Shown here piece by piece: positions 1 to 64,000 of a DNA stretch of 64,000 nt. A program made the translations under genes and the position numbers. Each line of letters starts with the position of its first letter. Position 1 is the first letter of the stretch. This stretch comes from Candidatus Aenigmatarchaeota archaeon (GTDB taxonomy: Archaea; Aenigmatarchaeota; Aenigmatarchaeia; CG10238-14): contig JAFCCM010000002.1 of NCBI GenBank assembly GCA_017610225.1, forward strand, positions 1-64,000, in the 5' to 3' direction. Under the pieces are notes generated by a model, which was given only the letters and a program-made list of their open reading frames with translations, was not told the DNA's origin and ran no database searches.

Positions 1-65
1 AGTTAGCTGAATAACAGATATCGTTTAAAATAATCAAAAAAAATATCATGAAAAAGATTATTTTC

Positions 66-608
66 TTATTCATTGACAATACCCTCTAGTGAGAACTCAC
101 CCACTTTTTTATTTTCAGAAAATAATGAAATGTTTATTAAATTAATTTTATTCTCATCACTTTTATCATCTACAAACCCTATGAAGAAAAATTCAAATGG
201 AGAAAATCTTATAGATTCACATTTTTCACTTTTTCTAATTACATCTACACTATTCTGGCAGGAGTCATAAACACTAAAAAAATCTATTAAATCTGAATGA
301 TAACATATCTTTGATATATTTTCAGGGAAAAATTTTTCTTCAAAATATATTTTTATTAAATTTCCTTTTTTTAAATCATTAATATCACAATTTATGAATG
401 AATCATCAAAAAAATAACATACATTATAATTTTCATGACCTTTATGACAAGAACCACCTATTTTTTCTTTTAGTGAAATTATTTCATTGCAACTAAAGCC
501 CTGTTTTTTATTATCGAAAATATTTTGTCGTAGAATGAAAATGAGAAAGATAGATGTTATTAAAAAAACTACGATTAAAATATTGAATTTTATACTAGGT
601 AATCTCAT
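66..608 (-). CDS. Hypothetical membrane-anchored extracytoplasmic protein
   Basis: 180 residues, family not recognised. An uncleaved-looking hydrophobic segment at about residues 8-28, after a short basic N-terminus (MRLPSIK), should anchor it with the rest outside the cell. The exported part has several cysteines (SCNE, SCHKGH, NVCYFF, NCDIN, KICYH, DSCQNS, KCES) that could form disulfides, and is rich in Asp, Glu, Lys and Phe. The next gene on the same strand is a small lipoprotein, separated by a 22-bp tandem repeat. No function can be assigned. Confidence 0.6.
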   Translation of the reverse strand: MRLPSIKFNILIVVFLITSIFLIFILRQNIFDNKKQGFSCNEIISLKEKIGGSCHKGHENYNVCYFFDDSFINCDINDLKKGNLIKIYFEEKFFPENISKICYHSDLIDFFSVYDSCQNSVDVIRKSEKCESIRFSPFEFFFIGFVDDKSDENKINLINISLFSENKKVGEFSLEGIVNE

Positions 609-628
609 ATTATATTAATTAGTTTAAT

Positions 629-672
629 ATTTAATATAAGTTTAAATAATATTTAATATAAGTTTAAATAAT
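629..672. repeat. 22-bp AT-only-rich tandem repeat, two perfect copies
   Basis: The unit ATTTAATATAAGTTTAAATA plus AT occurs at 629-650 and 651-672 without mismatch, and a partial copy precedes it. It lies between two leftward genes for secreted proteins. Each unit contains a TATA-like TTTAAATA, so it could be a duplicated promoter element for the upstream-facing gene at 66-608, or just slippage in AT-rich DNA. Confidence 0.75.
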
Positions 673-674
673 AT

Positions 675-956
675 TTATCTTAATCTTCCTGGTAATTCAC
701 TAGTATCTTGATATCTTTCTAATTCTTCCCATGTTAAAAGATTTTTTCCTCCATATGCTGAACTACCACTCATATTCATAAATCTTTGAATACTACCATC
801 TGGCAGAATTTCTGCACCAGCAAATTTTGATCCACTATTATTGATATATTCATCCATAGAACATGTTTTCACATTACAACTTCCTAGGCTTAATAATAAT
901 AAAACACTTAAAGCAATATTATAAACAGTTCTTCTAAAACCTCTATAATTTATCAT
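675..956 (-). CDS. Small lipoprotein, function unknown
   Basis: 93 residues. The N-terminus has a basic stretch (MINYRGFRR), a hydrophobic core (about 12-24) and a lipobox LGSC, with the cysteine near residue 27 as the expected lipidation site. The short mature part (CSMDEYINNSGSKFAGAE and onward) has no recognisable domain. Same strand as the exported protein at 66-608. Identity beyond lipoprotein is unknown. Confidence 0.6.
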   Translation of the reverse strand: MINYRGFRRTVYNIALSVLLLLSLGSCNVKTCSMDEYINNSGSKFAGAEILPDGSIQRFMNMSGSSAYGGKNLLTWEELERYQDTSELPGRLR

Positions 957-1290
957 AATAATCTATAAAGAACGTAAAACTTAAATACTTATCCTTTTTC
1001 AAACTACCCAAAACTAAGCAAACCTCACGCCAAAATCACGTATTCCTATATTTTAGTAAAGGTTGTATATAAAGATTTGAAAAACCGAGGAAATCCCAAA
1101 AAGATACCAAAAATCTAGATAAAATTTTATACAATAATCTTATATGAAAACTAAGAAAAATGTAGAAAATTATAAGAAAAAGGAATTTTACATTAAACAA
1201 CATGGAGGAGTTCTTAATTTCATACAATTATCAAAACTCGAGAAAACTAGTGAATCTAACCTATTTAAATACTAACCCAAGAATTTACTC
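957..1290. other. Intergenic region, no supported gene
   Basis: 334 bases between the lipoprotein and taw2. One short hydrophobic open frame (1036-1227, minus) looks like low-complexity translation and has no ribosome-binding site or family signature. The only functional signal seen is the TATA-like box at its right end. Confidence 0.5.
1262..1271 (+). promoter_or_regulatory. TATA box for taw2, implying a leaderless transcript
   Basis: TATTTAAATA is centred about 25 bases before the ATG at 1291. In archaea transcription starts about 25 bases downstream of the box centre, so the mRNA would begin at or next to the start codon. No Shine-Dalgarno sequence lies before the ATG, consistent with leaderless translation. 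Confidence 0.55.
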
Positions 1291-2130
1291 ATGATAAAAC
1301 CAATCAAACAACTACTTACCGAAAAATTAAAACTTCCGAAAAAAGAATTATCCTTACTTCCATCCAGTTACCAAAAAATAGGGGATATAGTAATAATCAA
1401 TTCCAAGAAAAAATTATGGAAATATGATAAAGAAATTGGAAAAGTAATCCTAGAAAATATCCCCAAGACAAGAACAGTTTGTAGAAGAACAGATTTTATA
1501 ACTGGACAATTTAGACAACCCAGTGTCAAAATAATATCCGGAGAAAAAAACACTGAAACTATCCACAGAGAGCATGAAATAAGTTATAAACTAGATGTAG
1601 CAAAGATTATGTTCTCAAAAGGAAATCTAACAGAAAGAAGGAGATTAATTAACCAGATAAAACAGGATGAAGTTATTGTCGATATGTTCGCTGGTATAGG
1701 TTACTTCTCTATAGGTCTAGGAAAGTTCTCAAAAGCAAAGAAAGTTTATGCGATCGAACTCAATCCAGAATCTTATCATTATCTCTGGGAAAATATTAAG
1801 CTCAATAAAGTAGAAAATAAAGTTACTCCGATGTTTGGTGATTGTAAGAAAGAATGTGAAAGTTTAGGGAAAATTGCTGATAGAGTTTTAATGGGATTAA
1901 TCCCAACACCAAAAGACTATCTAGATACTGTGATGAAAGTTATTAAAAAAAATGGAATTATTCATTATCACTCCACAATCCCAGAAGACGAGTCTCACGA
2001 GAAATTGTTGTTTGAAATTAATGATATAGCCGTCAAGTATGGATTTCAAGTTGAGTTAATATCCTGGAAAAAAGTTAAGTCTTATTCTCCAAAGGTTGAC
2101 CATGTTGTTTTGGATGTTAGAGTAATCTAA
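1291..2130 (+). CDS. taw2: tRNA-Phe wyosine aminocarboxypropyltransferase-like (Taw2/TYW2, Trm5-fold)
   Basis: 279 residues of the Trm5/TYW2 Rossmann-fold family. The SAM-binding loop is VDMFAGIGYFSIGL near residue 130, followed by an acidic strand end (YAIELNPES). The catalytic loop reads DRVLMGLIPTP instead of the NLP/NPP form of methyltransferases; a G-L-I/L-P loop is typical of TYW2, which transfers the 3-amino-3-carboxypropyl group of SAM to imG-14 at position 37 of tRNA-Phe. Trm5 (54646-55470) and Taw1 (11911-12843) are in the same window, so the pathway is complete to yW-86. A divergent Trm5-like methyltransferase is the alternative. Confidence 0.75.
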   Translation: MIKPIKQLLTEKLKLPKKELSLLPSSYQKIGDIVIINSKKKLWKYDKEIGKVILENIPKTRTVCRRTDFITGQFRQPSVKIISGEKNTETIHREHEISYKLDVAKIMFSKGNLTERRRLINQIKQDEVIVDMFAGIGYFSIGLGKFSKAKKVYAIELNPESYHYLWENIKLNKVENKVTPMFGDCKKECESLGKIADRVLMGLIPTPKDYLDTVMKVIKKNGIIHYHSTIPEDESHEKLLFEINDIAVKYGFQVELISWKKVKSYSPKVDHVVLDVRVI

Positions 2131-4652
2131 GGTAAAAATTCTTTACTATCCAGTTTCTCAGGAAGATAAGTCTCTGATAAGAATTTCAATCCACGGGAAG
2201 ACAAGGCTTCAATCTCTGCTTTAATCTTCTTATCTAACATCAACTTGATTTCTCTTTTCCACTCTTTCTTTTGAAACCAAGGGTAATCAAGAAGTTCTTT
2301 TGCCCTTTTCAAATCTCTTTCATTTGCCCTGATGACTGACTTCTCAAGTTTATAATCCTTAATATCTGATATTGTTAGTCCAATAAACTTGGCAGAAGGT
2401 GTACCTAATTGTTGAGAGGCATGAGCTAATGCCATTGATCCTGATTTGATGACTGAGTAGATGTACCAGCCATAACTATTGTGAAAAACTACTCCGCTTC
2501 CACCTACAAACGAATGTAAATCTGGAACTCCGAAATCAAATACATCCCCTCTATATTTAGTAGATTTTATCTCTTTCACCTTGACTAGAGTGATCATTGG
2601 GTTAAGGACAGGTAGAAGGTTTTCCTTCATTCTTCTGAATTTATTTGGAAGTTTATGTTTCTTTAAAGCGTCACCCAATCTCCACTTATTGATGAGCTTA
2701 TTTTTAACAGAATATGGGAACCCATGATTATTCATCAAATGAATACTGACACTTTTAACATCACCGATATTTGGGAGACCATATACACAATCGTTTTTAT
2801 ACATAACTTCTATTGTTTTTGTAGGCAAAAAAAAGTTCCTGAATTCCGGGTTAGTTCTAGTATACGGCAACCTTAGTATATTGCCTCTTATATTGCCTCT
2901 TTCAACTTCTAATAATGTGGGATTGATTTTGAATGAAAGTAATAAATTTGTTACTTGTTTTAATAACTTCTCACTCTTTGTGTAATATATAAGATTGTGA
3001 TATTTGTCAATGCTTCCATCACCATCAAAAAGACCTTTCAAAAAGTTTAACTGTACGTGTTGTGGAGAATTAAATATCACAGATGGTATTTCTTTCTTAC
3101 CCGAACTCCTAACTAAGTTTAACTCTTCAAAAACTCTGGCTAACAATGAACTTCCTATGGAAATAAATATTCCGCCTTTATTTTTACCTTCTAATCCAGT
3201 GGTTGATTTCAGACTCAATTTGTTTTTAATTATATTTTGTAACTTCTTGATTTTTTTAGTCTCTTTTTTTGATAAATGGAATCTTACATATTTCTTATCC
3301 CTATCTCCCTCGGCGACCCAAAGACCAAGTAACCACCCAACTTCTTCATTTATTTCGATTTTGTTTTTGATTTTTTGGTAACCATTGCATTGTTGGACAT
3401 AGTCTATCTCATCTACATTCTCGGTATCAGATAAACGAAACTTTTCACCTTTAATGAAAGCATAGAATTTATTTTGGACTTTCTTATCAAGATCCTTCTT
3501 TAGTATACTCGCAACATTTATCTCTTTTTCTTTAATATCACCCACCATACTTGGAAGTGAGTTAGAAACGACAATGTAATCATCTTCTTTCATGTCTTTT
3601 GCAGCTATAACTTTTATCTTATTGTCCCTGAAGACAAACAAAGAATGTGCTGGTGTTACCTTAATTGTTCCTCTGCCTCTTGTTTTGATTTCTAAAATTT
3701 CTCCATCTACTCTGTGTCTATAAGCATATTCAATATCTCTCCACTCAATTTCTCCTGTATTTTCATTCATGGCAGGAACTTCAAGTGGTAAGTGAATAAT
3801 TTCTTTGTTTTTATCTTTATGAATATGGTTTTCTAAGATTTTTCCTATTTCATCAACTATGATCTCTCCTGTCTCCTTATTCTTTACTATAACAATTTCG
3901 CTAGGGAGTATACTATCAGAATCTGTCAGTACATACACAGGCAGCTTGTGTTCATCTGCCAATCTTTTAATCAATCTCCTAGTTCCTCTTGCAGCCTGAC
4001 CTCCTGTTCCCATAAGAATACAATTATATTTTTTCCAGAACTTGTCCTCATGAAGCCTTTCAAACCCTGCGTTTTTCTCTATAACAAGAACAAAATCAGC
4101 ATCAACATCTTCAAAACCAATATCTTCAACAACCGAAGGAATAGACCATCCACCAGATCCAAGTTTAGACCAGTCAATCAAATCTCCCCTGTCTCTGACT
4201 TTAACATTTCCAACAACTACACCTTTACGGTCGGCAAGTAAATGCAATCGTTCTCTAAGAGTTTCCAAGGTTGTCTCAATATCCACGATGAGTGGATCAG
4301 ATTCTGATTGTTCTTCAAAAGTATTTTCATGAGAACCACCAATACTATGTTTCAAATTATAATACATATCCCTGATAGAAGCGTGAATATTCTCGTCAAC
4401 TATGTCCTTACAGAAAGAAGCGATAAGAAGAGTTTGCATGAATTTACGGGCATGACCAACATTAAAGAAATGTCTTTTAGATTTTTTCTCACCTAAAGTA
4501 AGAAGTTTACTGGTTTCATCCCATTTTATGTTACTGAGGGATCTAACTGGTATCTTCATTGTTGGTTTTTGTTCTTTCTTTATCTGTTCAACAATTTCCT
4601 TACCAAATTCATTCAGTTTTTTCGACGTCTTGTCTCTCAAGTTCTGACTCAA
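2127..4652 (-). CDS. top6A: DNA topoisomerase VI subunit A with in-frame intein
   Basis: The 841-residue precursor is the Spo11-like cleavage subunit of topoisomerase VI. The N-extein (1-246) holds the winged-helix CAP region with the catalytic tyrosine in IRDMYYNLKH (about 97/98) and the start of the TOPRIM fold (FVLVIEKNAGFERL, then YVLTDSD). The C-extein (726-841) resumes as SYGWYIYSVIKSGS. Splicing leaves 362 residues, the usual family length. The gene overlaps the end of top6B by 44 bases, so the two are translationally coupled, and its 3' end meets taw2 tail to tail. Some of the overlap may be 5' extension, but MSQNLRDK is the natural start in frame. Confidence 0.95.
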   Translation of the reverse strand: MSQNLRDKTSKKLNEFGKEIVEQIKKEQKPTMKIPVRSLSNIKWDETSKLLTLGEKKSKRHFFNVGHARKFMQTLLIASFCKDIVDENIHASIRDMYYNLKHSIGGSHENTFEEQSESDPLIVDIETTLETLRERLHLLADRKGVVVGNVKVRDRGDLIDWSKLGSGGWSIPSVVEDIGFEDVDADFVLVIEKNAGFERLHEDKFWKKYNCILMGTGGQAARGTRRLIKRLADEHKLPVYVLTDSDSILPSEIVIVKNKETGEIIVDEIGKILENHIHKDKNKEIIHLPLEVPAMNENTGEIEWRDIEYAYRHRVDGEILEIKTRGRGTIKVTPAHSLFVFRDNKIKVIAAKDMKEDDYIVVSNSLPSMVGDIKEKEINVASILKKDLDKKVQNKFYAFIKGEKFRLSDTENVDEIDYVQQCNGYQKIKNKIEINEEVGWLLGLWVAEGDRDKKYVRFHLSKKETKKIKKLQNIIKNKLSLKSTTGLEGKNKGGIFISIGSSLLARVFEELNLVRSSGKKEIPSVIFNSPQHVQLNFLKGLFDGDGSIDKYHNLIYYTKSEKLLKQVTNLLLSFKINPTLLEVERGNIRGNILRLPYTRTNPEFRNFFLPTKTIEVMYKNDCVYGLPNIGDVKSVSIHLMNNHGFPYSVKNKLINKWRLGDALKKHKLPNKFRRMKENLLPVLNPMITLVKVKEIKSTKYRGDVFDFGVPDLHSFVGGSGVVFHNSYGWYIYSVIKSGSMALAHASQQLGTPSAKFIGLTISDIKDYKLEKSVIRANERDLKRAKELLDYPWFQKKEWKREIKLMLDKKIKAEIEALSSRGLKFLSETYLPEKLDSKEFLP
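2478..3914 (-). mobile_element. Intein with LAGLIDADG homing endonuclease in Top6A
   Basis: Residues 247-725 (479 aa) interrupt top6A immediately after the second Asp of the TOPRIM D-x-D motif. It begins SILPSEIVIV (Ser1 nucleophile, like many archaeal polymerase inteins), has a block-B motif VTPAHS, and ends GSGVVFHN followed by Ser+1. Two LAGLIDADG motifs (VGWLLGLWVAEGD and FLKGLFDGDGS) mark a full-size endonuclease domain. All splice-junction residues are present, so it should be active in splicing. Insertion at a catalytic metal site is the usual intein habit. Confidence 0.95.
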
Positions 4653-6201
4653 ATGATTTCACCTCAGTTACTTCTTTAGCCATTTTTTGGAGTTTGGCTT
4701 TAATAACTTCTTGATTTTCTTTAGTTAATTTATTTAATGCTTCTGCAACTTCAGGAATATATCTTTCAAATATTTTCTTTTTTTGTTGATGTAATTCATA
4801 TCTTCTCTTTCCTGAAACATATCTTTGCATTCTTCTTCCTGCTTCTTGTAAAGCAAGTTTGATTTCTTTTATAATGACCTTATAAGATGCTACGGCCTGT
4901 TTAGATTCAGAAGTATAAGGAACCCAAGTTGAAGCAAAGTGAACCATAACAACTCCTGGACCCGTTGGTAAACTCTTTCCCGACTGACCAAACCCATACT
5001 TCTTCCAGTCTGTTCCTGATATAGCTTTTGTAATTGCACAATCTCCTGCCTGATACATTAATGGAACTCTGTTTGACAACCGGATTATATCAACAGTCCC
5101 TTCTTGTGGTAGTTCTCCACCATATGCTATTCCTACCTCGACTTGGAATGGATTCCCACGATAAACTGCTGGTGGTCTAGTCACAGATGAAAAGAATTCT
5201 GCCTTGATTTCTTTTTTTAATCCTGATAGTAAAAGGGATTCTCCTAATGGAGATAAACAGTCAGTAGGTGGTCTAAGCAACTTAGTGGCTTTCATGGCTT
5301 TGAACAATTTTTCTGAATTATCTATATCTAAACTTTTAGGACTTACTTTTGGATCTATTCCAGCGAGTTTACATATCTCATTAGCAGATGTTGCTCCCAC
5401 TCTTGAGAAATCATTTGTAAAGAAAGACTTAACTGTTCTTGAGCTTGTTGATTGAATCATTCTTCTAAATATACCTAATTCAACACCATATGGATGTGGT
5501 TTGATTTCTTTTGGTAGAGGTGGTAATTCCATTGTTCCCCGTTTAAATTCTATTCTTCCTCCCGGACCATCAAATATTATTTCTGCGAAAGGGTTGGCAA
5601 TAGCAACTTGTTTAACAAAGGATGTGACGCCAGATTTACTTTCAACATATCTTCCTTCAATTTCCATTTCTATTTTTAATCCATGCCATTCTTTCCCATC
5701 CTCGATATATTGATGTGAAATTATTTTTGGTTCATTTTTCTTGACATCAATCATTAATTCGTAGAAAGATGTCTTCCCATTCCCAGTTGAGGATATTATT
5801 GTTGTAGATTTACCTGTAGTTAGTTGAGAGTAAAGAACAGCTCCTTTTGTTCCAAGACCTTGTTGTCCCCTAGATTGAATAAGTTTATAGAACTTTGATC
5901 CTACAAGAAGTTTACCTAGAGTTTTTGGAATTCTTTTATCCACCATACCAGGTCCATTATCTTTGACCATAACCCTAAATCTCTCAGAAGTAGTTGGCTT
6001 AACTTCTAACCATATTCTTGGAAGAACTCTGGCCTCTTCACAAGCATCAAGAGAATTATCCACAAATTCTTTTACAACTGTTATTAAAGCCCGAGTAGGA
6101 TTATCATAACCCAATAAATGTCTGTTCTTCTCAAAAAACTCAGAAATTGATATTTCTCTATGCTCTTTTGCCATCTGTTCTGCGTTTTTTCCATCTACCA
6201 T
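4609..6201 (-). CDS. top6B: DNA topoisomerase VI subunit B
   Basis: 530 residues, the GHKL ATPase subunit that clamps DNA and drives strand passage with Top6A. Bergerat-fold motifs are clear: EFVDNSLDACEEA (about 47-60), VKDNGPGM, and GQQGLGTKGAVLYSQLTTGKS. The conserved lysine loop of the transducer domain is in the C-terminal half (FASTWVPYTSESKQAVASY). The basic, coiled C-terminus is typical. Its stop lies inside top6A and its start overlaps the KH-protein stop by 7 bases, giving an operon rio1-KH-top6B-top6A. Confidence 0.97.
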   Translation of the reverse strand: MVDGKNAEQMAKEHREISISEFFEKNRHLLGYDNPTRALITVVKEFVDNSLDACEEARVLPRIWLEVKPTTSERFRVMVKDNGPGMVDKRIPKTLGKLLVGSKFYKLIQSRGQQGLGTKGAVLYSQLTTGKSTTIISSTGNGKTSFYELMIDVKKNEPKIISHQYIEDGKEWHGLKIEMEIEGRYVESKSGVTSFVKQVAIANPFAEIIFDGPGGRIEFKRGTMELPPLPKEIKPHPYGVELGIFRRMIQSTSSRTVKSFFTNDFSRVGATSANEICKLAGIDPKVSPKSLDIDNSEKLFKAMKATKLLRPPTDCLSPLGESLLLSGLKKEIKAEFFSSVTRPPAVYRGNPFQVEVGIAYGGELPQEGTVDIIRLSNRVPLMYQAGDCAITKAISGTDWKKYGFGQSGKSLPTGPGVVMVHFASTWVPYTSESKQAVASYKVIIKEIKLALQEAGRRMQRYVSGKRRYELHQQKKKIFERYIPEVAEALNKLTKENQEVIKAKLQKMAKEVTEVKSFESELERQDVEKTE

Positions 6202-6698
6202 TTATTCACTTCCGAATATTGTTTTTCTAACCATTTATATAATGCAGAATGACTACATCCGTCAACTATTTTCATAACTGCTTCTTTTGACGAGTTTATT
6301 TCATCCCATTTTCCTAATATACTTACTGTTTTGCCACTGATTGCAAGCTTGGTATTTGTGTATTTTTCTATTAGTTTTTTTGTTTTTCCACCTGTTCCGA
6401 TTATTCTTGATTTAACAATAGTTATTCTTTTATCAGATTTTATCAGATCTGGTAAGTTTATTATCTCTAGCCCATAAACATCGTCTAATAGATACAAAGA
6501 GTCTTTGATTGAAAATCCACGACCAAACGCTTTCAACACTTGTTTGGCCTGATATACTTCTAATCCATCTCCCTCTATTTTTATGTCATCTTCTATAGTA
6601 ATAATTGTATTTGTAAGCTTTTCAATGTTTCTCCTGTCCTTTTTATCCCTGATTAGGACTTTTTTCATCTTATCTGGAATTTTAATGAAGTCAAACAT
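6195..6698 (-). CDS. KH-domain rRNA processing protein (archaeal Pno1/Dim2 homologue)
   Basis: 167 residues with two KH modules, as in archaeal Pno1/Dim2, which binds the 3' end of 16S pre-rRNA and works with the Nob1 nuclease. KH1 covers about 8-60 (degenerate loop). KH2 carries the GxxG-type loop IIGTGGKTKKLIEKYTN near residue 98 and a second strand TVSILGKWDEIN. It sits one base after rio1, and RIO1 acts in the same 40S/30S maturation step, so the gene order supports the assignment. Confidence 0.88.
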   Translation of the reverse strand: MFDFIKIPDKMKKVLIRDKKDRRNIEKLTNTIITIEDDIKIEGDGLEVYQAKQVLKAFGRGFSIKDSLYLLDDVYGLEIINLPDLIKSDKRITIVKSRIIGTGGKTKKLIEKYTNTKLAISGKTVSILGKWDEINSSKEAVMKIVDGCSHSALYKWLEKQYSEVNKW

Positions 6699-6699
6699 G

Positions 6700-7437
6700 T
6701 TATTTTATCCTCAAAAGATTAACAAGGTCTTTATAGAGTTTTTCTGGGTTAACTACACGAATATTTAATTTAGTGAAGTAAGAATTTATATTTTTAATAT
6801 CTCTTCTCAACAATTCTGGAGCAATTGGGTTCTTTTTGGTTGTACCATGGCTAAAGTCGATGAAAACTGGACCATTCTTAAAGAGTATATTGTATACACT
6901 TAAATCCCCATGAATTAGACCTGCTTTGGCAAGTTTTTTCATGTCTTTGATGATTAATTTATAGGTTTCTTCTGGATTTTCTAACCTAACATCTATTATT
7001 CTAGGTGCAACTAACCCTTCCTCTCCGATAAAGGACATTATCAAAACGTTATCAGAGTAAACGAGGGGTAAAGGACAATTAACACCAACTCTGGATGCTA
7101 TCTTGAGGTTGCTATACTCCCGTCTGCACCAGGTATAGATGAAGACCCTTCTGTTTCTTTGGATTCTACCGAATCTAGGATCTCCTAAGAGGTATTTGGC
7201 GATTGTTTTAAAGTCCATGACTCGTGTGCGGTAGACTTTGATTATCACTAATTCTTTATCTTTGGTTAAACCAGAGAAAACTACACTTTCCTTGCCTTCT
7301 TTTATCAAGGATTGGATTTGGATTTGTTTTTTTCCTAGTAACTTGTAGAGAGATAATCTTGTTTTTTCATCGAATACTCCACTAATTGTTTTAAGGTCTT
7401 TAGTGTAGTCGAGTGTTCTTTTTCTTTTGTGAACCAT
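6700..7437 (-). CDS. rio1: RIO1-type atypical serine protein kinase/ATPase
   Basis: 245 residues, compact RIO1 fold. The flexible P-loop is IKEGKESVVFSG (46-56), the ATP-binding lysine K67 sits in VIIKVYR, the flexible-loop signature YLLGDPRFG follows, the catalytic loop is IHGDLSVYNIL (D178, N183), and the metal-binding loop is FIDFSHG (D194). The last differs from the usual IDVSQ of RIO1, but keeps the essential Asp. It acts in small-subunit ribosome maturation. First gene of the operon that includes KH protein and topoisomerase VI. Confidence 0.93.
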   Translation of the reverse strand: MVHKRKRTLDYTKDLKTISGVFDEKTRLSLYKLLGKKQIQIQSLIKEGKESVVFSGLTKDKELVIIKVYRTRVMDFKTIAKYLLGDPRFGRIQRNRRVFIYTWCRREYSNLKIASRVGVNCPLPLVYSDNVLIMSFIGEEGLVAPRIIDVRLENPEETYKLIIKDMKKLAKAGLIHGDLSVYNILFKNGPVFIDFSHGTTKKNPIAPELLRRDIKNINSYFTKLNIRVVNPEKLYKDLVNLLRIK

Positions 7438-7636
7438 GGATAGTTAATTGATATTGTAATTTAAGAATGTTCCAGATTTTTGATTTTCGATGTTTTGTAT
7501 ACATCTCCTTTAGACACACATCTTTGCCACGTCACAAAATAGCATATGTTCTGCAATAATTTTTATAATTTCTTCTTTTTCTAGAAAATTTATATCTAGA
7601 TTTATTTTCTCAACCTATCACTTTAGATAATTTTTT

Positions 7637-8314
7637 CTATTTTGAATTAAAATCCAGGGAAAAAACTATTTCCTCATCCAATTTTCCTAAATCTAATAAA
7701 ACTTTTTCTCTTCTTGGATTCCCATTTGAATTTCTAAAATCTTTTTGAAATGAACCGCATTTAACTAAAACAGAATCATCAATTTTGATAAAAGATATTT
7801 GTTTCAATTTAAATTCTACTTTTCTCAATCTTGACCAAGCACCTCTTTTAATTCTTTCAATCTCATATTTTGACTTCCCACCTTTAAGTTTTTCATGCCA
7901 TTTTTTAAAAGTTCTTTCACTATCATCATATTTAACTTTACCCAGTGCTAATATTAACCCAACACATCCAAATTGTTTAATGCCTTTTGATGTAGATTCA
8001 CTATCATTAACTATAATTCTACGACTGCTTGTATTTACGGCATGAGCCTTAAAATCCCATGGAATTTTTTTGAATCCATCAAATTCTACATTACCATATT
8101 TTATGCCTGGAATTTCCATTTTATTTTTCAAAAGTTTCTCACATAAAAATTGAAAATACCAACCAATCCATTCCATTTGTTTCCAGTGTGGAAAATTTGA
8201 TTTTTTCATCTCTAAAATAGATTTTCTTCCATCCCAAATTACTGTTATCTCTTCAAGTCTATCAGAAATTTCTTTTACAATCTTTGAAAAATCTTCTTTC
8301 ATCATTTCTACCAA
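7637..8314 (-). CDS. Probable type II restriction endonuclease
   Basis: 225 residues, assigned mainly from context: it starts 11 bases after the stop of a DNA methyltransferase on the same strand. It contains a plausible PD-(D/E)xK core: VEFDG, then IPWDFKAHAVN around residues 85-105 (D-x-K), after a helix-rich N-terminus. No closer family is recognised by eye. It may start at the third Met in MVEMMKEDF. Alternatives are another nuclease or DNA-binding partner, but methyltransferase linkage favours restriction. Confidence 0.65.
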   Translation of the reverse strand: MVEMMKEDFSKIVKEISDRLEEITVIWDGRKSILEMKKSNFPHWKQMEWIGWYFQFLCEKLLKNKMEIPGIKYGNVEFDGFKKIPWDFKAHAVNTSSRRIIVNDSESTSKGIKQFGCVGLILALGKVKYDDSERTFKKWHEKLKGGKSKYEIERIKRGAWSRLRKVEFKLKQISFIKIDDSVLVKCGSFQKDFRNSNGNPRREKVLLDLGKLDEEIVFSLDFNSK

Positions 8315-8325
8315 GTCATTAATTT

Positions 8326-9087
8326 TTAGTCTTTTGTTAGACTATTTTTATTTAAGTAATAATCTAATAGAGCTTTAAAGACTATCTTTCCATTTTTATT
8401 TAAATCTCCTAACAAAAAATCTCTTTTAAGTGCATGTGCGATTACTCCTATCATCCCACTTCCCGCAAGAGGATCAAATATTAAATCTTCTCCATTGGAG
8501 AAATGTTCCATAAGGCACTGAAGTAGTTTATAAGGAAGTCTTGTGGGATATTTAGGCATATTCATTTTGTAATCTCTTTTGAAAGTCAATGTTGTTAAAT
8601 TAGATTCTCCTTTTTTACAATGATGTGTAGAACATCTCTTATGATAACACCATTTATTTCCATTTGTTATCCAAAATATTTCATAGATATTATGTGCTGG
8701 TCTAAGTTTACAAGCTGGAGCAAAATTATAACTCCAATACATTTTACCCCTCAATGTTAGTCCTTTAAATTTCATGATTTCATTATGAATTATATTGCTG
8801 TTATTCCAACCAGAAAAAATTAGTGCTTGTCCATTGTCTGTTAAGTTTTGCTTTATAGTTTCCAATAATTGTCTAATCTCATCCCCATATTCCTGAACTT
8901 TCCACTCAACATAACCATCAACTACATTATCACAATTTCTATGATAATTACTATTTTTACCACTGAATTTTATCCCAAATGGAGGATCTGTAATTATTAA
9001 ATTAGCATTAACATTTTTCCAACTACTCATATCTTTTATTTGATATTTTTTTAATAATTGATTAATTATTTTATTACTGGTTTCCAT
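8326..9087 (-). CDS. Site-specific DNA methyltransferase (amino-methyltransferase, beta-type order)
   Basis: 253 residues. Motif IV LIITDPPFGIKF at about 30-41 precedes the SAM-binding motif I FDPLAGSGMIGV near residue 204, the permuted order of beta-class N6-adenine or N4-cytosine methyltransferases. DPPF/DPPY is the target-base catalytic motif. Cysteine and histidine residues in the middle (CYHKRCSTHHCKKG) could bind zinc. With the downstream gene it forms a compact restriction-modification pair inserted between the core operon and mscS. Confidence 0.88.
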   Translation of the reverse strand: METSNKIINQLLKKYQIKDMSSWKNVNANLIITDPPFGIKFSGKNSNYHRNCDNVVDGYVEWKVQEYGDEIRQLLETIKQNLTDNGQALIFSGWNNSNIIHNEIMKFKGLTLRGKMYWSYNFAPACKLRPAHNIYEIFWITNGNKWCYHKRCSTHHCKKGESNLTTLTFKRDYKMNMPKYPTRLPYKLLQCLMEHFSNGEDLIFDPLAGSGMIGVIAHALKRDFLLGDLNKNGKIVFKALLDYYLNKNSLTKD

Positions 9088-9253
9088 TTTTCTCTTTCCT
9101 CTTTAATTAATTTATTTAGTCTATTATTTATGTACAAATAAAGCGTTCTATATGACATTTCTTTTGACTGTTTACGGTTAACATCTTTTGATTTTAACAA
9201 TTATTTACACAATTTTATTAGTATATTAAACTAAAATAAAACGAGTGAATCAA

Positions 9254-9787
9254 ATGATCGACCAAATAATACAATCAATCGGAACTTATATTATAGATAA
9301 TTATGTATTCTGGTTGAAAATCATTGGATTTTTTATAGCTGGGCACATTGTTATAAAATTAATCAACAAATGGGTATCAAAATTCTTTGACAAGATTGAC
9401 TTTGACAGGACAATAGAATTGTTCGTCATGAAAATGATCAAGATAATTCTCTGGCCGATTTGGATCATGATAATTCTTAGCAGACAAGGTGTTGATGTGA
9501 CTGCATTTGTCGCTGGTTTAAGTATAATGGGTTTTGTTATTGGATTTGCGACCAAGGATACACTATCAAATCTTGTTTCAGGAATGTTCATCCTAATCAA
9601 CAAACCATTCAGAGTCGGTGAAGATGTTGAAATAGTAAAAATTAAAGGAAAAGTCAAAGAAATGAGTATATCTACATGCATAGTTGTCACAGAAAATAAC
9701 GATTATGTTACTATTCCTAATTCTAAAATTTGGGGTAACCCAATTATAAACTTTTCAAGATTGAAAAAGACTAAGAAAAAGAAATGA
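9254..9787 (+). CDS. Short MscS-family mechanosensitive channel
   Basis: About 177 residues. Three transmembrane segments precede the Gly/Ala-rich pore helix (VAGLSIMGFVIGFATKDTLSNLVSGMFIL) and the MscS beta-domain (KPFRVGEDVEI ... VTIPNSKIWGNPIINFS). The large C-terminal cytoplasmic alpha/beta cage of canonical MscS is missing; the chain ends in a lysine tail directly after the beta domain. The ATG at 9254 is chosen because GAGTGA lies 5 bases before it; a GTG at 9245 is possible. It would release osmolytes under hypo-osmotic stress. Confidence 0.88.
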   Translation: MIDQIIQSIGTYIIDNYVFWLKIIGFFIAGHIVIKLINKWVSKFFDKIDFDRTIELFVMKMIKIILWPIWIMIILSRQGVDVTAFVAGLSIMGFVIGFATKDTLSNLVSGMFILINKPFRVGEDVEIVKIKGKVKEMSISTCIVVTENNDYVTIPNSKIWGNPIINFSRLKKTKKKK

Positions 9788-9790
9788 TTT

Positions 9791-10105
9791 CTAAATATTT
9801 TTCAAAAAACCTTTTCTTCTAATCCATTCAGTTTGAGTAGGTGTATATCTCCACTTAACATCACAACGAGTATCACTCTGAACAGTCCAAGGTTCTACAA
9901 GAATTAAATCCCCGACTCGAATCCACACACGTTTTCTCATTTTACCAGGTATTCTTGCCATTCTTTCCTTGCCATCTTCGCATTGAACTCGAAGTTTATC
10001 CGACCCTAGCATCATTTCTACCACAGCGTATATCCATCCTTCTTCTGGTCTCTTGATTCTACTTATTTGTTCTTCTGCTGTTAATTGTGGACGTTTGTAT
10101 GCTAT
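9791..10105 (-). CDS. eif1A: Translation initiation factor aIF1A, apparent AUA start
   Basis: OB-fold factor that, with aIF1 and aIF2, positions initiator tRNA on the 30S A site. Core motifs are MMLGSDKLRVQCEDGKERMARIPGKMRKRVWIRVGD. The conserved N-terminal tail (AYKRPQLTAEEQ ... RPEEGWIYAVVE) is open in frame upstream of the first GTG/ATG but has no ATG, GTG or TTG; the frame opens after stops near 10114. An ATA at 10103-10105 in GGTGAT-AAT-ATA-GCATAC has an ideally placed Shine-Dalgarno and gives 104 residues, normal for aIF1A. The conservative alternative is GTG at 10024 (77 aa), which would lose conserved residues. Confidence 0.85.
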   Translation of the reverse strand: MAYKRPQLTAEEQISRIKRPEEGWIYAVVEMMLGSDKLRVQCEDGKERMARIPGKMRKRVWIRVGDLILVEPWTVQSDTRCDVKWRYTPTQTEWIRRKGFLKNI

Positions 10106-10135
10106 ATTATCACCTTATTATGGTTAGACTACTAG

Positions 10136-10143
10136 ATTTATAA
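10136..10143 (+). promoter_or_regulatory. Possible TATA box for trm56
   Basis: ATTTATAA lies about 27 bases before the ATG at 10167. Spacing again implies a leaderless message. The 60-base divergent interval must also hold the aIF1A promoter. Confidence 0.4.
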
Positions 10144-10166
10144 CCCTTTAGGTCTTAAATAGATTT

Positions 10167-10688
10167 ATGTCTATTTGGATTCTCAGGATGGGGCATAGAT
10201 TACCTAGAGATGAGAGGATATCAACACATTGCGGTCTTGTAGCAAGAGCATTTGGAACTGAAGGTATTATATTCTCCGGGGAGAAAGATCAAGGGTTAGT
10301 AGATTCTATTAAAAGAATAACAGATAAATGGGGAGGACCTTTTGAGGTTAAATACGAAAAAAACTGGAAAAAAGTTATCAAAGAATTTAAAACTAAAGAA
10401 TATCATATTGTTCTCCTTACTATGTATGGTATTAACCTTCCTGACATTATAGACAAAATTAGAAAAAAAGTGAATTTACTTGTGGTTGTTGGAAGTGAAA
10501 AAATTCCTGGGGAAGTTTATGATTTATGTAATGCTCAAGTTGCTGTTGGAAATCAACCTCACTCAGAAATTTCTAGTTTAGCTCTCTTTTTGGATTGGTA
10601 TCAAGAAGGGAGGGAATTGAAAAAAGAATTCTCTGGAAAGATTAAAGTTATCCCACAAGTAAAAGGTAAGAAAACTAAAGAAGATTAA
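10167..10688 (+). CDS. trm56: tRNA (cytidine(56)-2'-O)-methyltransferase aTrm56
   Basis: 173 residues of the archaeal SPOUT enzyme that methylates the ribose of C56 in the T-loop. Signatures: N-terminal ILRMGHRLPRDERISTHCGLVARAFG, and the knotted SAM site VVGSEKIPGEVYDLCNAQVAVGNQPHSEISSLALFLD. Full family length. The C-terminus ends in a basic tail. Convergent with the small gene at 10685, sharing four bases. Confidence 0.95.
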   Translation: MSIWILRMGHRLPRDERISTHCGLVARAFGTEGIIFSGEKDQGLVDSIKRITDKWGGPFEVKYEKNWKKVIKEFKTKEYHIVLLTMYGINLPDIIDKIRKKVNLLVVVGSEKIPGEVYDLCNAQVAVGNQPHSEISSLALFLDWYQEGRELKKEFSGKIKVIPQVKGKKTKED

Positions 10689-10894
10689 TTCAACGGTGTC
10701 ATATCACTCCACCAACATTTACCATGATCAATCAGTTTCTGGACCATAGGATAATTACATGAACTGTGAGGGATATTATTACCTTGATTACATTCTTCAA
10801 GACATTTGATATATGACCACTCAGATGAAAAATAAGTTAAAATAATATATAAAATCAATGTAAAAATAATCGAAATAATTATTTTGACGTTCAT
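10685..10894 (-). CDS. Small membrane/secreted protein, unknown
   Basis: 69 residues: N-terminal hydrophobic helix (about 3-25) and a short exported tail with four cysteines (KCLEECNQG, SSCNYP, GKCWW). Its ATG overlaps the stop of the lipoprotein gene upstream (10891) by four bases, so it is the last gene of a three-gene leftward operon with an HTH membrane regulator. Confidence 0.6.
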   Translation of the reverse strand: MNVKIIISIIFTLILYIILTYFSSEWSYIKCLEECNQGNNIPHSSCNYPMVQKLIDHGKCWWSDMTPLN

Positions 10895-11316
10895 TCATCT
10901 ACCCATTCTACTTGACATTCACCATCCACACAAACACATAAACCTTGACCACAATCCATAGTTCCAGGAACACATTCTTGTGAACACATCAATCCAGAAC
11001 AATCAGGTGCTTGACTCATTGGAACACAACTAGTTGGATGACAACATTGAGTAGGAACGCAATAATCATCTGAGCCACATTCAAAATCTAATCCACATTC
11101 TCCTCTAAAATATGCCCAACCATTACATTCTGATTCATCGTCAAAAATACAAACACCGTACTGCCCTCCACTTTCATCTTCTCTTATCTCGTAAATATAA
11201 CCATCTTCTTCACACTTTACTGCTGCTGGATTTGGGAGTTGAGTATTATCATTTGTACATCCACAGAACATAAAAATTCCTATAAGTAACAACAAAATTA
11301 CTAGTATTTTTTTCAT
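10891..11316 (-). CDS. Cysteine-rich lipoprotein
   Basis: 141 residues. Signal core ILVILLLLIGIFMF followed by lipobox-like FCGC at about 18-21. The mature part has about 20 cysteines (for example QCCHPTSCVPM, GLCVCVDGECQ), including small EGF/trypsin-inhibitor-like spacing, and should be disulfide-rich outside the cell. Position between a membrane HTH protein and a mini membrane protein suggests one envelope-related operon. Confidence 0.65.
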   Translation of the reverse strand: MKKILVILLLLIGIFMFCGCTNDNTQLPNPAAVKCEEDGYIYEIREDESGGQYGVCIFDDESECNGWAYFRGECGLDFECGSDDYCVPTQCCHPTSCVPMSQAPDCSGLMCSQECVPGTMDCGQGLCVCVDGECQVEWVDE

Positions 11317-11319
11317 TTC

Positions 11320-11847
11320 TTATACCTCAAACATTCTTTTTTTCTTCATAATAATTAACACAAATATTCCTATTAAAGCTAACACAAATAATCCAATAGA
11401 CAGATACAATAACCATGGTGTAGTTGATTTTGTTGTATCAAGAACCCCACCTGCAACTGCTTCAGGAACACTCATAACTTTTTCTTCTCCACCAGATAAC
11501 ACACGAGAAGTTTTTCCTAGATATCCAACCAAAGAAAATACTCCCCCGATTATTGACAAAAATACTGATGATAAAATTATTACAAGTCTTTGAGATTTTT
11601 TTGAGACATATGATTCACCTTTTCTAGTCAATGAATAAAATACCCACTTATGACCAGGTCTTACATTTTTTTCAACTAGTCCAGCCTTCATCAATTTTTC
11701 TAGATGTTCAACTATCGTTGATTTACTTTTTTTCAATAACCGACTAAGATCAGATGGGTTTCTATCTCCTTCAGAAAGAGTTTTTACGATATTTCTCCGA
11801 GTATCAGATGTTAATGCTTTCAATAAATCTTCATCTTCTTTTGACAT
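11320..11847 (-). CDS. Membrane-anchored winged-helix transcription regulator
   Basis: 175 residues. The N-terminal 75 residues form an ArsR/MarR-like winged helix (LLKALTSDTRRNIVKTLSEGDRNPSDLSRLLKKSKSTIVEHL starts it). Two membrane helices follow at about 88-108 and 145-167 with an exported loop between. It leads an operon with two envelope proteins (10685-11316), so it may sense an envelope state and control that operon. Specific ligand unknown. Confidence 0.75.
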   Translation of the reverse strand: MSKEDEDLLKALTSDTRRNIVKTLSEGDRNPSDLSRLLKKSKSTIVEHLEKLMKAGLVEKNVRPGHKWVFYSLTRKGESYVSKKSQRLVIILSSVFLSIIGGVFSLVGYLGKTSRVLSGGEEKVMSVPEAVAGGVLDTTKSTTPWLLYLSIGLFVLALIGIFVLIIMKKKRMFEV

Positions 11848-11910
11848 AAAAATTAATTATCAATTAGATTTAAAATGTCTTACTATTATGTTGGGAAAAG
11901 ACCGAACAAT

Positions 11911-12843
11911 CTATTTTGTTAACAAAACAACTCTACTTGGTTTAAAATCATCTTTAATTTTGAAAGAAGAATGTTCTTCTATTTTTTTTGAAAATTCGAC
12001 TACATCTTCATGATATGGCATTGCATCCATGGGTAATCTTTTTTGTGATTCTCCAACATGAACATATCCCTTAGCTTCTATAAAATCTGGGTTTGCTTTT
12101 TCAATTAATTTAGCATATTCTTCTGGGTTAGTCATATTCAATCCTTTCACTAATGTTAGTCTGATGACCTTTCTGCAATTGAATGAGTTAAGTAGTTCTA
12201 ATGTTTCATTTAATTTTTCCCATAATTTTGGTGTTAATGGCTGACATAATTGTTGATAAATTTTTTTGTTCGGTGATGGTAATGTGACATATAATTGAAA
12301 TGGTTTTGTCTCAAGAGATTCTAATCTTTCAGGAAAGGTTCCATTAGTCACAAGAAAAGAAATTATGTCCATTTTCTTAGCTTCTTCTATTAACCCCGAT
12401 AGATGAGTATACATCGTCGGCTCTCCTGTTAAAGAAATTGCCATCATGTTTGGTGTTAATGCTTCTTTCCATTTTTTCTTATCCACTTTTTCAAAACCCT
12501 TGAATCCTTGCAGCAATAGCCTTCTTTGCTCTATACATTTTTCTAGAATTTCTTTAGGTTCATCTAATTTGATACCTTCAAATGATTCCTTCCATGAAAA
12601 TCCCCTATCACCTGAATGAAGTCTCCAGCAAAATAAGCAATTATGATTACAAAAAACAGAAGGTGACATCTGCATACATCTATGACTTTTGACAGGGGGA
12701 TACCATCTTTCTTTATAACAAACTTTTCCTTCAGACAAACTTTTTCTAGTCCATCTACAAGTCTTAACAACACTATGATTCCCAGCAAACCTGTAGCCTT
12801 GTTTGATAAGTAGTTTTTTGAGATCTTTGTTTATCATATTCAA
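11911..12843 (-). CDS. taw1: 4-demethylwyosine synthase (Taw1/TYW1), radical SAM
   Basis: 310 residues. The radical-SAM cluster is CNHNCLFCWR (Cys65, 69, 72), the CxxxCxxC form with CW that is typical of TYW1. Upstream cysteines 29, 42 and 56 match the spacing of the second 4Fe-4S cluster of archaeal Taw1. Motifs SLTGEPTMY and KGLNMTNPEEY also fit. It condenses a two-carbon unit from pyruvate onto m1G37 of tRNA-Phe to form imG-14. It uses the product of Trm5 and feeds Taw2, both present in this window. Confidence 0.95.
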   Translation of the reverse strand: MNMINKDLKKLLIKQGYRFAGNHSVVKTCRWTRKSLSEGKVCYKERWYPPVKSHRCMQMSPSVFCNHNCLFCWRLHSGDRGFSWKESFEGIKLDEPKEILEKCIEQRRLLLQGFKGFEKVDKKKWKEALTPNMMAISLTGEPTMYTHLSGLIEEAKKMDIISFLVTNGTFPERLESLETKPFQLYVTLPSPNKKIYQQLCQPLTPKLWEKLNETLELLNSFNCRKVIRLTLVKGLNMTNPEEYAKLIEKANPDFIEAKGYVHVGESQKRLPMDAMPYHEDVVEFSKKIEEHSSFKIKDDFKPSRVVLLTK

Positions 12844-12885
12844 AAGTAGTGATAATTGAAATATATAAAGTTAGTTAATAGAGAA

Positions 12886-15228
12886 TTAACCACATTCCAT
12901 ATCCTTCTTCTGACCAGATGTTGACCATGTGATTAGATTTGACATAGATGAATCATCATATACCCAGTAAGATATTTTATGTGCTCCTGTAAGTGTATCA
13001 CAGCAAAATGTAATTGGAGTTTGAGTTGACCCTATGTTGATATTACCTAATCCTGATTTCCAGACTTTTCCATCAGTATCAGTCATTAAAAACATGACTA
13101 TTTTCTTGGAAGAAGTGGTAGGATATTCAATGAAACATTCATAAAACCCTTCTGATACAGAGTTACAATCAAAGTTTGTCACTGTAAATTCGGTTGGAAT
13201 AGTTGTTGTTGAAACGATTGTTGTAGTTGGTAGAGTAGTTGTAGTCGAAAATGTTGTAGTAGTTGGAATTGATATTGTAGAAGTAGAAGTAGATGTAGAT
13301 GTTGTTGTCGTGGTTGATATAGAACATATATTAAACGTGCCATCTGTCTGCCACCCACTGACACAAAAACATTGCTCATTACATGTCTTCCATGTATAAT
13401 AATAAACTGTACCAATAGGAGCATCATTAGGAATAGTCCAATCATAATACCAGTATTGTCTGGAGGAACTAAAGGTATTGACTTTACCACTAAAGTATTC
13501 CCATCCATTACTTGAACTTTGATCAGTTCCTGCCCATATTCTAGGATTGCCATTTGGACATGTAGGAGAACCATACCTCATATCTTTATCCTCAGTGTTA
13601 TCATCATTGGATTTCATATAGAACCTTACTTTATCTCCACGATACATACATTCACCAGTGGTTAATTGTCCTTTTTCTCTACCCACATTCCAATCCCATG
13701 CTTTGAGATAGTTAATTGACGGAGTGGTTGCCCCAAGATGATAAGTAATATCAACAAATAATTTGTTAATTACTACTTCGCCAGAACCAGATTTTTTTAT
13801 TCCTGCCTGCATTGCATCGAGTTCTGATGGTGTCCATTTTTGTCCAGTATAAGGATTTTTATTCCAACTTCTACATTTTGTTACCCATCCACCTCCGAAA
13901 GAATCTTTTGAGGCGGCATCATAAAGTGTGGAATGTGTGTAAACACTTAGATATGCAGAACCCCATCCTGCCGGTGATCTACCACCAACACATACCTTTA
14001 GAGTATCTATGATATATTCAGAAGTTAATCCAGTATTATCAAGATTATACAAATCTCTTTGACCATCTACTGATTCAGTGACTTCAAAATCTGATCTCCT
14101 CACACAATTCCAATTAGGGTAACAACCAACACCTTCCCATTGAGAATATAAACCAGTCCAATTAGGAAATAATGTTTTTAATTTTATTCCACCAGTTATA
14201 GTAGTAGTCGTTCCTGGGATAGTTGGTGGAGGATGTGATTCAACCCAGTCTACAAATGCTTCACCCACAGGTGTCAATTCATCTTTTAAAGGGGGGTAAT
14301 TACCTGGTCCATGTAGACTTGGATTAAAGAGTGAACATCCTGGATAACCACCATTTAAACAAAACCAAGCAAATCTTTGAACTAATTTATAATCATCATT
14401 TGGATTACCAGTATATAGATTACTTGACGTAGTCACATAATCAAAAGCTTCATTCAAATATTCAACATTATTCTGAAATGTCCCACCATCTCTTACACAT
14501 GATTCAGTAATTATTAAATCTTTGTCCTGATCTCCCCATTCTTTCATTTTAGTTCTTAATCTAGGAACCCATGCTTTAAGAGAGTTATATCCACTATATA
14601 CATTCATTCTATAAGCACCGATATCTGGATATGAACCATATTTAGCATTATATTTTTCCCTGAAGTCAGTAAATTTCACACCTTCATCATAATATTGAAG
14701 TGCCGCTGTTGCAAGTTTATAGGTTGGATTAATATTTTTTAACATTTCGTAACAGTTGTGATAATCTTCAACGTATGAATCAATGTTATTTATAGGATAG
14801 CCAAATTCATTTCCAATCATAAATGTAGTCCCATTAGGATAAATTTCCAAATGACTGTTCACATAATTTTTGAAATTATTACTACATCTACCACTATAAA
14901 GCATAGGGAAAAATTCCATTCCTTCCGGTACTATAACACCTCTTCCATCATGACCTGCACCATACCCCCAAGTAAAAAACCAACCAGCTCCGAGATTTTC
15001 ATAATCATACCAATCAATATAATCTGCTGGGGAATGTGAATGTACACCAACACCTAATCTAGGTATTTTGGTAGGAATTGAAGTAGAAGATCCAAAAAAA
15101 TTCCTGAAAAAATTCTTAATACCATCAAAAATATTACCTTCGTTCTTTGTAATATCATCCAAACTCAAAGCGTAAATAAGACTACAACTGAATAGAATAA
15201 TAACAAGTAGGAAAATAACTTTCTTCAT
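12886..15228 (-). CDS. Large secreted protein with glycoside hydrolase-like TIM barrel
   Basis: 780 residues. Signal peptide 1-20. Residues about 55-335 resemble a clan-A/Asl1-like glycosidase barrel with candidate acid/base E141 (FMIGNEFGYP) and nucleophile E242 (LIITESCV). A Thr/Pro linker leads to a beta-sandwich region (about 350-500), a further beta domain (about 505-630), a Thr/Ser-rich mucin-like linker (about 635-680), and a C-terminal Cys-containing beta domain. The Thr stretches are probably glycosylated. No membrane anchor is seen at the C-terminus. Compare the prepilin-linked glycosidase-like protein at 36602-37909. Substrate unknown. Confidence 0.72.
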   Translation of the reverse strand: MKKVIFLLVIILFSCSLIYALSLDDITKNEGNIFDGIKNFFRNFFGSSTSIPTKIPRLGVGVHSHSPADYIDWYDYENLGAGWFFTWGYGAGHDGRGVIVPEGMEFFPMLYSGRCSNNFKNYVNSHLEIYPNGTTFMIGNEFGYPINNIDSYVEDYHNCYEMLKNINPTYKLATAALQYYDEGVKFTDFREKYNAKYGSYPDIGAYRMNVYSGYNSLKAWVPRLRTKMKEWGDQDKDLIITESCVRDGGTFQNNVEYLNEAFDYVTTSSNLYTGNPNDDYKLVQRFAWFCLNGGYPGCSLFNPSLHGPGNYPPLKDELTPVGEAFVDWVESHPPPTIPGTTTTITGGIKLKTLFPNWTGLYSQWEGVGCYPNWNCVRRSDFEVTESVDGQRDLYNLDNTGLTSEYIIDTLKVCVGGRSPAGWGSAYLSVYTHSTLYDAASKDSFGGGWVTKCRSWNKNPYTGQKWTPSELDAMQAGIKKSGSGEVVINKLFVDITYHLGATTPSINYLKAWDWNVGREKGQLTTGECMYRGDKVRFYMKSNDDNTEDKDMRYGSPTCPNGNPRIWAGTDQSSSNGWEYFSGKVNTFSSSRQYWYYDWTIPNDAPIGTVYYYTWKTCNEQCFCVSGWQTDGTFNICSISTTTTTSTSTSTSTISIPTTTTFSTTTTLPTTTIVSTTTIPTEFTVTNFDCNSVSEGFYECFIEYPTTSSKKIVMFLMTDTDGKVWKSGLGNINIGSTQTPITFCCDTLTGAHKISYWVYDDSSMSNLITWSTSGQKKDMECG

Positions 15229-15264
15229 ATAATTAATTTATAATTCTGAATTAAAAGCATTGAC

Positions 15265-15699
15265 CTAAACTCTAACTTTAATATCAGTCTCAACATACCC
15301 ACAATAAGACTTAGCAAAAACAGTAAGAGTATAATTCCCTTCTGATCCAAAAGTAGGACTGATATAAACAAAAATATCTTCTGATTGACCCTGTTCCAAT
15401 TTCATTTTGAATGGTCTAGTTGCAACCCACTTAGGTCCTTTCACTCCTATTCTAAATTCATCTTCAAATCCATTGTTTGCTATATTAACTTTGATTAATT
15501 TCCCTTGACCTATTTCAAGAATAGATGAATAAGTTTCTGGGACCAAATCAACAGAAAAATGTTCACAATATTCTGGTCTTCTGGTAATTTTTGGTAAAAT
15601 TCTGTAAACCATCCACCCAAATAAACTAACAACCATTACCAAAGCTACTAATGTAAAAATAAACGCCAACATACTGTTTGTTTTCATTTTTGTCTTCAC
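15265..15699 (-). CDS. Membrane-anchored beta-sandwich (NEW3/CARDB-like) protein
   Basis: 144 residues: transmembrane helix at about 12-32, then an Ig-like beta domain outside the cell with the motif ATRPFKMKLEQGQSEDIFVYI, almost the same as the WVAIRPDKLTLSPNESQNIFVY segment of the 517-aa protein at 15856-17409. So it looks like a single-domain relative of that protein. A GTG start overlaps the preceding stop as GTGA; ATG at 15687 is an alternative. Confidence 0.65.
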   Translation of the reverse strand: MKTKMKTNSMLAFIFTLVALVMVVSLFGWMVYRILPKITRRPEYCEHFSVDLVPETYSSILEIGQGKLIKVNIANNGFEDEFRIGVKGPKWVATRPFKMKLEQGQSEDIFVYISPTFGSEGNYTLTVFAKSYCGYVETDIKVRV

Positions 15700-15854
15700 C
15701 GTAGCAGTTTAACTATAACATAGATTAGATCTATTACCCCCACTAGAAGACCTGTTAAAACAATGAATTTACCTAAGCCTGATTTGACTTTAGCTTCCAA
15801 AGCTACTGCTAAGAAGACTAGAAAACTTGCAGTTAATAAAATTATTTCTATCAT
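15696..15854 (-). CDS. 52-aa two-helix membrane protein
   Basis: Translated by hand: MIEIILLTASFLVFLAVALE at the start, two hydrophobic helices separated by a KVKSGLGK loop, ending KLLR. It begins two bases after the stop of the 517-aa gene and its stop overlaps the GTG of the 144-aa gene, which argues that all three are one operon. Function unknown. Confidence 0.55.
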   Translation of the reverse strand: MIEIILLTASFLVFLAVALEAKVKSGLGKFIVLTGLLVGVIDLIYVIVKLLR

Positions 15855-15855
15855 T

Positions 15856-17409
15856 TCAATCCCTCATTACTATGAAATAAATTATTGCAAGAATTATTAA
15901 CGCGATAACAAACCCAACAATTAGAGATAATACCATTTTATTCAATCCTAATCCTTCAACTCTTTGAGTTATGTTTAGACTAAAATATTCTATTTTTTCC
16001 CAAACTTCTCCGAACATCCCTGTTGGTTTTGTTATATTAACTTCTGGTGGTTCTGGAAATTCTTCAGTTGTTGTTGTCATATTTGCTTCAGTAACATTTT
16101 CTTCAAGTATTGTAGTTGGAATCTCTTGTGTAGTTGTTGTTACATTCTCTTCAACAACATTAACTCGAATAATTTCTTCGTCAACTGCATTTTCAGCCTT
16201 GGCAGTCAATTGGATATCATACTCACCTGAAGACCCATATTCTGGACTATAGTAAACAAAAATATTTTGTGACTCGTTTGGGGATAATGTCAATTTGTCA
16301 GGTCTGATAGCAACCCAAGTTGCACTTGCTTCAATATCAAATGTATTTGGTCTTGTCCCAACATTTTTAACAGATGGTTTTGTCAATTTTCCTGTTCCTG
16401 ATTTAATTGTCATATCATCAACATCTAGTTTAAGATCAACACCAAAACATTTCTCAACTATAAACTCCACGAGACCTTCCTGTCGATCTGTATCTGAAGA
16501 AATGACAAATGATATTTCGTAAACACCCTCTTCTTCTCTAACAAATGTTACTTTAAAATATTGGCTTTGACCTGGTTCTAAATCAATAATATCAGAATAA
16601 CCTAGTTCTTCTATGCTAACTTCATAACTATCTTTCTTTATTCCTGTATTTACAACAGTTATTTGAAATTCTTCTTCAACATTAGCACAAGTTCTGACTT
16701 CTTTTGGATAATCTATTCCAAAACTGAAGCATTTTATTTTTTGTATATTTGATAAAGATAAAGTAGAAGCATAACTATTTGTTGATTCTACATCTACATT
16801 TAGAATATAAATTTTCTCCTGAGTATCACAAGCTGAATCAATAGTAACAGGAATTTGTTTGGTTTCATTTGGTTCAAGTATGAAACTTTCTATTTCAACA
16901 TTAACAATATCCACTGCATCACCAGATAAAGTCAAGTCAAGGTTTTCAGAATATTTTCCTGTATTTTTAACAACTATCATTGTATGGTCTTCTTCGCATA
17001 CACATGAACTTATTCGACTAGGAATTGACACTTGAATTTCATGTTCTTTAACTATATTTAACTTGAATTCAACAGAAACATTGTTGACAATAATCTCTCC
17101 AGTATATGAATTCTGTTCGGTTGGCTGGGGAGTAATAAATAGATAAACTTTTTTAGTCTCACTTGATTCTATACTAATGAATTCATGACTCAAAGAATAC
17201 CAATCTTCTGGTATACCTTGAACAGAAACTGTAAAAGTTTTTTCTACCAGACCTTCATTCTCAATCAATATATCATATATAGCAATTTCATAAGGGTCAA
17301 CATACAATTCCTCTGGTGAAACATTAAGAGAAATATTCGAATTCTGTGCAAAAGCACCATTTAGTAAAGCAAGACTTAAAATCATACCAAGTACTACATA
17401 TGTTTTCAT
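15856..17409 (-). CDS. Surface protein with repeated NEW3-like beta-sandwich domains
   Basis: 517 residues: signal peptide (1-21), about four Ig-like beta domains of the NEW3/COG1470 type (recurring IENEGLVEKTFTVSVQGIP, VVKNTGKYSENLDLTLSGD, VVNTGIKKDSYEVSIEE, SVKNVGTRPNTFDIEASA), a Thr-rich stalk (about 425-455) and one C-terminal transmembrane helix with a short RD tail. A C-anchored exported adhesion or sheath protein is the natural reading. First gene of the operon with the two small membrane proteins downstream. Confidence 0.72.
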   Translation of the reverse strand: MKTYVVLGMILSLALLNGAFAQNSNISLNVSPEELYVDPYEIAIYDILIENEGLVEKTFTVSVQGIPEDWYSLSHEFISIESSETKKVYLFITPQPTEQNSYTGEIIVNNVSVEFKLNIVKEHEIQVSIPSRISSCVCEEDHTMIVVKNTGKYSENLDLTLSGDAVDIVNVEIESFILEPNETKQIPVTIDSACDTQEKIYILNVDVESTNSYASTLSLSNIQKIKCFSFGIDYPKEVRTCANVEEEFQITVVNTGIKKDSYEVSIEELGYSDIIDLEPGQSQYFKVTFVREEEGVYEISFVISSDTDRQEGLVEFIVEKCFGVDLKLDVDDMTIKSGTGKLTKPSVKNVGTRPNTFDIEASATWVAIRPDKLTLSPNESQNIFVYYSPEYGSSGEYDIQLTAKAENAVDEEIIRVNVVEENVTTTTQEIPTTILEENVTEANMTTTTEEFPEPPEVNITKPTGMFGEVWEKIEYFSLNITQRVEGLGLNKMVLSLIVGFVIALIILAIIYFIVMRD

Positions 17410-17573
17410 AACTATCGATAAATAACACTCAAATTAAACATTTAATCCTTTTCTGCGTAAGATTTAAGAATATTAATGTAATTTAAGAAGTAAGTTTTAT
17501 TATATTAGATAGGAAATTATGAGTGGCAATTAGTTAAAAAGATTTAATAATATATGTAATAAATTAATGGCAT

Positions 17574-17645
17574 GCCTCTGTAGCTCAATGGTAGAGCAAT
17601 TCCCTTGTAAGGAATAGGTTATGGGTTCAAGTCCCATCGGGGGCT
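17574..17645 (+). tRNA. tRNA-Thr (UGU)
   Basis: Full cloverleaf without intron: acceptor GCCTCTG/CGGGGGC with two G-T pairs, TA at 8-9, D-arm GCTC-AATGGTAGA-GC, anticodon arm ATTCC-CTTGTAA-GGAAT with TGT, five-base variable region, T-arm ATGGG-TTCAAGT-CCCAT, and U73, which is normal for archaeal tRNA-Thr. Confidence 0.97.
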
Positions 17646-17756
17646 TTCCTGTAGATAATGAGTTAAGGGTCGTCGCTCTTTGAGTATCTAGGTGATAGAT
17701 TGTTCCATTTATCAAAATAACATTTATATCATGAAGTTCTAAATTAATGTATTAAG

Positions 17757-17945
17757 ATGATGAAAATGAAATCAAAATACAGAGTTCACCGATTTGATAT
17801 TAAGATGACAACAGACCAAAGTAGATTAGAAAAATTTCTGAATAATTTAGAAGGTGAAGTTGTATCAATCATTCCTAATTCCACTAATTCGATGATAGGA
17901 CATGGTGCTAAGGTAGATTTTCTTCTCATTGTGGAGAAAAAATAG
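17757..17945 (+). CDS. Small DUF4177-like protein
   Basis: 62 residues or 61 from the second Met. A single alpha/beta unit: strand YRVHRFDIKM, helix SRLEKFLNNLEGEVVSIIPNS, strand KVDFLLIVEKK. The pattern (RLE-FLN-LEGEVV-I-P, then FLLIVEK at the end) resembles small DUF4177-type proteins that appear in many genomes without known role. Lies between tRNA-Thr and a small membrane protein. Confidence 0.6.
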   Translation: MMKMKSKYRVHRFDIKMTTDQSRLEKFLNNLEGEVVSIIPNSTNSMIGHGAKVDFLLIVEKK

Positions 17946-18002
17946 ATTAAATAAGTTTTTATTTTGAGAAGAGAAATTAAGATTATAAGGAGGGGATAAA
18001 TA

Positions 18003-18170
18003 ATGAAAAAATCTGGTCTGGCAATAGGTGTATTTAACGGTATTGGTCTTGGATTATTATTAGGAAGTGAGTTTTCTGGAAGAATTATTACCATCTTAGG
18101 GGCAATTATAGTATTCGTCTCTTTATGTTCTATGTGTATATTGTCACACAAAACCAAAAAGAAAAAATAA
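18003..18170 (+). CDS. 55-aa two-helix membrane protein
   Basis: Translated by hand: MKKSGLAIGVFNGIGLGLLL, short GSEFSGR loop, second helix IITILGAIIVFVSLCSMCIL and a basic tail HKTKKKK. A very strong Shine-Dalgarno (AAGGAGG at 17987-17993) supports translation, though its spacing to the ATG is a few bases longer than usual. Function unknown. Confidence 0.65.
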   Translation: MKKSGLAIGVFNGIGLGLLLGSEFSGRIITILGAIIVFVSLCSMCILSHKTKKKK

Positions 18171-18190
18171 TTAAGAAAAAAGGAAAAAAA

Positions 18191-18910
18191 CTACCTTTTA
18201 AACAACCATCCAAACAGTCCTTTACTCTTCTTTTCTTTCTGTGCTAATTCCTGTAACCTGTTCTGTTCCTGTTCCATTTGTTGAATTTGTTCCTGTAGAA
18301 CTTGTTTTAGTTCCTCATCTTCTCTAATCTGTTCTTTCAGTATTTTAAGCTCCTGTATTCTCTCTTTATTACTAATTACTTCCTGTTCTATTTCTTCAGC
18401 TGATTCTTCATCACCACCAACAAGAATTCTCAAAATAACTGATCTTTTGTCTATTTTTTCTTCTGCTATTATAGTTGATTGAACTGAATTATTAAATTCT
18501 CTTGCTATTTCAGATACGTTCTGTCCTATTCCACCTTTCTGGTCCAATAGGTCTCTCATGCCTAACAAATTATGAACAGCTTCTCTTACCATATTCTGGT
18601 TTCTATAAACTTTCTGTTCCTTTTCTGGCATTGATTCCAATTCATTTTTCATCTCTTGCTTTCTCTCTTGAATTTGTTGTTTTAATTCTGTTGTATTCCG
18701 TGCCATTACTCTGCTTTGTTCGTTTTGCTGGCTTCCTGATTCTTCCCCATCTCCTTGATTGGATCCTTGATTTTGATTATCTACTGTATCGTCAGTTGTT
18801 GGTATTATGGTGTCTGACCCATTCCCTTGGGACCCAGATTCTTCATTTTTTGCTAACACAAAGGCCGGTAACAAAAGTAATATTAAACTCATTGTCAAAA
18901 TCTTCTTCAT
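18191..18910 (-). CDS. Secreted Gln/Glu-rich coiled-coil protein
   Basis: 239 residues. Signal peptide 1-20 (LLLLPAFVLA). A Gly/Ser/Asn/Gln-rich low-complexity stretch (22-68) is followed by long helices (about 72-225) rich in Gln, Glu and Lys with heptad character. The C-terminus GLFGWLFKR is amphipathic/hydrophobic. Hypothetical exported filamentous or chaperone-like protein; no enzymatic motif. Confidence 0.6.
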   Translation of the reverse strand: MKKILTMSLILLLLPAFVLAKNEESGSQGNGSDTIIPTTDDTVDNQNQGSNQGDGEESGSQQNEQSRVMARNTTELKQQIQERKQEMKNELESMPEKEQKVYRNQNMVREAVHNLLGMRDLLDQKGGIGQNVSEIAREFNNSVQSTIIAEEKIDKRSVILRILVGGDEESAEEIEQEVISNKERIQELKILKEQIREDEELKQVLQEQIQQMEQEQNRLQELAQKEKKSKGLFGWLFKR

Positions 18911-18998
18911 TTAATCACATATAATTATTTGGTTATTCTACTCAAAAAGGTTAGTATAAATATTCTCTGATTTTGTTGAAAAGGAAAAAAGAAAAAAA

Positions 18999-19457
18999 TT
19001 ATCTCCCAATTCTTCCCATGTTCTTTCCTAAATTGTCGCAATTTCCGTCATTATCTGCATCGACAAAATATTGTCCTTTCATTCCACTACCTTGCCCTTG
19101 ACCACTATTAGAACCTCTGTTCATTGTTCTCTGACCCAATCCAAGTTCAGCTCTTATATTATTTGCTGTCTCTGAATCTCCATTTTGATTTGCTTCATGT
19201 AATCTTACAAACATATCAAAGTTATCCTCATTGATTACTTGGAATATTTTTCCTCTGATTGGGAGGTTGTTTTCTTCCCTTATTGTAATCCATGTATTGT
19301 AGTCCCTGTTTTCAATTGCTGCTTCTAATTGTTCATGTATTTCTTCGTTGTAGTTTGGACCTTTAACTAAGAAGTCACCTCTATATGCTATGACTCCTGT
19401 TATTCCTACCAATGCGAGAGTGATTATTGCAAACAATCCAATTATTTTCTTTTCCAT
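18999..19457 (-). CDS. Secreted small protein with a calcium-loop-like C-terminus
   Basis: 152 residues from ATG 19457, chosen because GAGGTGA lies just upstream; an open extension to 19487 looks untranslated. Signal/anchor helix at 3-24, a helical middle (EQLEAAIENRDYNTW, then VRLHEANQNGDSETA), a Gly/Ser linker, and DADNDGNCD, an EF-hand/dockerin-like calcium loop. Such exported proteins occur widely in small-genome archaea. It is divergently transcribed from a membrane HTH regulator, with a phased repeat array between. Confidence 0.65.
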   Translation of the reverse strand: MEKKIIGLFAIITLALVGITGVIAYRGDFLVKGPNYNEEIHEQLEAAIENRDYNTWITIREENNLPIRGKIFQVINEDNFDMFVRLHEANQNGDSETANNIRAELGLGQRTMNRGSNSGQGQGSGMKGQYFVDADNDGNCDNLGKNMGRIGR

Positions 19458-19495
19458 TTTCTTCACCTCATTTTTTTTCGTAATCAAATTAAGGT

Positions 19496-19566
19496 TGAAA
19501 CTATACTTATGATTTCATGAAACTATGAGAATTTTTCTGAAACTAAGTTTCACTTTAGTGAAACTA
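19496..19566. promoter_or_regulatory. Four TGAAACTA operator repeats, 20-22 bp apart, with a 20-bp perfect palindrome
   Basis: TGAAACTA occurs at 19496-19503, 19518-19525, 19538-19545 and 19559-19566, with steps of 22, 20 and 21 bases, about two DNA turns. AGTTTCACTTTAGTGAAACT (19546-19565) is a perfect 9+2+9 inverted repeat, and TTTCATGAAA (19513-19522) is a 10-bp palindrome. The array sits between the divergent genes and abuts the TATA-like TATTTAA at 19564-19571 used by the gene starting at 19594, so a bound regulator would block TBP. Confidence 0.75.
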
Positions 19567-19593
19567 TTTAACTTATTATTACCTACTTTTGTC

Positions 19594-20130
19594 ATGGCAA
19601 CAAACAGGAAAATAATATTAGCATTATCAATAGTAATGCTGTTTTCATTGATAACTGTAATGTTCACCCTTTACATACAGTCAAGAAGACCCTCACGACT
19701 AGATCCAATCGTTTTCGAGGAGATGACAACTGAAGAAATAATAGATTATTTTCAAGAGAGGCAATCCTCGAGACCAGTGCCAATGTTCTATTTCATTCCT
19801 GTTATTGGATTCTCTGGACTTTTAGTCGGAACTTTAGTATATTATATACTTTCTGAAAAGATTATAATCAAAGAGAAACAACTTGAGGGCAACACTAAAA
19901 TAATTCTAAAACTTCTTGATTCAAAAGAGAAATTTATTATTGAAAAACTACTTGAAGAAAATGGAAAAGTATACCAATCAGAATTAAATTATTTACCTGG
20001 AATGACCAAAGTCAAAGCACATAGGATTTTGGAAAAATTAAAAACAAGAGGAATAATCAAGAAAGAAAAATTGGGTAAAATAAACATGATTAGGCTGGAA
20101 GACAGTATATATGAATCCCTGAAAAAATAG
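19594..20130 (+). CDS. Membrane-bound winged-helix regulator
   Basis: 178 residues from ATG 19594. Two transmembrane segments (about 7-27 and 70-90) flank an exported loop; a linker leads to a C-terminal winged helix (KIILKLLDSKEKFIIEKLLEENGKVYQSELNYLPGMTKVKAHRILEKLKTRGII). The upstream ATG at 19525 lies inside the operator array, whereas TATTTAA at 19564-19571 predicts transcription starting at 19594, so the shorter leaderless form is preferred. It probably controls itself and the divergent secreted-protein gene. Confidence 0.75.
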   Translation: MATNRKIILALSIVMLFSLITVMFTLYIQSRRPSRLDPIVFEEMTTEEIIDYFQERQSSRPVPMFYFIPVIGFSGLLVGTLVYYILSEKIIIKEKQLEGNTKIILKLLDSKEKFIIEKLLEENGKVYQSELNYLPGMTKVKAHRILEKLKTRGIIKKEKLGKINMIRLEDSIYESLKK

Positions 20131-20240
20131 TTTGATTTCTCAATAAAAATCGTTGGAAGAAAATCTGATTTCAATTCTCACCAAGAACAAGTTTTATCTC
20201 CTCTTAATCACAAAAATAATAGAAATTCCTGCTCTAGAAA

Positions 20241-20639
20241 TTAATCTAAAATAAGTCCAGTACATCTCCAGTTAATATATGCGGTTTCAGTATCTCCCCT
20301 TACAACGCAAGCAGGACTACAACCTGATTTTTCCAAGTCTAGACCAATCCACCATGTTCTTGTTACTTGATTGTAAAAATAATTATCAATAAGTCTCCCT
20401 TCATCTGTACATTCACTATTTTCCGCTATTTCTAGCGCTTCTTTAATAGTCATTTTGGATTCTAGCTCCTCTGTAAAAGTTTCTCCATTAGCTCTGCACT
20501 GCCTAGGATAACTTTCCATTACTGGATTTCCTGCATTCACACAATCTTCAAAACTGTTAATTGATTTCAGTTTAGTACAGCCAGATATTCCAACTACTAA
20601 TAGAATTAAGATAATAGATGCCAAAATCTTATTTAACAT
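20241..20639 (-). CDS. Lipoprotein of the NSFEDCVNAGNPVMESYPRQC type
   Basis: 132 residues. Signal and lipobox GISGC with the cysteine at about 21. The next part contains INSFEDCVNAGNPVMESYPRQCRA, a short module that recurs in many bacterial and archaeal lipoproteins with unknown role. The second half (ALEIAENSECTDEG ... WWIGLDLEKSGCSPACVV ... INWRCTG) resembles a PepSY-like exported fold, with paired cysteines. Confidence 0.7.
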   Translation of the reverse strand: MLNKILASIILILLVVGISGCTKLKSINSFEDCVNAGNPVMESYPRQCRANGETFTEELESKMTIKEALEIAENSECTDEGRLIDNYFYNQVTRTWWIGLDLEKSGCSPACVVRGDTETAYINWRCTGLILD

Positions 20640-20774
20640 TCTTTCTTACTAAATCGATTTATTTGGATTAGTCTATATAAAACATACTGTTTATGTATGG
20701 TAAAGACCGAAAGATATTATGAAAAACCATTTAAACTTAAAGAAACAAGATATTAGCGAGAGGTTCAAGAATAA

Positions 20775-21086
20775 ATGACAAATACTTCTGTAAGAAGACT
20801 AGTTCTTGATATATTAAAGCCATTAGATCCATCAGTAATAGAAATAAGCAAATCTTTAGCAAATATTGAAGGGATAACTGCCATAAACCTTGTGGTATAT
20901 GAAGTTGATAGAAAAACAGAGACTATAAAAACAACAATAGAAGGCGATGATATAGACTTTGAGAAGATAAAAAAAGTTATTGAAAAATTCGGTGCTGTTG
21001 TCCACTCAGTAGACGGAGTAGTGACCGGTAAAAAAATAATTGAAGAATCCAAAACACCACAGGACATGCTTATGAAGGTGCCTTAA
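20775..21086 (+). CDS. DUF211 family protein
   Basis: 103 residues. The whole chain matches DUF211: VRRLVLDILKPLDPSVIEIS, GITAINLVVYEVDRKTETIK, FEKIKKVIEKFGAVVHSVDGVVTG. This is a ferredoxin-like fold found mainly in archaea, often beside metal transporters. The adjacent VIT-type transporter starts five bases after its stop, so a role in metal-linked regulation or binding is inferred, not shown. Confidence 0.88.
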   Translation: MTNTSVRRLVLDILKPLDPSVIEISKSLANIEGITAINLVVYEVDRKTETIKTTIEGDDIDFEKIKKVIEKFGAVVHSVDGVVTGKKIIEESKTPQDMLMKVP

Positions 21087-21090
21087 GTAA

Positions 21091-21663
21091 ATGATTAAGA
21101 AAATTAGGGAGCAGATGGAACTGGTTGGTGGAGAAGAAATTATCAGACGTTATTTTGTCATGAATAGTTTTGATGGTATACTAACTGTTTTAGGTATTCT
21201 TTTAGGTTCATTTGTTTCTGGGACACTCGTCTCTGGGGCAATAATCAAGATAACTTTAGCAACTGGTTTAGCTATGTTTATCTCAGGTTCATTTGGAACA
21301 TTTATCACAGAACAGGCAGAAAGAGAAAAAAATATAAACGATTTAGAGCATGAATTACTTACAAATCTCGATAATAGTATTCATAGGAAAGCAAATAAAA
21401 CAACTGCTATTGTTTCCAGCCTGATTGATGGTATTTCCCCCATGTTAGCGAGTTTAATTGTTATTTCTCCATTCTTTTTTTCCAGAATTATTGGAGAACT
21501 CAACGCATTTTATGTGTCTATGGCATTGTCTTTTATCTCTCTGTTTATCCTTGGTATTTTTCTTGGTGGTATCTCAGGTAAAAAGAAGCTCAAATATGGA
21601 TTGAAAATGTTAGTTGTAGGAATAATTGCGGTATTAGTTATATCATTACTTGGTCTGGTATAA
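21091..21663 (+). CDS. VIT1/CCC1-family (DUF125) membrane transporter
   Basis: 190 residues. Signature MNSFDGILTVLGILLGSFVSG near the N-terminus and repeated small-residue helices; five transmembrane segments with a central charged cytoplasmic stretch (TEQAEREKNINDLEHELL) like the metal-binding region of VIT proteins. Members move Fe2+/Mn2+ out of the cytoplasm. It is translationally close to DUF211 and the first base of the next gene lies a few dozen bases downstream. Confidence 0.85.
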   Translation: MIKKIREQMELVGGEEIIRRYFVMNSFDGILTVLGILLGSFVSGTLVSGAIIKITLATGLAMFISGSFGTFITEQAEREKNINDLEHELLTNLDNSIHRKANKTTAIVSSLIDGISPMLASLIVISPFFFSRIIGELNAFYVSMALSFISLFILGIFLGGISGKKKLKYGLKMLVVGIIAVLVISLLGLV

Positions 21664-21693
21664 TTTTTATTATCTCAAGTTTAATTATTGTTT

Positions 21694-22194
21694 ATGTTAG
21701 ACTATTCTTTCTGGGAAATTGTCACATCTTTTGGTAGTATTTCATTTTGGATAGGAGCATCAATGATGTGTCTAATACTTTTTTTCACTGTTCCTAAAAA
21801 ATCTAGAAAATATTTTATATGGTTCATCTTTCTTGTTCTCCCAACAATTATTATTGCCAACAGCATAACACAAGCAACTAAATTAATTCTTCAAGTGCCT
21901 AGACCTTGTGATGGTTTTCCTGATTGCCCGAGCGGTTATTCCATGCCTAGCGGACATACAACTGTTGCTTTTGCTGCAATGACTGTTTTGGGGTTACATT
22001 ACAAGAAAAAGAAGTATTTAATACCCTTTTTAATTTTTGCACAGGTTGTAGGAATTTCGAGAATTGTTTTAGGTGTCCATACTATTCCAGATGTTTTAGT
22101 TGGATCTGTTATTGGTATTTTTGTTGGTTTTCTTGTTCAGAAAGCATATGAGATGCATTATAAGGATTTTGTGAAGGTTGTTAAGAAGGTTTAA
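21694..22194 (+). CDS. PAP2-family membrane phosphatase
   Basis: 166 residues from ATG 21694 (a TTG at 21688 is possible). The three PAP2 motifs are complete: KLILQVPRP, the P-S-G-H signature in SMPSGHTTVAF, and SRIVLGVHTIPDVLVG. Five or six transmembrane helices. It would dephosphorylate polyprenyl diphosphate or lipid phosphates at the membrane. Third gene in a rightward run after DUF211 and the VIT transporter; convergent with the next gene. Confidence 0.9.
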   Translation: MLDYSFWEIVTSFGSISFWIGASMMCLILFFTVPKKSRKYFIWFIFLVLPTIIIANSITQATKLILQVPRPCDGFPDCPSGYSMPSGHTTVAFAAMTVLGLHYKKKKYLIPFLIFAQVVGISRIVLGVHTIPDVLVGSVIGIFVGFLVQKAYEMHYKDFVKVVKKV

Positions 22195-22733
22195 AAATAA
22201 TCCTTTATCTTCTTAGTCATCTGTAAATAAATCAGCCAACAGAAAAGCAGGACAGCATCCATTGCACTAAATATCAGAAGTCCAAAGTCCTCATGAGCTA
22301 GACTTGGAAGAAATGTTACAAAAAACTTTGGAATTAGATTCAAACCAAAAGCATAATTAGAGAAAGGATAAAATGGACAAATAAAACCAGACAAAGAAGC
22401 ATCAAGTATGAGATGTACAAGAAAACCAAAAGATATCATGACAAAATACAAAGAAATTTTCTTCTTTTTAATAAAGTGAAAATACATTGAAAAGGCTAAG
22501 AAAAGAATAGGAATCCAAATATTATGAGTATATAATCTATGGACATTAACACCACCCATAAGAAGATAGCCGATAGGTAAGTCTATGTCAGGAAACAATC
22601 CTGCTAAACCAGCGAGAAGAACATGTTTGTTTGTGATAACTCCTCTTTTCTTGAGGATATGATCTCGAAATAAATCAATTAGTATTATCGGAATTAAGAT
22701 ATGAGTTACTGCTAGTGGCATTTTATCACTCAA
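22191..22733 (-). CDS. YdjM/DUF457-type membrane protein (predicted metal-dependent hydrolase)
   Basis: 180 residues. THILIPIILIDLF at the N-terminus, then GLAGLFPDIDLP and HRLYTHN, the conserved His/Asp pattern of the YdjM family, with about five membrane helices. The family is annotated as membrane-bound hydrolase by pattern only. A second, partial relative lies at 63711-64000. Confidence 0.78.
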   Translation of the reverse strand: MSDKMPLAVTHILIPIILIDLFRDHILKKRGVITNKHVLLAGLAGLFPDIDLPIGYLLMGGVNVHRLYTHNIWIPILFLAFSMYFHFIKKKKISLYFVMISFGFLVHLILDASLSGFICPFYPFSNYAFGLNLIPKFFVTFLPSLAHEDFGLLIFSAMDAVLLFCWLIYLQMTKKIKDYF

Positions 22734-22772
22734 GTTATATTTAGTTTTACTTGATTATAATTTTATTTGAAA

Positions 22773-23858
22773 TTATCTAATAAGTTTTTTCTTAATAAGA
22801 TAAAAGAAAAATCCTGTTATACTTGGTTTGGTATAAAGTATATTCATAAGAGTCTTGAAATTCAAGAACGGCATGTTAATAGAACCTGATTCAGATACGT
22901 ATTTTTGACCCAAAGAAGATACTTGATGAAAATCTTTACCTCTACTTGTAATTAATTTCTGAAACATTTTCCTATTTTTTAAAGAAGTATCTAGTAATTT
23001 TGAAAATGATTTCTTCCATAGTTTATCATAGTTCTTGTTTTCAATAATACTTTTAGCCGCTAAGAAGCCTGATTCTATGGCGTATCTCATACCAAAACCT
23101 GCTAACGCATCCTGAAATCCAGCCGCCTCCCCCACATATAATTTATCATCGATGATTGCGGTCTTAAGGTTAATGTCAAAAGAAGCCACGCCAGAAAATT
23201 CTTTGGGAGAGACTATATCAAAATCTAATATATTCTGGAATTGTTTTATTGTTTCCTTAAGATGAGGTTGTTGATCCCTGTCTAGGTATGTTTTTGAGCA
23301 GGTTAACACCGCATGCTTATCGTGAACAGAAAAATACGAGTAACCATTAGGGGAGAATCGGTTGTTAAGTAATACGTTTATTCTGTCGGAAATATTGGTT
23401 TTGAAAGTTATTCCATGTGCCATGGCCATAGGCTTCTTAATTCCTATTGCTATTATATCTGCTTCTTCGTTCTTTAATATGGAGTTAAAGATTATTTTTA
23501 CACCATTTGATTCGGCTTGTTTTTTTAATGATTGATCTATTGAATCTTCTTTTTCTCCACGTCTAACAACATACATGAATGGTTTTTTTGTTTTGAATTT
23601 GATGATCCTGGATGATGGAAAATAAAATTCCATTTCATGGCATGGTTTATAGAAAAAGTTGGGTTTGATGTTTCTTTTTTTAAGATATTCTAACACATTT
23701 TTTCTCGTTGTCCAATTTTCGAGATATTGGAAATCACCTGAAATCTTGCCACAGAATTTTTTTCTTTCGTGAATTTCAACATCAAATCCATTTTTGGCTA
23801 AATTTATTGCAGATGTTAAACCAGAGATTCCTCCACCTTTTATTATAATTTTTTTCAT
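22773..23858 (-). CDS. FAD-dependent oxidoreductase, geranylgeranyl reductase-like
   Basis: 361 residues. Rossmann GGGISGLTSAINLAKNGFDVEIHER at the N-terminus and the second FAD motif LYVGEAAGFQDALAGFGMRYAIESG near residue 250, both typical of the GGR/FixC group. The C-terminal part is helical with a basic tail. Likely acts on isoprenoid chains or related lipids. Together with 24853-25917 it flanks a PHP-like protein, all on the minus strand. Exact substrate unknown. Confidence 0.8.
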   Translation of the reverse strand: MKKIIIKGGGISGLTSAINLAKNGFDVEIHERKKFCGKISGDFQYLENWTTRKNVLEYLKKRNIKPNFFYKPCHEMEFYFPSSRIIKFKTKKPFMYVVRRGEKEDSIDQSLKKQAESNGVKIIFNSILKNEEADIIAIGIKKPMAMAHGITFKTNISDRINVLLNNRFSPNGYSYFSVHDKHAVLTCSKTYLDRDQQPHLKETIKQFQNILDFDIVSPKEFSGVASFDINLKTAIIDDKLYVGEAAGFQDALAGFGMRYAIESGFLAAKSIIENKNYDKLWKKSFSKLLDTSLKNRKMFQKLITSRGKDFHQVSSLGQKYVSESGSINMPFLNFKTLMNILYTKPSITGFFFYLIKKKLIR

Positions 23859-23915
23859 GATCTCAATTAGAATTAGAGTTTTGAATTAAAGTTTTTTTTT
23901 TCTATTATTGAAAAT

Positions 23916-24803
23916 TTAACCTCTTGGTCTATTATACAATTCTCTTATTCCTGGAACCTTACTGACCAGATAAGGTAATGCAAAATGAGGAATAAAATGT
24001 GTTAGTGGAACTGTTCTGTATGTATTTTCATGTTCTCCTGCAAAAATAGCCTCCTTTAAAGAATCGACGATAGTTCTACCACTTGTGAAGTCAATACCAT
24101 CAACTTTTATTCTACCAGTTCCTATTGCATCTAAAGCGCCTACAGATCTAGCGTGAACATCAGTATCTGTAATAACAGGAAGATTATAACCTTCTCTAGC
24201 AAGTCTTTCAGATAATCTTAATACTTCATGATTGACATCTATTCCACCTAAAACATCAATTCCTAATTTACCCAATAGCTCATTTACTCTCCAATATAAT
24301 TCTTTGCAATATCCATTCCATTCTAAAGCTAGATTTCTATCATATTGTATACATATTCTTTCGACTTCTTCTCTTTTTGATGGGTCAATTCCTTTAAGAA
24401 CATTGCCATTAGTTACAAATGGATGATCATAAATCAAAAGTGAATCTCTTTCAAGTGCCTCATCAGCCATTGTTCTAAAAGGTCTCCATGATTCAACATC
24501 ATCAGAACCAATAGTTAACATATGAAAATCATCTAATGTATCTGATTCTCTTGCTCTGAGGACATATCTTTGTTCACCGTCTCTTTCTATCCTCATAACC
24601 AAATCATCTGAATCTACTATATACCCATAATCTCTTAATCCAGATGAAAGTTCTCTTACATCATCAAAAATAGGAACATTTAGTTGTTCTAGAGATATTA
24701 TATCTAATCCTTTTCTTTCCATTGCTCTAATCAAATCTACTAATGGATACTCTTCAAAATAAGGATGTGCATGTAGTTCTATATGTGTTTTTTTAACAGT
24801 CAT
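23916..24803 (-). CDS. PHP-like domain protein
   Basis: 295 residues. N-terminal IELHAHPYFEEYPLVDLIRAMERKGLDIISLEQLN matches motif 1 of the PHP phosphoesterase fold (H-x-H), with later LLIYDHPFV, ALEWNG, GGIDVNHEV and TDTDVHARSVG as the other metal-ligand motifs. All four blocks look intact, so it is probably an active metal-dependent phosphoesterase. Codon use seems slightly less AT-biased than its neighbours. No promoter of note was seen. Confidence 0.75.
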   Translation of the reverse strand: MTVKKTHIELHAHPYFEEYPLVDLIRAMERKGLDIISLEQLNVPIFDDVRELSSGLRDYGYIVDSDDLVMRIERDGEQRYVLRARESDTLDDFHMLTIGSDDVESWRPFRTMADEALERDSLLIYDHPFVTNGNVLKGIDPSKREEVERICIQYDRNLALEWNGYCKELYWRVNELLGKLGIDVLGGIDVNHEVLRLSERLAREGYNLPVITDTDVHARSVGALDAIGTGRIKVDGIDFTSGRTIVDSLKEAIFAGEHENTYRTVPLTHFIPHFALPYLVSKVPGIRELYNRPRG

Positions 24804-24852
24804 ATTTAATCAATTAATGAAAAACTATTTAAAATCATACGTTTACTTGATT

Positions 24853-25917
24853 CTACAACAAATCCTCATCAAACAACTCTCCAACAGCAGGACTTAGATA
24901 TTTACCAACACCAAAACCAAAGTCAAGCAACCAGTCAGAAGAATGAATAATTTGACTAATCCATAACCCTTTAAGAATAGGCCATTTAAGTTTTTCTTTC
25001 CATTTATCATCATAATTCTTTTTTAGGAATGAATAATCGTATTTTTCTTCCTTTAGAGACTTTTCACATGTTTTTGAAGCAATTTTAGCAGCAATCAATC
25101 CATATATCAATCCACCACCAGAAAATGGCTTAACCTGACAAGCAGCATCACCAACAAGAAGAACTCTATCTGATACTGAATCTTTGATTAATCCATATCT
25201 TATCAACCCAGACACTTTGTCTTTTGTTTTAATATTTTTTCCAACTCTTTTCTCAACAAATTTTTGATAATAATAACCAACTTTTCTAGAAGATGCTACT
25301 CCAATTCTTGCTTGATCATCTCCTTCAGGAACAACCCAAGCAAAAAAATCAGGAGATATTTTAGAGTCAAACCATAACTCAGAACAGGTTAGATCAAAAT
25401 GTCCTTGAATGGTTTCCTGAACACCAACAATAAGATTGTCCGGCTGAGGTAGATTAGATATTCTAGCAACAGTAGAACTAGGACCGTCCGCCCCGACAAG
25501 AAGTTTTGTTCTAAAATTTCCTTTGTTTGTTTTGATTTCTAGAAAATCTTTTTCTCTTCTGAAACTTTTGAATTCTATTTTCATCTTAATTTCAACGTTG
25601 TTTCTCCTAGCTTTTTTAGCAAGTTCTTTATCAAACAATTCCCTATCTAAGACATAAAACGGTCTTTTGGATTTTAGAGTCATATAATTGCCATTAGGAG
25701 AGAAGAACTTTGATTTAGTAACTTTATTTATCACAACTCTTTTTGAAACTCCAGAAAGTTCAAATATTCTTTTGCTATTAAAACCTGTACACTGAACTGG
25801 TTTCCCTATTTCTGACTTCTTGTCAATTATTAACACTTCATGATTCTTCCCGAGAAGTTCTCCCACTTTACATCCTATCGGACCTGCGCCGACTATCACA
25901 ACATCATAATTTTTCAT
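24853..25917 (-). CDS. Digeranylgeranylglycerophospholipid reductase-family flavoprotein
   Basis: 354 residues. FAD motif VVIVGAGPIGCKVGELLGKNHEVLIIDK, the substrate-site motif GKPVQCTGFNSKRI containing the Cys conserved in archaeal GGRs, PxGxxxARIGV-type stretch (VVPEGDDQARIGVASS), and GDAACQVKPFSGGGLIYGLIAA near residue 255. GGRs saturate the geranylgeranyl chains of archaeal membrane lipids. Divergent from carbamate kinase with 43 bases between. Confidence 0.88.
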   Translation of the reverse strand: MKNYDVVIVGAGPIGCKVGELLGKNHEVLIIDKKSEIGKPVQCTGFNSKRIFELSGVSKRVVINKVTKSKFFSPNGNYMTLKSKRPFYVLDRELFDKELAKKARRNNVEIKMKIEFKSFRREKDFLEIKTNKGNFRTKLLVGADGPSSTVARISNLPQPDNLIVGVQETIQGHFDLTCSELWFDSKISPDFFAWVVPEGDDQARIGVASSRKVGYYYQKFVEKRVGKNIKTKDKVSGLIRYGLIKDSVSDRVLLVGDAACQVKPFSGGGLIYGLIAAKIASKTCEKSLKEEKYDYSFLKKNYDDKWKEKLKWPILKGLWISQIIHSSDWLLDFGFGVGKYLSPAVGELFDEDLL

Positions 25918-25960
25918 ATAAACAAATAGAAAATATAATTACAAAAAGATAATACTTCTT

Positions 25961-26875
25961 ATGCAAAAAACAATTATTCTTGCTCTCGGGGGAAATATGA
26001 TTAAGAAAGCCCGGGAAAAGGGTACATTTGAGCAACAATACAAAAATGTTGATGAAAGTTGTGAACAAATCGTAAAAATAATCAAACAAAGATGGAATGT
26101 TGTTATATCTCATGGTAATGGTCCTCAGGTTGGGAATCTTCTCCTTCAACAAGAATTACTCAAGGATAAAATACCACCAATGCCTCTGGATGTTTGTGGA
26201 GCTTTAAGCCAAGGTGAGATAGGTTACTTAATTCAACAGATACTTCTAAATAAATTGAAAAAAAATAAAATTAAGAAAAAAGTTGTAACTATTATCACTC
26301 AAGTTCTAGTCGATGAAAAGGATCCAGAATTTAAAAATCCATCCAAGCCTATCGGACCATTCTACAAAATCAAAAATATGTCTCCAATGGTTTATCAATC
26401 AGGAAAGGGATGGAGAAGAATAGTACCGTCACCTAACCCTAAGAAAATAATCGAGAAAGAACAGGTCAAAGACCTAATCGAAGATGGAGATGTTGTTATT
26501 GCTTGTGGTGGTGGTGGAATACCTGTTGTTGAAAAAAAAGGAAATCTACATGGAATAGAAGGAGTGATAGACAAAGATTTAGCTTCAGAGAGATTGGCGA
26601 GAGATTTGGGCATCAAAGTTATGATGATACTTACAGATGTGGATAATGTTTACCTTAACTATAGAAAAAAGGATCAAAAAAAATTAAAGAAAGTAAAATT
26701 ATTAGAAATCAAAGAATATTATCAAAAGGGTCATTTCCCAAAAGGAAGTATGGGACCAAAAATAGAAGCGTCTATTAGATTTTTAGAAAATGGTGGAGAG
26801 AAAGTTTTCATTACATCTCCAAGATTAGCAACAAGGTGTTTGAAAGGAAAAGCAGGAACTGCACTTACCAGATAA
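25961..26875 (+). CDS. arcC: Carbamate kinase
   Basis: 304 residues, full amino-acid-kinase fold. ILALGGNMI near the N-terminus, VISHGNGPQVGNLLLQ, the carbamate kinase-specific PMPLDVCGALSQGEIGYLIQ, GWRRIVPSPNPKKIIE, VIACGGGGIPV, LILTDVDNVYLN-type metal/nucleotide loop (MILTDVDNVY), and KGSMGPKIEASIRF. It interconverts carbamoyl phosphate + ADP and carbamate + ATP; in archaea it may make ATP or recycle carbamoyl phosphate. Confidence 0.96.
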   Translation: MQKTIILALGGNMIKKAREKGTFEQQYKNVDESCEQIVKIIKQRWNVVISHGNGPQVGNLLLQQELLKDKIPPMPLDVCGALSQGEIGYLIQQILLNKLKKNKIKKKVVTIITQVLVDEKDPEFKNPSKPIGPFYKIKNMSPMVYQSGKGWRRIVPSPNPKKIIEKEQVKDLIEDGDVVIACGGGGIPVVEKKGNLHGIEGVIDKDLASERLARDLGIKVMMILTDVDNVYLNYRKKDQKKLKKVKLLEIKEYYQKGHFPKGSMGPKIEASIRFLENGGEKVFITSPRLATRCLKGKAGTALTR

Positions 26876-26915
26876 GATTAAAAAATATAACCACCAATAT
26901 TATCAGAGAGTTTGT

Positions 26916-27028
26916 GGGGTTTTGGCTCAATCTGGCAGAGCGTCTGGCTCCAGTACTTTGTACATGGAAAATTGATTTGATGATATGAAGAAACCAGAAG
27001 GTTGGGGGTTCAAATCCCTCAGACCCCA
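26916..27028 (+). tRNA. tRNA-Trp (CCA) with a 39-nt intron
   Basis: Acceptor GGGGTTT/AGACCCC plus A73, TG at 8-9, D-arm GCTC...GAGC, anticodon stem TCTGG/CCAGA, T-arm GGGGG-TTCAAAT-CCCTC. CCA is at 26950-26952, and the intron 26954-26992 sits at the canonical 37/38 site. Intron TGG (in ACATGG) can pair with CCA to form the bulge-helix-bulge. The 3' part of this gene is the source of the repeats at 27042, 29742, 31548 and 33605. Confidence 0.97.
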
Positions 27029-27041
27029 TCTAAACTTGAAA

Positions 27042-27061
27042 TTCAAATCCGCAAAACCCCA
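27042..27061 (+). repeat. Decayed tRNA-Trp 3'-end fragment
   Basis: 20 bases from the T-loop to the discriminator, 16 of 20 identical to 27009-27028. It follows the intact tRNA by only 13 bases. It is continued by CCCATTAAACT, which recurs at 28608-28618. Confidence 0.5.
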
Positions 27062-27178
27062 TTAAACTTGAGGTTATGAATTTTACCCCACTGACCACAT
27101 GACTATTTTGTATAAGATGATTTTCTATTTTATGAGACCAATTTCTAATTTTATATTTACTAAAAAATAATTTTAGAT

Positions 27179-27628
27179 ATGAATAGAGAAAAAGTTGAAC
27201 AAGAAATAAGAGAAATTGTAAGCAGAGAAACTGAAGCATGGGATACCAAGAATGTTGATCTTTTATTAACAATTTTTCATCCGGATTTTGTCTGGGTCTG
27301 GCCAAGAAATTCTAAAACACACGATCCAATAGACTGGGTCATAGAACTTGGTAAATTTGACTACCAAAGATGGAAAAAAATATACAAACAATTTTTTCAA
27401 GATCATAAATTAATTCATAATAAAAGACAAATTCAGAAGATAGAAATATCAAAAGAAGGTGATGGTGCTTTTGCTGTTTTAGATATTGATACATTATGGG
27501 TAAATCTTGATGGTACAAAAAATTATTGGAAAGGTAGAGTATGTAAAGTGTACGCAAAAGTTAATAATGAATGGAAGTTGACTATGCATACAGGAGTTCT
27601 TGATTATTCAGATTCACAAAAAGATTAA
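27179..27628 (+). CDS. SnoaL/NTF2-like protein
   Basis: 149 residues with the cone-shaped NTF2-like pattern: helix EIVSRETEAWDTKNVDLLLTIFHPDFVWVWP, then beta strands ending WKGRVCKVYAKVNNEWKLTMHTGVLDYS. Similar to DUF4440/SnoaL small proteins. It lies in the first cargo block after tRNA-Trp. Function unknown; could be an enzyme or a ligand-binding protein. Confidence 0.65.
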   Translation: MNREKVEQEIREIVSRETEAWDTKNVDLLLTIFHPDFVWVWPRNSKTHDPIDWVIELGKFDYQRWKKIYKQFFQDHKLIHNKRQIQKIEISKEGDGAFAVLDIDTLWVNLDGTKNYWKGRVCKVYAKVNNEWKLTMHTGVLDYSDSQKD

Positions 27629-27652
27629 AAATTAAAAAAACAATTGATTCTT

Positions 27653-28504
27653 ATGAAAGCATCTGAGTTATATGAAAAATTAGATAAAGATTTCATTAAA
27701 CCTACTTTGAGTGATGATTGGGCTACGAGAATGGAATCTATCGAAGATTTTCTCACTGAGAATTTTAAGAAAAGATCTATGGGATTAGTTTGTGATTTCA
27801 CTAAAGAAGTCAATAAAATCTACACCGCGGTTTTCCCTTCAAGAAAAATCATGAAAAAAATTTTAGATGATGATATTGAAAATGCTATGTTTTTTGTTCA
27901 CCATCCTATGATTTGGGATATTAGAAAAGCCCCGAATATTTTTGAAAACATGGATAGAGATTTACTAAAATATTTTAAGGATAAACAAATTTCCATCTAT
28001 AATCTTCATGTTCCTTTAGATAATTTTAGTGAATTTTCAACAAGTGTAACTTTGGCAAAATCTCTTGACATAAAACCAGAAAAGCCATTCGCTCCTTATT
28101 TTGGTTCTTTATGTGGTGTTTTTGGGAAAACTGATCTAACAACTATTCAAGAATTGAGAAGGAAATTCGAAAGTTCGGTTGGTCATGAAGTTATTTTGTA
28201 TAACTATGGTGATGATAATATTAAAAATAGAAAGGTTGCCCTTGTCGGTGGTGGAGGAAATGAAATTGATATATTAAAGGAGATTGTTGAGGAAAAAGTA
28301 AATACTTTCGTGACTGGTGTAACTGTGAAAAATGATTATTCTAAAAACACCCACGAATTTGCTGAGAAAAATAGAATTAATATCTTAGGGGGGACTCATT
28401 ATTCTACTGAAAAATTTGCTTGTATTTCTATGCGTGACTACTTTGAGAAAATTGATTTGCCTTCTGAGTTCATTGAAGATGAACCAGTTTTAGAAGACAT
28501 GTAA
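27653..28504 (+). CDS. Nif3-like (DUF34) metal-binding protein
   Basis: 283 residues from ATG 27653 (TTG at 27644 possible). FVHHPMIWD is the conserved di-His metal motif; NLHVPLDNF the second; and a C-terminal TGVTVKNDY ... GGTHYSTEKFACI with His and Glu ligands is typical. The usual central insert is present in shortened form. Nif3/DUF34 proteins bind two metals in a toroidal hexamer, and their role is still unclear. It lies between displaced tRNA-Trp fragments. Confidence 0.85.
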   Translation: MKASELYEKLDKDFIKPTLSDDWATRMESIEDFLTENFKKRSMGLVCDFTKEVNKIYTAVFPSRKIMKKILDDDIENAMFFVHHPMIWDIRKAPNIFENMDRDLLKYFKDKQISIYNLHVPLDNFSEFSTSVTLAKSLDIKPEKPFAPYFGSLCGVFGKTDLTTIQELRRKFESSVGHEVILYNYGDDNIKNRKVALVGGGGNEIDILKEIVEEKVNTFVTGVTVKNDYSKNTHEFAEKNRINILGGTHYSTEKFACISMRDYFEKIDLPSEFIEDEPVLEDM

Positions 28505-28600
28505 ATGAGATAGATTCAAATTTATTGGAAAATCAAAATAACTCTTAAACCCTCGAAATCAAAGGTATGGGGATAAAAACTAAACTTCAAGTTTCGTGGA

Positions 28601-28611
28601 CTCAGATCCCA
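28601..28611 (+). repeat. Weak tRNA-Trp 3'-end fragment
   Basis: CTCAGATCCCA matches the tRNA 3' end in 10 of 11 bases and copy C (31548-31584) exactly. It is followed by TTAAACT, as after the copy at 27042-27061. It falls between Nif3 and the HEPN/MNT pair, where a module boundary would be expected. Too short to be certain. Confidence 0.4.
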
Positions 28612-28633
28612 TTAAACTCTTTGCCTCATTGAT

Positions 28634-29071
28634 TCACTTAGTTTTCTGGAAAGTAGCATTTACAATAGATTTTCCTTTTATCAAAAAATCCTCAGCAAAT
28701 CTAAGATCTTTATTCAATATTTTCTTATCAAATTTCATCATTTTCTGATAACCACCCAAATGTAGATTTGACGCCAATTCCATGTATTTTTTGTATGCAT
28801 CATTCTCTACTCTTTTTGTTTTGATGAGATTATCCCTGATTAGGAATTGAAGTGCAAGCCTCCCAGTAAATTCTTTTTTCTTTCCAGGATATGTGATCTC
28901 TTTCACACCATAATTATAAACTAATGCTTCTAGAGTTGTTTCTATTGTCCTAAATATTTCTTCTGCCGCCGGAAATAGCCTATTCTTTTTGAGGTTTTCG
29001 TTTGCTGAATCCAAGTACTCTTCAGCTTTAACCAGTGTCCATCTAATCAGTTCTTCTTGGTTTTTCCCCAT
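28634..29071 (-). CDS. HEPN-domain protein (toxin-like partner of MNT)
   Basis: 145 residues, all-helical. WTLVKAEEYLDSANENLKK is the usual HEPN opening and EEIFRTIETTLEALVYNYG the second helix. A clear R-x4-6-H RNase motif is not evident, so activity is uncertain. It overlaps the upstream nucleotidyltransferase gene by 29 bases, the normal arrangement of HEPN/MNT toxin-antitoxin pairs. Confidence 0.78.
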   Translation of the reverse strand: MGKNQEELIRWTLVKAEEYLDSANENLKKNRLFPAAEEIFRTIETTLEALVYNYGVKEITYPGKKKEFTGRLALQFLIRDNLIKTKRVENDAYKKYMELASNLHLGGYQKMMKFDKKILNKDLRFAEDFLIKGKSIVNATFQKTK

Positions 29072-29660
29072 AAATTACATCTCCATTTGAATGAACTTCT
29101 ATTATCAAACTGTCATTTATTAATCCTTTTTTGTATTCCTTTTCAGAAAAAACTATCGGATATAATGAGATTCCATATTTATCAGCTATTTTTGTAGATA
29201 TAAACTCTATCAGAGCTTTTTTAACACCCATTTTAACCTTTTCCCTACAAACAAATACTATATCAATATCACTTGGGTTTTCGACTAAATCATCCCTCAA
29301 TGTTCCTTTTACTAGACTTCCAAAGAGAATAACAACGGTAATTTTGTATTTCTTTGTTATAAAGTTAGTTAATTCTTTAGATATTCGTCTGTATATTTTT
29401 TCTAGATCTAAGAAGATATTTTTTAATGATGGGAATAGGAAATGTTTCCTATTTATTTTGTAGATTTTGTTTCTACCCACCCTTTCTAATGAAATAATAC
29501 CTACTTTTACTAGGTCTCCTATTTGTCTGTTCACTTCTGATATTGAAGTTCCAGATTCTAAAGATAGTTCTGATTCTAGGAATTTCTTGTCCATATTCGA
29601 AACTAACGTGGCTAATACATTGATTTTAGTTTTACTTCCGAGTATTTTATCTAAATACAT
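29043..29660 (-). CDS. HTH plus minimal nucleotidyltransferase (MNT), HEPN partner
   Basis: 205 residues. N-terminal winged helix (about 1-75, ESGTSISEVNRQIGDLVKVGIISLERVG), then an MNT domain with VVILFGSLVKGTLRDDL and SDIDIVFVC, i.e. the GS and DxD motifs of polymerase beta-type nucleotidyltransferases. MNT proteins neutralise HEPN toxins by adding AMP. The fused HTH can give autoregulation. Its start is close to a tRNA-Trp fragment (29742). Confidence 0.85.
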   Translation of the reverse strand: MYLDKILGSKTKINVLATLVSNMDKKFLESELSLESGTSISEVNRQIGDLVKVGIISLERVGRNKIYKINRKHFLFPSLKNIFLDLEKIYRRISKELTNFITKKYKITVVILFGSLVKGTLRDDLVENPSDIDIVFVCREKVKMGVKKALIEFISTKIADKYGISLYPIVFSEKEYKKGLINDSLIIEVHSNGDVIYGEKPRRTD

Positions 29661-29741
29661 ATTCTCACTTTTCGGTTTTCAGAAATTATTTTCGGAAATC
29701 AGAAATATAAATCTATCTCTTTTTGAACTGATGACAAGACT

Positions 29742-29787
29742 ATATGAAGAAACCAGAAGGTTAGGGGTTCAAATCCATTAGACCCCA
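29742..29787 (+). repeat. Displaced tRNA-Trp 3' half, best copy
   Basis: 46 bases matching 26983-27028 in 43 positions. The match covers the last 10 intron bases, anticodon-stem 3' strand, variable region, T-arm and acceptor 3' strand, plus discriminator. There is no 5' half, so it cannot be a tRNA gene. It looks like an attachment-site copy left by integration at tRNA-Trp. Confidence 0.92.
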
Positions 29788-29794
29788 TTAGTTG

Positions 29795-30172
29795 CTATTT
29801 TTTTCGATTTTTCCTATGAAATCCCCATTCAATATCTTCTTTTATTGATTTGGTTATTTTATTGAGTTGTTCGTCCCTATCTCTTTCCCAATCTTTTTCA
29901 TCCAGAATGTCAGCCCAGCCAAAAACATTAAATTGGGAAGTGAATTCAACCTCTTCAAAATCAAAATTCTTGGTTAATTCTTCGATCACATCAATTAATA
30001 TACTCTGGAAAGTTATTGTTTCTCCCTTCTTGACTTTTTGTTTTTTCGACACATCGATAGTCGCTTTAATCACAATATCTTCAAATTCTTTTTTATTAAA
30101 TTCTTTCTTATGATAAAGTTGTACATGATCACTTTCTTCATATGTATGATAACCGACATCGTAGATATACAT
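29795..30172 (-). CDS. Hypothetical accessory protein
   Basis: 125 residues, no family recognised. Acidic and Lys-rich, with mixed strands and helices (YIYDVGYHTYEES; TFQSILIDVIEELTKNFDF; VEFTSQFNVFGWADI) and a basic C-terminus FHRKNRKK. It begins 10 bases after the stop of the DUF4143-type ATPase gene, so they are probably one transcript within the third cargo block. Confidence 0.5.
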   Translation of the reverse strand: MYIYDVGYHTYEESDHVQLYHKKEFNKKEFEDIVIKATIDVSKKQKVKKGETITFQSILIDVIEELTKNFDFEEVEFTSQFNVFGWADILDEKDWERDRDEQLNKITKSIKEDIEWGFHRKNRKK

Positions 30173-30182
30173 AAACCATCAC

Positions 30183-31475
30183 CTATTCTAGCAACCATTT
30201 CCATAAAGGAATATATTTTATTTTCTTCTTTTCTATCATTTCTTCTCCTTCATGATCCCAAGTTATTATGAGGAAATTATTGCATTTTAGTATTTTACTG
30301 GCTTTCACCAAAGATTTGATTTCTCTTTCCTTCGTGTTATAATCATCTATAGCATAACAAACCTGTGTCAACTGGGTAATTTTCCCACCTTTCTTCAAAA
30401 CAAAATCAACTTCGCTATTATTAAAATTAAAATAGAACAAAGAATCATTTATTATAGAACCTCTTCTCAACAACTCTAAGAATACCAAATTTTCCATTAA
30501 TCTTCCTTTGGTAGCATTTCCACCTATCAGCATCAAGCCATTGTCGACAAAATATATTTTTGGGCTAGTCTGTTCTATTTCTTTGTAAGATTTTGAATAT
30601 TTCCTCAATGGATACACGATAAAAGAATCTGAGAAGTATTCCAAGTATTTGTAAATAGTGTTTTTGCTGATTTTCATCCCAAGCGATTTCAGATAATTGT
30701 AGAATTTGTGAGGAGAAAAGAATAGGGAAGAAATTAGCGATTTAAGCAGTAACCTTAAAACTTTGGTATTTTTCACGCCATATCTTTCTACAATATCCCT
30801 ATAGATCGTGACATCCAATATTTCTCTTAGTATTTTTTCTCTTTCCTTTTCAAGAAATATTACCTCTGGATAGCTTCCTATCAAATATTTTTCGAGTAAA
30901 TTAAGTAGTTTAGCTTTTTTTAAAGAGGAAAGGTGTTCCTCTATTTCAAAACCTTTGACTTCTAAAAATTCTTTAAAACTAAAGGGATAAACTTGATAAG
31001 ACAGAGTTCTACCCCTTAGAGCAGTAGCTATCTCTTTTGAGAGGAGTTTTGAAGATGAACCACTGATGAATGTCTGGACTTTTTCGCTGTCCATGATTCT
31101 TCTCACGAATTTCTCCCATTCTGGAATATTTTGGATTTCGTCAAAAAATAAATAGACTTTCTTTTCTTTGTTTTGTGGGTAAATTTCATAGAAAATTTCG
31201 ACTATATTTTTTAGGTCCGAAACGTCACAGCCAATGAGCATATCACTTTCAAAATTAATGTATAATATTCTCTCTTTCTCTATTTTTTTCTCTAAGAGGT
31301 TTTTTATTACTTGGAACATGGAAAATGTTTTACCAGTACGCCTTGCTCCGATTATAGAAATGACACGATTTATTGGAATATCTACCTCTATTTTAACATC
31401 CCTTTTTACTAATTTGGGTAATTGGAATTCTTGAAAATCCTTTATCAATCTTATCCAAGTTTCTCGTTTTATCAT
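30183..31475 (-). CDS. AAA ATPase with DUF4143 nuclease-like C-terminus
   Basis: 430 residues. Walker A IGARRTGKTFSMF (about 42-54), Walker B VYLFFDEIQNIPEWE, arginine-containing sensor FISGSSSKLLSKEIATALRGRT. The C-terminal half is DUF4143-type: winged region (KNTIYKYLEYFSDSFIVYPL) and a PD-(D/E)xK-like site (NNSEVDFVLKKGG ... LTQVCYAI). This family is common in archaeal accessory DNA and in genomes of symbionts; function remains unclear. Located between two tRNA-Trp fragments. Confidence 0.88.
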   Translation of the reverse strand: MIKRETWIRLIKDFQEFQLPKLVKRDVKIEVDIPINRVISIIGARRTGKTFSMFQVIKNLLEKKIEKERILYINFESDMLIGCDVSDLKNIVEIFYEIYPQNKEKKVYLFFDEIQNIPEWEKFVRRIMDSEKVQTFISGSSSKLLSKEIATALRGRTLSYQVYPFSFKEFLEVKGFEIEEHLSSLKKAKLLNLLEKYLIGSYPEVIFLEKEREKILREILDVTIYRDIVERYGVKNTKVLRLLLKSLISSLFFSPHKFYNYLKSLGMKISKNTIYKYLEYFSDSFIVYPLRKYSKSYKEIEQTSPKIYFVDNGLMLIGGNATKGRLMENLVFLELLRRGSIINDSLFYFNFNNSEVDFVLKKGGKITQLTQVCYAIDDYNTKEREIKSLVKASKILKCNNFLIITWDHEGEEMIEKKKIKYIPLWKWLLE

Positions 31476-31547
31476 GGTATTATTTACAGGGAAACTAATT
31501 TAAATAGTTTACCTCTACAGGAGACTAGTTCCAAGATTGTGTATAGG

Positions 31548-31584
31548 AACCAGAAGGTTGAAGGTTCAAATCCCTCAGATCCCA
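31548..31584 (+). repeat. Displaced tRNA-Trp 3' half
   Basis: 37 bases matching 26992-27028 in 34 positions: anticodon-stem 3' strand, variable region, T-arm and acceptor 3' strand. Mismatches are two in the T-stem and one in the acceptor. No 5' half is present. Marks the border between the ATPase block and the coiled-coil block. Confidence 0.88.
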
Positions 31585-31712
31585 ACCAAAAGTTTAACTT
31601 TGAGTACCATAGATTTTAAAAAGAATTGAATCAACTAGAATCAAATGAACTTTCGTTGCCTCTTTTGATGAATAGAAAACAACCTTTTTAAAAGAATAAA
31701 AACAATTAATTT

Positions 31713-33047
31713 TTGATAATCTTGAGTTTCTTGGAAAGACTATTTGGAAAGAAAGAAAAGACAGTAAAAGAGAAGAAAGAAGAGATAGTAGAACAAATTT
31801 TTAGTAATCAAGTTTTTAGCATTGAAGATACAGAAAATTTTCTATCAACAAATTTTAATGAAAGTTTCCAAATCTTCAAGAAAGATGCAAACAAAATATA
31901 CGAAGAAATGCAACCTATCGCAACCAACATACAGAAAAGTTTGAAAGATCTTGTAAAATCTGAGTTCAAGGATCAAGTGGATCATCAACTACTCCAAAAC
32001 GTCATCGCTCACAGAAAAAGCTTTGCCCACAAAATGAAAATCATGACAGAAAAAATAAAAAAACCAATGGGGTTAGACCTTGATTCAATTCTAAAATTCA
32101 ACAAATCTATTTCTTCGGCTATATCTGAAGCTAGCATAAAAACAGTAAAAGACTATCATTTCTTGAAGATATTGTTTGAGAAAGAAGCTCAAAAAACATT
32201 TAAAGATTTTAAGATTCTTAGCAAAACATCAAATAATTTTGAAAACTTAGTAAACAGCAATAAAAAGAACTTACTTTCTATTAGAAATGCTCAGAGTAAA
32301 TTACAGTTGATAAAAGAAGAAATAAAAAACCTCAGTCAAATCGAAAAAGACCTGAAAAATCTTAACATCAAGTTTTCTAATCTAAAGTCCAAACATGATA
32401 GTTTAAAAAAAGATCTGGAAAAATTCAAGAATGGCAAAGAATGGATTCATTTCAACGAACTTTTAGAAAAAAAGAAAATCACAGAAGAGGAAATATCTGG
32501 TTTGAAATCACAGATACTCCAAGATACATCCCGAATCAATAAACTATTAAGAAAGTTCAAAAACTTGGTGGATAGGGGAGTTGTAAAAATCAAGAGTGAA
32601 AAAAACCTGAAAAAATACGTCGACTCTACTCTTGATACACTGATTGAAGAAAAAAATCCCAAGACGATAAGATCAATCTTGGAAATGGTTCAAAAAAATA
32701 TCTCTGAAGGGAACATCAATCTAAAAAACAAGAAAAAAACTATAGTTGAAATAAAACAGATATTAGATAACAATTTGTTTGAAGATTTTCTGAAAAAATA
32801 TCTGTTGCTGACAAAAGATTTAGAAAAACTTAGAGAAAATACATCTACACATACGACACTAACCACAAAAAACAAGATAGAAAATCAAATCGAGCATGTA
32901 GAAAAAGACATTGAAACAACAAGATTGGAAATGGAAAAAGTCAAAAAACAGACAGAAAAAATGAAAAGCTCTATCAAAGAAAGAAAAATTATCTTGGAAA
33001 AAACACTGGGTCTTCTGGCTAAGAGAAAAATCAGTATAAGTATTTAA
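31713..33047 (+). CDS. Long coiled-coil protein
   Basis: 444 residues, lysine/glutamate-rich, nearly all helical with heptads from about residue 180 to the end. No enzymatic motif. N-terminus ILSFLERLFGKKEKTVKEK may be amphipathic. Start is TTG (31713 or 31722); no ATG is suitably placed. Resembles cytoplasmic SMC-hinge-less or tether-like proteins of archaea, but no family can be named. Confidence 0.6.
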   Translation: MIILSFLERLFGKKEKTVKEKKEEIVEQIFSNQVFSIEDTENFLSTNFNESFQIFKKDANKIYEEMQPIATNIQKSLKDLVKSEFKDQVDHQLLQNVIAHRKSFAHKMKIMTEKIKKPMGLDLDSILKFNKSISSAISEASIKTVKDYHFLKILFEKEAQKTFKDFKILSKTSNNFENLVNSNKKNLLSIRNAQSKLQLIKEEIKNLSQIEKDLKNLNIKFSNLKSKHDSLKKDLEKFKNGKEWIHFNELLEKKKITEEEISGLKSQILQDTSRINKLLRKFKNLVDRGVVKIKSEKNLKKYVDSTLDTLIEEKNPKTIRSILEMVQKNISEGNINLKNKKKTIVEIKQILDNNLFEDFLKKYLLLTKDLEKLRENTSTHTTLTTKNKIENQIEHVEKDIETTRLEMEKVKKQTEKMKSSIKERKIILEKTLGLLAKRKISISI

Positions 33048-33096
33048 ATTTCCTACAAAAGACATGAATATATCTCGGATCAAATAGGTTTTTATC

Positions 33097-33240
33097 CTAT
33101 TTCTTTAGAGCCCGTTCTTCTAATACTTCACCACAACCTTTACAAATTTTTTTCCAAATCCACTTACCATTCTTCATTTCCGTGGAAGATATATACTTAG
33201 TGCTCCTACAAATTTTACACCTTTCAGATTTTTCATCCAT
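33097..33240 (-). CDS. 47-aa zinc-ribbon mini-protein
   Basis: Translated by hand. Two knuckles, CKICRS and CKGCGE, about 24 residues apart, with a basic tail RALKK. The ATG follows an open leader. Its short length and paired CxxC suggest a zinc-stabilised nucleic-acid-binding or adaptor protein. It lies in the last cargo block of the tRNA-Trp island. Confidence 0.6.
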   Translation of the reverse strand: MDEKSERCKICRSTKYISSTEMKNGKWIWKKICKGCGEVLEERALKK

Positions 33241-33330
33241 TACCATCAACTCTTTTCTGTTAGATAAAATGATTCCTTGTTTTTACTTTTATTGTCTTAG
33301 ACAACCCTTTCTTATTCTTAGAATAGTAAT

Positions 33331-33474
33331 TTAACTGACGACAAATACCTTATTTCCCAAAAACATCTTTTCACGTTTATTTTTTGTCCTTGAAACAACA
33401 GATTTAGAGTACTTTGACTTCAATCCCTCAAACTCCTCTTTCGTGACATGTCGAATTGTCTTTCTTTTTACCAT
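33331..33474 (-). CDS. 47-aa basic mini-protein
   Basis: Translated by hand: begins MVKRKTIRHVTKEEFEGLKS and ends KREKMFLGNKVFVVS. Highly basic with one predicted helix; no family recognised. It is on the same strand and 90 bases upstream of the zinc-ribbon gene. Support is limited to the open frame, basic composition and its fit in an otherwise empty gap. Confidence 0.4.
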   Translation of the reverse strand: MVKRKTIRHVTKEEFEGLKSKYSKSVVSRTKNKREKMFLGNKVFVVS

Positions 33475-33604
33475 TTAATCATTTAATTTATTGGATTATA
33501 GAAATAAAAACAAATGACGATTGAAATATGAAACGTTTTCAATTTCTATTTCAATCTTTAACCCAAATTGTGATTATATCAGAAGAAACTTTAACTTTTG
33601 ACTA

Positions 33605-33621
33605 AAATCCCTCAGACCACA
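33605..33621 (+). repeat. Short tRNA-Trp 3'-end fragment
   Basis: AAATCCCTCAGACCACA, 16 of 17 identical to 27012-27028. It occurs at the right edge of the accessory stretch, just before the conserved polyprenol kinase gene, so it is a plausible outer attachment-site remnant. Confidence 0.65.
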
Positions 33622-33704
33622 TTTAATTAAGTATTTATCCTTTAGAAAAAAATGAGAACAATATACATCAGTTATTTAATCAAAAATTTAGAACTTGAAT
33701 AGAG

Positions 33705-34325
33705 ATGATTAGAATGTTAAGTAAAACCGCAATAATTAATGACATTGGAAGAAAAATAATCCATATATTTACGGGAGTAACATTGCTGGTTTTGATTTAT
33801 TTTGACATAATTGGTTTATACTTTCTCACGTTTATCTCAATCATAAGCATTATTCTCTCGTTAATTTATAAAAAACACAAAATACCGCTTCTAACTATAT
33901 TCATTGAAAATTTTGATGAAAAAAATGGGGAGAACTTCCCCGGAAAAGGTTTCATATTTTTCTTTCTTGGGGTTTTATTATCAGTAATTTTGTTTTCAAA
34001 AACAATTGCTTTAGCATCAATATCTGTACTCACAATAGGAGATCCTTTGTCTTATATTATAGGAAAGTATATTGGAAAAATAAAAATACCATGGAATAAG
34101 AAAAAAAATATTGAAGGTCCTCTAATAGGAGCTTGTTTGAGTACTGTGATTATATACCTTTTATACTCTTTTGGGGTGATTCATATAAACAAATATTTCT
34201 TAGCATTTGGTGCCGCGTTTGTAGCAATCTTGGTTGATCTAAGAATCGGAGATTGGGAAATTGATGATAATCTAACTATACCTTTGATTTCGGGTTTTAT
34301 TTTTAGTTTCATTGCTGCAATTTAA
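33705..34325 (+). CDS. CTP-dependent polyprenol (dolichol) kinase family membrane protein
   Basis: 206 residues, six or seven membrane helices. Conserved blocks: DIGRKIIHIFTG at the N-terminus, IGDPLSYIIGKYIGK, NIEGPLIGA and EIDDNLTIPLISG at the end, as in the SEC59/VTE5/DgkB-like CTP-dependent kinase family. In archaea these phosphorylate polyprenols or related lipids for glycan carriers or lipid recycling. First core-type gene after the tRNA-Trp island. Confidence 0.85.
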   Translation: MIRMLSKTAIINDIGRKIIHIFTGVTLLVLIYFDIIGLYFLTFISIISIILSLIYKKHKIPLLTIFIENFDEKNGENFPGKGFIFFFLGVLLSVILFSKTIALASISVLTIGDPLSYIIGKYIGKIKIPWNKKKNIEGPLIGACLSTVIIYLLYSFGVIHINKYFLAFGAAFVAILVDLRIGDWEIDDNLTIPLISGFIFSFIAAI

Positions 34326-34339
34326 TCTATTGTTAAAAT

Positions 34340-34975
34340 CTATTTCAACCTCACAAAAACATAATTACCAAGACTAGTTTGATTTAATTTACCACCATTA
34401 ATCTTTTGAAAAAGAGTCATTTCTTGATGGTTATTAGCATTAACTGGGGCAACTATTCTACCACCAAGTTTAACCTGATCAACAACTAGTTCAGGGACAC
34501 TATCACAAGCAGCATTGATAAGAACACAATCATAAAGAGCATTGGTAGGATAACCTTTCTTGCCATCGCCACAAACAAGTTTAATGTTTTTTAAGTCAGT
34601 CTTAGCAATATTTTTTCTAGCAAATTCAATTAATTTATTCTCAAGATCTATCCCAGTAACTTTTCCTTTTTTCCCAACTATTTCAGCAAGAAGACAAGTA
34701 GTCCAACCAGTGCCAGAACCAATGTCAAGAACATCATCACCTAATCCAGGACTTAATGCTTCAAGCATGGTTGCAACAGTATAAGGTTGTGAAATGGTTT
34801 GATCACCTAGACTGGGGAGAGCAATATCACTGTAAGCATGAGGTAAATATTTCTCTGGAATAAAAAGATGACGTGGTATTTTAATAAAAGCTTGAATAAT
34901 TCTTGGCGTTTTCAAAATCCCTAAAGCAACTAGAGATTCGATTAATGCTTTATTTTCTTCATCAAAATTAACCAT
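34340..34975 (-). CDS. pcm: Protein-L-isoaspartate O-methyltransferase
   Basis: 211 residues. FIPEKYLPHAYSDIALPSLGDQTISQPYTVATMLEAL is the PCMT substrate-binding signature, followed by VLDIGSGTGWTTCLLAEIVG (SAM site), VTGIDLENKLIEFARKNI and CVLINAACDSVPELVVDQVKLGGRIVAPV. It repairs isoaspartyl damage in proteins. Confidence 0.96.
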   Translation of the reverse strand: MVNFDEENKALIESLVALGILKTPRIIQAFIKIPRHLFIPEKYLPHAYSDIALPSLGDQTISQPYTVATMLEALSPGLGDDVLDIGSGTGWTTCLLAEIVGKKGKVTGIDLENKLIEFARKNIAKTDLKNIKLVCGDGKKGYPTNALYDCVLINAACDSVPELVVDQVKLGGRIVAPVNANNHQEMTLFQKINGGKLNQTSLGNYVFVRLK

Positions 34976-35023
34976 AATTAATATTAAATTTCTAAAAATA
35001 AAAGAAAAAAAGAAAAAGGTTGT

Positions 35024-35398
35024 TTATTTTGCTAAAACAATGTCCATTGTAGAAACGTTTATCTTTTTTCCATCTTCTACTTCTCTTTGTTCTGTACTTA
35101 TGGCGATGTTTTTTACTTTGACATCAGTCATAAATTTATTCCTGACAACTTCTGCTACATCAACAGCTCTAGAAATTGATCTTCCCCTAGATTTGATGTG
35201 AACTTCTTTAGTTCCCCCAGAAAATTGGGTTATTGTAGCAAGGACATAACTCATTGTTGGTTTCTTTCCAACAAAAACTTCGTTGTCTTTTGCGTTTGTT
35301 CTCCTTTCTGGTCTTCTTGTTTCAGTTCTTCTTGTTTCAGGTCTTTTTGTTTCAGTTTTTTTTACTTGAGTTTTCTTTACAGTTTTCTTTTCTGCCAA
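35024..35398 (-). CDS. albA: Alba-family chromatin protein with basic repeat tail
   Basis: 124 residues. The Alba fold is residues about 41-124: [40 protein letters not shown], and a C-terminal STMDIVLAK. The first 38 residues are an unusual basic low-complexity tail made of [20 protein letters not shown] repeats, absent from typical Alba (about 90 aa). It may contact DNA like a histone tail. RNA binding is also known for Alba. Confidence 0.92.
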
Positions 35399-35478
35399 TT
35401 ACTTCACCTCTCGTTTTGAGCATGATTATTACTAGTTCTCTTAATTGTTATTAATGGATAAATTTAAATGCTTTTATT

Positions 35479-36570
35479 TTAGGATAAATATGGATGTACT
35501 CTATCTATTATGTCACCAACCTTGTTTGACCAATTAGGATCAGTTGCATACCCACCTTCCTGTAAACATTGAATAAATTTCTTTGCATCATCTTTCAGAC
35601 AATCTTTGTAACGCGAAGAAGTTGTTACCTTATTAGTAAAATCATTGACTGAATCACATTTAGTTGAGTAACTTTTAAAATCAGCAGTAATTGCACAATA
35701 ATAAAGATCACCACAATCATTTCCTTCTTCGTCAGGAAATTTAACTATACTACAAAAATCAATATCAAATGTTCCTTCACTATAACACTCCCAAGTTCCC
35801 CAAGAACAACCACTTCCTTTAATTGAGTAAATATTATTAGATTGTTTCCCAACAGGATTACCTAAACTTACAAGACATTCGCCTTTTTGAAGGGTAGTTC
35901 CTTTCCACCCACCTTCATTGATCGGTATTGCATAGAAAACGGTTATTGGTATACCTGAAGTTGCCGAAGCAGAAGATATACAACTTGATAACCCAATTAA
36001 AGGAGATTCACCTCCAGACATTGAATAAAGGAAATCATCTATTTTTTTACTATCCGGTGTTGGTCCAGGTGATGGTGGTTGTGGTGGTATTATAATATCG
36101 CCTTCAAAATTAACTGACAATAGACCTACATTAATCTCCCCTGATGGATATTTTATTGATACAGGTAATTCGAATGCTGGTTTGAATTCATTACCTATAA
36201 TCCATTCCTTATCTGCTTCCAAATCTGTAACATTGATCGAATAATCCACTGAGTATGATATTTCTTGTTTTAATGAATTTACTAAGGAAGGATCTGACAA
36301 TAAAAGATCAAGTTTTTCTGCGTCTAAAACTCCTCTGTAAATTCCAATATCATCAGAGTAATCAAACTCAGTTGAACAGGCAATCTTATCTGAAGATAAT
36401 AAAACATTTGTCAAAATCATTTTTCTTCTTACAATTTCATTTTCTTCGACTATTATTCTTACACGTTGTGATCTCGTAATAAAAAAGAACACTAGCAAGC
36501 CAACTAAACCAATTGCCACTAGACCTATTAACATTTGTGAAAGACTTGATGCTTGTGCTTTAGTTTTCAT
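35479..36570 (-). CDS. Prepilin-like protein carrying a GH73-type glucosaminidase domain
   Basis: 363 residues from ATG 36570; the longer open frame overlaps the upstream gene and lacks a signal. N-terminus MKTKAQASSLSQMLIGL (prepilin-like KA|Q site) and helix to about 31. A beta region (about 65-160) and a Pro-rich linker (161-173) lead to a GH73/FlgJ-like domain (174-363): catalytic E219 in PINEGGW, NNIYSIKGSG (cf. NNLFGIKG), FTNKVTTSSRY and GGYATDPNWSNKVGDII. Such domains cut the glycan strands of murein, a polymer archaea lack. Several added cysteines could form disulfides. Confidence 0.85.
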   Translation of the reverse strand: MKTKAQASSLSQMLIGLVAIGLVGLLVFFFITRSQRVRIIVEENEIVRRKMILTNVLLSSDKIACSTEFDYSDDIGIYRGVLDAEKLDLLLSDPSLVNSLKQEISYSVDYSINVTDLEADKEWIIGNEFKPAFELPVSIKYPSGEINVGLLSVNFEGDIIIPPQPPSPGPTPDSKKIDDFLYSMSGGESPLIGLSSCISSASATSGIPITVFYAIPINEGGWKGTTLQKGECLVSLGNPVGKQSNNIYSIKGSGCSWGTWECYSEGTFDIDFCSIVKFPDEEGNDCGDLYYCAITADFKSYSTKCDSVNDFTNKVTTSSRYKDCLKDDAKKFIQCLQEGGYATDPNWSNKVGDIIDRVHPYLS

Positions 36571-36601
36571 ATTATTCAACCTAAACAATTTAATCAATAA
36601 T

Positions 36602-37909
36602 TTATGTATATCCCCCACTATCACGAATATAAGTTGTAAGAGGACCCGAAACTCCATCGCTTCCAGTTAGTTCTGGATATATTTCGAACGAATCCCAACC
36701 CATAATAGCATAATGGTATATAGCAGCACCTATTACATAATTATCTTTTTGTAATTCAGAATCATACCATTTGAGTTGATTTAAAAAATCATCAGAACTT
36801 GTCTTGGATTTCCACCCACAATCTTCTGTCCCACAAGTATCAATACCAGTCTCTGTAATAACAAGTGGAAGTGTTAAACCATATTGGTCATATACTTTTC
36901 TATGTCTAAGACTTAACCATTCAGAGTCAGATTGCATGGAAGGATTACCATACTCATGTAAAGCCAAATAGTGACCATTATTAGAAGCATAACTCAAAGC
37001 TCCCATAAAATATTCCCATAATTCAATTTCTGGATTTCCAACAGCAAAATTTCCTATACATGCTTTTTGACCAATATTTTCAAGTTTTTTCATTCTTTTT
37101 ATTTCAAACCTTGAATACCATTGCATTCCAGCAGCATCAGTAAGAATCGGTTCATTATAACCTTCCCAACAATCAAAACCAGGATTACCTGATATTAGTC
37201 CTTGATACTTATCAAACCACTCTTCAGCTTTTTGTTCTGGGTTACCAATAGGATTGAGTTGATCGCCATCAAATTTTCTACCAATGATAAAAGTGTTGGG
37301 TGAAATTTGTTTTATTTCCTGAGCCATATCATAACTTTCCATTAATTTTACAATAATGGGTTTTGCTTCTCTTATAAAATCCATTATATGACTTTCTCTG
37401 AATTGTGTTTGAATTCCAAGTTTACTTTTACCAATTGGCGGTATATACGGTGGACTTGGACCAGGTCCTGGGGGTTCAGGTGGTGCATCAGGACAATCTC
37501 CAGATATACACATATTATTAACATAATAACTAACTAACCCATCTTTGATTCTCTTTTCAATTGTAAAGCGAGAGTTAGTTGGTATAGTTCCTCTTGTATC
37601 TATGAGAATTGGTGCAGAACTCTGCTGTATTTCACCATTATGTTCCCTAGAAACGTAAATAGTCCTACCACTAAATCTAACAGAATAGTCACTAGAAGGA
37701 AATTCATAATCTATCCTTATATTACCCGTAGATGCAACAGATGTTGAAATCAGACTTGCCAAATCTTTTGAGACAATTTCTGGATAATTAGAAACAAATG
37801 ATTCAATGGTTTTGGTGATAAATGGAAGAATTACTGGTATCAAGGCTACTATAACGACTATCATCCCAATTATTGTTAATATTTCTGTCACTGCCATTTG
37901 ACCTTTCAT
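36602..37909 (-). CDS. Prepilin-like protein carrying a clan-A-type glycosidase domain
   Basis: 435 residues. MKGQMAVTEILTIIGMIVVIVALIPVIL is the prepilin-type start (KG|Q site). A beta-rich part (about 60-138) and a Pro-rich linker (140-160) precede a TIM-barrel-like domain: acid/base E253 in CWEGYNEP and nucleophile E353 in LVITETGID, spaced as in clan GH-A enzymes. Further motifs ALHEYGNP and AIYHYAIMGWDSF. 31 bases separate its stop from the ATG of the GH73-type gene, so they are cotranscribed. Substrate not predictable. Confidence 0.78.
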   Translation of the reverse strand: MKGQMAVTEILTIIGMIVVIVALIPVILPFITKTIESFVSNYPEIVSKDLASLISTSVASTGNIRIDYEFPSSDYSVRFSGRTIYVSREHNGEIQQSSAPILIDTRGTIPTNSRFTIEKRIKDGLVSYYVNNMCISGDCPDAPPEPPGPGPSPPYIPPIGKSKLGIQTQFRESHIMDFIREAKPIIVKLMESYDMAQEIKQISPNTFIIGRKFDGDQLNPIGNPEQKAEEWFDKYQGLISGNPGFDCWEGYNEPILTDAAGMQWYSRFEIKRMKKLENIGQKACIGNFAVGNPEIELWEYFMGALSYASNNGHYLALHEYGNPSMQSDSEWLSLRHRKVYDQYGLTLPLVITETGIDTCGTEDCGWKSKTSSDDFLNQLKWYDSELQKDNYVIGAAIYHYAIMGWDSFEIYPELTGSDGVSGPLTTYIRDSGGYT

Positions 37910-37989
37910 AACAATAAAATAGTTTTTTGATTAAATTAATTTAACAAAAAGAATATTTGTTCTAATGGTAATAGATATTATAGATAAAA

Positions 37990-38895
37990 ATGAATGAAAA
38001 ATTGTTTGTGTTTGTTTCTCTTTTGTTAATCGTTGTATTACTCTCTGGATGTACTGATGGACCTGTTACAGGCTCGTGTAGTGATACTGGTTTAGATATC
38101 GTGAATTATAACGTCTACCCACTTGAAAAATTATACCAAGGAAATATGGTTACAATTACTTTTTGGTTGGAGAATAAAGGTAGTTCTGATGCGACTGATG
38201 TTGTTGTTAACTTTTTTGACACACCTGGTTTTGAGTTAGTAAGTCTTGAGTGTGAAGGTGGTGAAACTCACGGAAATAGATGTGAAATAGATGAGATATC
38301 TACTGATATAATGTCTGGAAAATGTTTAGGAGAACTAAAAGGAGTCAAAGTCTCGTTGAGGGCGACCAGTGAGGGAAAAAATACTGTTAGTTTTTCTGTA
38401 AACTACAGATATCATGGAAACTCTAAACTTTTGTTCAATGTTTGGGAAAAAGAATCACAAAACCAACATGGAAGCAAACAACACATAAGTACAAATGGTC
38501 CTGTTAAAGTAAATATAGATTCTGAATTCTTATTAAAAAAGATTGTTGATGATGCGACAGAAACTGTGACTGAATGGGTAGAAGAAGGGCAAAAATTCAC
38601 TTTAAATATTGATGCTCAAAATGTTGGTAAATATGGAAAAGGAGTGATAGAAATAGAACCTAAAGATTTTGAAGTTAAACTTAGTTATATAAAACCCATT
38701 GGTGATGGAAATTGTGATTTAACAAAGGGAAGTTCTCACAAACTAAAAAATTCAATTGAAGTCCCAATGAAAAAACCATTGACATGTGATATGGAAGTTG
38801 AAGATATCGGGCAAGAATGGGTACTTGGTGGTATAGAAGTCAACTATAATTATGATTATGAGTTCATCAAACAACAGGAATTTAATATTGAGTAA
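37990..38895 (+). CDS. Surface lipoprotein with CARDB/NEW3-like domains
   Basis: 301 residues. Lipobox VLLSGC with Cys near residue 21. Two beta-sandwich units follow (ITFWLENKGSSDATDVVVNFFDTPG; LNIDAQNVGKYGKGVIEIEPKDF), similar in pattern to the exported part of the neighbour at 38933-40150. Two genes are rightward while the pilin-like genes on both sides run leftward. Possible adhesion or surface-docking protein. Confidence 0.65.
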   Translation: MNEKLFVFVSLLLIVVLLSGCTDGPVTGSCSDTGLDIVNYNVYPLEKLYQGNMVTITFWLENKGSSDATDVVVNFFDTPGFELVSLECEGGETHGNRCEIDEISTDIMSGKCLGELKGVKVSLRATSEGKNTVSFSVNYRYHGNSKLLFNVWEKESQNQHGSKQHISTNGPVKVNIDSEFLLKKIVDDATETVTEWVEEGQKFTLNIDAQNVGKYGKGVIEIEPKDFEVKLSYIKPIGDGNCDLTKGSSHKLKNSIEVPMKKPLTCDMEVEDIGQEWVLGGIEVNYNYDYEFIKQQEFNIE

Positions 38896-38932
38896 AGTTA
38901 TTATTATGTTTTTCTAAATATTCTTAGATATT

Positions 38933-40150
38933 ATGGACCCTGAAGAAGAACGAGTTAAAAGAATGGAAGAAGATTTGAAAAGAAGAGAAGAGATGGAAAG
39001 GAAGAATGTAGAGGCAGAACAAAAACGTCAACAAGAACTCAAGCAAATGCAAACACAAACAAGTGGAAATGTTCAACAAGGTCCGAAGAAAGAATTCCCA
39101 GTTTCAACTGTTATATATATTGTTCTTATTATAGTCGTTGTAGGTATTGTTGTGTATAAAAATGATAGTATACGATTTCAAATCCAAAAAATGGTTAGTC
39201 AAATAAAGACGAAAATACCTGAAGATCTTATTTTCTTTTTAAGTTGTATAAACCCTCTAAATCCAAATAAACCCCCAATTGAACAATGTTTTGGTGGAAA
39301 ACTACCTCAAGAATTAATAAAATATAAAATCATTAGTGTGAGCGTTTTTGATGGAAATATAGGAAAGAAAGTTGAATTAAATGGAGATGAATATGAATTA
39401 TCTATCACAGTTCTAAACTTACTTAAAGATGAAAGATTGGAAAATATCAAAGTTGTTGGAAATATTGAATGTGATAAAGATGATGAAATTAAAGAGAATA
39501 TTGAGCTAACAAACACAGATTATAATAATTTCGGGTTGGATGCGGGAGAAACACATTTAATGACTTTAAAAAGTGATAGTCCTTTAAGTTGTGGTTTACA
39601 AAATTGTAAAGCAACTATAAGCGTATCCTATAAATATGATGTTAGTTTAACACCAGAATTCATGTTTGGTAAAACAAGTGAACTTGCTAGAACAGATATT
39701 GAATTGTTTAAAAAAACTGACCAAGGCCCATTGGCAATAGATTATAGATTTGCACCACGTGCTAATTATCATCCAAAAGCAAATATTGATAATTTAAATC
39801 TGAAATTAATCATCGAAAATAAGGGTGATGGGAAAGCATATATAGATAATTGTAATTTAGAAAAAAAACATGATAATAAAAATTTTTTACATGAAACAGA
39901 TTGTGAATGTTCTGAAGTTAATTTTGAACTAGAAAGGGGAGATCAAGAAGTTTGTGAATGTAGTTATAATCTTGACAAAAATGAAATAAACAGTTTTTTA
40001 GAAAAAAATTCATATAAAACAGTCCTATTTGAGTTCAAATGTAATGATTATGAATATACCTCAATAATAGGACCATACGTTGTTGAAGTTGATGATTCTA
40101 AATGTACTGATGAATATACTCAAACTACTGAGGATGTTATTCCTGTTTAA
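38933..40150 (+). CDS. Membrane protein: cytoplasmic coiled coil, TM helix, exported beta domains
   Basis: 405 residues. Charged helix about 1-45 (EEERVKRMEEDLKRREEMERK), Gln/Pro linker, TM about 57-77 (VSTVIYIVLIIVVVGIVVY), then a short Cys pair and two extracytoplasmic beta-sandwich regions rich in Asn, Asp and Cys (LNLLKDERLENIKVVGNIEC; KLIIENKGDGKAYIDNCNLE). Related in layout to the lipoprotein upstream. It may couple a cytoplasmic component to the surface appendage encoded around it. Confidence 0.62.
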   Translation: MDPEEERVKRMEEDLKRREEMERKNVEAEQKRQQELKQMQTQTSGNVQQGPKKEFPVSTVIYIVLIIVVVGIVVYKNDSIRFQIQKMVSQIKTKIPEDLIFFLSCINPLNPNKPPIEQCFGGKLPQELIKYKIISVSVFDGNIGKKVELNGDEYELSITVLNLLKDERLENIKVVGNIECDKDDEIKENIELTNTDYNNFGLDAGETHLMTLKSDSPLSCGLQNCKATISVSYKYDVSLTPEFMFGKTSELARTDIELFKKTDQGPLAIDYRFAPRANYHPKANIDNLNLKLIIENKGDGKAYIDNCNLEKKHDNKNFLHETDCECSEVNFELERGDQEVCECSYNLDKNEINSFLEKNSYKTVLFEFKCNDYEYTSIIGPYVVEVDDSKCTDEYTQTTEDVIPV

Positions 40151-40176
40151 TATTCTAAAACATTATACCAATTAAT

Positions 40177-42495
40177 TCAAGTAGGACATGCACCACATGC
40201 ATCTGAGTCAAAATAATCACAAGGATTTAATCTATTGCCAGATGAATCTTTTATCTGAAAATCTAGATGAGGAGCAGTAGCACGACCTGTTTCACCTGAT
40301 AAACCAATTACATCTTCTTTATAAACAGTATCATCGACATTTACTTTAATCTCACTCAAATGAGAATATCTGAATGTGTATTTTTTACCTTCAATTTCTG
40401 ATTCAATCTCAATATAATTTCCATAAATTTCATCGTTAACAATAGAAACAACCTTACCATCTGTTACTGAATATATTTCTGTTCCTAAAGGTGCCCTTAT
40501 ATCAATAGATGGATGAAACTCTGTACCTTCACCAGTGATTGGATTCTTTCTTATACCATAACAACTAGTGATAACCTCATAATCTGTAGGCCAACTCAAA
40601 TCAAAATCGGGAATTTCTGGTTCTGGTAAATCCGGTGTTTCACCTTCACAAACATTAGTTTCTGCTTCAAGTAGATTTTCTTCTTTCACAACAAATTTGT
40701 AAAGTTTTACATCATCTAAGAAAAAGTCTTTTGGATCAGGGTAGAGTGTTTTTAAACGTATATCAAGATTCACACCATCATCACCTTGAACAGTAATTTC
40801 ATTGTATGTATGAATCCATGTTCTGTCAATCCCTGTAAACCATTTTGTATTTTCAGTAAGAATACTATCAGTAAGACTTATACCTATTTGCGCAGTCTTA
40901 GGATCAAAGTCACTTTTCTTTTCATAATGTAAATGTGTTTGAACTGGAACATCAATAATAATCATTGTATCTTTTGGTATGTCAATTGTTTGTTTAAGAC
41001 TGCTATCTATTATATAATGTAAGTTGAAAACTTTCTGACATCTTTCACCTTCTAAAATTAATGGTTTAGCTCCATCTATTCTTTCAATTTCTGGTAAATC
41101 TGAGTTTTTTAATGTATTAGTTTCTGGGTTATTAACATGATCTTCCAATCCCCATCCAGGTGCCATATGCTGAGAATGACCTACTTTTATTGGATCACCT
41201 TCAAAACTAGGATTTGTTAAAATATTTGTAATATCTTCATAAACATTTCCGGAAAGGACGCGGAACTTTAGAGTAATTGGTCTAAATTTTGTTGTTTTCT
41301 CGACTGGATCGTAAACTGGATATTTTTCTCCAGAAGTGTCAGTTATTTCAACTGAAACAATAGCCGAAGCAAAATAATCATAATTATAAGTTATATCAGT
41401 TATTAATCTATAACGCTCACTACAGTATGAACATTTATAACTGCCACCAGCATCATCACAAAAACAACCTTTATATAAACCATCTGGATAATAAACTTTT
41501 CTACAGCCTTTAATTCCATGATAATAACTAGGAGGGCATTCTCCTTCTTTTTGGCTATAACCACCACAATTCACTGAATCTGAAATTTTACAATCACATT
41601 CATCATCCTCGCTACCTTTAGTTGAAGAAGGTTCCCCGATAAAAGATGGATCGCTAATTTTTTTAACCTCAACTTTAATACCATTACTCGGATCATTCAA
41701 TTCAGATAACTTAGTTTGAACCAACAAACTCATATGACTTTCCCAACCTGGACAATATTCTTCTAATACTTCTTCTGAGGTTGGTTTATCGTTTTCACAT
41801 ATACGTTTTCCTTTAAAAAAACAGTTTCCATAATCATCACAAAGATTAATTTCTTTACAACTTTCAGGCATATTTTCATTTGCTTCTTCTATTTTTTCTT
41901 TAACTGAATCTGTATCTAAAAATTTCTCTTTGCCCAGGCCATACATCTTCGCAACATTTGTTTTTATTTCTCTTTCTAAAATAGAATCATCTTCAATATG
42001 TAATTTTTCTCTATCTAAACTTATTTTACTCCCATATGCCCGGGCTATAACTTTTCCTTCATCATCAGCATCCCGACTGATAAAAGAATACATATATCCT
42101 GAAATGCCAACTTCTCCTGTATCTAATTCCCCAACATAATTATTCAATATTTCTAACATTAAAACACTGGTTGATGAAAAATCAGGAAAATTCTGGACTC
42201 CGTATACTCTCCAATAAGGAACACAATCATAAGATTCAGATCCACCCATATTATGAAATCCTCCTCTTGGACTTGTGAGATAGATTGACTGATAAAAAGA
42301 ATATTCTAGGGCTTGAGATAAAGCCATTCTTGTCAGTTCAAATTTGTTTATTCCTTCGATGACATTTACTTCCAATAAAGCTCTTCTACTAACATTAGTC
42401 CTGCTAAACGTCGAGAAAAAAACTATTCCATAAATAATTAAAGAGACTGTCAAAACTACCAATAAAATCACGAATGGACCTATCCCTTTACTCAA
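40177..42495 (-). CDS. Prepilin-like M23 (LytM-type) metallopeptidase
   Basis: 772 residues. MSKGIGPFVILLVVLTVSLIIYGIVFF is a prepilin-like start (KG|I). A large extracytoplasmic region follows with a Cys-rich part (about 215-360) and a jelly-roll-like section (about 410-610). The C-terminal about 130 residues are an M23 endopeptidase: EFHPSIDIRAPLGTEIYSV (HxxxD ligands), FRYSHLSEI (catalytic His) and ATAPHLDFQI, where the usual HxH is H-L-D, so one zinc-ligand His is replaced by Asp. M23 enzymes cut peptide cross-links in murein. Its start overlaps the upstream pilin-like gene by four bases. Confidence 0.88.
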   Translation of the reverse strand: MSKGIGPFVILLVVLTVSLIIYGIVFFSTFSRTNVSRRALLEVNVIEGINKFELTRMALSQALEYSFYQSIYLTSPRGGFHNMGGSESYDCVPYWRVYGVQNFPDFSSTSVLMLEILNNYVGELDTGEVGISGYMYSFISRDADDEGKVIARAYGSKISLDREKLHIEDDSILEREIKTNVAKMYGLGKEKFLDTDSVKEKIEEANENMPESCKEINLCDDYGNCFFKGKRICENDKPTSEEVLEEYCPGWESHMSLLVQTKLSELNDPSNGIKVEVKKISDPSFIGEPSSTKGSEDDECDCKISDSVNCGGYSQKEGECPPSYYHGIKGCRKVYYPDGLYKGCFCDDAGGSYKCSYCSERYRLITDITYNYDYFASAIVSVEITDTSGEKYPVYDPVEKTTKFRPITLKFRVLSGNVYEDITNILTNPSFEGDPIKVGHSQHMAPGWGLEDHVNNPETNTLKNSDLPEIERIDGAKPLILEGERCQKVFNLHYIIDSSLKQTIDIPKDTMIIIDVPVQTHLHYEKKSDFDPKTAQIGISLTDSILTENTKWFTGIDRTWIHTYNEITVQGDDGVNLDIRLKTLYPDPKDFFLDDVKLYKFVVKEENLLEAETNVCEGETPDLPEPEIPDFDLSWPTDYEVITSCYGIRKNPITGEGTEFHPSIDIRAPLGTEIYSVTDGKVVSIVNDEIYGNYIEIESEIEGKKYTFRYSHLSEIKVNVDDTVYKEDVIGLSGETGRATAPHLDFQIKDSSGNRLNPCDYFDSDACGACPT

Positions 42496-42905
42496 TCAAT
42501 CACCAAGTACAATTTTTCTGTTAATTTGTTTTTGTTATAAGGTAAGACTATCTTAGTTTCTTTTGTAAAGTTTTTTGGATTGGATTTCTCGGCTAATGTT
42601 TTCGATGAGGTAGACAATTTATAAGATCCACTCTCAACCAAGGAAGATAATTTATCGTCAATATTTCCTAACCCTTTATCAAGAACAAGATATTCTCCAA
42701 TCGCTTGTTGTTCTGTTATTTTTCCATTTTCATTAGTAGAAGATAATAAAGATATCAAAACCGTCTGGATTTTTTCATAACTTTGTTCATATTTTACCAC
42801 TTCCACAATAGGTTCAGTGAGAAATTTTATAGACACGAGTATTCCAACAACAATTGCTAATGAAACAACTGTCAATATAATTGGTAATGATATCTGACCT
42901 TTCAT
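42492..42905 (-). CDS. Pilin-like protein
   Basis: 137 residues. N-terminus MKGQISLPIILTVVSLAIVVGILV (KG|Q prepilin site and hydrophobic helix), then a short exported alpha/beta part (LLSSTNENGKITEQQAIGEYLVL ... ETKIVLPYNKNKLTEKLYLVI). Size and layout fit a structural or minor pilin. Overlaps the M23 gene by ATGA-type coupling. Confidence 0.72.
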   Translation of the reverse strand: MKGQISLPIILTVVSLAIVVGILVSIKFLTEPIVEVVKYEQSYEKIQTVLISLLSSTNENGKITEQQAIGEYLVLDKGLGNIDDKLSSLVESGSYKLSTSSKTLAEKSNPKNFTKETKIVLPYNKNKLTEKLYLVID

Positions 42906-42944
42906 GATAATAATTTGGATTAGCAGATTAAATTTTTACAACAA

Positions 42945-43217
42945 TTATATTATACATTCAGTCCAAGTAGTTGGTTCATCAATACCCACATCTTCGCAAC
43001 CAAACGGCTGTACACTATCCCAATCGTCTGGTCTTTCACGAGTAAACAACCATCTCACACAATAACCTATTCGTTTTTCCACACATGATGCTTTAGTTGC
43101 TTCGGTAATAGTAGGTTTTAACCAATTCATCAAGAAAACAATAGTAAAAATAAGGAATATTGCCATTGTGGCTATCAAGAATATTGTATCTGATGATATT
43201 GATGCTTTAAGTGACAT
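42945..43217 (-). CDS. Small pilin-like protein, Cys-containing
   Basis: 90 residues. MSLKASISSDTIFLIATMAIFLIFTIVFL (KA|S site and helix), then a Cys-bearing exported tail (ASCVEKRIGYCVRWLF, FGCEDVG, TECII). The motif I-x-YCxRW recurs in the next protein upstream (LLAYCTRWSAVG), so the two are paralogues. Confidence 0.7.
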   Translation of the reverse strand: MSLKASISSDTIFLIATMAIFLIFTIVFLMNWLKPTITEATKASCVEKRIGYCVRWLFTRERPDDWDSVQPFGCEDVGIDEPTTWTECII

Positions 43218-43228
43218 GATTTATAATT

Positions 43229-43543
43229 CTAACTTTGTCCTAATAATGATTTACACCTTGCTTCTAAAGATGTAGCTGTACCAAGACCAGCAAAACCATC
43301 TATTGCTTTACATTTACCACCATTAGTAGTTGCATACCATAATTCATCACTTACTCCAGTAGTAGGATAACCTACAGCAGACCATCGCGTACAATAAGCT
43401 AACAGCTGTCCATTACAATAAGCCTCATTTATCTGTCCTCCTCCTCTCCCCAACCATGTCCAAACAAGATAACCAAGACCAACAATTACTATAAGACCAA
43501 CTGCAAGAGAAACAATTAAATTAGTAGCTGACATACCCTTCAT
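43229..43543 (-). CDS. Small pilin-like protein, candidate major pilin
   Basis: 104 residues. MKGMSATNLIVSLAVGLIVIVGLGYLVWTWL (KG|M site), then Cys-containing tail AYCNGQLLAYCTRWSAVGY and KCKAIDGFAG ... ARCKSLLGQ. Paralogue of the 90-aa protein just downstream (shared YC-RW motif). Short size and cystine-capped tail are plausible for a filament subunit. Part of the leftward pilus operon. Confidence 0.72.
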   Translation of the reverse strand: MKGMSATNLIVSLAVGLIVIVGLGYLVWTWLGRGGGQINEAYCNGQLLAYCTRWSAVGYPTTGVSDELWYATTNGGKCKAIDGFAGLGTATSLEARCKSLLGQS

Positions 43544-43604
43544 TACATATACACCTTATTTTAATTTTACTTTTTTGAGTTATTAAATGTTTTTGCTTTC
43601 TTTA

Positions 43605-46001
43605 CTAAGTACATCCATCAGAAGTACAATGACTCTCACAATAATCATTAGTAACACTACCACAATCATCTCGACTATAACACATACAATACTGACCTTC
43701 GTCTGGGTTATTTGGATCACAAGAAGTATCAGTATATATTTCTACATTATAATAACATTGAGTCCCCAACGGTGAACAATAATGACCTCCTATAGGAGCG
43801 GTATTTGTACATGCATAATATTGATACGTTATCCCTTTCTCTTCTTGTGATTCTAAACATTTTTCTTCACATGTCTTTGGAACAGGTGGAAGAATAGGTG
43901 GGTGAACCACCATTGCTTTAACATCCGAACCAACATCAACTAATTCACTAGACCATTTACTACCATCATAACTATAAACCTTATCATTAGTTAAACCAGC
44001 ATATAATCGATTATTATAATACACCAATGAATTCACCTTAGAAGATGGTAAACCATCCAAATTTTGTTGTGAATCATATATTTCCGAACCCATATCAAGT
44101 TGTATATCAAAAATATAAACCTCACCTCTTGATGTACCTACATACATTTTTCCATCTTGTACCAACATGGAAGTTATATCATGACCTATATCACCTATAT
44201 AACTAAATCCTACTGTGGTGAAATCCGAATCCATATCTTTTAATTTTTGATCAAGATTTGTGTTAGATTTGTCAAAAAACAATATATTCCCATCCTCAGT
44301 ACCATAAAATAATCTATTACCATCAGTTACCATTGAAGTTATCGCTTTGTTATCTATAACTGGATTTTCAGTCGGTATAAGATCAGAACCACTATCATAA
44401 AATTTAAGTACACCATTCTCCAGACCAACAAATAATTTTTCATCATAAACTACGCTAGATAGTATATTTGTACCATCTTCATAAACTAAATTTCCACCAT
44501 CTTCGGACTCAGAAGAATAATATGACAAGTAACTTTTCCCCCAATATTTTTTTCGAGTGAAATACAATTTATCATCATATACCGATATTGAAGTTACATC
44601 ACCACTAATGACATCTGTATAATCTATAAGTTTAAATTTATCATCCAAAGGATCAGAATTATCATAATACACAATCTTACCATTAGATAAACCAACATAT
44701 AATAAATCATTATAACTAGTCATTGATCCTATATTAGTACCTCCAGGTGCCGCATCATTCAAATAAGATGTTGTATAATCATCAACAAAATAATAAACAT
44801 GCCCTTGGGTAGAAGCAATATAAAGTGTTGGATTTTCAAGTGATGAGAATGGTCCTCCACCATAATTAACAATTAATTTTATATCATCATTTCTACCATC
44901 GCTATCGTGATCACCAAATACATCAGCAGGAAGTTTAATTTTTATTAACCCAGAACATACTGACTTCCATTCATTTATTCTAACAGTAATTTCTTCACCA
45001 GGATCTTTAGTATCACAACCAACAATCATTTTAATACGCCTATTATCTCCCAAAATGTCAGCATCAAAAATTCCTCGAAAATTCAAATGAATTTCCTTTT
45101 TTTCATCACTACCTTTGACTTTTATTCTATATCTTTTAAGTTCTCCATTCGGAAGATTTTCCCAAATTTTAAGGTTTTTCCAATCTGGAAAAATTAATTC
45201 TTGATCATATCCATATTGAATAGTTCTATAACCTTTATATTCTGATTTTGATAATACAGTTGTTATTTCTCTACGGTCTGTAGATAATAAATATTTTTTG
45301 AAGTCAGAAGATGATATAAACATCTCTTCACCAGAAAGTTCTAACTCTTTGTAAGAATCATAATCAATACCAGAAACCGTACATCTTGATCCCCAACCTT
45401 TTGTATCATCTACTATTAAATCATTATCAATAAGTAAGAAATTATATTTATCCGGATCTTTTCCAAAAATAATTTTAAAAATATCACTAATAATATTAAA
45501 AGATGATCTCACACCACCAAACATAAAATTCCGAATAAAAGTCCAAAAATTGAAATGATCAGTTTTCATTGGAAATATACAATCAAAGTCTTTAAGGTGT
45601 TTTGATTTAGTTAATTTTGTGTCATCTTTTAGTTCTATTTCAACAGGATATTGAAATGCGTTAAAGCCACATACTCTTTTTTCAACTCCATCCATCCATA
45701 ATCCATAATTTTCAATATCACAAAAATCAGATTTACAATTTATAAGTTCATTATCTTCAACATCAAAACAACCATCTTTACATCTATCATAAGAACACTT
45801 TAAAGCTGCTACAAACATCTCTTTTTTTTCTTCTTTTCCCAGAAAATCAAAAATTCCATTTAAAAATTCTTTAATGTTCTCCATAACATCCATCATAACA
45901 CTTCTGCCAGGCCCCATAATAAAAGCAACACCAACAACTATTACAACAATGGCTAGACTAATCTCCACAACTGTTTTTACCGCTGCACCTTTTCCGCTCA
46001 T
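43605..46001 (-). CDS. Prepilin-like protein with a beta-propeller
   Basis: 798 residues from ATG 46001, one base after the preceding stop. MSGKGAAVKTVVEISLAIVVIVVGVAFIM is a prepilin-like start (KG|A). After a mixed region (about 40-390) comes a beta-propeller of six or seven blades with the repeat pattern SMTSYNDLLYVGLSNGKIVYYD, SISVYDDKLYFTRK, SMVTDGNRLFYGTEDGNILFFD, SMLVQDGKMYVGTSRGEVYIFD, SLVYYNNRLYAGLTNDKVYSYD. The C-terminus is Cys-rich (about 720-798). A pilus-tip adhesin or ligand-binding role is the likely reading. Confidence 0.75.
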   Translation of the reverse strand: MSGKGAAVKTVVEISLAIVVIVVGVAFIMGPGRSVMMDVMENIKEFLNGIFDFLGKEEKKEMFVAALKCSYDRCKDGCFDVEDNELINCKSDFCDIENYGLWMDGVEKRVCGFNAFQYPVEIELKDDTKLTKSKHLKDFDCIFPMKTDHFNFWTFIRNFMFGGVRSSFNIISDIFKIIFGKDPDKYNFLLIDNDLIVDDTKGWGSRCTVSGIDYDSYKELELSGEEMFISSSDFKKYLLSTDRREITTVLSKSEYKGYRTIQYGYDQELIFPDWKNLKIWENLPNGELKRYRIKVKGSDEKKEIHLNFRGIFDADILGDNRRIKMIVGCDTKDPGEEITVRINEWKSVCSGLIKIKLPADVFGDHDSDGRNDDIKLIVNYGGGPFSSLENPTLYIASTQGHVYYFVDDYTTSYLNDAAPGGTNIGSMTSYNDLLYVGLSNGKIVYYDNSDPLDDKFKLIDYTDVISGDVTSISVYDDKLYFTRKKYWGKSYLSYYSSESEDGGNLVYEDGTNILSSVVYDEKLFVGLENGVLKFYDSGSDLIPTENPVIDNKAITSMVTDGNRLFYGTEDGNILFFDKSNTNLDQKLKDMDSDFTTVGFSYIGDIGHDITSMLVQDGKMYVGTSRGEVYIFDIQLDMGSEIYDSQQNLDGLPSSKVNSLVYYNNRLYAGLTNDKVYSYDGSKWSSELVDVGSDVKAMVVHPPILPPVPKTCEEKCLESQEEKGITYQYYACTNTAPIGGHYCSPLGTQCYYNVEIYTDTSCDPNNPDEGQYCMCYSRDDCGSVTNDYCESHCTSDGCT

Positions 46002-46002
46002 T

Positions 46003-46224
46003 CTAACAACCAACACACATCTGTTGACCAACTAACCTAGTCAAACTTCCTAAAAATCCTTCACAAAATACTTTACATTTTATCCCTAATATAATCTTTT
46101 CTACTGAATCATTGATAACACTTGTTGTTTTAGACAGAAAAAAAACTAACAAAGCCAAAGCTAACAAACCAAGTATTAAGGATATTATAAACGTCAATGC
46201 TTTTCCCATTACACCCTTTTTCAT
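46003..46224 (-). CDS. Small pilin-like protein
   Basis: 73 residues from ATG 46224, which overlaps the stop of the 42-aa gene as ATGA; the longer frame to 46314 is only that gene's shadow. MKKGVMGKALTFIISLILGLLALALLVFF (KG|V site), then SKTTSVINDSVEKIILGIKCKVF and a Cys-bearing end (MCVGC). Minor pilin candidate. Confidence 0.68.
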   Translation of the reverse strand: MKKGVMGKALTFIISLILGLLALALLVFFLSKTTSVINDSVEKIILGIKCKVFCEGFLGSLTRLVGQQMCVGC

Positions 46225-46349
46225 GGTTTCACAATCCCCTTTAAAATATTTATTGCAGACGAATAAAATAAAGATAACACTATTAGGACTACCGCCAACA
46301 AAATAATAAACCAAACCATAAAATTCGAGACATCACCTTTATTGTTCAT
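46221..46349 (-). CDS. 42-aa pilin-like mini-protein
   Basis: Translated by hand: MNNKGDVSNFMVWFIILLAV, then hydrophobic helix and INILKGIVKP. It has the same Lys-Gly then hydrophobic helix layout (KG|D) as its neighbours. Its ATG overlaps the platform-protein stop (TAATG) and its stop overlaps the next start (ATGA), strong evidence that it is translated. Too short to carry more than the assembly helix. Confidence 0.65.
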   Translation of the reverse strand: MNNKGDVSNFMVWFIILLAVVLIVLSLFYSSAINILKGIVKP

Positions 46350-48301
46350 TATATCACCATCACTGAAACTATAGATGTTAATATCAAATAAAGCACAATA
46401 ACAGTAATTGAATATATCACAAAAGCTGTCATCAACGTTTTACCCAAATCATAATTTCTCTGTATTTTTTCTTCTCCATGTTCTATTTTACCCAAAAACA
46501 TAGAAAGCATTATCACAATTTCAATCATGTATATACCAACTATTATCTGAAAATAATGAACCGGAATAATTTGGTCGATTGCAATAATTGAATTGAATAC
46601 CCCCCCACCAACAGAACCTATTGGTCCATAACTTCCTAGTTGAGATTGAAAAGATTCTACCCACCCACTCAAACTAATCAACATATGCATCATCATAGCA
46701 GTCAAAGCCACAACAACTCCAGAAGTCAAAGGTGACAAAATTATAGATTGTATTCTCATTGTTGAAACAACATCAGTAAGCATCTCTTTCAAATATTCTT
46801 CAACGTTCTTCATGTTCTTCAGATAGTTGGAAATAGATATCATTGCATCTGATAAAAATTTTGACCCTGACTTGGAAATTTCATAAATGGCTTTGAAAAT
46901 TGCTTTTATAAGACGGGATGGATATTTGTATATTGCACCAGATTTTTCATCAAACAAAGCCTGCCAAAAATTCATACCAAGCATCTGGATGTTGTTAATA
47001 ATAATACCAAAAAACTTGGAAATTTTCAATTCATTTATTTTAGTTCTCATCTTTGCTACATTACTTTCAATAGAAGCACCATTCCTTAACTGATAGCCTA
47101 ATTGAAAGAGAACAAGATAAAGTTCATTTTCCATTGTAATTATTTCATCTTTTTGTCCAAGTTTAGGAATACTCGTTAAAAAAGAATAAGTGACTATACC
47201 ACTGACAATTCCAAAGAGAATCAATAAGGAATACAATATCAAAGCAAAACTAAAACTTTCCGTTGCTGTAGATATACCATAAAAACCAATCCCAGATAAG
47301 ACAATAGTAATTAAAATTGAGATTAAAATTTTAGGATTTAATAATTTCAGTATTCCTTTCTTTTTGTTAATCGGAATTTCTGGTTGATGAAAAGTTGTAG
47401 GTCTTTTTCTAAGAGAAGACATCATTAGGAAAAATACTATTACCGGAAGGATTATATCATAACCTATTGCGATGAACAAAGGTTTCACAGTATCTGGCAT
47501 AAAGATTGTTACCATTGGGAAAAATATCAAACCAATTATTGGAAGTAAAATTCCGAGTGCATTAATAATAGTTAATGAAGCTTTCAAATCTTGAGAATAA
47601 TGTTTCATTCTATTTTTAGTTCCTTCAAGAATTATCTTTACAGCTTCATTCAAAACATCTTCTCTTTCATTCATACTGCCATAAGAAGATGTTTTTATTA
47701 GATTAAGAGCCTGTGTAAACTCTTCATTTTCCATTCTCCATTTTTTAATAAAATCATCCAAAGCATGTTCTGCAGAATAATATCTTCCATTATAAATATC
47801 CCAAATCAATTCTGTTAAATCTATTGATAATGAACCTCTAAGATTTGAGGCTGCAAAAATAATTGCACTTTCTAAGTTGCTTTTAACTTTCATAGAAATA
47901 GTCATGTATAAAATTGCCAAAACCATTTCAGAACTTGCTTCAATTTTATATCTTCTTGCATATTGAAATGAGTAATTATAAAAATAATAACCGATACCAA
48001 AAGAACCAAAAACAAAAATAAGCGTTAAATGTATTGGAAAAAATCCAAGTACTCCAAATAAAACACTAAATAAAAAGAGAATTATTGTCAAAAAAATAGA
48101 AACAGTAAACACAGATTTTGGAGTTACATTTAGATGAGAAAAATCTATTGCTCCCTGTAATTTTTCTTCAGTTTTTTTACCAACAGGGATTGACACTAGT
48201 TTTTCTGATAAATTACATAATTTTTCATAAGAATTTAATTTTCTGGATTTCAATCCTATTTTAACCAATTCTTTTTCCTTTATTTCTGAAATACTAAACA
48301 C
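46349..48301 (-). CDS. Pilus assembly platform protein, FlaJ/TadC-like, double T2SF
   Basis: 650 residues with two type II secretion F-like halves: each has a helical cytoplasmic part (IASSEMVLAILYMTISMKVKSNLESAIIFAASNLRG; LVLFQLGYQLRNGASIESNVAKMRTKINELKISKFFG) and pairs of membrane helices. About nine or ten transmembrane helices in all. FlaJ and TadC have this architecture and hold the pilus base in the membrane. Its start overlaps the ATPase stop by eight bases. Confidence 0.88.
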   Translation of the reverse strand: MFSISEIKEKELVKIGLKSRKLNSYEKLCNLSEKLVSIPVGKKTEEKLQGAIDFSHLNVTPKSVFTVSIFLTIILFLFSVLFGVLGFFPIHLTLIFVFGSFGIGYYFYNYSFQYARRYKIEASSEMVLAILYMTISMKVKSNLESAIIFAASNLRGSLSIDLTELIWDIYNGRYYSAEHALDDFIKKWRMENEEFTQALNLIKTSSYGSMNEREDVLNEAVKIILEGTKNRMKHYSQDLKASLTIINALGILLPIIGLIFFPMVTIFMPDTVKPLFIAIGYDIILPVIVFFLMMSSLRKRPTTFHQPEIPINKKKGILKLLNPKILISILITIVLSGIGFYGISTATESFSFALILYSLLILFGIVSGIVTYSFLTSIPKLGQKDEIITMENELYLVLFQLGYQLRNGASIESNVAKMRTKINELKISKFFGIIINNIQMLGMNFWQALFDEKSGAIYKYPSRLIKAIFKAIYEISKSGSKFLSDAMISISNYLKNMKNVEEYLKEMLTDVVSTMRIQSIILSPLTSGVVVALTAMMMHMLISLSGWVESFQSQLGSYGPIGSVGGGVFNSIIAIDQIIPVHYFQIIVGIYMIEIVIMLSMFLGKIEHGEEKIQRNYDLGKTLMTAFVIYSITVIVLYLILTSIVSVMVI

Positions 48302-50531
48302 CTTTTAATTCATTTTTAAACCAAGATTCCCACTTTCTAAGTATTTCTTTAGATTCTAACGAACCAACTTCTTTTCTAACATCATTTGAAATCATATGAA
48401 ACATGTCATTTGATTTAACAACCCATTCTGCCTCAAGTATATCTTTTCTTTTCAATTTACTCGCATAATCAACAATTTTCTGTTTAACATTTCCTCTTAA
48501 CATAATATTATCCCAAACTGCATCCCAATTACTATGCCATTCTTTGACACGTTTTGAAATTTCATTAATAATATATGATTCTCCGTTGATTAGAGTATCT
48601 GTTGGCTTCAACCTATCTTCTTTAGAAGAATATTCCATCAAATTAACAAATCCATTTTCTTCCATAGGATCATCTTTCCAGTGCTTTCTTATTTCCGTCA
48701 CTTCAACTACTCTTCTGTCTCTATGTAATCCATCAGATGACTTAATCATACCAGAAATTGTTATAATATCGGTCGCTTTAAAACTGGTTGTTGGTACTCC
48801 CAAATCATTTACCACCCTATCAAACACACCATAAGCAGATTCACCATGAATTGTTCCAGCAACTACATTTGCTAAAGCACCGATACGCATAGCTTCCCAT
48901 AAAGCCTGTGCTTCTTTACTTCTGACTTCACCTATTATTAAACAAGAATCACCGAGACGTAAAGCAGTTCTTAAAGCATCATCAGCAGGTAATTCTGATT
49001 CTACTCTTGTGATAACCGATCGAGATTTCATTCTTTCAATATTGTATCCAAGATTTCTTAATTGAACTATCGGGAGTTCGAGTGTGTCTTCAACTGTTAC
49101 TATTCTAAACTTTCTCATTATTTCAAGCATGGTCGCTCCCAATAGACTGGTTTTACCACTTGATCTTCCACCAGCAAATATTAATGATCTAGAACCCTGA
49201 ACAAGAAAACTCATTAAACCTGAGAATAAAGGGTCAAAAAATTTAACATCCAAGAACAAAGGATAAGTCCATGGTTTATCTCTATGCCTTCTCAAAGAAT
49301 AACCAATCCCACCTGGACTAAGTGTTTTTGTAATAGCAGCAACTCTTGCCCTTCCACCTGGAACTAAAAGTTCTGTATCTAACACAGGATTAGCTTCATC
49401 TAATGGTCTTCCTGATAACATCCTGAAACGAGTGGCCCAACTTTCTGCATCTTCTTTAGTCGGAATTAAATTAGTCTCACATTCTTCGAAATCACTATGA
49501 CCAACAAAAACAGGCATTAAACCAATTGGAGAATTTATATAAATATCCTGTAATTTAGGATCTGCTAACAAAACTTCAAGTATTCCAAAACCAGCAGTGT
49601 ATCTTGCAAGTATATTTGCCATTTCCTTTAATTCTACAGAAGAAAGGGATACTCCCTTTTCATTCGCTATTTTCAAGATAGTGTCTTTTCCCATATTCAT
49701 AAAAATTTCTCTTGCTTTTTCTGGTTGTATAAATTCTGTTTTAGCTGGTTTGTGTTCAGCAAGATATTTTCTCGCATTATCAAGAATTGAATATTTATTG
49801 TCAGGTAGTTTGAATTCAGGTGGAGTTATATGATAAAAAGGTCTTGCTTTACCAGGAACTTTGAAAATTTCAACAAGAATATTTCCTGGAAGTTTATATC
49901 TATCAATCATCTTTGATTTTTTTGGTGGGATAGACACATATCTTGTCAACATAAAAATTGGCCTTATCAATGGTGTAAATATTTTCCTGTAAAGAGAACG
50001 ATCACCCAATCTATATCCATGAATTTTATCTTTAACAGATTTTATAATTTTTGTTGATTCAAGTTTGTTATTGATTCCAGTCAAAAGTCTAACATAGTCA
50101 TTGTATGATTTTTTCAAGTTTCCTTTACTTTTCTTTACATTTGTGTTATATTTTCTAATAAGTCTTTTAATCTGGATATATGCAGCAATAGGATCTCTTC
50201 TCAACATTTCTTTTAAAACAATTTCTAGTTCTTTCGATATACCAGGTATAAACTTACTAAGTTCTCTCACAAAAGAACTTTCTAAAATTCTATCCTCATT
50301 CAAAAGTTTATCATAAAGATTTGCTATTTCAATCAAAATTTTGGTTTGATCATAATTATATTCATATTCTCTTTTTTTTGTTAAAATAATTCTTTCAACT
50401 TTTTTAACTTCTCTAATTTTATCAATAGTTTTAGCCATACAGACATCAAAATCTTCTATAGAAGAACCGAAAACACACCCTAAACAATTAACTTTTACTA
50501 TTCCATCGATATATTCATAGTCACAAACCAA
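48294..50531 (-). CDS. Pilus/archaellum-type secretion ATPase (FlaI/VirB11 family)
   Basis: 745 residues. N-terminal region (about 1-290) is family-variable and begins with a Cys-containing motif VKVNCLGCVFGSS. ATPase core: Walker A FAGGRSSGKTSLLGA, then TVEDTLELP (Asp box), Walker B-like LIIGEVRSKEAQALWEAMRIGALANVVAGTIHGES. Powers pilus polymerisation through the platform protein next to it. First gene of the long leftward operon 50531 to about 40177. The adjacent prepilin-like proteins argue for a pilus rather than DNA transfer. Confidence 0.92.
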   Translation of the reverse strand: MVCDYEYIDGIVKVNCLGCVFGSSIEDFDVCMAKTIDKIREVKKVERIILTKKREYEYNYDQTKILIEIANLYDKLLNEDRILESSFVRELSKFIPGISKELEIVLKEMLRRDPIAAYIQIKRLIRKYNTNVKKSKGNLKKSYNDYVRLLTGINNKLESTKIIKSVKDKIHGYRLGDRSLYRKIFTPLIRPIFMLTRYVSIPPKKSKMIDRYKLPGNILVEIFKVPGKARPFYHITPPEFKLPDNKYSILDNARKYLAEHKPAKTEFIQPEKAREIFMNMGKDTILKIANEKGVSLSSVELKEMANILARYTAGFGILEVLLADPKLQDIYINSPIGLMPVFVGHSDFEECETNLIPTKEDAESWATRFRMLSGRPLDEANPVLDTELLVPGGRARVAAITKTLSPGGIGYSLRRHRDKPWTYPLFLDVKFFDPLFSGLMSFLVQGSRSLIFAGGRSSGKTSLLGATMLEIMRKFRIVTVEDTLELPIVQLRNLGYNIERMKSRSVITRVESELPADDALRTALRLGDSCLIIGEVRSKEAQALWEAMRIGALANVVAGTIHGESAYGVFDRVVNDLGVPTTSFKATDIITISGMIKSSDGLHRDRRVVEVTEIRKHWKDDPMEENGFVNLMEYSSKEDRLKPTDTLINGESYIINEISKRVKEWHSNWDAVWDNIMLRGNVKQKIVDYASKLKRKDILEAEWVVKSNDMFHMISNDVRKEVGSLESKEILRKWESWFKNELKGV

Positions 50532-50590
50532 ATTCTCACCAATAACTAAATTATATTTGTAAGGTTACCCAATAATTATTATTGATATTT

Positions 50591-50989
50591 ATGGTATTTG
50601 AAAGAAAGCCACCTCAACAACAAATTGGAATTAGTACTGAAGTTTCAAGAATTACAAATGATAACACAAGAAGGATACGTATTTTGGAACAGAGTTTAGA
50701 ATCAACAAGAACAAGAACAGGCTCACTTGAAGAAAGAATGATAGATGAAATGGGTGACATCAAAAAATGGATAGATCAGCTATCTTTAGACGTAAAGGAG
50801 ATATCAAAAGATTTAAAAGAGATAAGAACAGAAATTTCTAGAGTAAATAAAGATTTAACAAAGACAGCCAGGAAAACAGAAATTAAAGAGTTAGAAAGTT
50901 TATTAGATTTATATAGTCCAATAAAATCACATTTTGTTACAAAGGATGAAGTTATGAGATTAATGGAGAGGGAATTAGATAAAGTTTAA
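50591..50989 (+). CDS. Coiled-coil protein next to pilus ATPase (archaellum FlaC/D-like position)
   Basis: 132 residues from ATG 50591 (a TTG at 50582 is also in frame). Helical: TRRIRILEQSLESTRTRTGS, IDQLSLDVKEISKDLKEIRT, with a short C-terminal domain YSPIKSHFVTKDEVMRLMERELDKV reminiscent of FlaC/FlaD C-terminal helices. Divergent from the secretion ATPase by about 60 bases. May be a cytoplasmic accessory ring component; inferred from position. Confidence 0.68.
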   Translation: MVFERKPPQQQIGISTEVSRITNDNTRRIRILEQSLESTRTRTGSLEERMIDEMGDIKKWIDQLSLDVKEISKDLKEIRTEISRVNKDLTKTARKTEIKELESLLDLYSPIKSHFVTKDEVMRLMERELDKV

Positions 50990-51045
50990 TAAACAGAAGA
51001 ATTTAAATTTAAATTAGAAAAAGAATTAATATTAAGGTGTAAAAT

Positions 51046-51759
51046 TTGATAAAATTTCTCGGAGCAAATAAAAAAAAGGAACCTGAAAAAACACCAAGAA
51101 TAGGAAAAGGTATGGTTCCAATAGAAAAAGTAAAATCTCTTAGTAATAAAGGTTTTTCAGAACCAGAAATGATTGACGTCCTAAGAAAAGAAGGTTATAG
51201 TTCTGAAGAAATAGACTCTGCATTAACTCAAGCATTGAAAATTGGTGTAACAGGTGAATCAGGAGACTCTATGACAAAACCACCGACACTTCAAGAATTA
51301 CAAACCCAACAAATACAAACTCCTTTACAACCTCCAATTCAACCTCAAATGCCTGCTATTCCACAAAATGCTCAAATACCACAAGTACCAGAACCTTCCA
51401 TGCAATTTCAACAAACATATTATCCTGAAGGAGATTATAACACAGAAGAATTGGTTGAATCAATAGTACAAGAGAGGATGGGTGAATTGAATAGTAAATT
51501 AACAGAATTTCGGTCTAAATATAGTAATCTAGAAAGAAAAATGGCAGATCTTCATAACCAATTATCAGTTGTTTCTAAAAGTAAGAGTGAATCTGAACAT
51601 GTAATTGTGAGTAAATTAGATTCTTACGGTGATACTCTAGCAGATATGAATGCACGACTTTCCAGTCTTGAAAAAGCTTTTAAGGAAGCATTACCGGCAT
51701 TAATAGAAAGTGTCAGAGCATTAACTGATCTTGTTGGAAGATTTAAGAGGGAAGCTTAA
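51046..51759 (+). CDS. UBA-like plus coiled-coil protein of the pilus locus
   Basis: 237 residues. A UBA/CUE-like module (VKSLSNKGFSEPEMIDVLRKEGYSSEEIDSALTQAL) at about 25-65, a long Gln/Pro-rich linker (about 85-130), and a C-terminal coiled coil (about 140-237). TTG start at 51046 follows AAGGTG by a normal spacing. Appears with the same neighbours in the plus-strand accessory operon. Cytoplasmic scaffold is a fair guess. Confidence 0.68.
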   Translation: MIKFLGANKKKEPEKTPRIGKGMVPIEKVKSLSNKGFSEPEMIDVLRKEGYSSEEIDSALTQALKIGVTGESGDSMTKPPTLQELQTQQIQTPLQPPIQPQMPAIPQNAQIPQVPEPSMQFQQTYYPEGDYNTEELVESIVQERMGELNSKLTEFRSKYSNLERKMADLHNQLSVVSKSKSESEHVIVSKLDSYGDTLADMNARLSSLEKAFKEALPALIESVRALTDLVGRFKREA

Positions 51760-51795
51760 TCAAGATATTTATTATCACTTTCTCAATTATTTCTT

Positions 51796-52332
51796 ATGAC
51801 TAACCCTTTTCAGATAATTGCAGAAAAACTCGGAGAACTTGGGGTATATGACTTTCTTCTACCTTGGTTAATAACTTCTGCCATCATCTGGGCATTATTG
51901 AAGAAATCAAATCTTTTCGGGGAAAATGCTATAGTAATCAATTCTGTATTATCTATATCAATTTCATTCTTCGTCTGGGGATTTATAATATTTACGGGAG
52001 ATGCTAGTGTTGGAGCATCTTTATCTAAATTTTTTACACAAATGGTCTTTGTTGCTATAGGTTTTGTAGTAATACTTGTTATCGGAAGTATGTTTTTCCC
52101 AGATTTCACTGAGGCATTAAAAGACAAAATTCCACCAACAATGTTTTGGATAGTAATGGTAATAGGTATTATATTGCTCATTAGCACTGGTCTTTTCAAG
52201 TTAGGGGATATATTTTATAATCTTATACACTCTTTTTCAAAAGTTCCTGGTGGAGATGTTGGTCTATTAATTATAGCTATTATTTTTTTGGTGTTATTGT
52301 TGCTGATAATAAGTGCAGTGGGGGGAGGTTAA
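51796..52332 (+). CDS. Polytopic membrane protein, paralogue 1 of 3
   Basis: 178 residues, about five transmembrane helices. Starts FQIIAEKLGELGVYDFLLPWLITSAIIWALLKKSNLFGE; the pattern [LG-x-ydFLlPwllTsaI-w-LL-KS-lFg] is repeated at the start of the next two genes. Same operon as 52333-53577 with no spacers. Not seen in well-known pilus systems, so an archaeal-specific membrane component is suggested. Confidence 0.7.
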   Translation: MTNPFQIIAEKLGELGVYDFLLPWLITSAIIWALLKKSNLFGENAIVINSVLSISISFFVWGFIIFTGDASVGASLSKFFTQMVFVAIGFVVILVIGSMFFPDFTEALKDKIPPTMFWIVMVIGIILLISTGLFKLGDIFYNLIHSFSKVPGGDVGLLIIAIIFLVLLLLIISAVGGG

Positions 52333-52968
52333 GTGGTAGACGTATTTACAATAGTAATAAAGAAACTTCAAGAAATGGGGGCATTCAATTTCTTATTTCC
52401 ATTCATGTTAACAACTGCTATATTTTACGGCCTCCTCAGGAAATCAAAATTATTTAGTGTGACAAAAAAAGAGTATAGAAGAGATAAAGGCGGGAAGCAA
52501 ATGACAGAAGAAGTCGAAGTTGGAAGTTCTGTCAATGCTATTATTGCTTTAGTTGCTGGGTTTATGGTATGGGCTTATCCTATTCTTGCTGGAATTAACA
52601 TAGAACAACAGTTGTCAATGTTCTTCATGCAAGGAACTATTGTTACTTTAGTTCTTATTGTAGTATTAATGTTTACAAGTATGTTTCTTCCATCAAATTT
52701 ACCTAAACAATTACAAGAACAATTTTTAAAAGGAAATAAAGTAGGTATAATCCTAATTGGATCTGTTATAGTAGGAGTTATAATACTTGTCACAAGTGGA
52801 TTGATGAACCTGATAGTAGGACCTATATTCACGAAAATAGATTTAGGAAACGACACTGTATTGACAGTTGTAGTGTTAGGTTTATTAATTCTTCCGCTAA
52901 TATTTATATTTAGGGAAGGTAAAGGAGATGATGGTAGGGATGATGAAGGCAACAATGGAGGGGAATAA
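52333..52968 (+). CDS. Polytopic membrane protein, paralogue 2 of 3
   Basis: 211 residues. GTG start directly follows the preceding TAA. Opening MVDVFTIVIKKLQEMGAFNFLFPFMLTTAIFYGLLRKSKLFS shows the same motif as its neighbours. It has an insertion with RRDKGGKQMTEEVEVG before the second helix and an acidic, Gly-rich C-terminus (GDDGRDDEGNNGGE). About five helices. Confidence 0.7.
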   Translation: MVDVFTIVIKKLQEMGAFNFLFPFMLTTAIFYGLLRKSKLFSVTKKEYRRDKGGKQMTEEVEVGSSVNAIIALVAGFMVWAYPILAGINIEQQLSMFFMQGTIVTLVLIVVLMFTSMFLPSNLPKQLQEQFLKGNKVGIILIGSVIVGVIILVTSGLMNLIVGPIFTKIDLGNDTVLTVVVLGLLILPLIFIFREGKGDDGRDDEGNNGGE

Positions 52969-53577
52969 ATGAGTTTACTTTCAAATTTAATAAATATTTT
53001 ACAAAGTCAAGATATTTTTCAATATTATTTACCATTTCTACTGACCTTCTCAATATTCTATGCTTTGTTGATTAAGTCTAAAATTTTCGGGGATGGTGTT
53101 GGGAAAAAAATAAGTTTAATTGTAGCTTTAATTGCTGGACTTTATGTTACTATAGCTACACCTATTGGTATCGGTTTAACTCAATTTTTTGCAATATTTT
53201 TTGCACAATCTACTGTATTTTTAACATTAATAATCGTTATAGCCATAACCACAGCAGCTTTAGCAACACCAATGTTTTTAGGTGAGAATACAAATCTTCT
53301 TGGAGGTAAAAGTAAATTTATTGCTATTGGAATTATTGTTCTAGTTAGTCTAGCTATGTTTGCAAGTAGTATGAAAAAAATGCCTGGTTTTCCAGGAATT
53401 TCTTTACCAGGTGTCTCATCAGATGATCTCGCTTTGGGACTTTTACTTGTAGCAACTGGACTTATGGTTTGGTGGGCACAAAGAGGGGAAGATCCAGAAA
53501 CAATAGAAGCTAAAAAGATGATAAAAAGGGCTAAAGAGGAGGCGCGAAAAAAGCAATTACAAAAACCAGATGGATGA
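52969..53577 (+). CDS. Polytopic membrane protein, paralogue 3 of 3
   Basis: 202 residues. ATG follows the preceding stop immediately. LLSNLINILQSQDIFQYYLPFLLTFSIFYALLIKSKIFGDG is the shared motif. Five helices and a basic cytoplasmic tail (KKMIKRAKEEARKKQLQKPDG). Last gene of the plus-strand pilus accessory operon. Confidence 0.7.
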   Translation: MSLLSNLINILQSQDIFQYYLPFLLTFSIFYALLIKSKIFGDGVGKKISLIVALIAGLYVTIATPIGIGLTQFFAIFFAQSTVFLTLIIVIAITTAALATPMFLGENTNLLGGKSKFIAIGIIVLVSLAMFASSMKKMPGFPGISLPGVSSDDLALGLLLVATGLMVWWAQRGEDPETIEAKKMIKRAKEEARKKQLQKPDG

Positions 53578-53594
53578 AGTTACTGATAAATGTC

Positions 53595-53831
53595 TTAAAG
53601 TATTTCCAATCTTTCTCCAGCTTCAAACAAACCCCAAGTAAAAGAAACTAATTCCCATGCCTTGACATAATCTTCTTTTTCAAGAAAATGTTCTGTATCG
53701 ATAATATAGGCATTGATATTTTTCAATAATTCTTTCCCCTTTTCATCTACAGATTTAACTTTTTCTACTTTTTTCTTAAGTTTAGTTAACCACTCTTCAA
53801 TCAGTTCTTTTGATATTTTATCTTTAATCAT
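53595..53831 (-). CDS. DUF357 family protein
   Basis: 78 residues, helical hairpin: LIEEWLTKLKKKVEKVKS, AYIIDTEHFLEKEDYVKAWELVSFTWGLFEAGERLEIL. This is the archaeal DUF357 pattern. Starts directly after the stop of dphB, and the two are commonly adjacent in archaeal genomes, so a link to translation is possible. Confidence 0.88.
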   Translation of the reverse strand: MIKDKISKELIEEWLTKLKKKVEKVKSVDEKGKELLKNINAYIIDTEHFLEKEDYVKAWELVSFTWGLFEAGERLEIL

Positions 53832-54587
53832 TCAATCAACTCGGTGATAATCTAGATATTCTTTTTCTGTAAAGTGTAACTTTCCTGGAATTATTAAAAT
53901 GAAAGGAAGTTTTCCGAAATCTTTTTCAAGTAAATCTTTTATTTTCCCGTAGGTTATTAAAGGATTTTCACTCCCTGCCCTGCCAAACACAACTACTTCA
54001 TCTCCTTCTGAGATATCGTTCGATTCTAATAGAATTTCCATTCCTTCATTAGGAGTCATATATTTTTCTTTTTCAGAAATTAAATCAAGAAGACATAACG
54101 TGTGTAATTCTTGTTGTCGATTATCTTGAATTGTTTGAAAAACACTTTCTGGTAGTTGATTGTTTGTTTTTTTTGGAAAGGGCAATGTCACAGTCGCACC
54201 GAATTTGTACAAATGCAACCCTGTCTCACCTACTGATGAGTAGATTGAAGCATTGTGAATGACTCGTGTTTTTATCCCATTTCTCTTGGCTTCGAGAAGT
54301 AATGTTATATGTGTTGTTGCAACTAATGGATCTCCTAAAATTAAAATAGATATTTGTTGAGTTTTTGATTCTTCTAGGATTTTTTGTGAATTTTCTTCGA
54401 GATCTGATCTTTTAAGTTGAATTATCTTTTTACCAATCATTTTTTCTAGATTTTGGATGTTTCCATACCATTTAGATGTATAAGTCTCTAGGTAGATTTT
54501 ATCAGATTTTTTACAGGTCTTGAGTCCTTCTAAAGTTAAACATTTCTCGTCCCAAAGTCCAATACCTACTAAATTTAACATCTTCAT
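53832..54587 (-). CDS. dphB: Diphthine synthase (tetrapyrrole methylase fold)
   Basis: 251 residues from ATG 54587 (or 54581). MLNLVGIGLWDEKCLTLEGLKTCKKSDKIYLETYTSKW at the N-terminus, SILILGDPLVATTHITLLLEAKRNG (SAM pocket), VIHNASIYSSVGETGLHLYKFG, and VFGRAGSENPLITYG are DphB/Dph5 marks. It methylates the precursor on elongation factor 2 during diphthamide synthesis. Confidence 0.95.
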   Translation of the reverse strand: MKMLNLVGIGLWDEKCLTLEGLKTCKKSDKIYLETYTSKWYGNIQNLEKMIGKKIIQLKRSDLEENSQKILEESKTQQISILILGDPLVATTHITLLLEAKRNGIKTRVIHNASIYSSVGETGLHLYKFGATVTLPFPKKTNNQLPESVFQTIQDNRQQELHTLCLLDLISEKEKYMTPNEGMEILLESNDISEGDEVVVFGRAGSENPLITYGKIKDLLEKDFGKLPFILIIPGKLHFTEKEYLDYHRVD

Positions 54588-54645
54588 CAAAAAATAATTT
54601 ATTTAAACATTTAATAATGTTAGTATTGAATTAATTGTGATAATA

Positions 54646-55470
54646 ATGAAACTTTCTAGTTACGACATCCTCGGCTCAAAAGAAAAATCAGTAGCAATAA
54701 TAGAAGAAACTGATAATCCAAAAGAAATATCTAAAGATATAATGAAAGAACATAAAAATGTTAAATCAGTCCTTATGAAACTTTCAGAAAGAAAAGGGAC
54801 AGAGAGAAAAAGAGACTTCAAATTTATTCTAGGCGATAAAAACACAGAAGTTATTCACAAAGAAAATTATTGCCGACTAAAATTAGATCCACAAAAAGTC
54901 TATTTCTCAGGAAGAGAAGGAACAGAAAGATTAAGAATAGCAGAACTAATCAAACCAAAAGAATCTGTTCTTGTTATGTTTGCAGGTATAGGACCATTCT
55001 CAATTTTAGTAGCAAAAAAACAACCTGCAGTCGACAAAATACCATCTATCGAAATCAACCCTGATGCTGTAGAATATATGAAAGAGAATATTCGACTAAA
55101 CAAAGTTCAAGACAAAGTAATCCCAATCCTAGGAGATGTTAGAAAAAAATCTCAGGAATGGTTTGGTAAATGTGATAGAGTAGTAATGCCTTTACCTCAT
55201 GACGCTAGAAAATATTTAGAATTAGCTTACAAATGTCTTAAACCAGAAGTAGGAGTAATTCATCTTTACATCATAGAATCAGAAAATGAAGTTGAAAAAA
55301 ATGTTGAAAAATTAATGAAAAATTTTCAAGAAAAAATAAAATCAAAAATCAATTATAAGATAAAAAAAGTTCTCTCATACTCACCAAGAACTTACAAATA
55401 TTGTGTGGACATTCAAATCAATGAAGGTAAATTAAATTCAACTAAATTCAAAACCCAAGTAACAGAATAA
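54646..55470 (+). CDS. trm5: tRNA (guanine(37)-N1)-methyltransferase Trm5
   Basis: 274 residues from ATG 54646 (a GTG at 54637 is possible). SAM site VLVMFAGIGPFSILVAKK, IEINPDAVEYMKENIRLNK, GDVRK, and catalytic loop DRVVMPLPHDARKYL, where Trm5 normally has N-L-P; here M-P-L-P, which occurs in archaeal Trm5. C-terminal KKVLSYSPRTYKYCVDIQI is family-typical. It provides m1G37 used by Taw1. Its 3' end overlaps the convergent VTT gene by 58 bases. Confidence 0.85.
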   Translation: MKLSSYDILGSKEKSVAIIEETDNPKEISKDIMKEHKNVKSVLMKLSERKGTERKRDFKFILGDKNTEVIHKENYCRLKLDPQKVYFSGREGTERLRIAELIKPKESVLVMFAGIGPFSILVAKKQPAVDKIPSIEINPDAVEYMKENIRLNKVQDKVIPILGDVRKKSQEWFGKCDRVVMPLPHDARKYLELAYKCLKPEVGVIHLYIIESENEVEKNVEKLMKNFQEKIKSKINYKIKKVLSYSPRTYKYCVDIQINEGKLNSTKFKTQVTE

Positions 55471-55940
55471 TATCCAGCATAAGCAAGTATTAAGTTATAA
55501 ATAATTTTTGAACAAAATGTGGCAATTAGAAATTTCTTCAAATCATAACGTATCATCCCACAAAAAACAGAAATCAAACCGTCTGGAAGGGGTGTTAAAT
55601 TAACTATAACTATCCACCAAAAACCTTTATACTTATGAAATTTATCTTTTGTTTTTTCAAGTTGTTTACTATATTTTTTTTCTGCAATGTCCTTAAATCC
55701 ACGACCAAAAACATATACAAAGATTGCCCCAACACTTCCCCCTAAACCAGAAACAATCGCAACTAAAAATGGATTGAGAATTCCACCAAAAGTAAAAACA
55801 AAGAATAATGTTGGTAAAGGAAAGAGTGAAAGAGTCATCGTTTCTAGAAAATTAATAATAAACAATCCCGAATAACCCCACCTGTAAAGAAATTCATAAC
55901 TCCTTGTTAAGAGAATTGTTAAAAATCCTGTTAAAGACAT
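55413..55940 (-). CDS. VTT/DedA-family (YqaA-like) membrane protein
   Basis: 175 residues, five or six membrane helices. PLPTLFFVFTFGGILNPFLVAIVSGLGGSVGAIFVYVFGRGFKD is the VTT core with its G-x-x-x-G and re-entrant loop, and VNLTPLPDGLISVFCGMIRYDLKKFLIATF is the second re-entrant half. DedA/VTT proteins scramble or flip lipids. Convergent overlap with trm5. Confidence 0.82.
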   Translation of the reverse strand: MSLTGFLTILLTRSYEFLYRWGYSGLFIINFLETMTLSLFPLPTLFFVFTFGGILNPFLVAIVSGLGGSVGAIFVYVFGRGFKDIAEKKYSKQLEKTKDKFHKYKGFWWIVIVNLTPLPDGLISVFCGMIRYDLKKFLIATFCSKIIYNLILAYAGYYSVTWVLNLVEFNLPSLI

Positions 55941-55971
55941 ATTATCTAGATAGATTTAGTCAAACCAATAC

Positions 55972-56565
55972 TTAAACAATTAGAAGAGTCATAAGTGTAA
56001 AGACTATCAAAATCACCCAACCCCATAATGACCAAGTAAAAATATGTCCTCCTTCTAAAGGTGGAATTGGTAACAGACTAAAAAAAGCTAGCAATCCATT
56101 AATTCTACTAATTGTTTCAAATATTTCTACAGAATTTATTGTATACAAAATACCAAAAAATAACATCAAGAATAAATTTACAGCAACACCTGCCAAAGCT
56201 ATGTGTGCATAATCTCTCGGCATCATTTTTATTAATTTTATTCCCCATCTACCGAATTTGTAAGGAATGATCTCAACATATCCTAATGCTGTAAAAATAA
56301 ATCCATATATTGTTTTCAACATCAATGACATCAAACCTATACCTACACCTGCAGGCCATAACTTAAATGTAACCATGCATCCCAATCTGTCTCCCATTAA
56401 TTTATGAGCAACATGTTTTAGAGACATTGACACAGAAACTATAATTAAATAGAGAAAAGAATTTTTCTTCAAATCTGGAAATGCAAATATCAAAGTTACC
56501 ACAAGAATAACTATTACTAAATCTCTTATCTCTTCTTTTTTAAATCTTTTTCTTACCTTTTCCAT
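55972..56565 (-). CDS. M50-like membrane protein, metal-binding motif lost
   Basis: 197 residues resembling archaeal site-2-protease-type M50 proteins in topology: helices, VSMSLKHVAHKLMGDRLGCMVTFKLWPAG, RDYAHIALAGVAVNLFLMLFFGI, and FSLLPIPPLEGGHIFTWSLWGW. In active M50 enzymes the first block reads HExxH and the last N-P-x-D-G. Here the first is K-H-V-A-H and the last P-L-E-G-G. It is therefore probably a non-catalytic homologue. Family link by overall pattern. Confidence 0.72.
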   Translation of the reverse strand: MEKVRKRFKKEEIRDLVIVILVVTLIFAFPDLKKNSFLYLIIVSVSMSLKHVAHKLMGDRLGCMVTFKLWPAGVGIGLMSLMLKTIYGFIFTALGYVEIIPYKFGRWGIKLIKMMPRDYAHIALAGVAVNLFLMLFFGILYTINSVEIFETISRINGLLAFFSLLPIPPLEGGHIFTWSLWGWVILIVFTLMTLLIV

Positions 56566-56602
56566 AATAACAATTTACTTTTTCTAAAATATATTTACAT
56601 CA

Positions 56603-57601
56603 TTAAAAGTCAAATTTTTTCTTGTAATCTTTAGTATAAAATCTTATCAAAGTTATTAGTATTGACAATATTAACGGTCCTAAAATAATACCTAAAGCTC
56701 CAAAAACTTTTATACCACTAATTATACCTATGAACATCAAGAAGGAATTTATTTTTGATTTCTTTCCAATAAATTTTATTATAAGTAGATTGTCGAGATT
56801 TGCTATTATAATTTCTAAAACCATTAATAAGATAGCCAATGGGTAGTTACCTAGTAATGTAAGGTATATTACACCACCTATCCACACTGGAACATTTCCT
56901 ATTATTGGAACAAAAGATAAAATTATCATAGTAAATCCCCATAAAATTGCATTTGGTATACCAAACAGATAAAAAATTATTGTTCCTATAACACCATTAA
57001 AAATTGCAGTCAAAAATATACTATAAATCATGCCTTTAGTTACTATTTCAAATTCACTAAACAATGACTCTTTTTGAACCTTTTCTATAGGGATTGTTAT
57101 TTTGAATTTTTTCACAATATCTGCGCCATCTTTTAAAAATAATGTTACTGCAAACAAGAAAACTATAACACTAAAAAATTTATATGGGAACCCAATGACA
57201 AATTTTGAAAGTCCTGATAATATACCAGAACCCACGGTTTCAAATATTTTAACCAAATAATTTCTAATAGAGGGAGATATTGTATCTAACTTAAAGAGTA
57301 CTAATGAATTATTATTCATATTTTTGAAAGAATCAAGAAAACTTGTCATATCATCAACAAGACTATATAATATCAACCCTAATGGTATTAAAATTAGAAA
57401 CACAATTACCAACAATATCAGCAATAGAGATAAATTTTTGTGTTTCAGTTTGATATTAATCTTTTTATAAAATGGATAAAGAATATAACTTATTATTATT
57501 GCTGACACCAGAGATCCTATAAAGGGTTTAATTAGAAGAAAGGAAAGATACAATATTATTAAAGTAAATATTATAGGAAAATAATTCATTTTTTTATTCA
57601 T
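56603..57601 (-). CDS. AI-2E transporter-family membrane permease
   Basis: 332 residues, seven or eight membrane helices. The C-terminal block FGIPNAILWGFTMIILSFVPIIGNVPVWIGGVIYL, then GIISGIKVFGALGIILGPLILSILITLIRFY is the PF01594 signature, including GxxGxxLGP. Family members export small molecules or act as Na+/H+ antiporters; substrate unknown. Confidence 0.9.
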   Translation of the reverse strand: MNKKMNYFPIIFTLIILYLSFLLIKPFIGSLVSAIIISYILYPFYKKINIKLKHKNLSLLLILLVIVFLILIPLGLILYSLVDDMTSFLDSFKNMNNNSLVLFKLDTISPSIRNYLVKIFETVGSGILSGLSKFVIGFPYKFFSVIVFLFAVTLFLKDGADIVKKFKITIPIEKVQKESLFSEFEIVTKGMIYSIFLTAIFNGVIGTIIFYLFGIPNAILWGFTMIILSFVPIIGNVPVWIGGVIYLTLLGNYPLAILLMVLEIIIANLDNLLIIKFIGKKSKINSFLMFIGIISGIKVFGALGIILGPLILSILITLIRFYTKDYKKKFDF

Positions 57602-57644
57602 ATATAAGATTTATTTTTGTTTATTAAATTGTTATGTGGATTGT

Positions 57645-58472
57645 ATGAAAGTAAAGGTTGGGTTAGCATTAAGTTCTGGTGGAGCAAGAGGATTTGCACA
57701 TGTAGGAGTAATAAAATCATTAGTGAAACATAATATTCCTATTGATATTATATCTGGTGTTAGTGCTGGAGCATTATTTGGTGGAATATATGCGAGTGGA
57801 GCAACTATGGAGGAAATCGAAAAAGTATGTTATTCAACTAAATATAAGGATATTCTACCAATAATTTGGGATTTTTCAAGAAAGGTTTCTGGTGGATTGG
57901 TAGTGGGCAAGAAAATAGATAAATTTCTCAACTCTTTATTAATGGAAGAGAAAATTGAAAATTTTCCGATAAAATTTACTTGCACAGCAACTGATTTGAT
58001 ATCTGGAAAAGCCGTGTATTTTGATAATGGTCCTGCGTCTATTGCAATAAGAGCAAGTGGTGCTATTCCTGCCATATTTAAACCAATTGAATATGACGGA
58101 AAATATCTAGTAGACGGGGGAGTTGTTGAGCCAATATCACTAGAACGTGTAAAAAAGTTTGGTGGAAATGTAAATATTGGAGTTGATATATCACGATCTA
58201 CAAATATTCTTGAAAAATTAGCAAATGGTAAGAAACTAAATATTAAGGATTCTGTTTATTCGTCATTTGTGTTAATGCAAAAAAGATTTACTGATATTGA
58301 ATTTAAAGAAAATAAAAATTTTCTTAGAATAAGACCTAAAGTAGACTGGATCAAGTCTCTTAAATTTGGTTCTGAAGAAACGGCCAGGAAAGGTATAAAA
58401 GAAGGAGAAAGAATCATGGATAAAAATATACCAAAAGTTAAAGAAATGATCAAAAATTGCCAGAAAAAATAG
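57645..58472 (+). CDS. Patatin-like phospholipase
   Basis: 275 residues from ATG 57645 (GTG 57636 also in frame). Oxyanion loop LALSSGGARGFAHVGVI, nucleophile GVSAGALFGG (GxSxG, Ser about residue 43), and catalytic Asp in LVDGGVVEPI. RssA/YlbK-type size. It would hydrolyse acyl esters, unusual given ether lipids, so host or bacterial lipids could be substrates; that is inference. Confidence 0.92.
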   Translation: MKVKVGLALSSGGARGFAHVGVIKSLVKHNIPIDIISGVSAGALFGGIYASGATMEEIEKVCYSTKYKDILPIIWDFSRKVSGGLVVGKKIDKFLNSLLMEEKIENFPIKFTCTATDLISGKAVYFDNGPASIAIRASGAIPAIFKPIEYDGKYLVDGGVVEPISLERVKKFGGNVNIGVDISRSTNILEKLANGKKLNIKDSVYSSFVLMQKRFTDIEFKENKNFLRIRPKVDWIKSLKFGSEETARKGIKEGERIMDKNIPKVKEMIKNCQKK

Positions 58473-58531
58473 ATTTTTAAGTGTTGTTGTTTAAATTCTA
58501 GTTAACACGGTGTGTCGGATGACAGGGGAAT

Positions 58532-59581
58532 ATGTTTGCAACATCTGAATTGATTTTATCTAATCCTATTTCTAATGATTTATTCTCGAAAATTAACAAT
58601 ATTCATTCTAACTATACCCTCCTTCGAAAGACTAATCTTTTATTAAAAGAAAAATCAATCATGAATTCATATTTTTCATATTTTTCATATTATGATATTA
58701 AAAGAGAAGTAAAAATACCTAAATTTAGTAGAGATCTTGCAGAATTTTGGGGAATTTTATCAGGAGATGGTTTTTTAACCAAAAAGGGAAGAATTCATAG
58801 ATTAGGTGTTTCGTTTCATTTGAATGATGATATTCACTACTCGAAATATGTTAGAACACTTATTAAAAATTTATTTAATATAGATCCTACCATATCAGTC
58901 AAGGAAAAAGAAACTGTATTATATCTACTAGTACATTCAAAAGGTATTACAAATTTTATTAGTGAAAATGGGTTTCCAATAGGATTTAAAAAAGGAAAAT
59001 TAAAAATTCCAGAGTGGATAGTTAATAATCATATATTTACTAAAAAATACCTAAAAGGTTTGGTAGATACTGATGGTTGTTTATTTTTTGCAAAAAGAGG
59101 AACTTATAAAATCAACAAATATCCAGTAATAGAAATAAAATTACATGATAGAAATTTAATTAAAAATATTGGATTAGCAATTAATAATTTAGATTTTAAA
59201 GTTGTTATACAGAAAAATAAAATTCAACTAAATGGAATACAAAACCTTAATAAATGGTTGGATACAATTGGTTTTAAAAATATAAAACATATAACAAGAT
59301 ATTTAATATGGAAAAGGTATGGATTTTGTCCACCTGGAACAAATCTAAAAGAAAGATTAGATATACTAAGCCGAGGGTTCGCCGAGGTTCCGAAAGGGCT
59401 CGAAGGCAGAACGGCTATGCAACCGATCTCTAAAAGAGAGTTGAAGCTGCAGAACTGGTATTTAAGCCAAATTGCTGATACCGGTAGAAATGGGTTCGAC
59501 TCCCATCCTCGGCTTTTGCCACTATCTAAAAACTTAAATATAATCAAAAATATAGATAAGAGGGATGAAAATGTCCGGTGA
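58532..59581 (+). CDS. Free-standing LAGLIDADG homing endonuclease, ORF continues into tRNA
   Basis: The open frame has 349 codons, but the endonuclease is about residues 1-278. Two LAGLIDADG helices: LAEFWGILSGDGFL (about 70-83) and KYLKGLVDTDGCLFF (about 172-186). The conserved end ITRYLIWKRYGFCPPGTNLKERLDIL stops just before the tRNA acceptor stem. The remaining 70 codons merely translate the tRNA-like gene. No splice-junction residues of an intein are seen. It is probably a tRNA-intron endonuclease relic or a mobile ORF landed beside the tRNA. Confidence 0.8.
   Translation: MFATSELILSNPISNDLFSKINNIHSNYTLLRKTNLLLKEKSIMNSYFSYFSYYDIKREVKIPKFSRDLAEFWGILSGDGFLTKKGRIHRLGVSFHLNDDIHYSKYVRTLIKNLFNIDPTISVKEKETVLYLLVHSKGITNFISENGFPIGFKKGKLKIPEWIVNNHIFTKKYLKGLVDTDGCLFFAKRGTYKINKYPVIEIKLHDRNLIKNIGLAINNLDFKVVIQKNKIQLNGIQNLNKWLDTIGFKNIKHITRYLIWKRYGFCPPGTNLKERLDILSRGFAEVPKGLEGRTAMQPISKRELKLQNWYLSQIADTGRNGFDSHPRLLPLSKNLNIIKNIDKRDENVR
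59381..59514 (+). tRNA. Probable tRNA-Cys (GCA) with multiple introns
   Basis: 3' half is standard: T-arm ATGGG-TTCGACT-CCCAT (59490-59506), acceptor CCTCGGC (59507-59513), U73. The 5' acceptor GCCGAGG is at 59381-59387 (a second copy at 59370-59376). A Cys-type D-arm GGCAGAACGGCTATGC lies at 59405-59420, and CTGCAGA (59447-59453) is the classic Cys anticodon loop. The 134 bases exceed a tRNA by about 60. My best model has three introns, about 59389-59403, 59430-59448 and 59454-59479, giving a 74-nt tRNA with one A-C mismatch in the anticodon stem. Boundaries are tentative. cysK and cysS follow. Confidence 0.7.
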
Positions 59582-59796
59582 AAACTTTTGCATTGCCGAA
59601 ATCGGCTCGAGAAGTATTTAGAGTTTTATCTAGTTCTATTTATACACCACAAGAAATTCATGAAATAACTGGTATTCCTCCAAGAACAATAAGGTTTACA
59701 CTCAATCTTCTAAAAAAGAAAGGATTGATCATTGAAAAGAAATCCTTCAAAGATATGAGAAAAAGATATTGCACAGGTGTTGAAAATGATTGGTGA
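59578..59796 (+). CDS. Small winged-helix DNA-binding protein
   Basis: 72 residues. PKSAREVFRVLSSSIYTPQEIHEITGIPPRTIRFTLNLLKKKGLIIEKKS is a compact MarR/ArsR-like HTH. Starts with GTG at the endonuclease-frame stop and its stop overlaps the cysK start as GTGA, so it is cotranscribed with cysK and may regulate the cysteine genes. Confidence 0.75.
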   Translation: MKTFALPKSAREVFRVLSSSIYTPQEIHEITGIPPRTIRFTLNLLKKKGLIIEKKSFKDMRKRYCTGVENDW

Positions 59797-60812
59797 ACGT
59801 TTTTGTTACAAATAGTCCATTAGAATTGATTGGGAATACACATTTAGTTAAAATAAAAATGAATTCAAATGTTATTTTTGCTAAAATGGAAAATCTAAAC
59901 CCATCAGGTTCTATCAAAGATAGAATTGTAAAATATATGATAGAAAAGGCTGAAAAATCTGGAAGACTAGAACCAGGAATGACTATAATCGAACCAACAA
60001 GTGGAAATACTGGTATCGCATTTTCTTTTGTATCCTCAATTAAAGGTTATAATTTTATTGCAGTTATGCCAGAATTTGTGAGTAAAGAGAGAATTAAAAT
60101 AATTAAACAATATGGAGCAAAAGTTATTCTAACACCAAAAGAAAAAAACATAAAAGGTGCTGTTGAGAAAGCCAAAGAATTAACTAGGAAATTGAATGCT
60201 TTCATGCCTAATCAGTTTGAAAATGAAAATAATATTTTAGCCCATAAAGAAACGACTGGTAAAGAAATCCTAGAACAGATGGGTAATGTTGATGTTTTCG
60301 TAACAGGAATTGGAACTGGTGGAACATTGATATGTATTGCTAAATCATTAAAAGAAAAAAACAAAGATGTTAAAATTGTTGCTGTCGAACCAGCGTCTTC
60401 CCCATTATTATCTAAAGGGAAATTTGGATTTCATAAAATAGAAGGTATAGGTGAAGATTTTGTACCAAAAATACTTGAAGAAAATCTAGATTTAATAGAT
60501 GAGATCATTACAGTGACAGATAAACAAGCGATAGAAACATCTAAAAAATTAGCAAAACAAGGTTTATTTGTAGGTATATCATCAGGGGCTAATGTATTCG
60601 CATCATTAAAAATATCTAAAAGATTAAAAAATAAAAGGATAGTTACCATATTACCTGATAGTGCTGATAGATATTATAGCACGAACTTTTCAGATGAGGT
60701 GAAAATAAATGCAAATAAAATTATTCAACACAATGGGAAGAAAAAAAGAAATATTCAAACCAATCAATCCTGGAGAAGTCAAACTTTATGCTTGTGGACC
60801 TACAGTCTATAG
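59793..60812 (+). CDS. cysK: Cysteine synthase (PLP-dependent)
   Basis: 339 residues. PLP-Lys motif NPSGSIKDRIVKYMIEKA (about 33-50), substrate loop EPTSGNTGIAFSFV, phosphate-binding GTGIGTGGTLI and the C-terminal Ser environment VTILPDSADRYYSTNF. It makes cysteine from O-acetyl- or O-phosphoserine and sulfide. The normal end would be soon after YYSTNFSDEV; the ORF instead continues about 30 residues into cysS (104-base overlap), which suggests a recent loss of the natural stop. GTG start at 59793 gives the GTGA overlap. Confidence 0.92.
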   Translation: MNVFVTNSPLELIGNTHLVKIKMNSNVIFAKMENLNPSGSIKDRIVKYMIEKAEKSGRLEPGMTIIEPTSGNTGIAFSFVSSIKGYNFIAVMPEFVSKERIKIIKQYGAKVILTPKEKNIKGAVEKAKELTRKLNAFMPNQFENENNILAHKETTGKEILEQMGNVDVFVTGIGTGGTLICIAKSLKEKNKDVKIVAVEPASSPLLSKGKFGFHKIEGIGEDFVPKILEENLDLIDEIITVTDKQAIETSKKLAKQGLFVGISSGANVFASLKISKRLKNKRIVTILPDSADRYYSTNFSDEVKINANKIIQHNGKKKRNIQTNQSWRSQTLCLWTYSL

Positions 60813-62109
60813 TTATTCCCATATAGGTCATTTCCGCGCTTATATTTTTGTTGATACATTAGTTAGGATGTTGAAATATAATGGATTAAAAGTTACTCAT
60901 GCTATGAATATTACCGATGTTGGTCACTTGACAGATGATGCTGATCAAGGAGAAGATAAGATAGAAAAAGCCTCAAAAAAAGAAGGAAAAACTGCATTGG
61001 AAATTGCTGAGTTTTACACAAAAGATTTCTTTAACGCAATGGAAAAATTGAATGTTCAAAAACCTGAAATCATTTGTAAAGCAACTGATCATATTCAAGA
61101 CATGATTAATCTAGTTGAAAAAATCGAAAAAAATGGTTACACTTACAGAACATCTGATGGAATCTACTTTGATACATCTAAATTAAGTGATTATGGTAAA
61201 CTTGCTGGACTAAATATTGAAGGTCTAAAAGAAGGGGCAAGAATAGAAAAAAATCCTGAAAAGAAAAATCCTACTGATTTTGCACTTTGGAAATTTGCTA
61301 AAGAAGGGGAAAAACGTCAAATGGAATGGGATTCACCATGGGATCCACACTCATTTCCTGGATGGCATATTGAATGTACTGCTATGTCTATGAAATATCT
61401 TGGAGAAGTTTATGATATTCACACTGGTGGCGTTGATCATATTTCAGTCCATCACACAAATGAGATAGCACAAGCTGAGGCGACAACAGGAAAAGATTTT
61501 GTCCATTATTGGTTGCATAATGAATTCGTTAACATTAATGGAGAAAAAATGAGTAAGTCCAAAGGAAATATTTACAATATGAATGATATTGAAGAAAAAG
61601 GGTTTGATCCTTTATCAGTAAGATATCTATTCTTAACTGCACATTACAGATCAAAAATTAATTTTACTTGGGATAGTTTGAAAGCTGCTGAAAATACCTT
61701 GAATACATTAAGAGAACATATGAGATTATTTCAAGAAAGTAATGAGAAAAAAAATAATGAAAAAAAGATTGAAGAATATAAAACAAAATTCTTGGAATTT
61801 ATCAATGATGATTTGAATACAACAGAAGCATTGTCATTAATGTGGAAATTGATTAGAGATGAAAAGGAAATTAATAATAAAAACAAACATGAATTGATCT
61901 TAGAATTTGATAAAGTATTTGGACTAAAACTAGATGAAATAAAACTTGAAGAAAAAATACCTAAAGAAATTCAACAATTAGCAAATGAAAGGGAAAAAGC
62001 GAGAAAAAATAAAGACTATCAAAAGGCAGATGAAATTAGAGAAAAAATAAGAGAAATGGGTTATGAGTTACAAGATGCAAAAGATAGAGTTAAACTAAGA
62101 AAAATTTAA
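60709..62109 (+). CDS. cysS: Cysteinyl-tRNA synthetase
   Basis: 466 residues. HIGH motif as YSYSHIGHFRAYIF (37-41 core), Cys29 first zinc ligand in YACGPTVY, zinc-site GWHIECTAMSMKYLG and HTGGVDHISVHHTNEIAQ, and KMSKS motif GEKMSKSKGN. C-terminal helical anticodon domain ends KADEIREKIREMGYELQDAKDRV. Directly follows cysK and, upstream, the probable tRNA-Cys gene, forming a cysteine-related cluster. Confidence 0.97.
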   Translation: MQIKLFNTMGRKKEIFKPINPGEVKLYACGPTVYSYSHIGHFRAYIFVDTLVRMLKYNGLKVTHAMNITDVGHLTDDADQGEDKIEKASKKEGKTALEIAEFYTKDFFNAMEKLNVQKPEIICKATDHIQDMINLVEKIEKNGYTYRTSDGIYFDTSKLSDYGKLAGLNIEGLKEGARIEKNPEKKNPTDFALWKFAKEGEKRQMEWDSPWDPHSFPGWHIECTAMSMKYLGEVYDIHTGGVDHISVHHTNEIAQAEATTGKDFVHYWLHNEFVNINGEKMSKSKGNIYNMNDIEEKGFDPLSVRYLFLTAHYRSKINFTWDSLKAAENTLNTLREHMRLFQESNEKKNNEKKIEEYKTKFLEFINDDLNTTEALSLMWKLIRDEKEINNKNKHELILEFDKVFGLKLDEIKLEEKIPKEIQQLANEREKARKNKDYQKADEIREKIREMGYELQDAKDRVKLRKI

Positions 62110-62846
62110 TCAATAATAAAATACTTCAACGCTTCAGAAATATTTTCAATTTCAATAACATCTATACCAACTTCTTCTTGAATGTCAACTTTTTTTGAAA
62201 TAGTTTCAGTTTTACAATAAGTTGTAAGAATACCATTTTCACAATTTTTTTCAGTTTCAATCTTTGTTTGAATTCTTTGACCTACTGGTATAAGAAGTAA
62301 TTTAATCTGATTTTGTTTTGCTGATTCAGCCTTTTCTAAAATACCAGAAACTTTCCCTATTGTCCCATCTTCTCTCAAATAACCTGTTATTGTAACTGAT
62401 TTATTTATTGTTTTATTTTTTAATGCAACAGATGTCGCTATTGCCATCGCTGGACCAGCAGATGGACCTTCTATTTTTGAAGCGTTTGCATTAAAAGAGT
62501 AAATTATATCATAGATTGATGCATCTATATTAGTTGTTTTTTCCGCAACTGATTTTGCAATTCTAACTGATTCCTGAGTATCTTCTAAAAAAAATATATC
62601 ATCAATGTCCAAAAGTACTCTTCCTTCACCTTCATTTATCTCCACTTCCAACCAAGCCATAGTTCCATCCCCTTCTTCTTCTACAGCAGGTAAAAATATT
62701 TCAATTTTATTAGAAAATTCTTTTTCATCTGATTTCATTTTTATAACTTTTTCTTCAGTTTCTAACCTCATAACAGAAATACCAAAGTAAAATACATAAG
62801 CTACTAAAATAACTAATAACCCCCCAATTAATACTTCTCTCCTCAT
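62106..62846 (-). CDS. Membrane-anchored S16 (Lon-type) serine protease without AAA domain
   Basis: 246 residues from ATG 62846. One N-terminal membrane helix (about 5-22), then an S16 protease fold: IEGPSAGPAMAIATSVAL with the nucleophile Ser, and GKVSGILEKAESAKQNQIKLLLIP with the catalytic Lys. No AAA+ ATPase is present, as in Archaeal LonC-like or similar short exported S16 proteins. The longer frame to 62942 would start inside the SRP RNA gene, so 62846 is chosen. Faces the outside of the membrane. Confidence 0.85.
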   Translation of the reverse strand: MRREVLIGGLLVILVAYVFYFGISVMRLETEEKVIKMKSDEKEFSNKIEIFLPAVEEEGDGTMAWLEVEINEGEGRVLLDIDDIFFLEDTQESVRIAKSVAEKTTNIDASIYDIIYSFNANASKIEGPSAGPAMAIATSVALKNKTINKSVTITGYLREDGTIGKVSGILEKAESAKQNQIKLLLIPVGQRIQTKIETEKNCENGILTTYCKTETISKKVDIQEEVGIDVIEIENISEALKYFIID

Positions 62847-62859
62847 GTAATCACGAAAT

Positions 62860-63136
62860 GCAAGGAACATGTCCAAAATGAGGACAACTCTACAAACAGG
62901 TTGACCCGAGTTTTTTTCTCCACTCCGAGAACTCGCAAGCATCGAGATGTATATTTTATAGCTGCTCGGTTCCCCGCCTGACTCGTTAAATATGCAAACG
63001 ACCCTGGGAGACGAAGTTTCTCAGTCCAAAACCGGACCTGATTGTATTATTGAACTGCTTTTGAACTATGGTCCTACCATGAACCGGATTTGCAGTAACA
63101 GGAGACCGGTATCCTCCCGACCAGAGGTTCCTTGCA
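62860..63136 (-). ncRNA. ffs: Signal recognition particle RNA (7S/SRP RNA)
   Basis: On the minus strand the RNA starts GCAAGGAAC (63135-63127) and ends GTTCCTTGC (62868-62860), a perfect 9-bp terminal helix. The SRP54-binding helix 8 is at 62984-62961: GAGTCAGGCGGGGAACCGAGCAGC in two parts, with the invariant GTCAGG and GAGCAGC blocks. The 5' part has Alu-like GGGAGG/CTCCTG stems. About 277 nt, close to archaeal SRP RNAs. The S16 protease gene follows 13 bases after its 3' end. Confidence 0.92.
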
Positions 63137-63174
63137 ATTAGATAATACTGAAATTAATCTTAAATAAGTTTTGT

Positions 63175-63708
63175 TTAAATCTGAAAAATAGAAATCAAGA
63201 TTTCACCAAATTTCCAGAAATAGAATACATTTATACTAAAATTTATTAGATTCACAAACAATTCTTGACCAAAATCTGATTCTGTAATTGCTCTGAAAGC
63301 AGTGACTAAAAATCCATATAAAAAAGACAGAACTACAGATTCGGTAATAAAACTCAAGTTGAGTGGGATTGAGACTAAATTCACAAGAAGATTAACAATA
63401 AGATAAACAAAAATGCTTGGTTTAAAATCTCCAGAAAATATTCCTGGAATAAAACCTGCCAAAATAACAAACAAAAATGTATAACCAAACCCTAGAGTAG
63501 ATGTAATTATTATACTTAGAAAAAATACAGGAGTAAAATCTATAGGTATTTGAAAAAAATAGTTCAAAAAAACAATTAATCCTGTTAATAATGTTAATCC
63601 TATGAAAATCAGTATATTAGGTATTTTTTTAACGAGTAGGAATATTAGCAAAGTTATAGCAACAAAAAGCAAACTGTATTTTAGATACTTTATTTTTTTT
63701 ATTTTCAT
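63175..63708 (-). CDS. Polytopic membrane protein, unknown (possible substrate-binding transporter subunit)
   Basis: 177 residues, about five or six transmembrane helices (from LLFVAITLLIFLLV to INFSINVFYFWKFGEIL). Small-residue motifs PGIFSGDFKPS and conserved-looking STLGFGYTFLFVILAGFIPG recall ECF-type S-components or related small transporters, but no family can be claimed. Divergent from the next gene with two bases between start codons. Confidence 0.55.
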   Translation of the reverse strand: MKIKKIKYLKYSLLFVAITLLIFLLVKKIPNILIFIGLTLLTGLIVFLNYFFQIPIDFTPVFFLSIIITSTLGFGYTFLFVILAGFIPGIFSGDFKPSIFVYLIVNLLVNLVSIPLNLSFITESVVLSFLYGFLVTAFRAITESDFGQELFVNLINFSINVFYFWKFGEILISIFQI

Positions 63709-63710
63709 TA

Positions 63711-64000
63711 ATGTATATTTACCGGAAAATCTTATTATTATTTATGATAACTATAACACATGCACTAGCCACTTTGATTCTAATAAAATTATTCTCTGTA
63801 TCAAACCCATGGATAATTTTCTGGACATGGTTCTTTGGAATTGCAATAGACTTTGATGAAATATTAATCTTTTACAAGGATTGGAAATCAACAAAATCAA
63901 TTAAAGGTTTCTTTAAAAAAGCTTCAAAAAGTCAACATAGAAGAAACTGGTTTGATGAATCTGGTGGATTAGTTATTTCATTTACAATTTCTTTATTTAT
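63711..64000 (+). CDS. Partial membrane protein, YdjM/DUF457-like
   Basis: Translated by hand; 96 codons, then cut by the window edge. Starts MYIYRKILLLFMITITHALA, later GIAIDFDEILIFYKDW and SQHRRNWFDESGGLVIS. The helix with His, then D-F-D and HRR-N-W pattern resembles the T-H, P-D-I-D and H-R-x-x-T-H blocks of the YdjM-type gene at 22191-22733, though diverged. No stop in the window. Confidence 0.55.
   Translation, partial: MYIYRKILLLFMITITHALATLILIKLFSVSNPWIIFWTWFFGIAIDFDEILIFYKDWKSTKSIKGFFKKASKSQHRRNWFDESGGLVISFTISLF

What the first reader, a model, noticed from the sequence alone, without database searches (positions are those of the whole stretch)
35479..53577. Pilus-like locus whose prepilin-type proteins carry wall- and glycan-degrading domains
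Seen: secretion ATPase and platform protein in one operon; nine proteins with Lys-Gly/Ala followed by a hydrophobic helix at 35479-46349; among them a GH73-type glucosaminidase, a clan-A-type glycosidase, an M23 endopeptidase and a beta-propeller, each joined C-terminal to a prepilin-like helix. GH73 plus M23 is a pair that dismantles bacterial murein, while archaea have none. Inference: a surface appendage that delivers or holds hydrolases against a bacterial partner or prey, or loosens a host envelope in an episymbiotic archaeon. I know of no described pilus built this way.
Basis: partly seen in the sequence, partly recalled or inferred. Interest (0 to 1): 0.9.

Follow-up and report, generated by a model that had tools for sequence, protein, structure and literature searches.

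The report
Archaeal pilus with swappable wall-cutting enzymes
An uncultured archaeon carries a pilus gene cluster whose subunits have bacterial-wall-cutting enzymes fused to them, and its relatives carry different enzymes on the same subunits, which suggests a pilus built to act on bacteria by touch.

Summary
GH73 (E 1.2e-15), M23 (E 5.6e-23) and a beta-propeller lie C-terminal to prepilin-type N-termini, in one operon with a FlaI/TadA-like ATPase and platform protein, in an Aenigmatarchaeota-type genome.

Relatives show more. In two gene-for-gene syntenic loci (L142, L143) the GH73 and glycosidase genes are bare stems of 134-150 aa, and the M23 stem carries lytic transglycosylase (SLT) plus N-acetylmuramoyl-L-alanine amidase. 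Elsewhere that stem carries GH73, SLT, or SLT plus C39. The GH73 cargo recurs (45-62% identity) on three other scaffolds. So conserved pilin stems carry exchangeable cargo.

Of 156 genomes of the phylum, 55 hold M23, 45 SLT, 0 a murein transpeptidase. Class III-type starts occur on 42 of 96 hydrolase ORFs against 29 of 214 background ORFs.

Best reading: modular pilins that present murein hydrolases to bacteria, for attack or attachment. Filament, activity and target are untested; the window's own M23 has one zinc ligand changed. New variant of modular pilins; nine full-text searches listed no description.

The parts
48294..50531 (-). Pilus-assembly-type ATPase (FlaI/TadA-like, 745 aa)
   Evidence: PF00437 E 1.1e-14; NCBIfam best hits archaellum ATPase FlaI E 2.3e-35 and TadA E 3.9e-33, both below their equivalog cut-offs; relatives in 142 of 156 genomes at E<=1e-60
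46349..48301 (-). Platform-type polytopic membrane protein (650 aa)
   Evidence: Directly downstream of the ATPase; homologues in 58 of 80 ATPase loci; no Pfam hit above cut-off
46003..46224 (-). Small class III-type prepilin, 73 aa, MKKG-start
   Evidence: homologues in L001, L010, L142
43605..46001 (-). Modular prepilin, 798 aa, C-terminal WD40-type beta-propeller
   Evidence: PF19056 38.6 bits, cut-off 22.5; start MSGKG; homologues in L001, L142, L143 match the N-terminal part and have no Pfam hit
43229..43543 (-). Small class III-type prepilin, 104 aa
   Evidence: 65% over 58 residues in L001, 72% over about 65 residues in L143
42945..43217 (-). Small class III-type prepilin, 90 aa
42492..42905 (-). 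Small class III-type prepilin, 137 aa
40177..42495 (-). Modular prepilin, 772 aa: stem of about 630 residues plus M23 cargo (about 40177-40605)
   Evidence: PF01551 residues 660-758 E 5.6e-23; stem shared with P0123 (GH73) and P0124 (SLT); model of the M23 domain matches LytM/ShyA; third zinc ligand reads Asp
38933..40150 (+). Type II membrane-anchored protein, 405 aa, no recognised cargo here; homologues carry GH73 (P0130) or C39 (L001)
37990..38895 (+). Lipoprotein-like protein, 301 aa
   Evidence: Sequence; homologues in L142 and L143 at the same place
36602..37909 (-). Modular prepilin, 435 aa: stem plus putative glycoside hydrolase cargo (about 36602-37429)
   Evidence: Class III start; no profile hit; bare-stem orthologues in L142, L143; cargo homologues L222, L223
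35479..36570 (-). Modular prepilin, 363 aa: stem plus GH73 glucosaminidase cargo (about 35479-36099)
   Evidence: PF01832 E 1.2e-15; FlgJ match; start; bare-stem orthologues in L142, L143
50582..51759 (+). Two divergent coiled-coil genes (135 and 237 aa)
   Evidence: Homologues in 62 and 61 of 80 ATPase loci; role unknown
51796..53577 (+). Three polytopic membrane proteins (178, 211, 202 aa)
   Evidence: Homologues in 22, 20 and 27 of 80 ATPase loci, several cut by contig ends; role unknown, membership in the system inferred

Best explanation
An archaeal type IV filament system with modular minor pilins: a class III-signal stem that the ATPase/platform could handle like any pilin, with an exchangeable, mostly murein-active domain at its C-terminus. 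Shown by sequence: the operon, the single-ORF fusions, the exchange of cargo on conserved stems and between scaffolds, the murein-type families, a prepilin peptidase family in most genomes and no murein transpeptidase in the phylum sample. Inferred: the stems are cleaved, the small prepilins form the filament or pseudopilus, the modular ones sit at its tip or on the cell surface, and on contact the cargo cuts or grips the wall of a bacterium, which the archaeon kills, feeds on or attaches to. Cargo exchange would then follow changing bacterial targets.
For: Fusions in one operon. Bare stems and other cargo in orthologous genes of L142, L143, L001, P0123, P0124, P0129, P0132, P0133. GH73 cargo 62%, 47% and 45% identical on three other scaffolds; SLT cargo 50% identical on two stems. 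Hydrolases near the ATPase lie downstream in 18 of 19 hits within 20 kb on one contig. Class III starts on 42 of 96 hydrolase ORFs against 29 of 214, and on 43 of 61 against 26 of 64 when only ORFs with an N-terminal helix are compared. Prepilin peptidase PF01478 over cut-off in 123 of 156, PF00905 in 0 of 156 with 10 of 14 controls positive. GH73 catalytic-position Glu kept; 16 of 24 class III M23 domains keep both metal motifs.
Against: No filament, processing, activity or contact is shown. The stems modelled at low confidence (mean pLDDT 64 and 56), so a pilin fold is not shown. The window's M23 and its near copy P0122 read HLD for HLH. 54 of 96 hydrolase ORFs lack a class III-type start, and related cargo also sits on type II anchors and a lipoprotein-like protein, so a pilus is not the only carrier. 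My class III rule flags 29 of 214 background ORFs, so single calls are uncertain. In only 15 of 156 genomes did I see a hydrolase within 20 kb downstream of the ATPase, many contigs being short.
Confidence: 0.6

Rival explanations
1. Scavenging: the fusions stay on the surface or in a short pseudopilus and digest shed murein or dead bacteria for food; no attack on living cells.
For: Cargo also sits on plain membrane anchors and a lipoprotein-like scaffold; C39 and M15-type peptidases and GH5 would suit digestion. PMC12352652 leaves scavenging open (section 10 read).
Against: Cargo exchange on conserved stems and the pilus operon are more than digestion needs; but nothing here separates live from dead targets.
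Confidence: 0.25
2. Adhesion: the domains, some of them altered, bind bacterial wall rather than cut it, and the pilus anchors the archaeon to a bacterial partner.
For: The window's M23 has one of three zinc ligands changed, and LytM domains of EnvC and DipM, among its fold matches, are non-enzymatic regulators (recalled). 8 of 24 class III M23 domains lack one of the two motifs in the slice examined.
Against: 16 of 24 keep both; GH73 keeps its Glu; some of the 8 slices were cut short by the profile hit, so the motif may lie outside.
Confidence: 0.12
3. The target is the envelope of an archaeal host or the cell's own envelope.
For: Cultivated DPANN are described as needing archaeal hosts (abstract of PMC11291902 in the listing). 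M23, C39 and GH5-type enzymes can act on other polymers.
Against: Amidase_2, Amidase_3, SLT and GH73 are murein-type families (recalled); PF00905 is in 0 of 156 genomes.
Confidence: 0.07
4. Artefact: wrong binning or chance fusion.
For: Relatives are mostly metagenome bins; no own genome is held.
Against: Single-ORF fusions between an Alba gene (PF01918 E 2.4e-20) and the ATPase, with the same order in three assemblies (window, L142, L143); archaeal SRP RNA in the window.
Confidence: 0.02

Closest known systems
Modular type IV pilins of bacteria, e.g. Streptococcus sanguinis PilB and PilC (PMC8179133, PMC9934059; passages read)
   Same: A class III-signal pilin stem with an unrelated functional module grafted at the C-terminus; modules vary widely; a peptidase module is mentioned.
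   Different: There the studied modules are adhesins (vWA, lectin). Here the carriers are archaeal and the modules are mostly murein hydrolases, and orthologous stems are seen bare or with different cargo. 'Hydrolase' does not occur in the main text of either paper.
Kil Tad pilus of Myxococcus xanthus with interchangeable tips (PMC12075869; abstract, outline and passages read)
   Same: Tad-type machine, minor pilins with variable exposed domains, proposed to adapt to different bacterial targets.
   Different: Bacterial, works with a needleless type III system; tip domains are not described as hydrolases ('hydrolase' and 'peptidoglycan' absent from the main text). Killing is shown there, not here.
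Archaeal type IV pili and archaella (PMC4858521; passages read)
   Same: VirB11-type ATPase, TadC-like platform and many small pilins in one locus; modular evolution with different pilin sets.
   Different: No 'hydrolase' or 'peptidoglycan' in the main text of that 2016 census.
Archaeal peptidoglycan hydrolases (PMC12352652; sections 6 and 10 and passages read) and DPANN murein transglycosylases (PMC8204110, PMC9723730; passages read)
   Same: Murein-cutting enzymes in archaea, Nanoarchaeota and other DPANN included; killing of a bacterium shown for two haloarchaeal enzymes.
   Different: Those are treated as secreted or large extracellular proteins; 'pilus' and 'pilin' do not occur in the main text of PMC12352652, nor 'pili' in PMC9723730. 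That survey required a wall-binding domain.

Membership tests
Type IV filament system (archaeal) | Assembly ATPase of the secretion superfamily next to a platform protein | tested here: met
   PF00437 E 1.1e-14; platform gene adjacent and found in 58 of 80 ATPase loci. The platform has no Pfam hit above cut-off.
Type IV filament system (archaeal) | Several subunits with class III signal peptides | tested here: met
   Eight by my own rule, one more in the rest of the window; no dedicated predictor was run.
Type IV filament system (archaeal) | Prepilin peptidase in the genome | tested here: inconclusive
   Not testable for the window (no genome); PF01478 over cut-off in 123 of 156 genomes of the phylum.
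Type IV filament system (archaeal) | Pilin fold and a filament | not testable with these tools
   Stem models of low confidence; filaments need microscopy.
Modular pilin | Pilin stem plus an extra domain that is not part of pilus biology | tested here: met
   GH73, M23 and propeller on class III-type stems; bare-stem orthologues of the GH73 and glycosidase genes.
GH73 glucosaminidase | Profile match, fold and catalytic-position Glu | tested here: met
   PF01832 E 1.2e-15, FlgJ 5dn5 E 8.1e-07, Glu aligned with FlgJ rows. Activity not tested.
M23 metallopeptidase | Profile and fold | tested here: met
   PF01551 E 5.6e-23; LytM 2b13 TM 0.77 by target.
M23 metallopeptidase | HxxxD and HxH metal/catalytic motifs | tested here: not met
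   HxxxD present, HxH reads HLD in the window and P0122. Fold member; activity open.
GH clan A glycosidase | Profile match or TIM-barrel fold | tested here: not met
   No profile hit in Pfam, NCBIfam or PDB sequences; fold not modelled; two invariant Glu motifs only.
Kil-type predation pilus | Contact-dependent killing of prey | not testable with these tools
   Needs co-culture; similarity of design only.

The most novel reading that the evidence does not exclude
DPANN archaea own a polymorphic, pilus-borne weapon against bacteria: conserved pilin stems are sockets into which a changing set of murein-cutting domains (GH73, M23, SLT, amidases, C39, M15) is plugged, so that an archaeon without murein of its own can drill into, feed on or hold bacteria by contact. 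Bacteria would then be direct prey or partners of a group known in culture from archaeal hosts.
Probability: 0.4. Interest if true: 0.95.

Novelty: new variant of a known kind. Interest (0 to 1): 0.87.

Why it matters
How archaea deploy peptidoglycan hydrolases is called arguably the most intriguing question in the paper that showed two of them kill a bacterium (PMC12352652, section 10). This locus offers a concrete, testable delivery device, and similar fusions recur in at least 34 of the 60 genomes I inspected. It also bears on whom uncultured Aenigmatarchaeota touch. The stems are a clear case of a filament subunit evolving by exchange of cargo. A survey that requires a wall-binding domain, as the published one did, would be expected to miss most of these proteins: only 1 of 107 class III ORFs scanned had PG_binding_1.

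Tried and rejected
Rejected: chance (class III ORFs cluster in this operon); contamination (same order in three assemblies); a role in the cell's own murein (PF00905 in 0 of 156). Nine prepilins: eight found; the platform was not flagged in the window.

Led nowhere: own genome; PDB sequence search for the putative glycosidase (best E 0.73); stem models. Full-length Foldseek matches with TM near 0.1, to large secreted pore-forming proteins among others, were ignored. A regex for SLT active sites matched only 2 of 19 class III SLT ORFs; I take it as too narrow, not as evidence of loss, and checked by eye only P0124, P0129 and L001, which keep Glu-Ser and MQI. So catalytic residues of most SLT cargo are unverified.

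Limits of counts: coordinates for one search were typed: 11 of 11 GH73 rows; 79 M23 rows (I left out 5 low-scoring rows); 59 SLT rows (I left out 9: low-scoring rows and second pieces of one ORF); 63 of the listed ATPase rows, chosen for genomes with hydrolases. One search read 98 hydrolase ORFs (96 untruncated) in 60 genomes, not every hit, and L001 was not among them. Of the 96, 13 are M23 ORFs under 185 aa, none with a class III start. The 107 ORFs come partly from loci chosen for holding hydrolases, so that tally is no unbiased census. Genomes are not corrected for shared ancestry; the Fisher tests treat ORFs as independent. One search drew 279 genomes from a larger phylum; one search looked only at the 30 best loci from it, 3 truncated. 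Literature listings showed at most 20 papers each.
Full report
WHAT IS THERE. The window is archaeal: archaeal SRP RNA, Alba (PF01918 E 2.4e-20) and topoisomerase VI subunit A. Its pilus ATPase is closest, where a source gives a name, to proteins named Aenigmarchaeota/Aenigmatarchaeota, and the best contig relatives bear that name. No whole genome is held for it. From the ATPase (48294-50531) downstream on the minus strand run a platform-type membrane protein and eight genes with a class III-type start. In the whole 64 kb the same rule flags one other ORF. Four of the eight are short (73, 90, 104 and 137 aa). Four are long and carry a further domain: WD40-type propeller, M23, putative glycoside hydrolase, GH73. 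Two plus-strand genes sit between them, a lipoprotein-like protein and a type II membrane-anchored protein. Divergent from the ATPase lie two coiled-coil genes, with homologues in 62 and 61 of 80 related loci, and three polytopic membrane proteins.

CARGO EXCHANGE. The strongest result is what relatives carry in the same genes. Protein search with the M23 prepilin gave seven hits, one of them the window's own copy (P0121). Two, P0123 and P0124, match its first about 630 residues at 38% and 35% but end in GH73 and SLT instead of M23. Search with the GH73 prepilin gave eight hits; P0129, P0132 and P0133 share its stem and end in SLT (21.6 bits, just over the cut-off of 21.3), GH5 (47.4 bits) and a C39-type peptidase (34.5 bits, sequence cut by the contig end). 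The GH73 domain itself is 62% identical to the one at the end of P0123 (M23-type stem), 47% to the one on P0130 (type II anchored scaffold) and 45% to the one on P0131 (lipoprotein-like); an SLT domain is 50% identical on two different stems. The borders fall just after the stem.

In two loci the neighbourhood is kept gene for gene: PCMT, Alba, GH73 stem, glycosidase stem, lipoprotein-like gene, anchored protein, M23 stem, three small pilins, propeller-type gene, platform, ATPase, coiled coils (L142, L143). The 73-aa pilin has a counterpart in L142; in L143 none was listed at the 70-aa limit used. In both loci the GH73 and glycosidase genes are bare stems (150 and 145 aa; 134 and 137 aa), and the M23 stem carries SLT plus N-acetylmuramoyl-L-alanine amidase (Amidase_2 E 1e-29 and 7e-28). 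The propeller-type genes there show no Pfam domain. In L001, which keeps much of the order, the M23-stem orthologue carries SLT and C39 and the anchored protein carries C39. In L010 and L011 the M23-stem homologue ends with the stem and has no Pfam domain.

WIDER DISTRIBUTION. Over 156 genomes of the phylum of G001 (the genome of L001), the following exceed the curated cut-offs: M23 in 55, SLT in 45, GH73 in 9, Amidase_2 in 10, Amidase_3 in 4. The ATPase is in 142 (E<=1e-60) and prepilin peptidase PF01478 in 123. The murein transpeptidase family PF00905 is in none, while 10 of 14 control genomes ring. By the union, 67 of 156 hold SLT, GH73, an amidase or an M23 ORF of at least 185 aa. Where hydrolase and ATPase share a contig within 20 kb, 18 hits in 15 genomes lie downstream (5.5 to 17.3 kb) and 1 upstream. 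Of the 18, 13 are on the ATPase strand; of the 5 on the other strand one is a 172-aa M23 without signal, and the other four (G002, G003, G034, G035) sit at the end of the pilin genes, as the anchored protein does in the window.

Of 96 untruncated hydrolase ORFs read in 60 genomes, 42 start with a class III-type sequence, against 29 of 214 ORFs of at least 130 aa lying more than 4 kb away (one-sided Fisher p 1.5e-8). As secreted proteins in general have hydrophobic N-termini, I repeated the test on ORFs with an N-terminal helix only: 43 of 61 against 26 of 64, p 7e-4 (one truncated ORF included). So the excess is real but more modest there, and the background rate shows that single class III calls are uncertain. 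34 of the 60 genomes have at least one class III hydrolase. Several genomes hold a second arrangement away from the ATPase: SLT and M23 genes close together among other class III genes (L155-L158; L163-L167). In a sample of 279 genomes of the phylum that holds L072 (title: Woesearchaeota), M23 is over cut-off in 90, and 10 of 27 untruncated best loci look class III.

Among 107 class III ORFs of at least 200 aa, Pfam finds M23 in 11, SLT in 6, Amidase_2 in 2, GH73 in 2, and one each of Amidase_3, YkuD, C39_2, M15_4, PG_binding_1 and SLT_2, beside Laminin_G_3 in 2 and one each of C-type lectin and VWA_2. That set is enriched for loci picked by hydrolases.

ACTIVE SITES. The GH73 cargo aligns a Glu with the catalytic-position Glu of FlgJ-type rows, and the same Glu is present in P0123, P0128, P0130 and P0131. 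The model of the domain matches FlgJ (5dn5, E 8.1e-07). The window's M23 keeps HxxxD but reads HLD where HLH is expected, as does its near copy P0122. Asp can bind zinc, so activity is open. Of 24 class III M23 domains in the phylum set, 16 keep both motifs; some of the other 8 slices were cut short. The putative glycosidase has no family hit; two Glu motifs are invariant in three sequences.

MECHANISM. Shown: operon, fusions, exchangeable cargo, murein-type families, no murein transpeptidase in the sample. Inferred: cleavage by the A24 peptidase, a filament or pseudopilus built from the small prepilins, modular ones at tip or surface, contact action on bacterial wall. Glucosaminidase, transglycosylase, amidase and endopeptidase domains together cover the main kinds of bond in murein (recalled). 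Whether the goal is killing, feeding or gripping is not settled. That cargo also sits on plain membrane anchors argues that surface display is the essential point. I put 0.6 on delivery to bacteria by a modular pilin system, 0.25 on scavenging, 0.12 on adhesion, 0.07 on an archaeal target; the first three overlap.

COMPARISON. It works like bacterial modular pilins (PMC8179133, PMC9934059; passages) and perhaps, in outcome, like the Kil pilus with interchangeable tips (PMC12075869; abstract and passages). It belongs with type IV filaments by ATPase and class III subunits; pilin fold and filament are not shown. Archaeal murein hydrolases (PMC12352652; sections 6 and 10) and DPANN transglycosylases (PMC8204110, PMC9723730, PMC10936187; passages) are known, but the passages I saw do not place them on pilins. 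Nine full-text searches of the held library listed no paper on murein-hydrolase prepilins in archaea. Each listing shows at most 20 papers, and subscription papers and preprints are not held, so this is no proof of absence.

VERDICT. The first-stage finding is real and is one case of a recurrent pattern in the phylum. New variant of a known kind; interest 0.87.

Noticed in passing
L155:1887-5817, L156:6971-10942, L157:5674-9206, L158:6412-9869: A second recurrent cluster without the ATPase nearby: SLT and M23 genes close together among other class III-type genes; similar SLT plus M23 pairs in L163-L167.
   Followed up: partly
L149:12892-16503: A 1203-aa class III-type protein downstream of the ATPase with PKD, YkuD (L,D-transpeptidase) and Amidase_3 domains.
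   Followed up: no
window 12886-15228 (-): 780-aa protein with a hydrophobic start and glycosidase-like motifs; no Pfam or NCBIfam hit, weak similarity to the putative glycosidase cargo (E 0.017).
   Followed up: partly
window 26916-27028 (+): Rfam finds a 113-nt tRNA that ARAGORN does not list; possibly intron-containing.
   Followed up: no
window 2127-4652 (-): Topoisomerase VI subunit A interrupted by an intein with LAGLIDADG domain.
   Followed up: partly
P0002, P0015, P0038, P0041, P0078, P0084, P0088, P0092, P0097: Relatives of the pilus ATPase that carry intein-type domains PF14890, most with PF14528.
   Followed up: no
L182-L184, L186-L195: Short M23 proteins (under 185 aa) without class III start or strong N-terminal helix in several Aenigmatarchaeota; probably a different, intracellular family.
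   Followed up: no
L006: ATPase locus 65% like the window in a record titled Heimdallarchaeota; probably a binning error.
   Followed up: no
window 51796-53577 (+): Three consecutive polytopic membrane proteins of unknown role divergent from the ATPase, with homologues in 20 to 27 of 80 related loci.
   Followed up: partly
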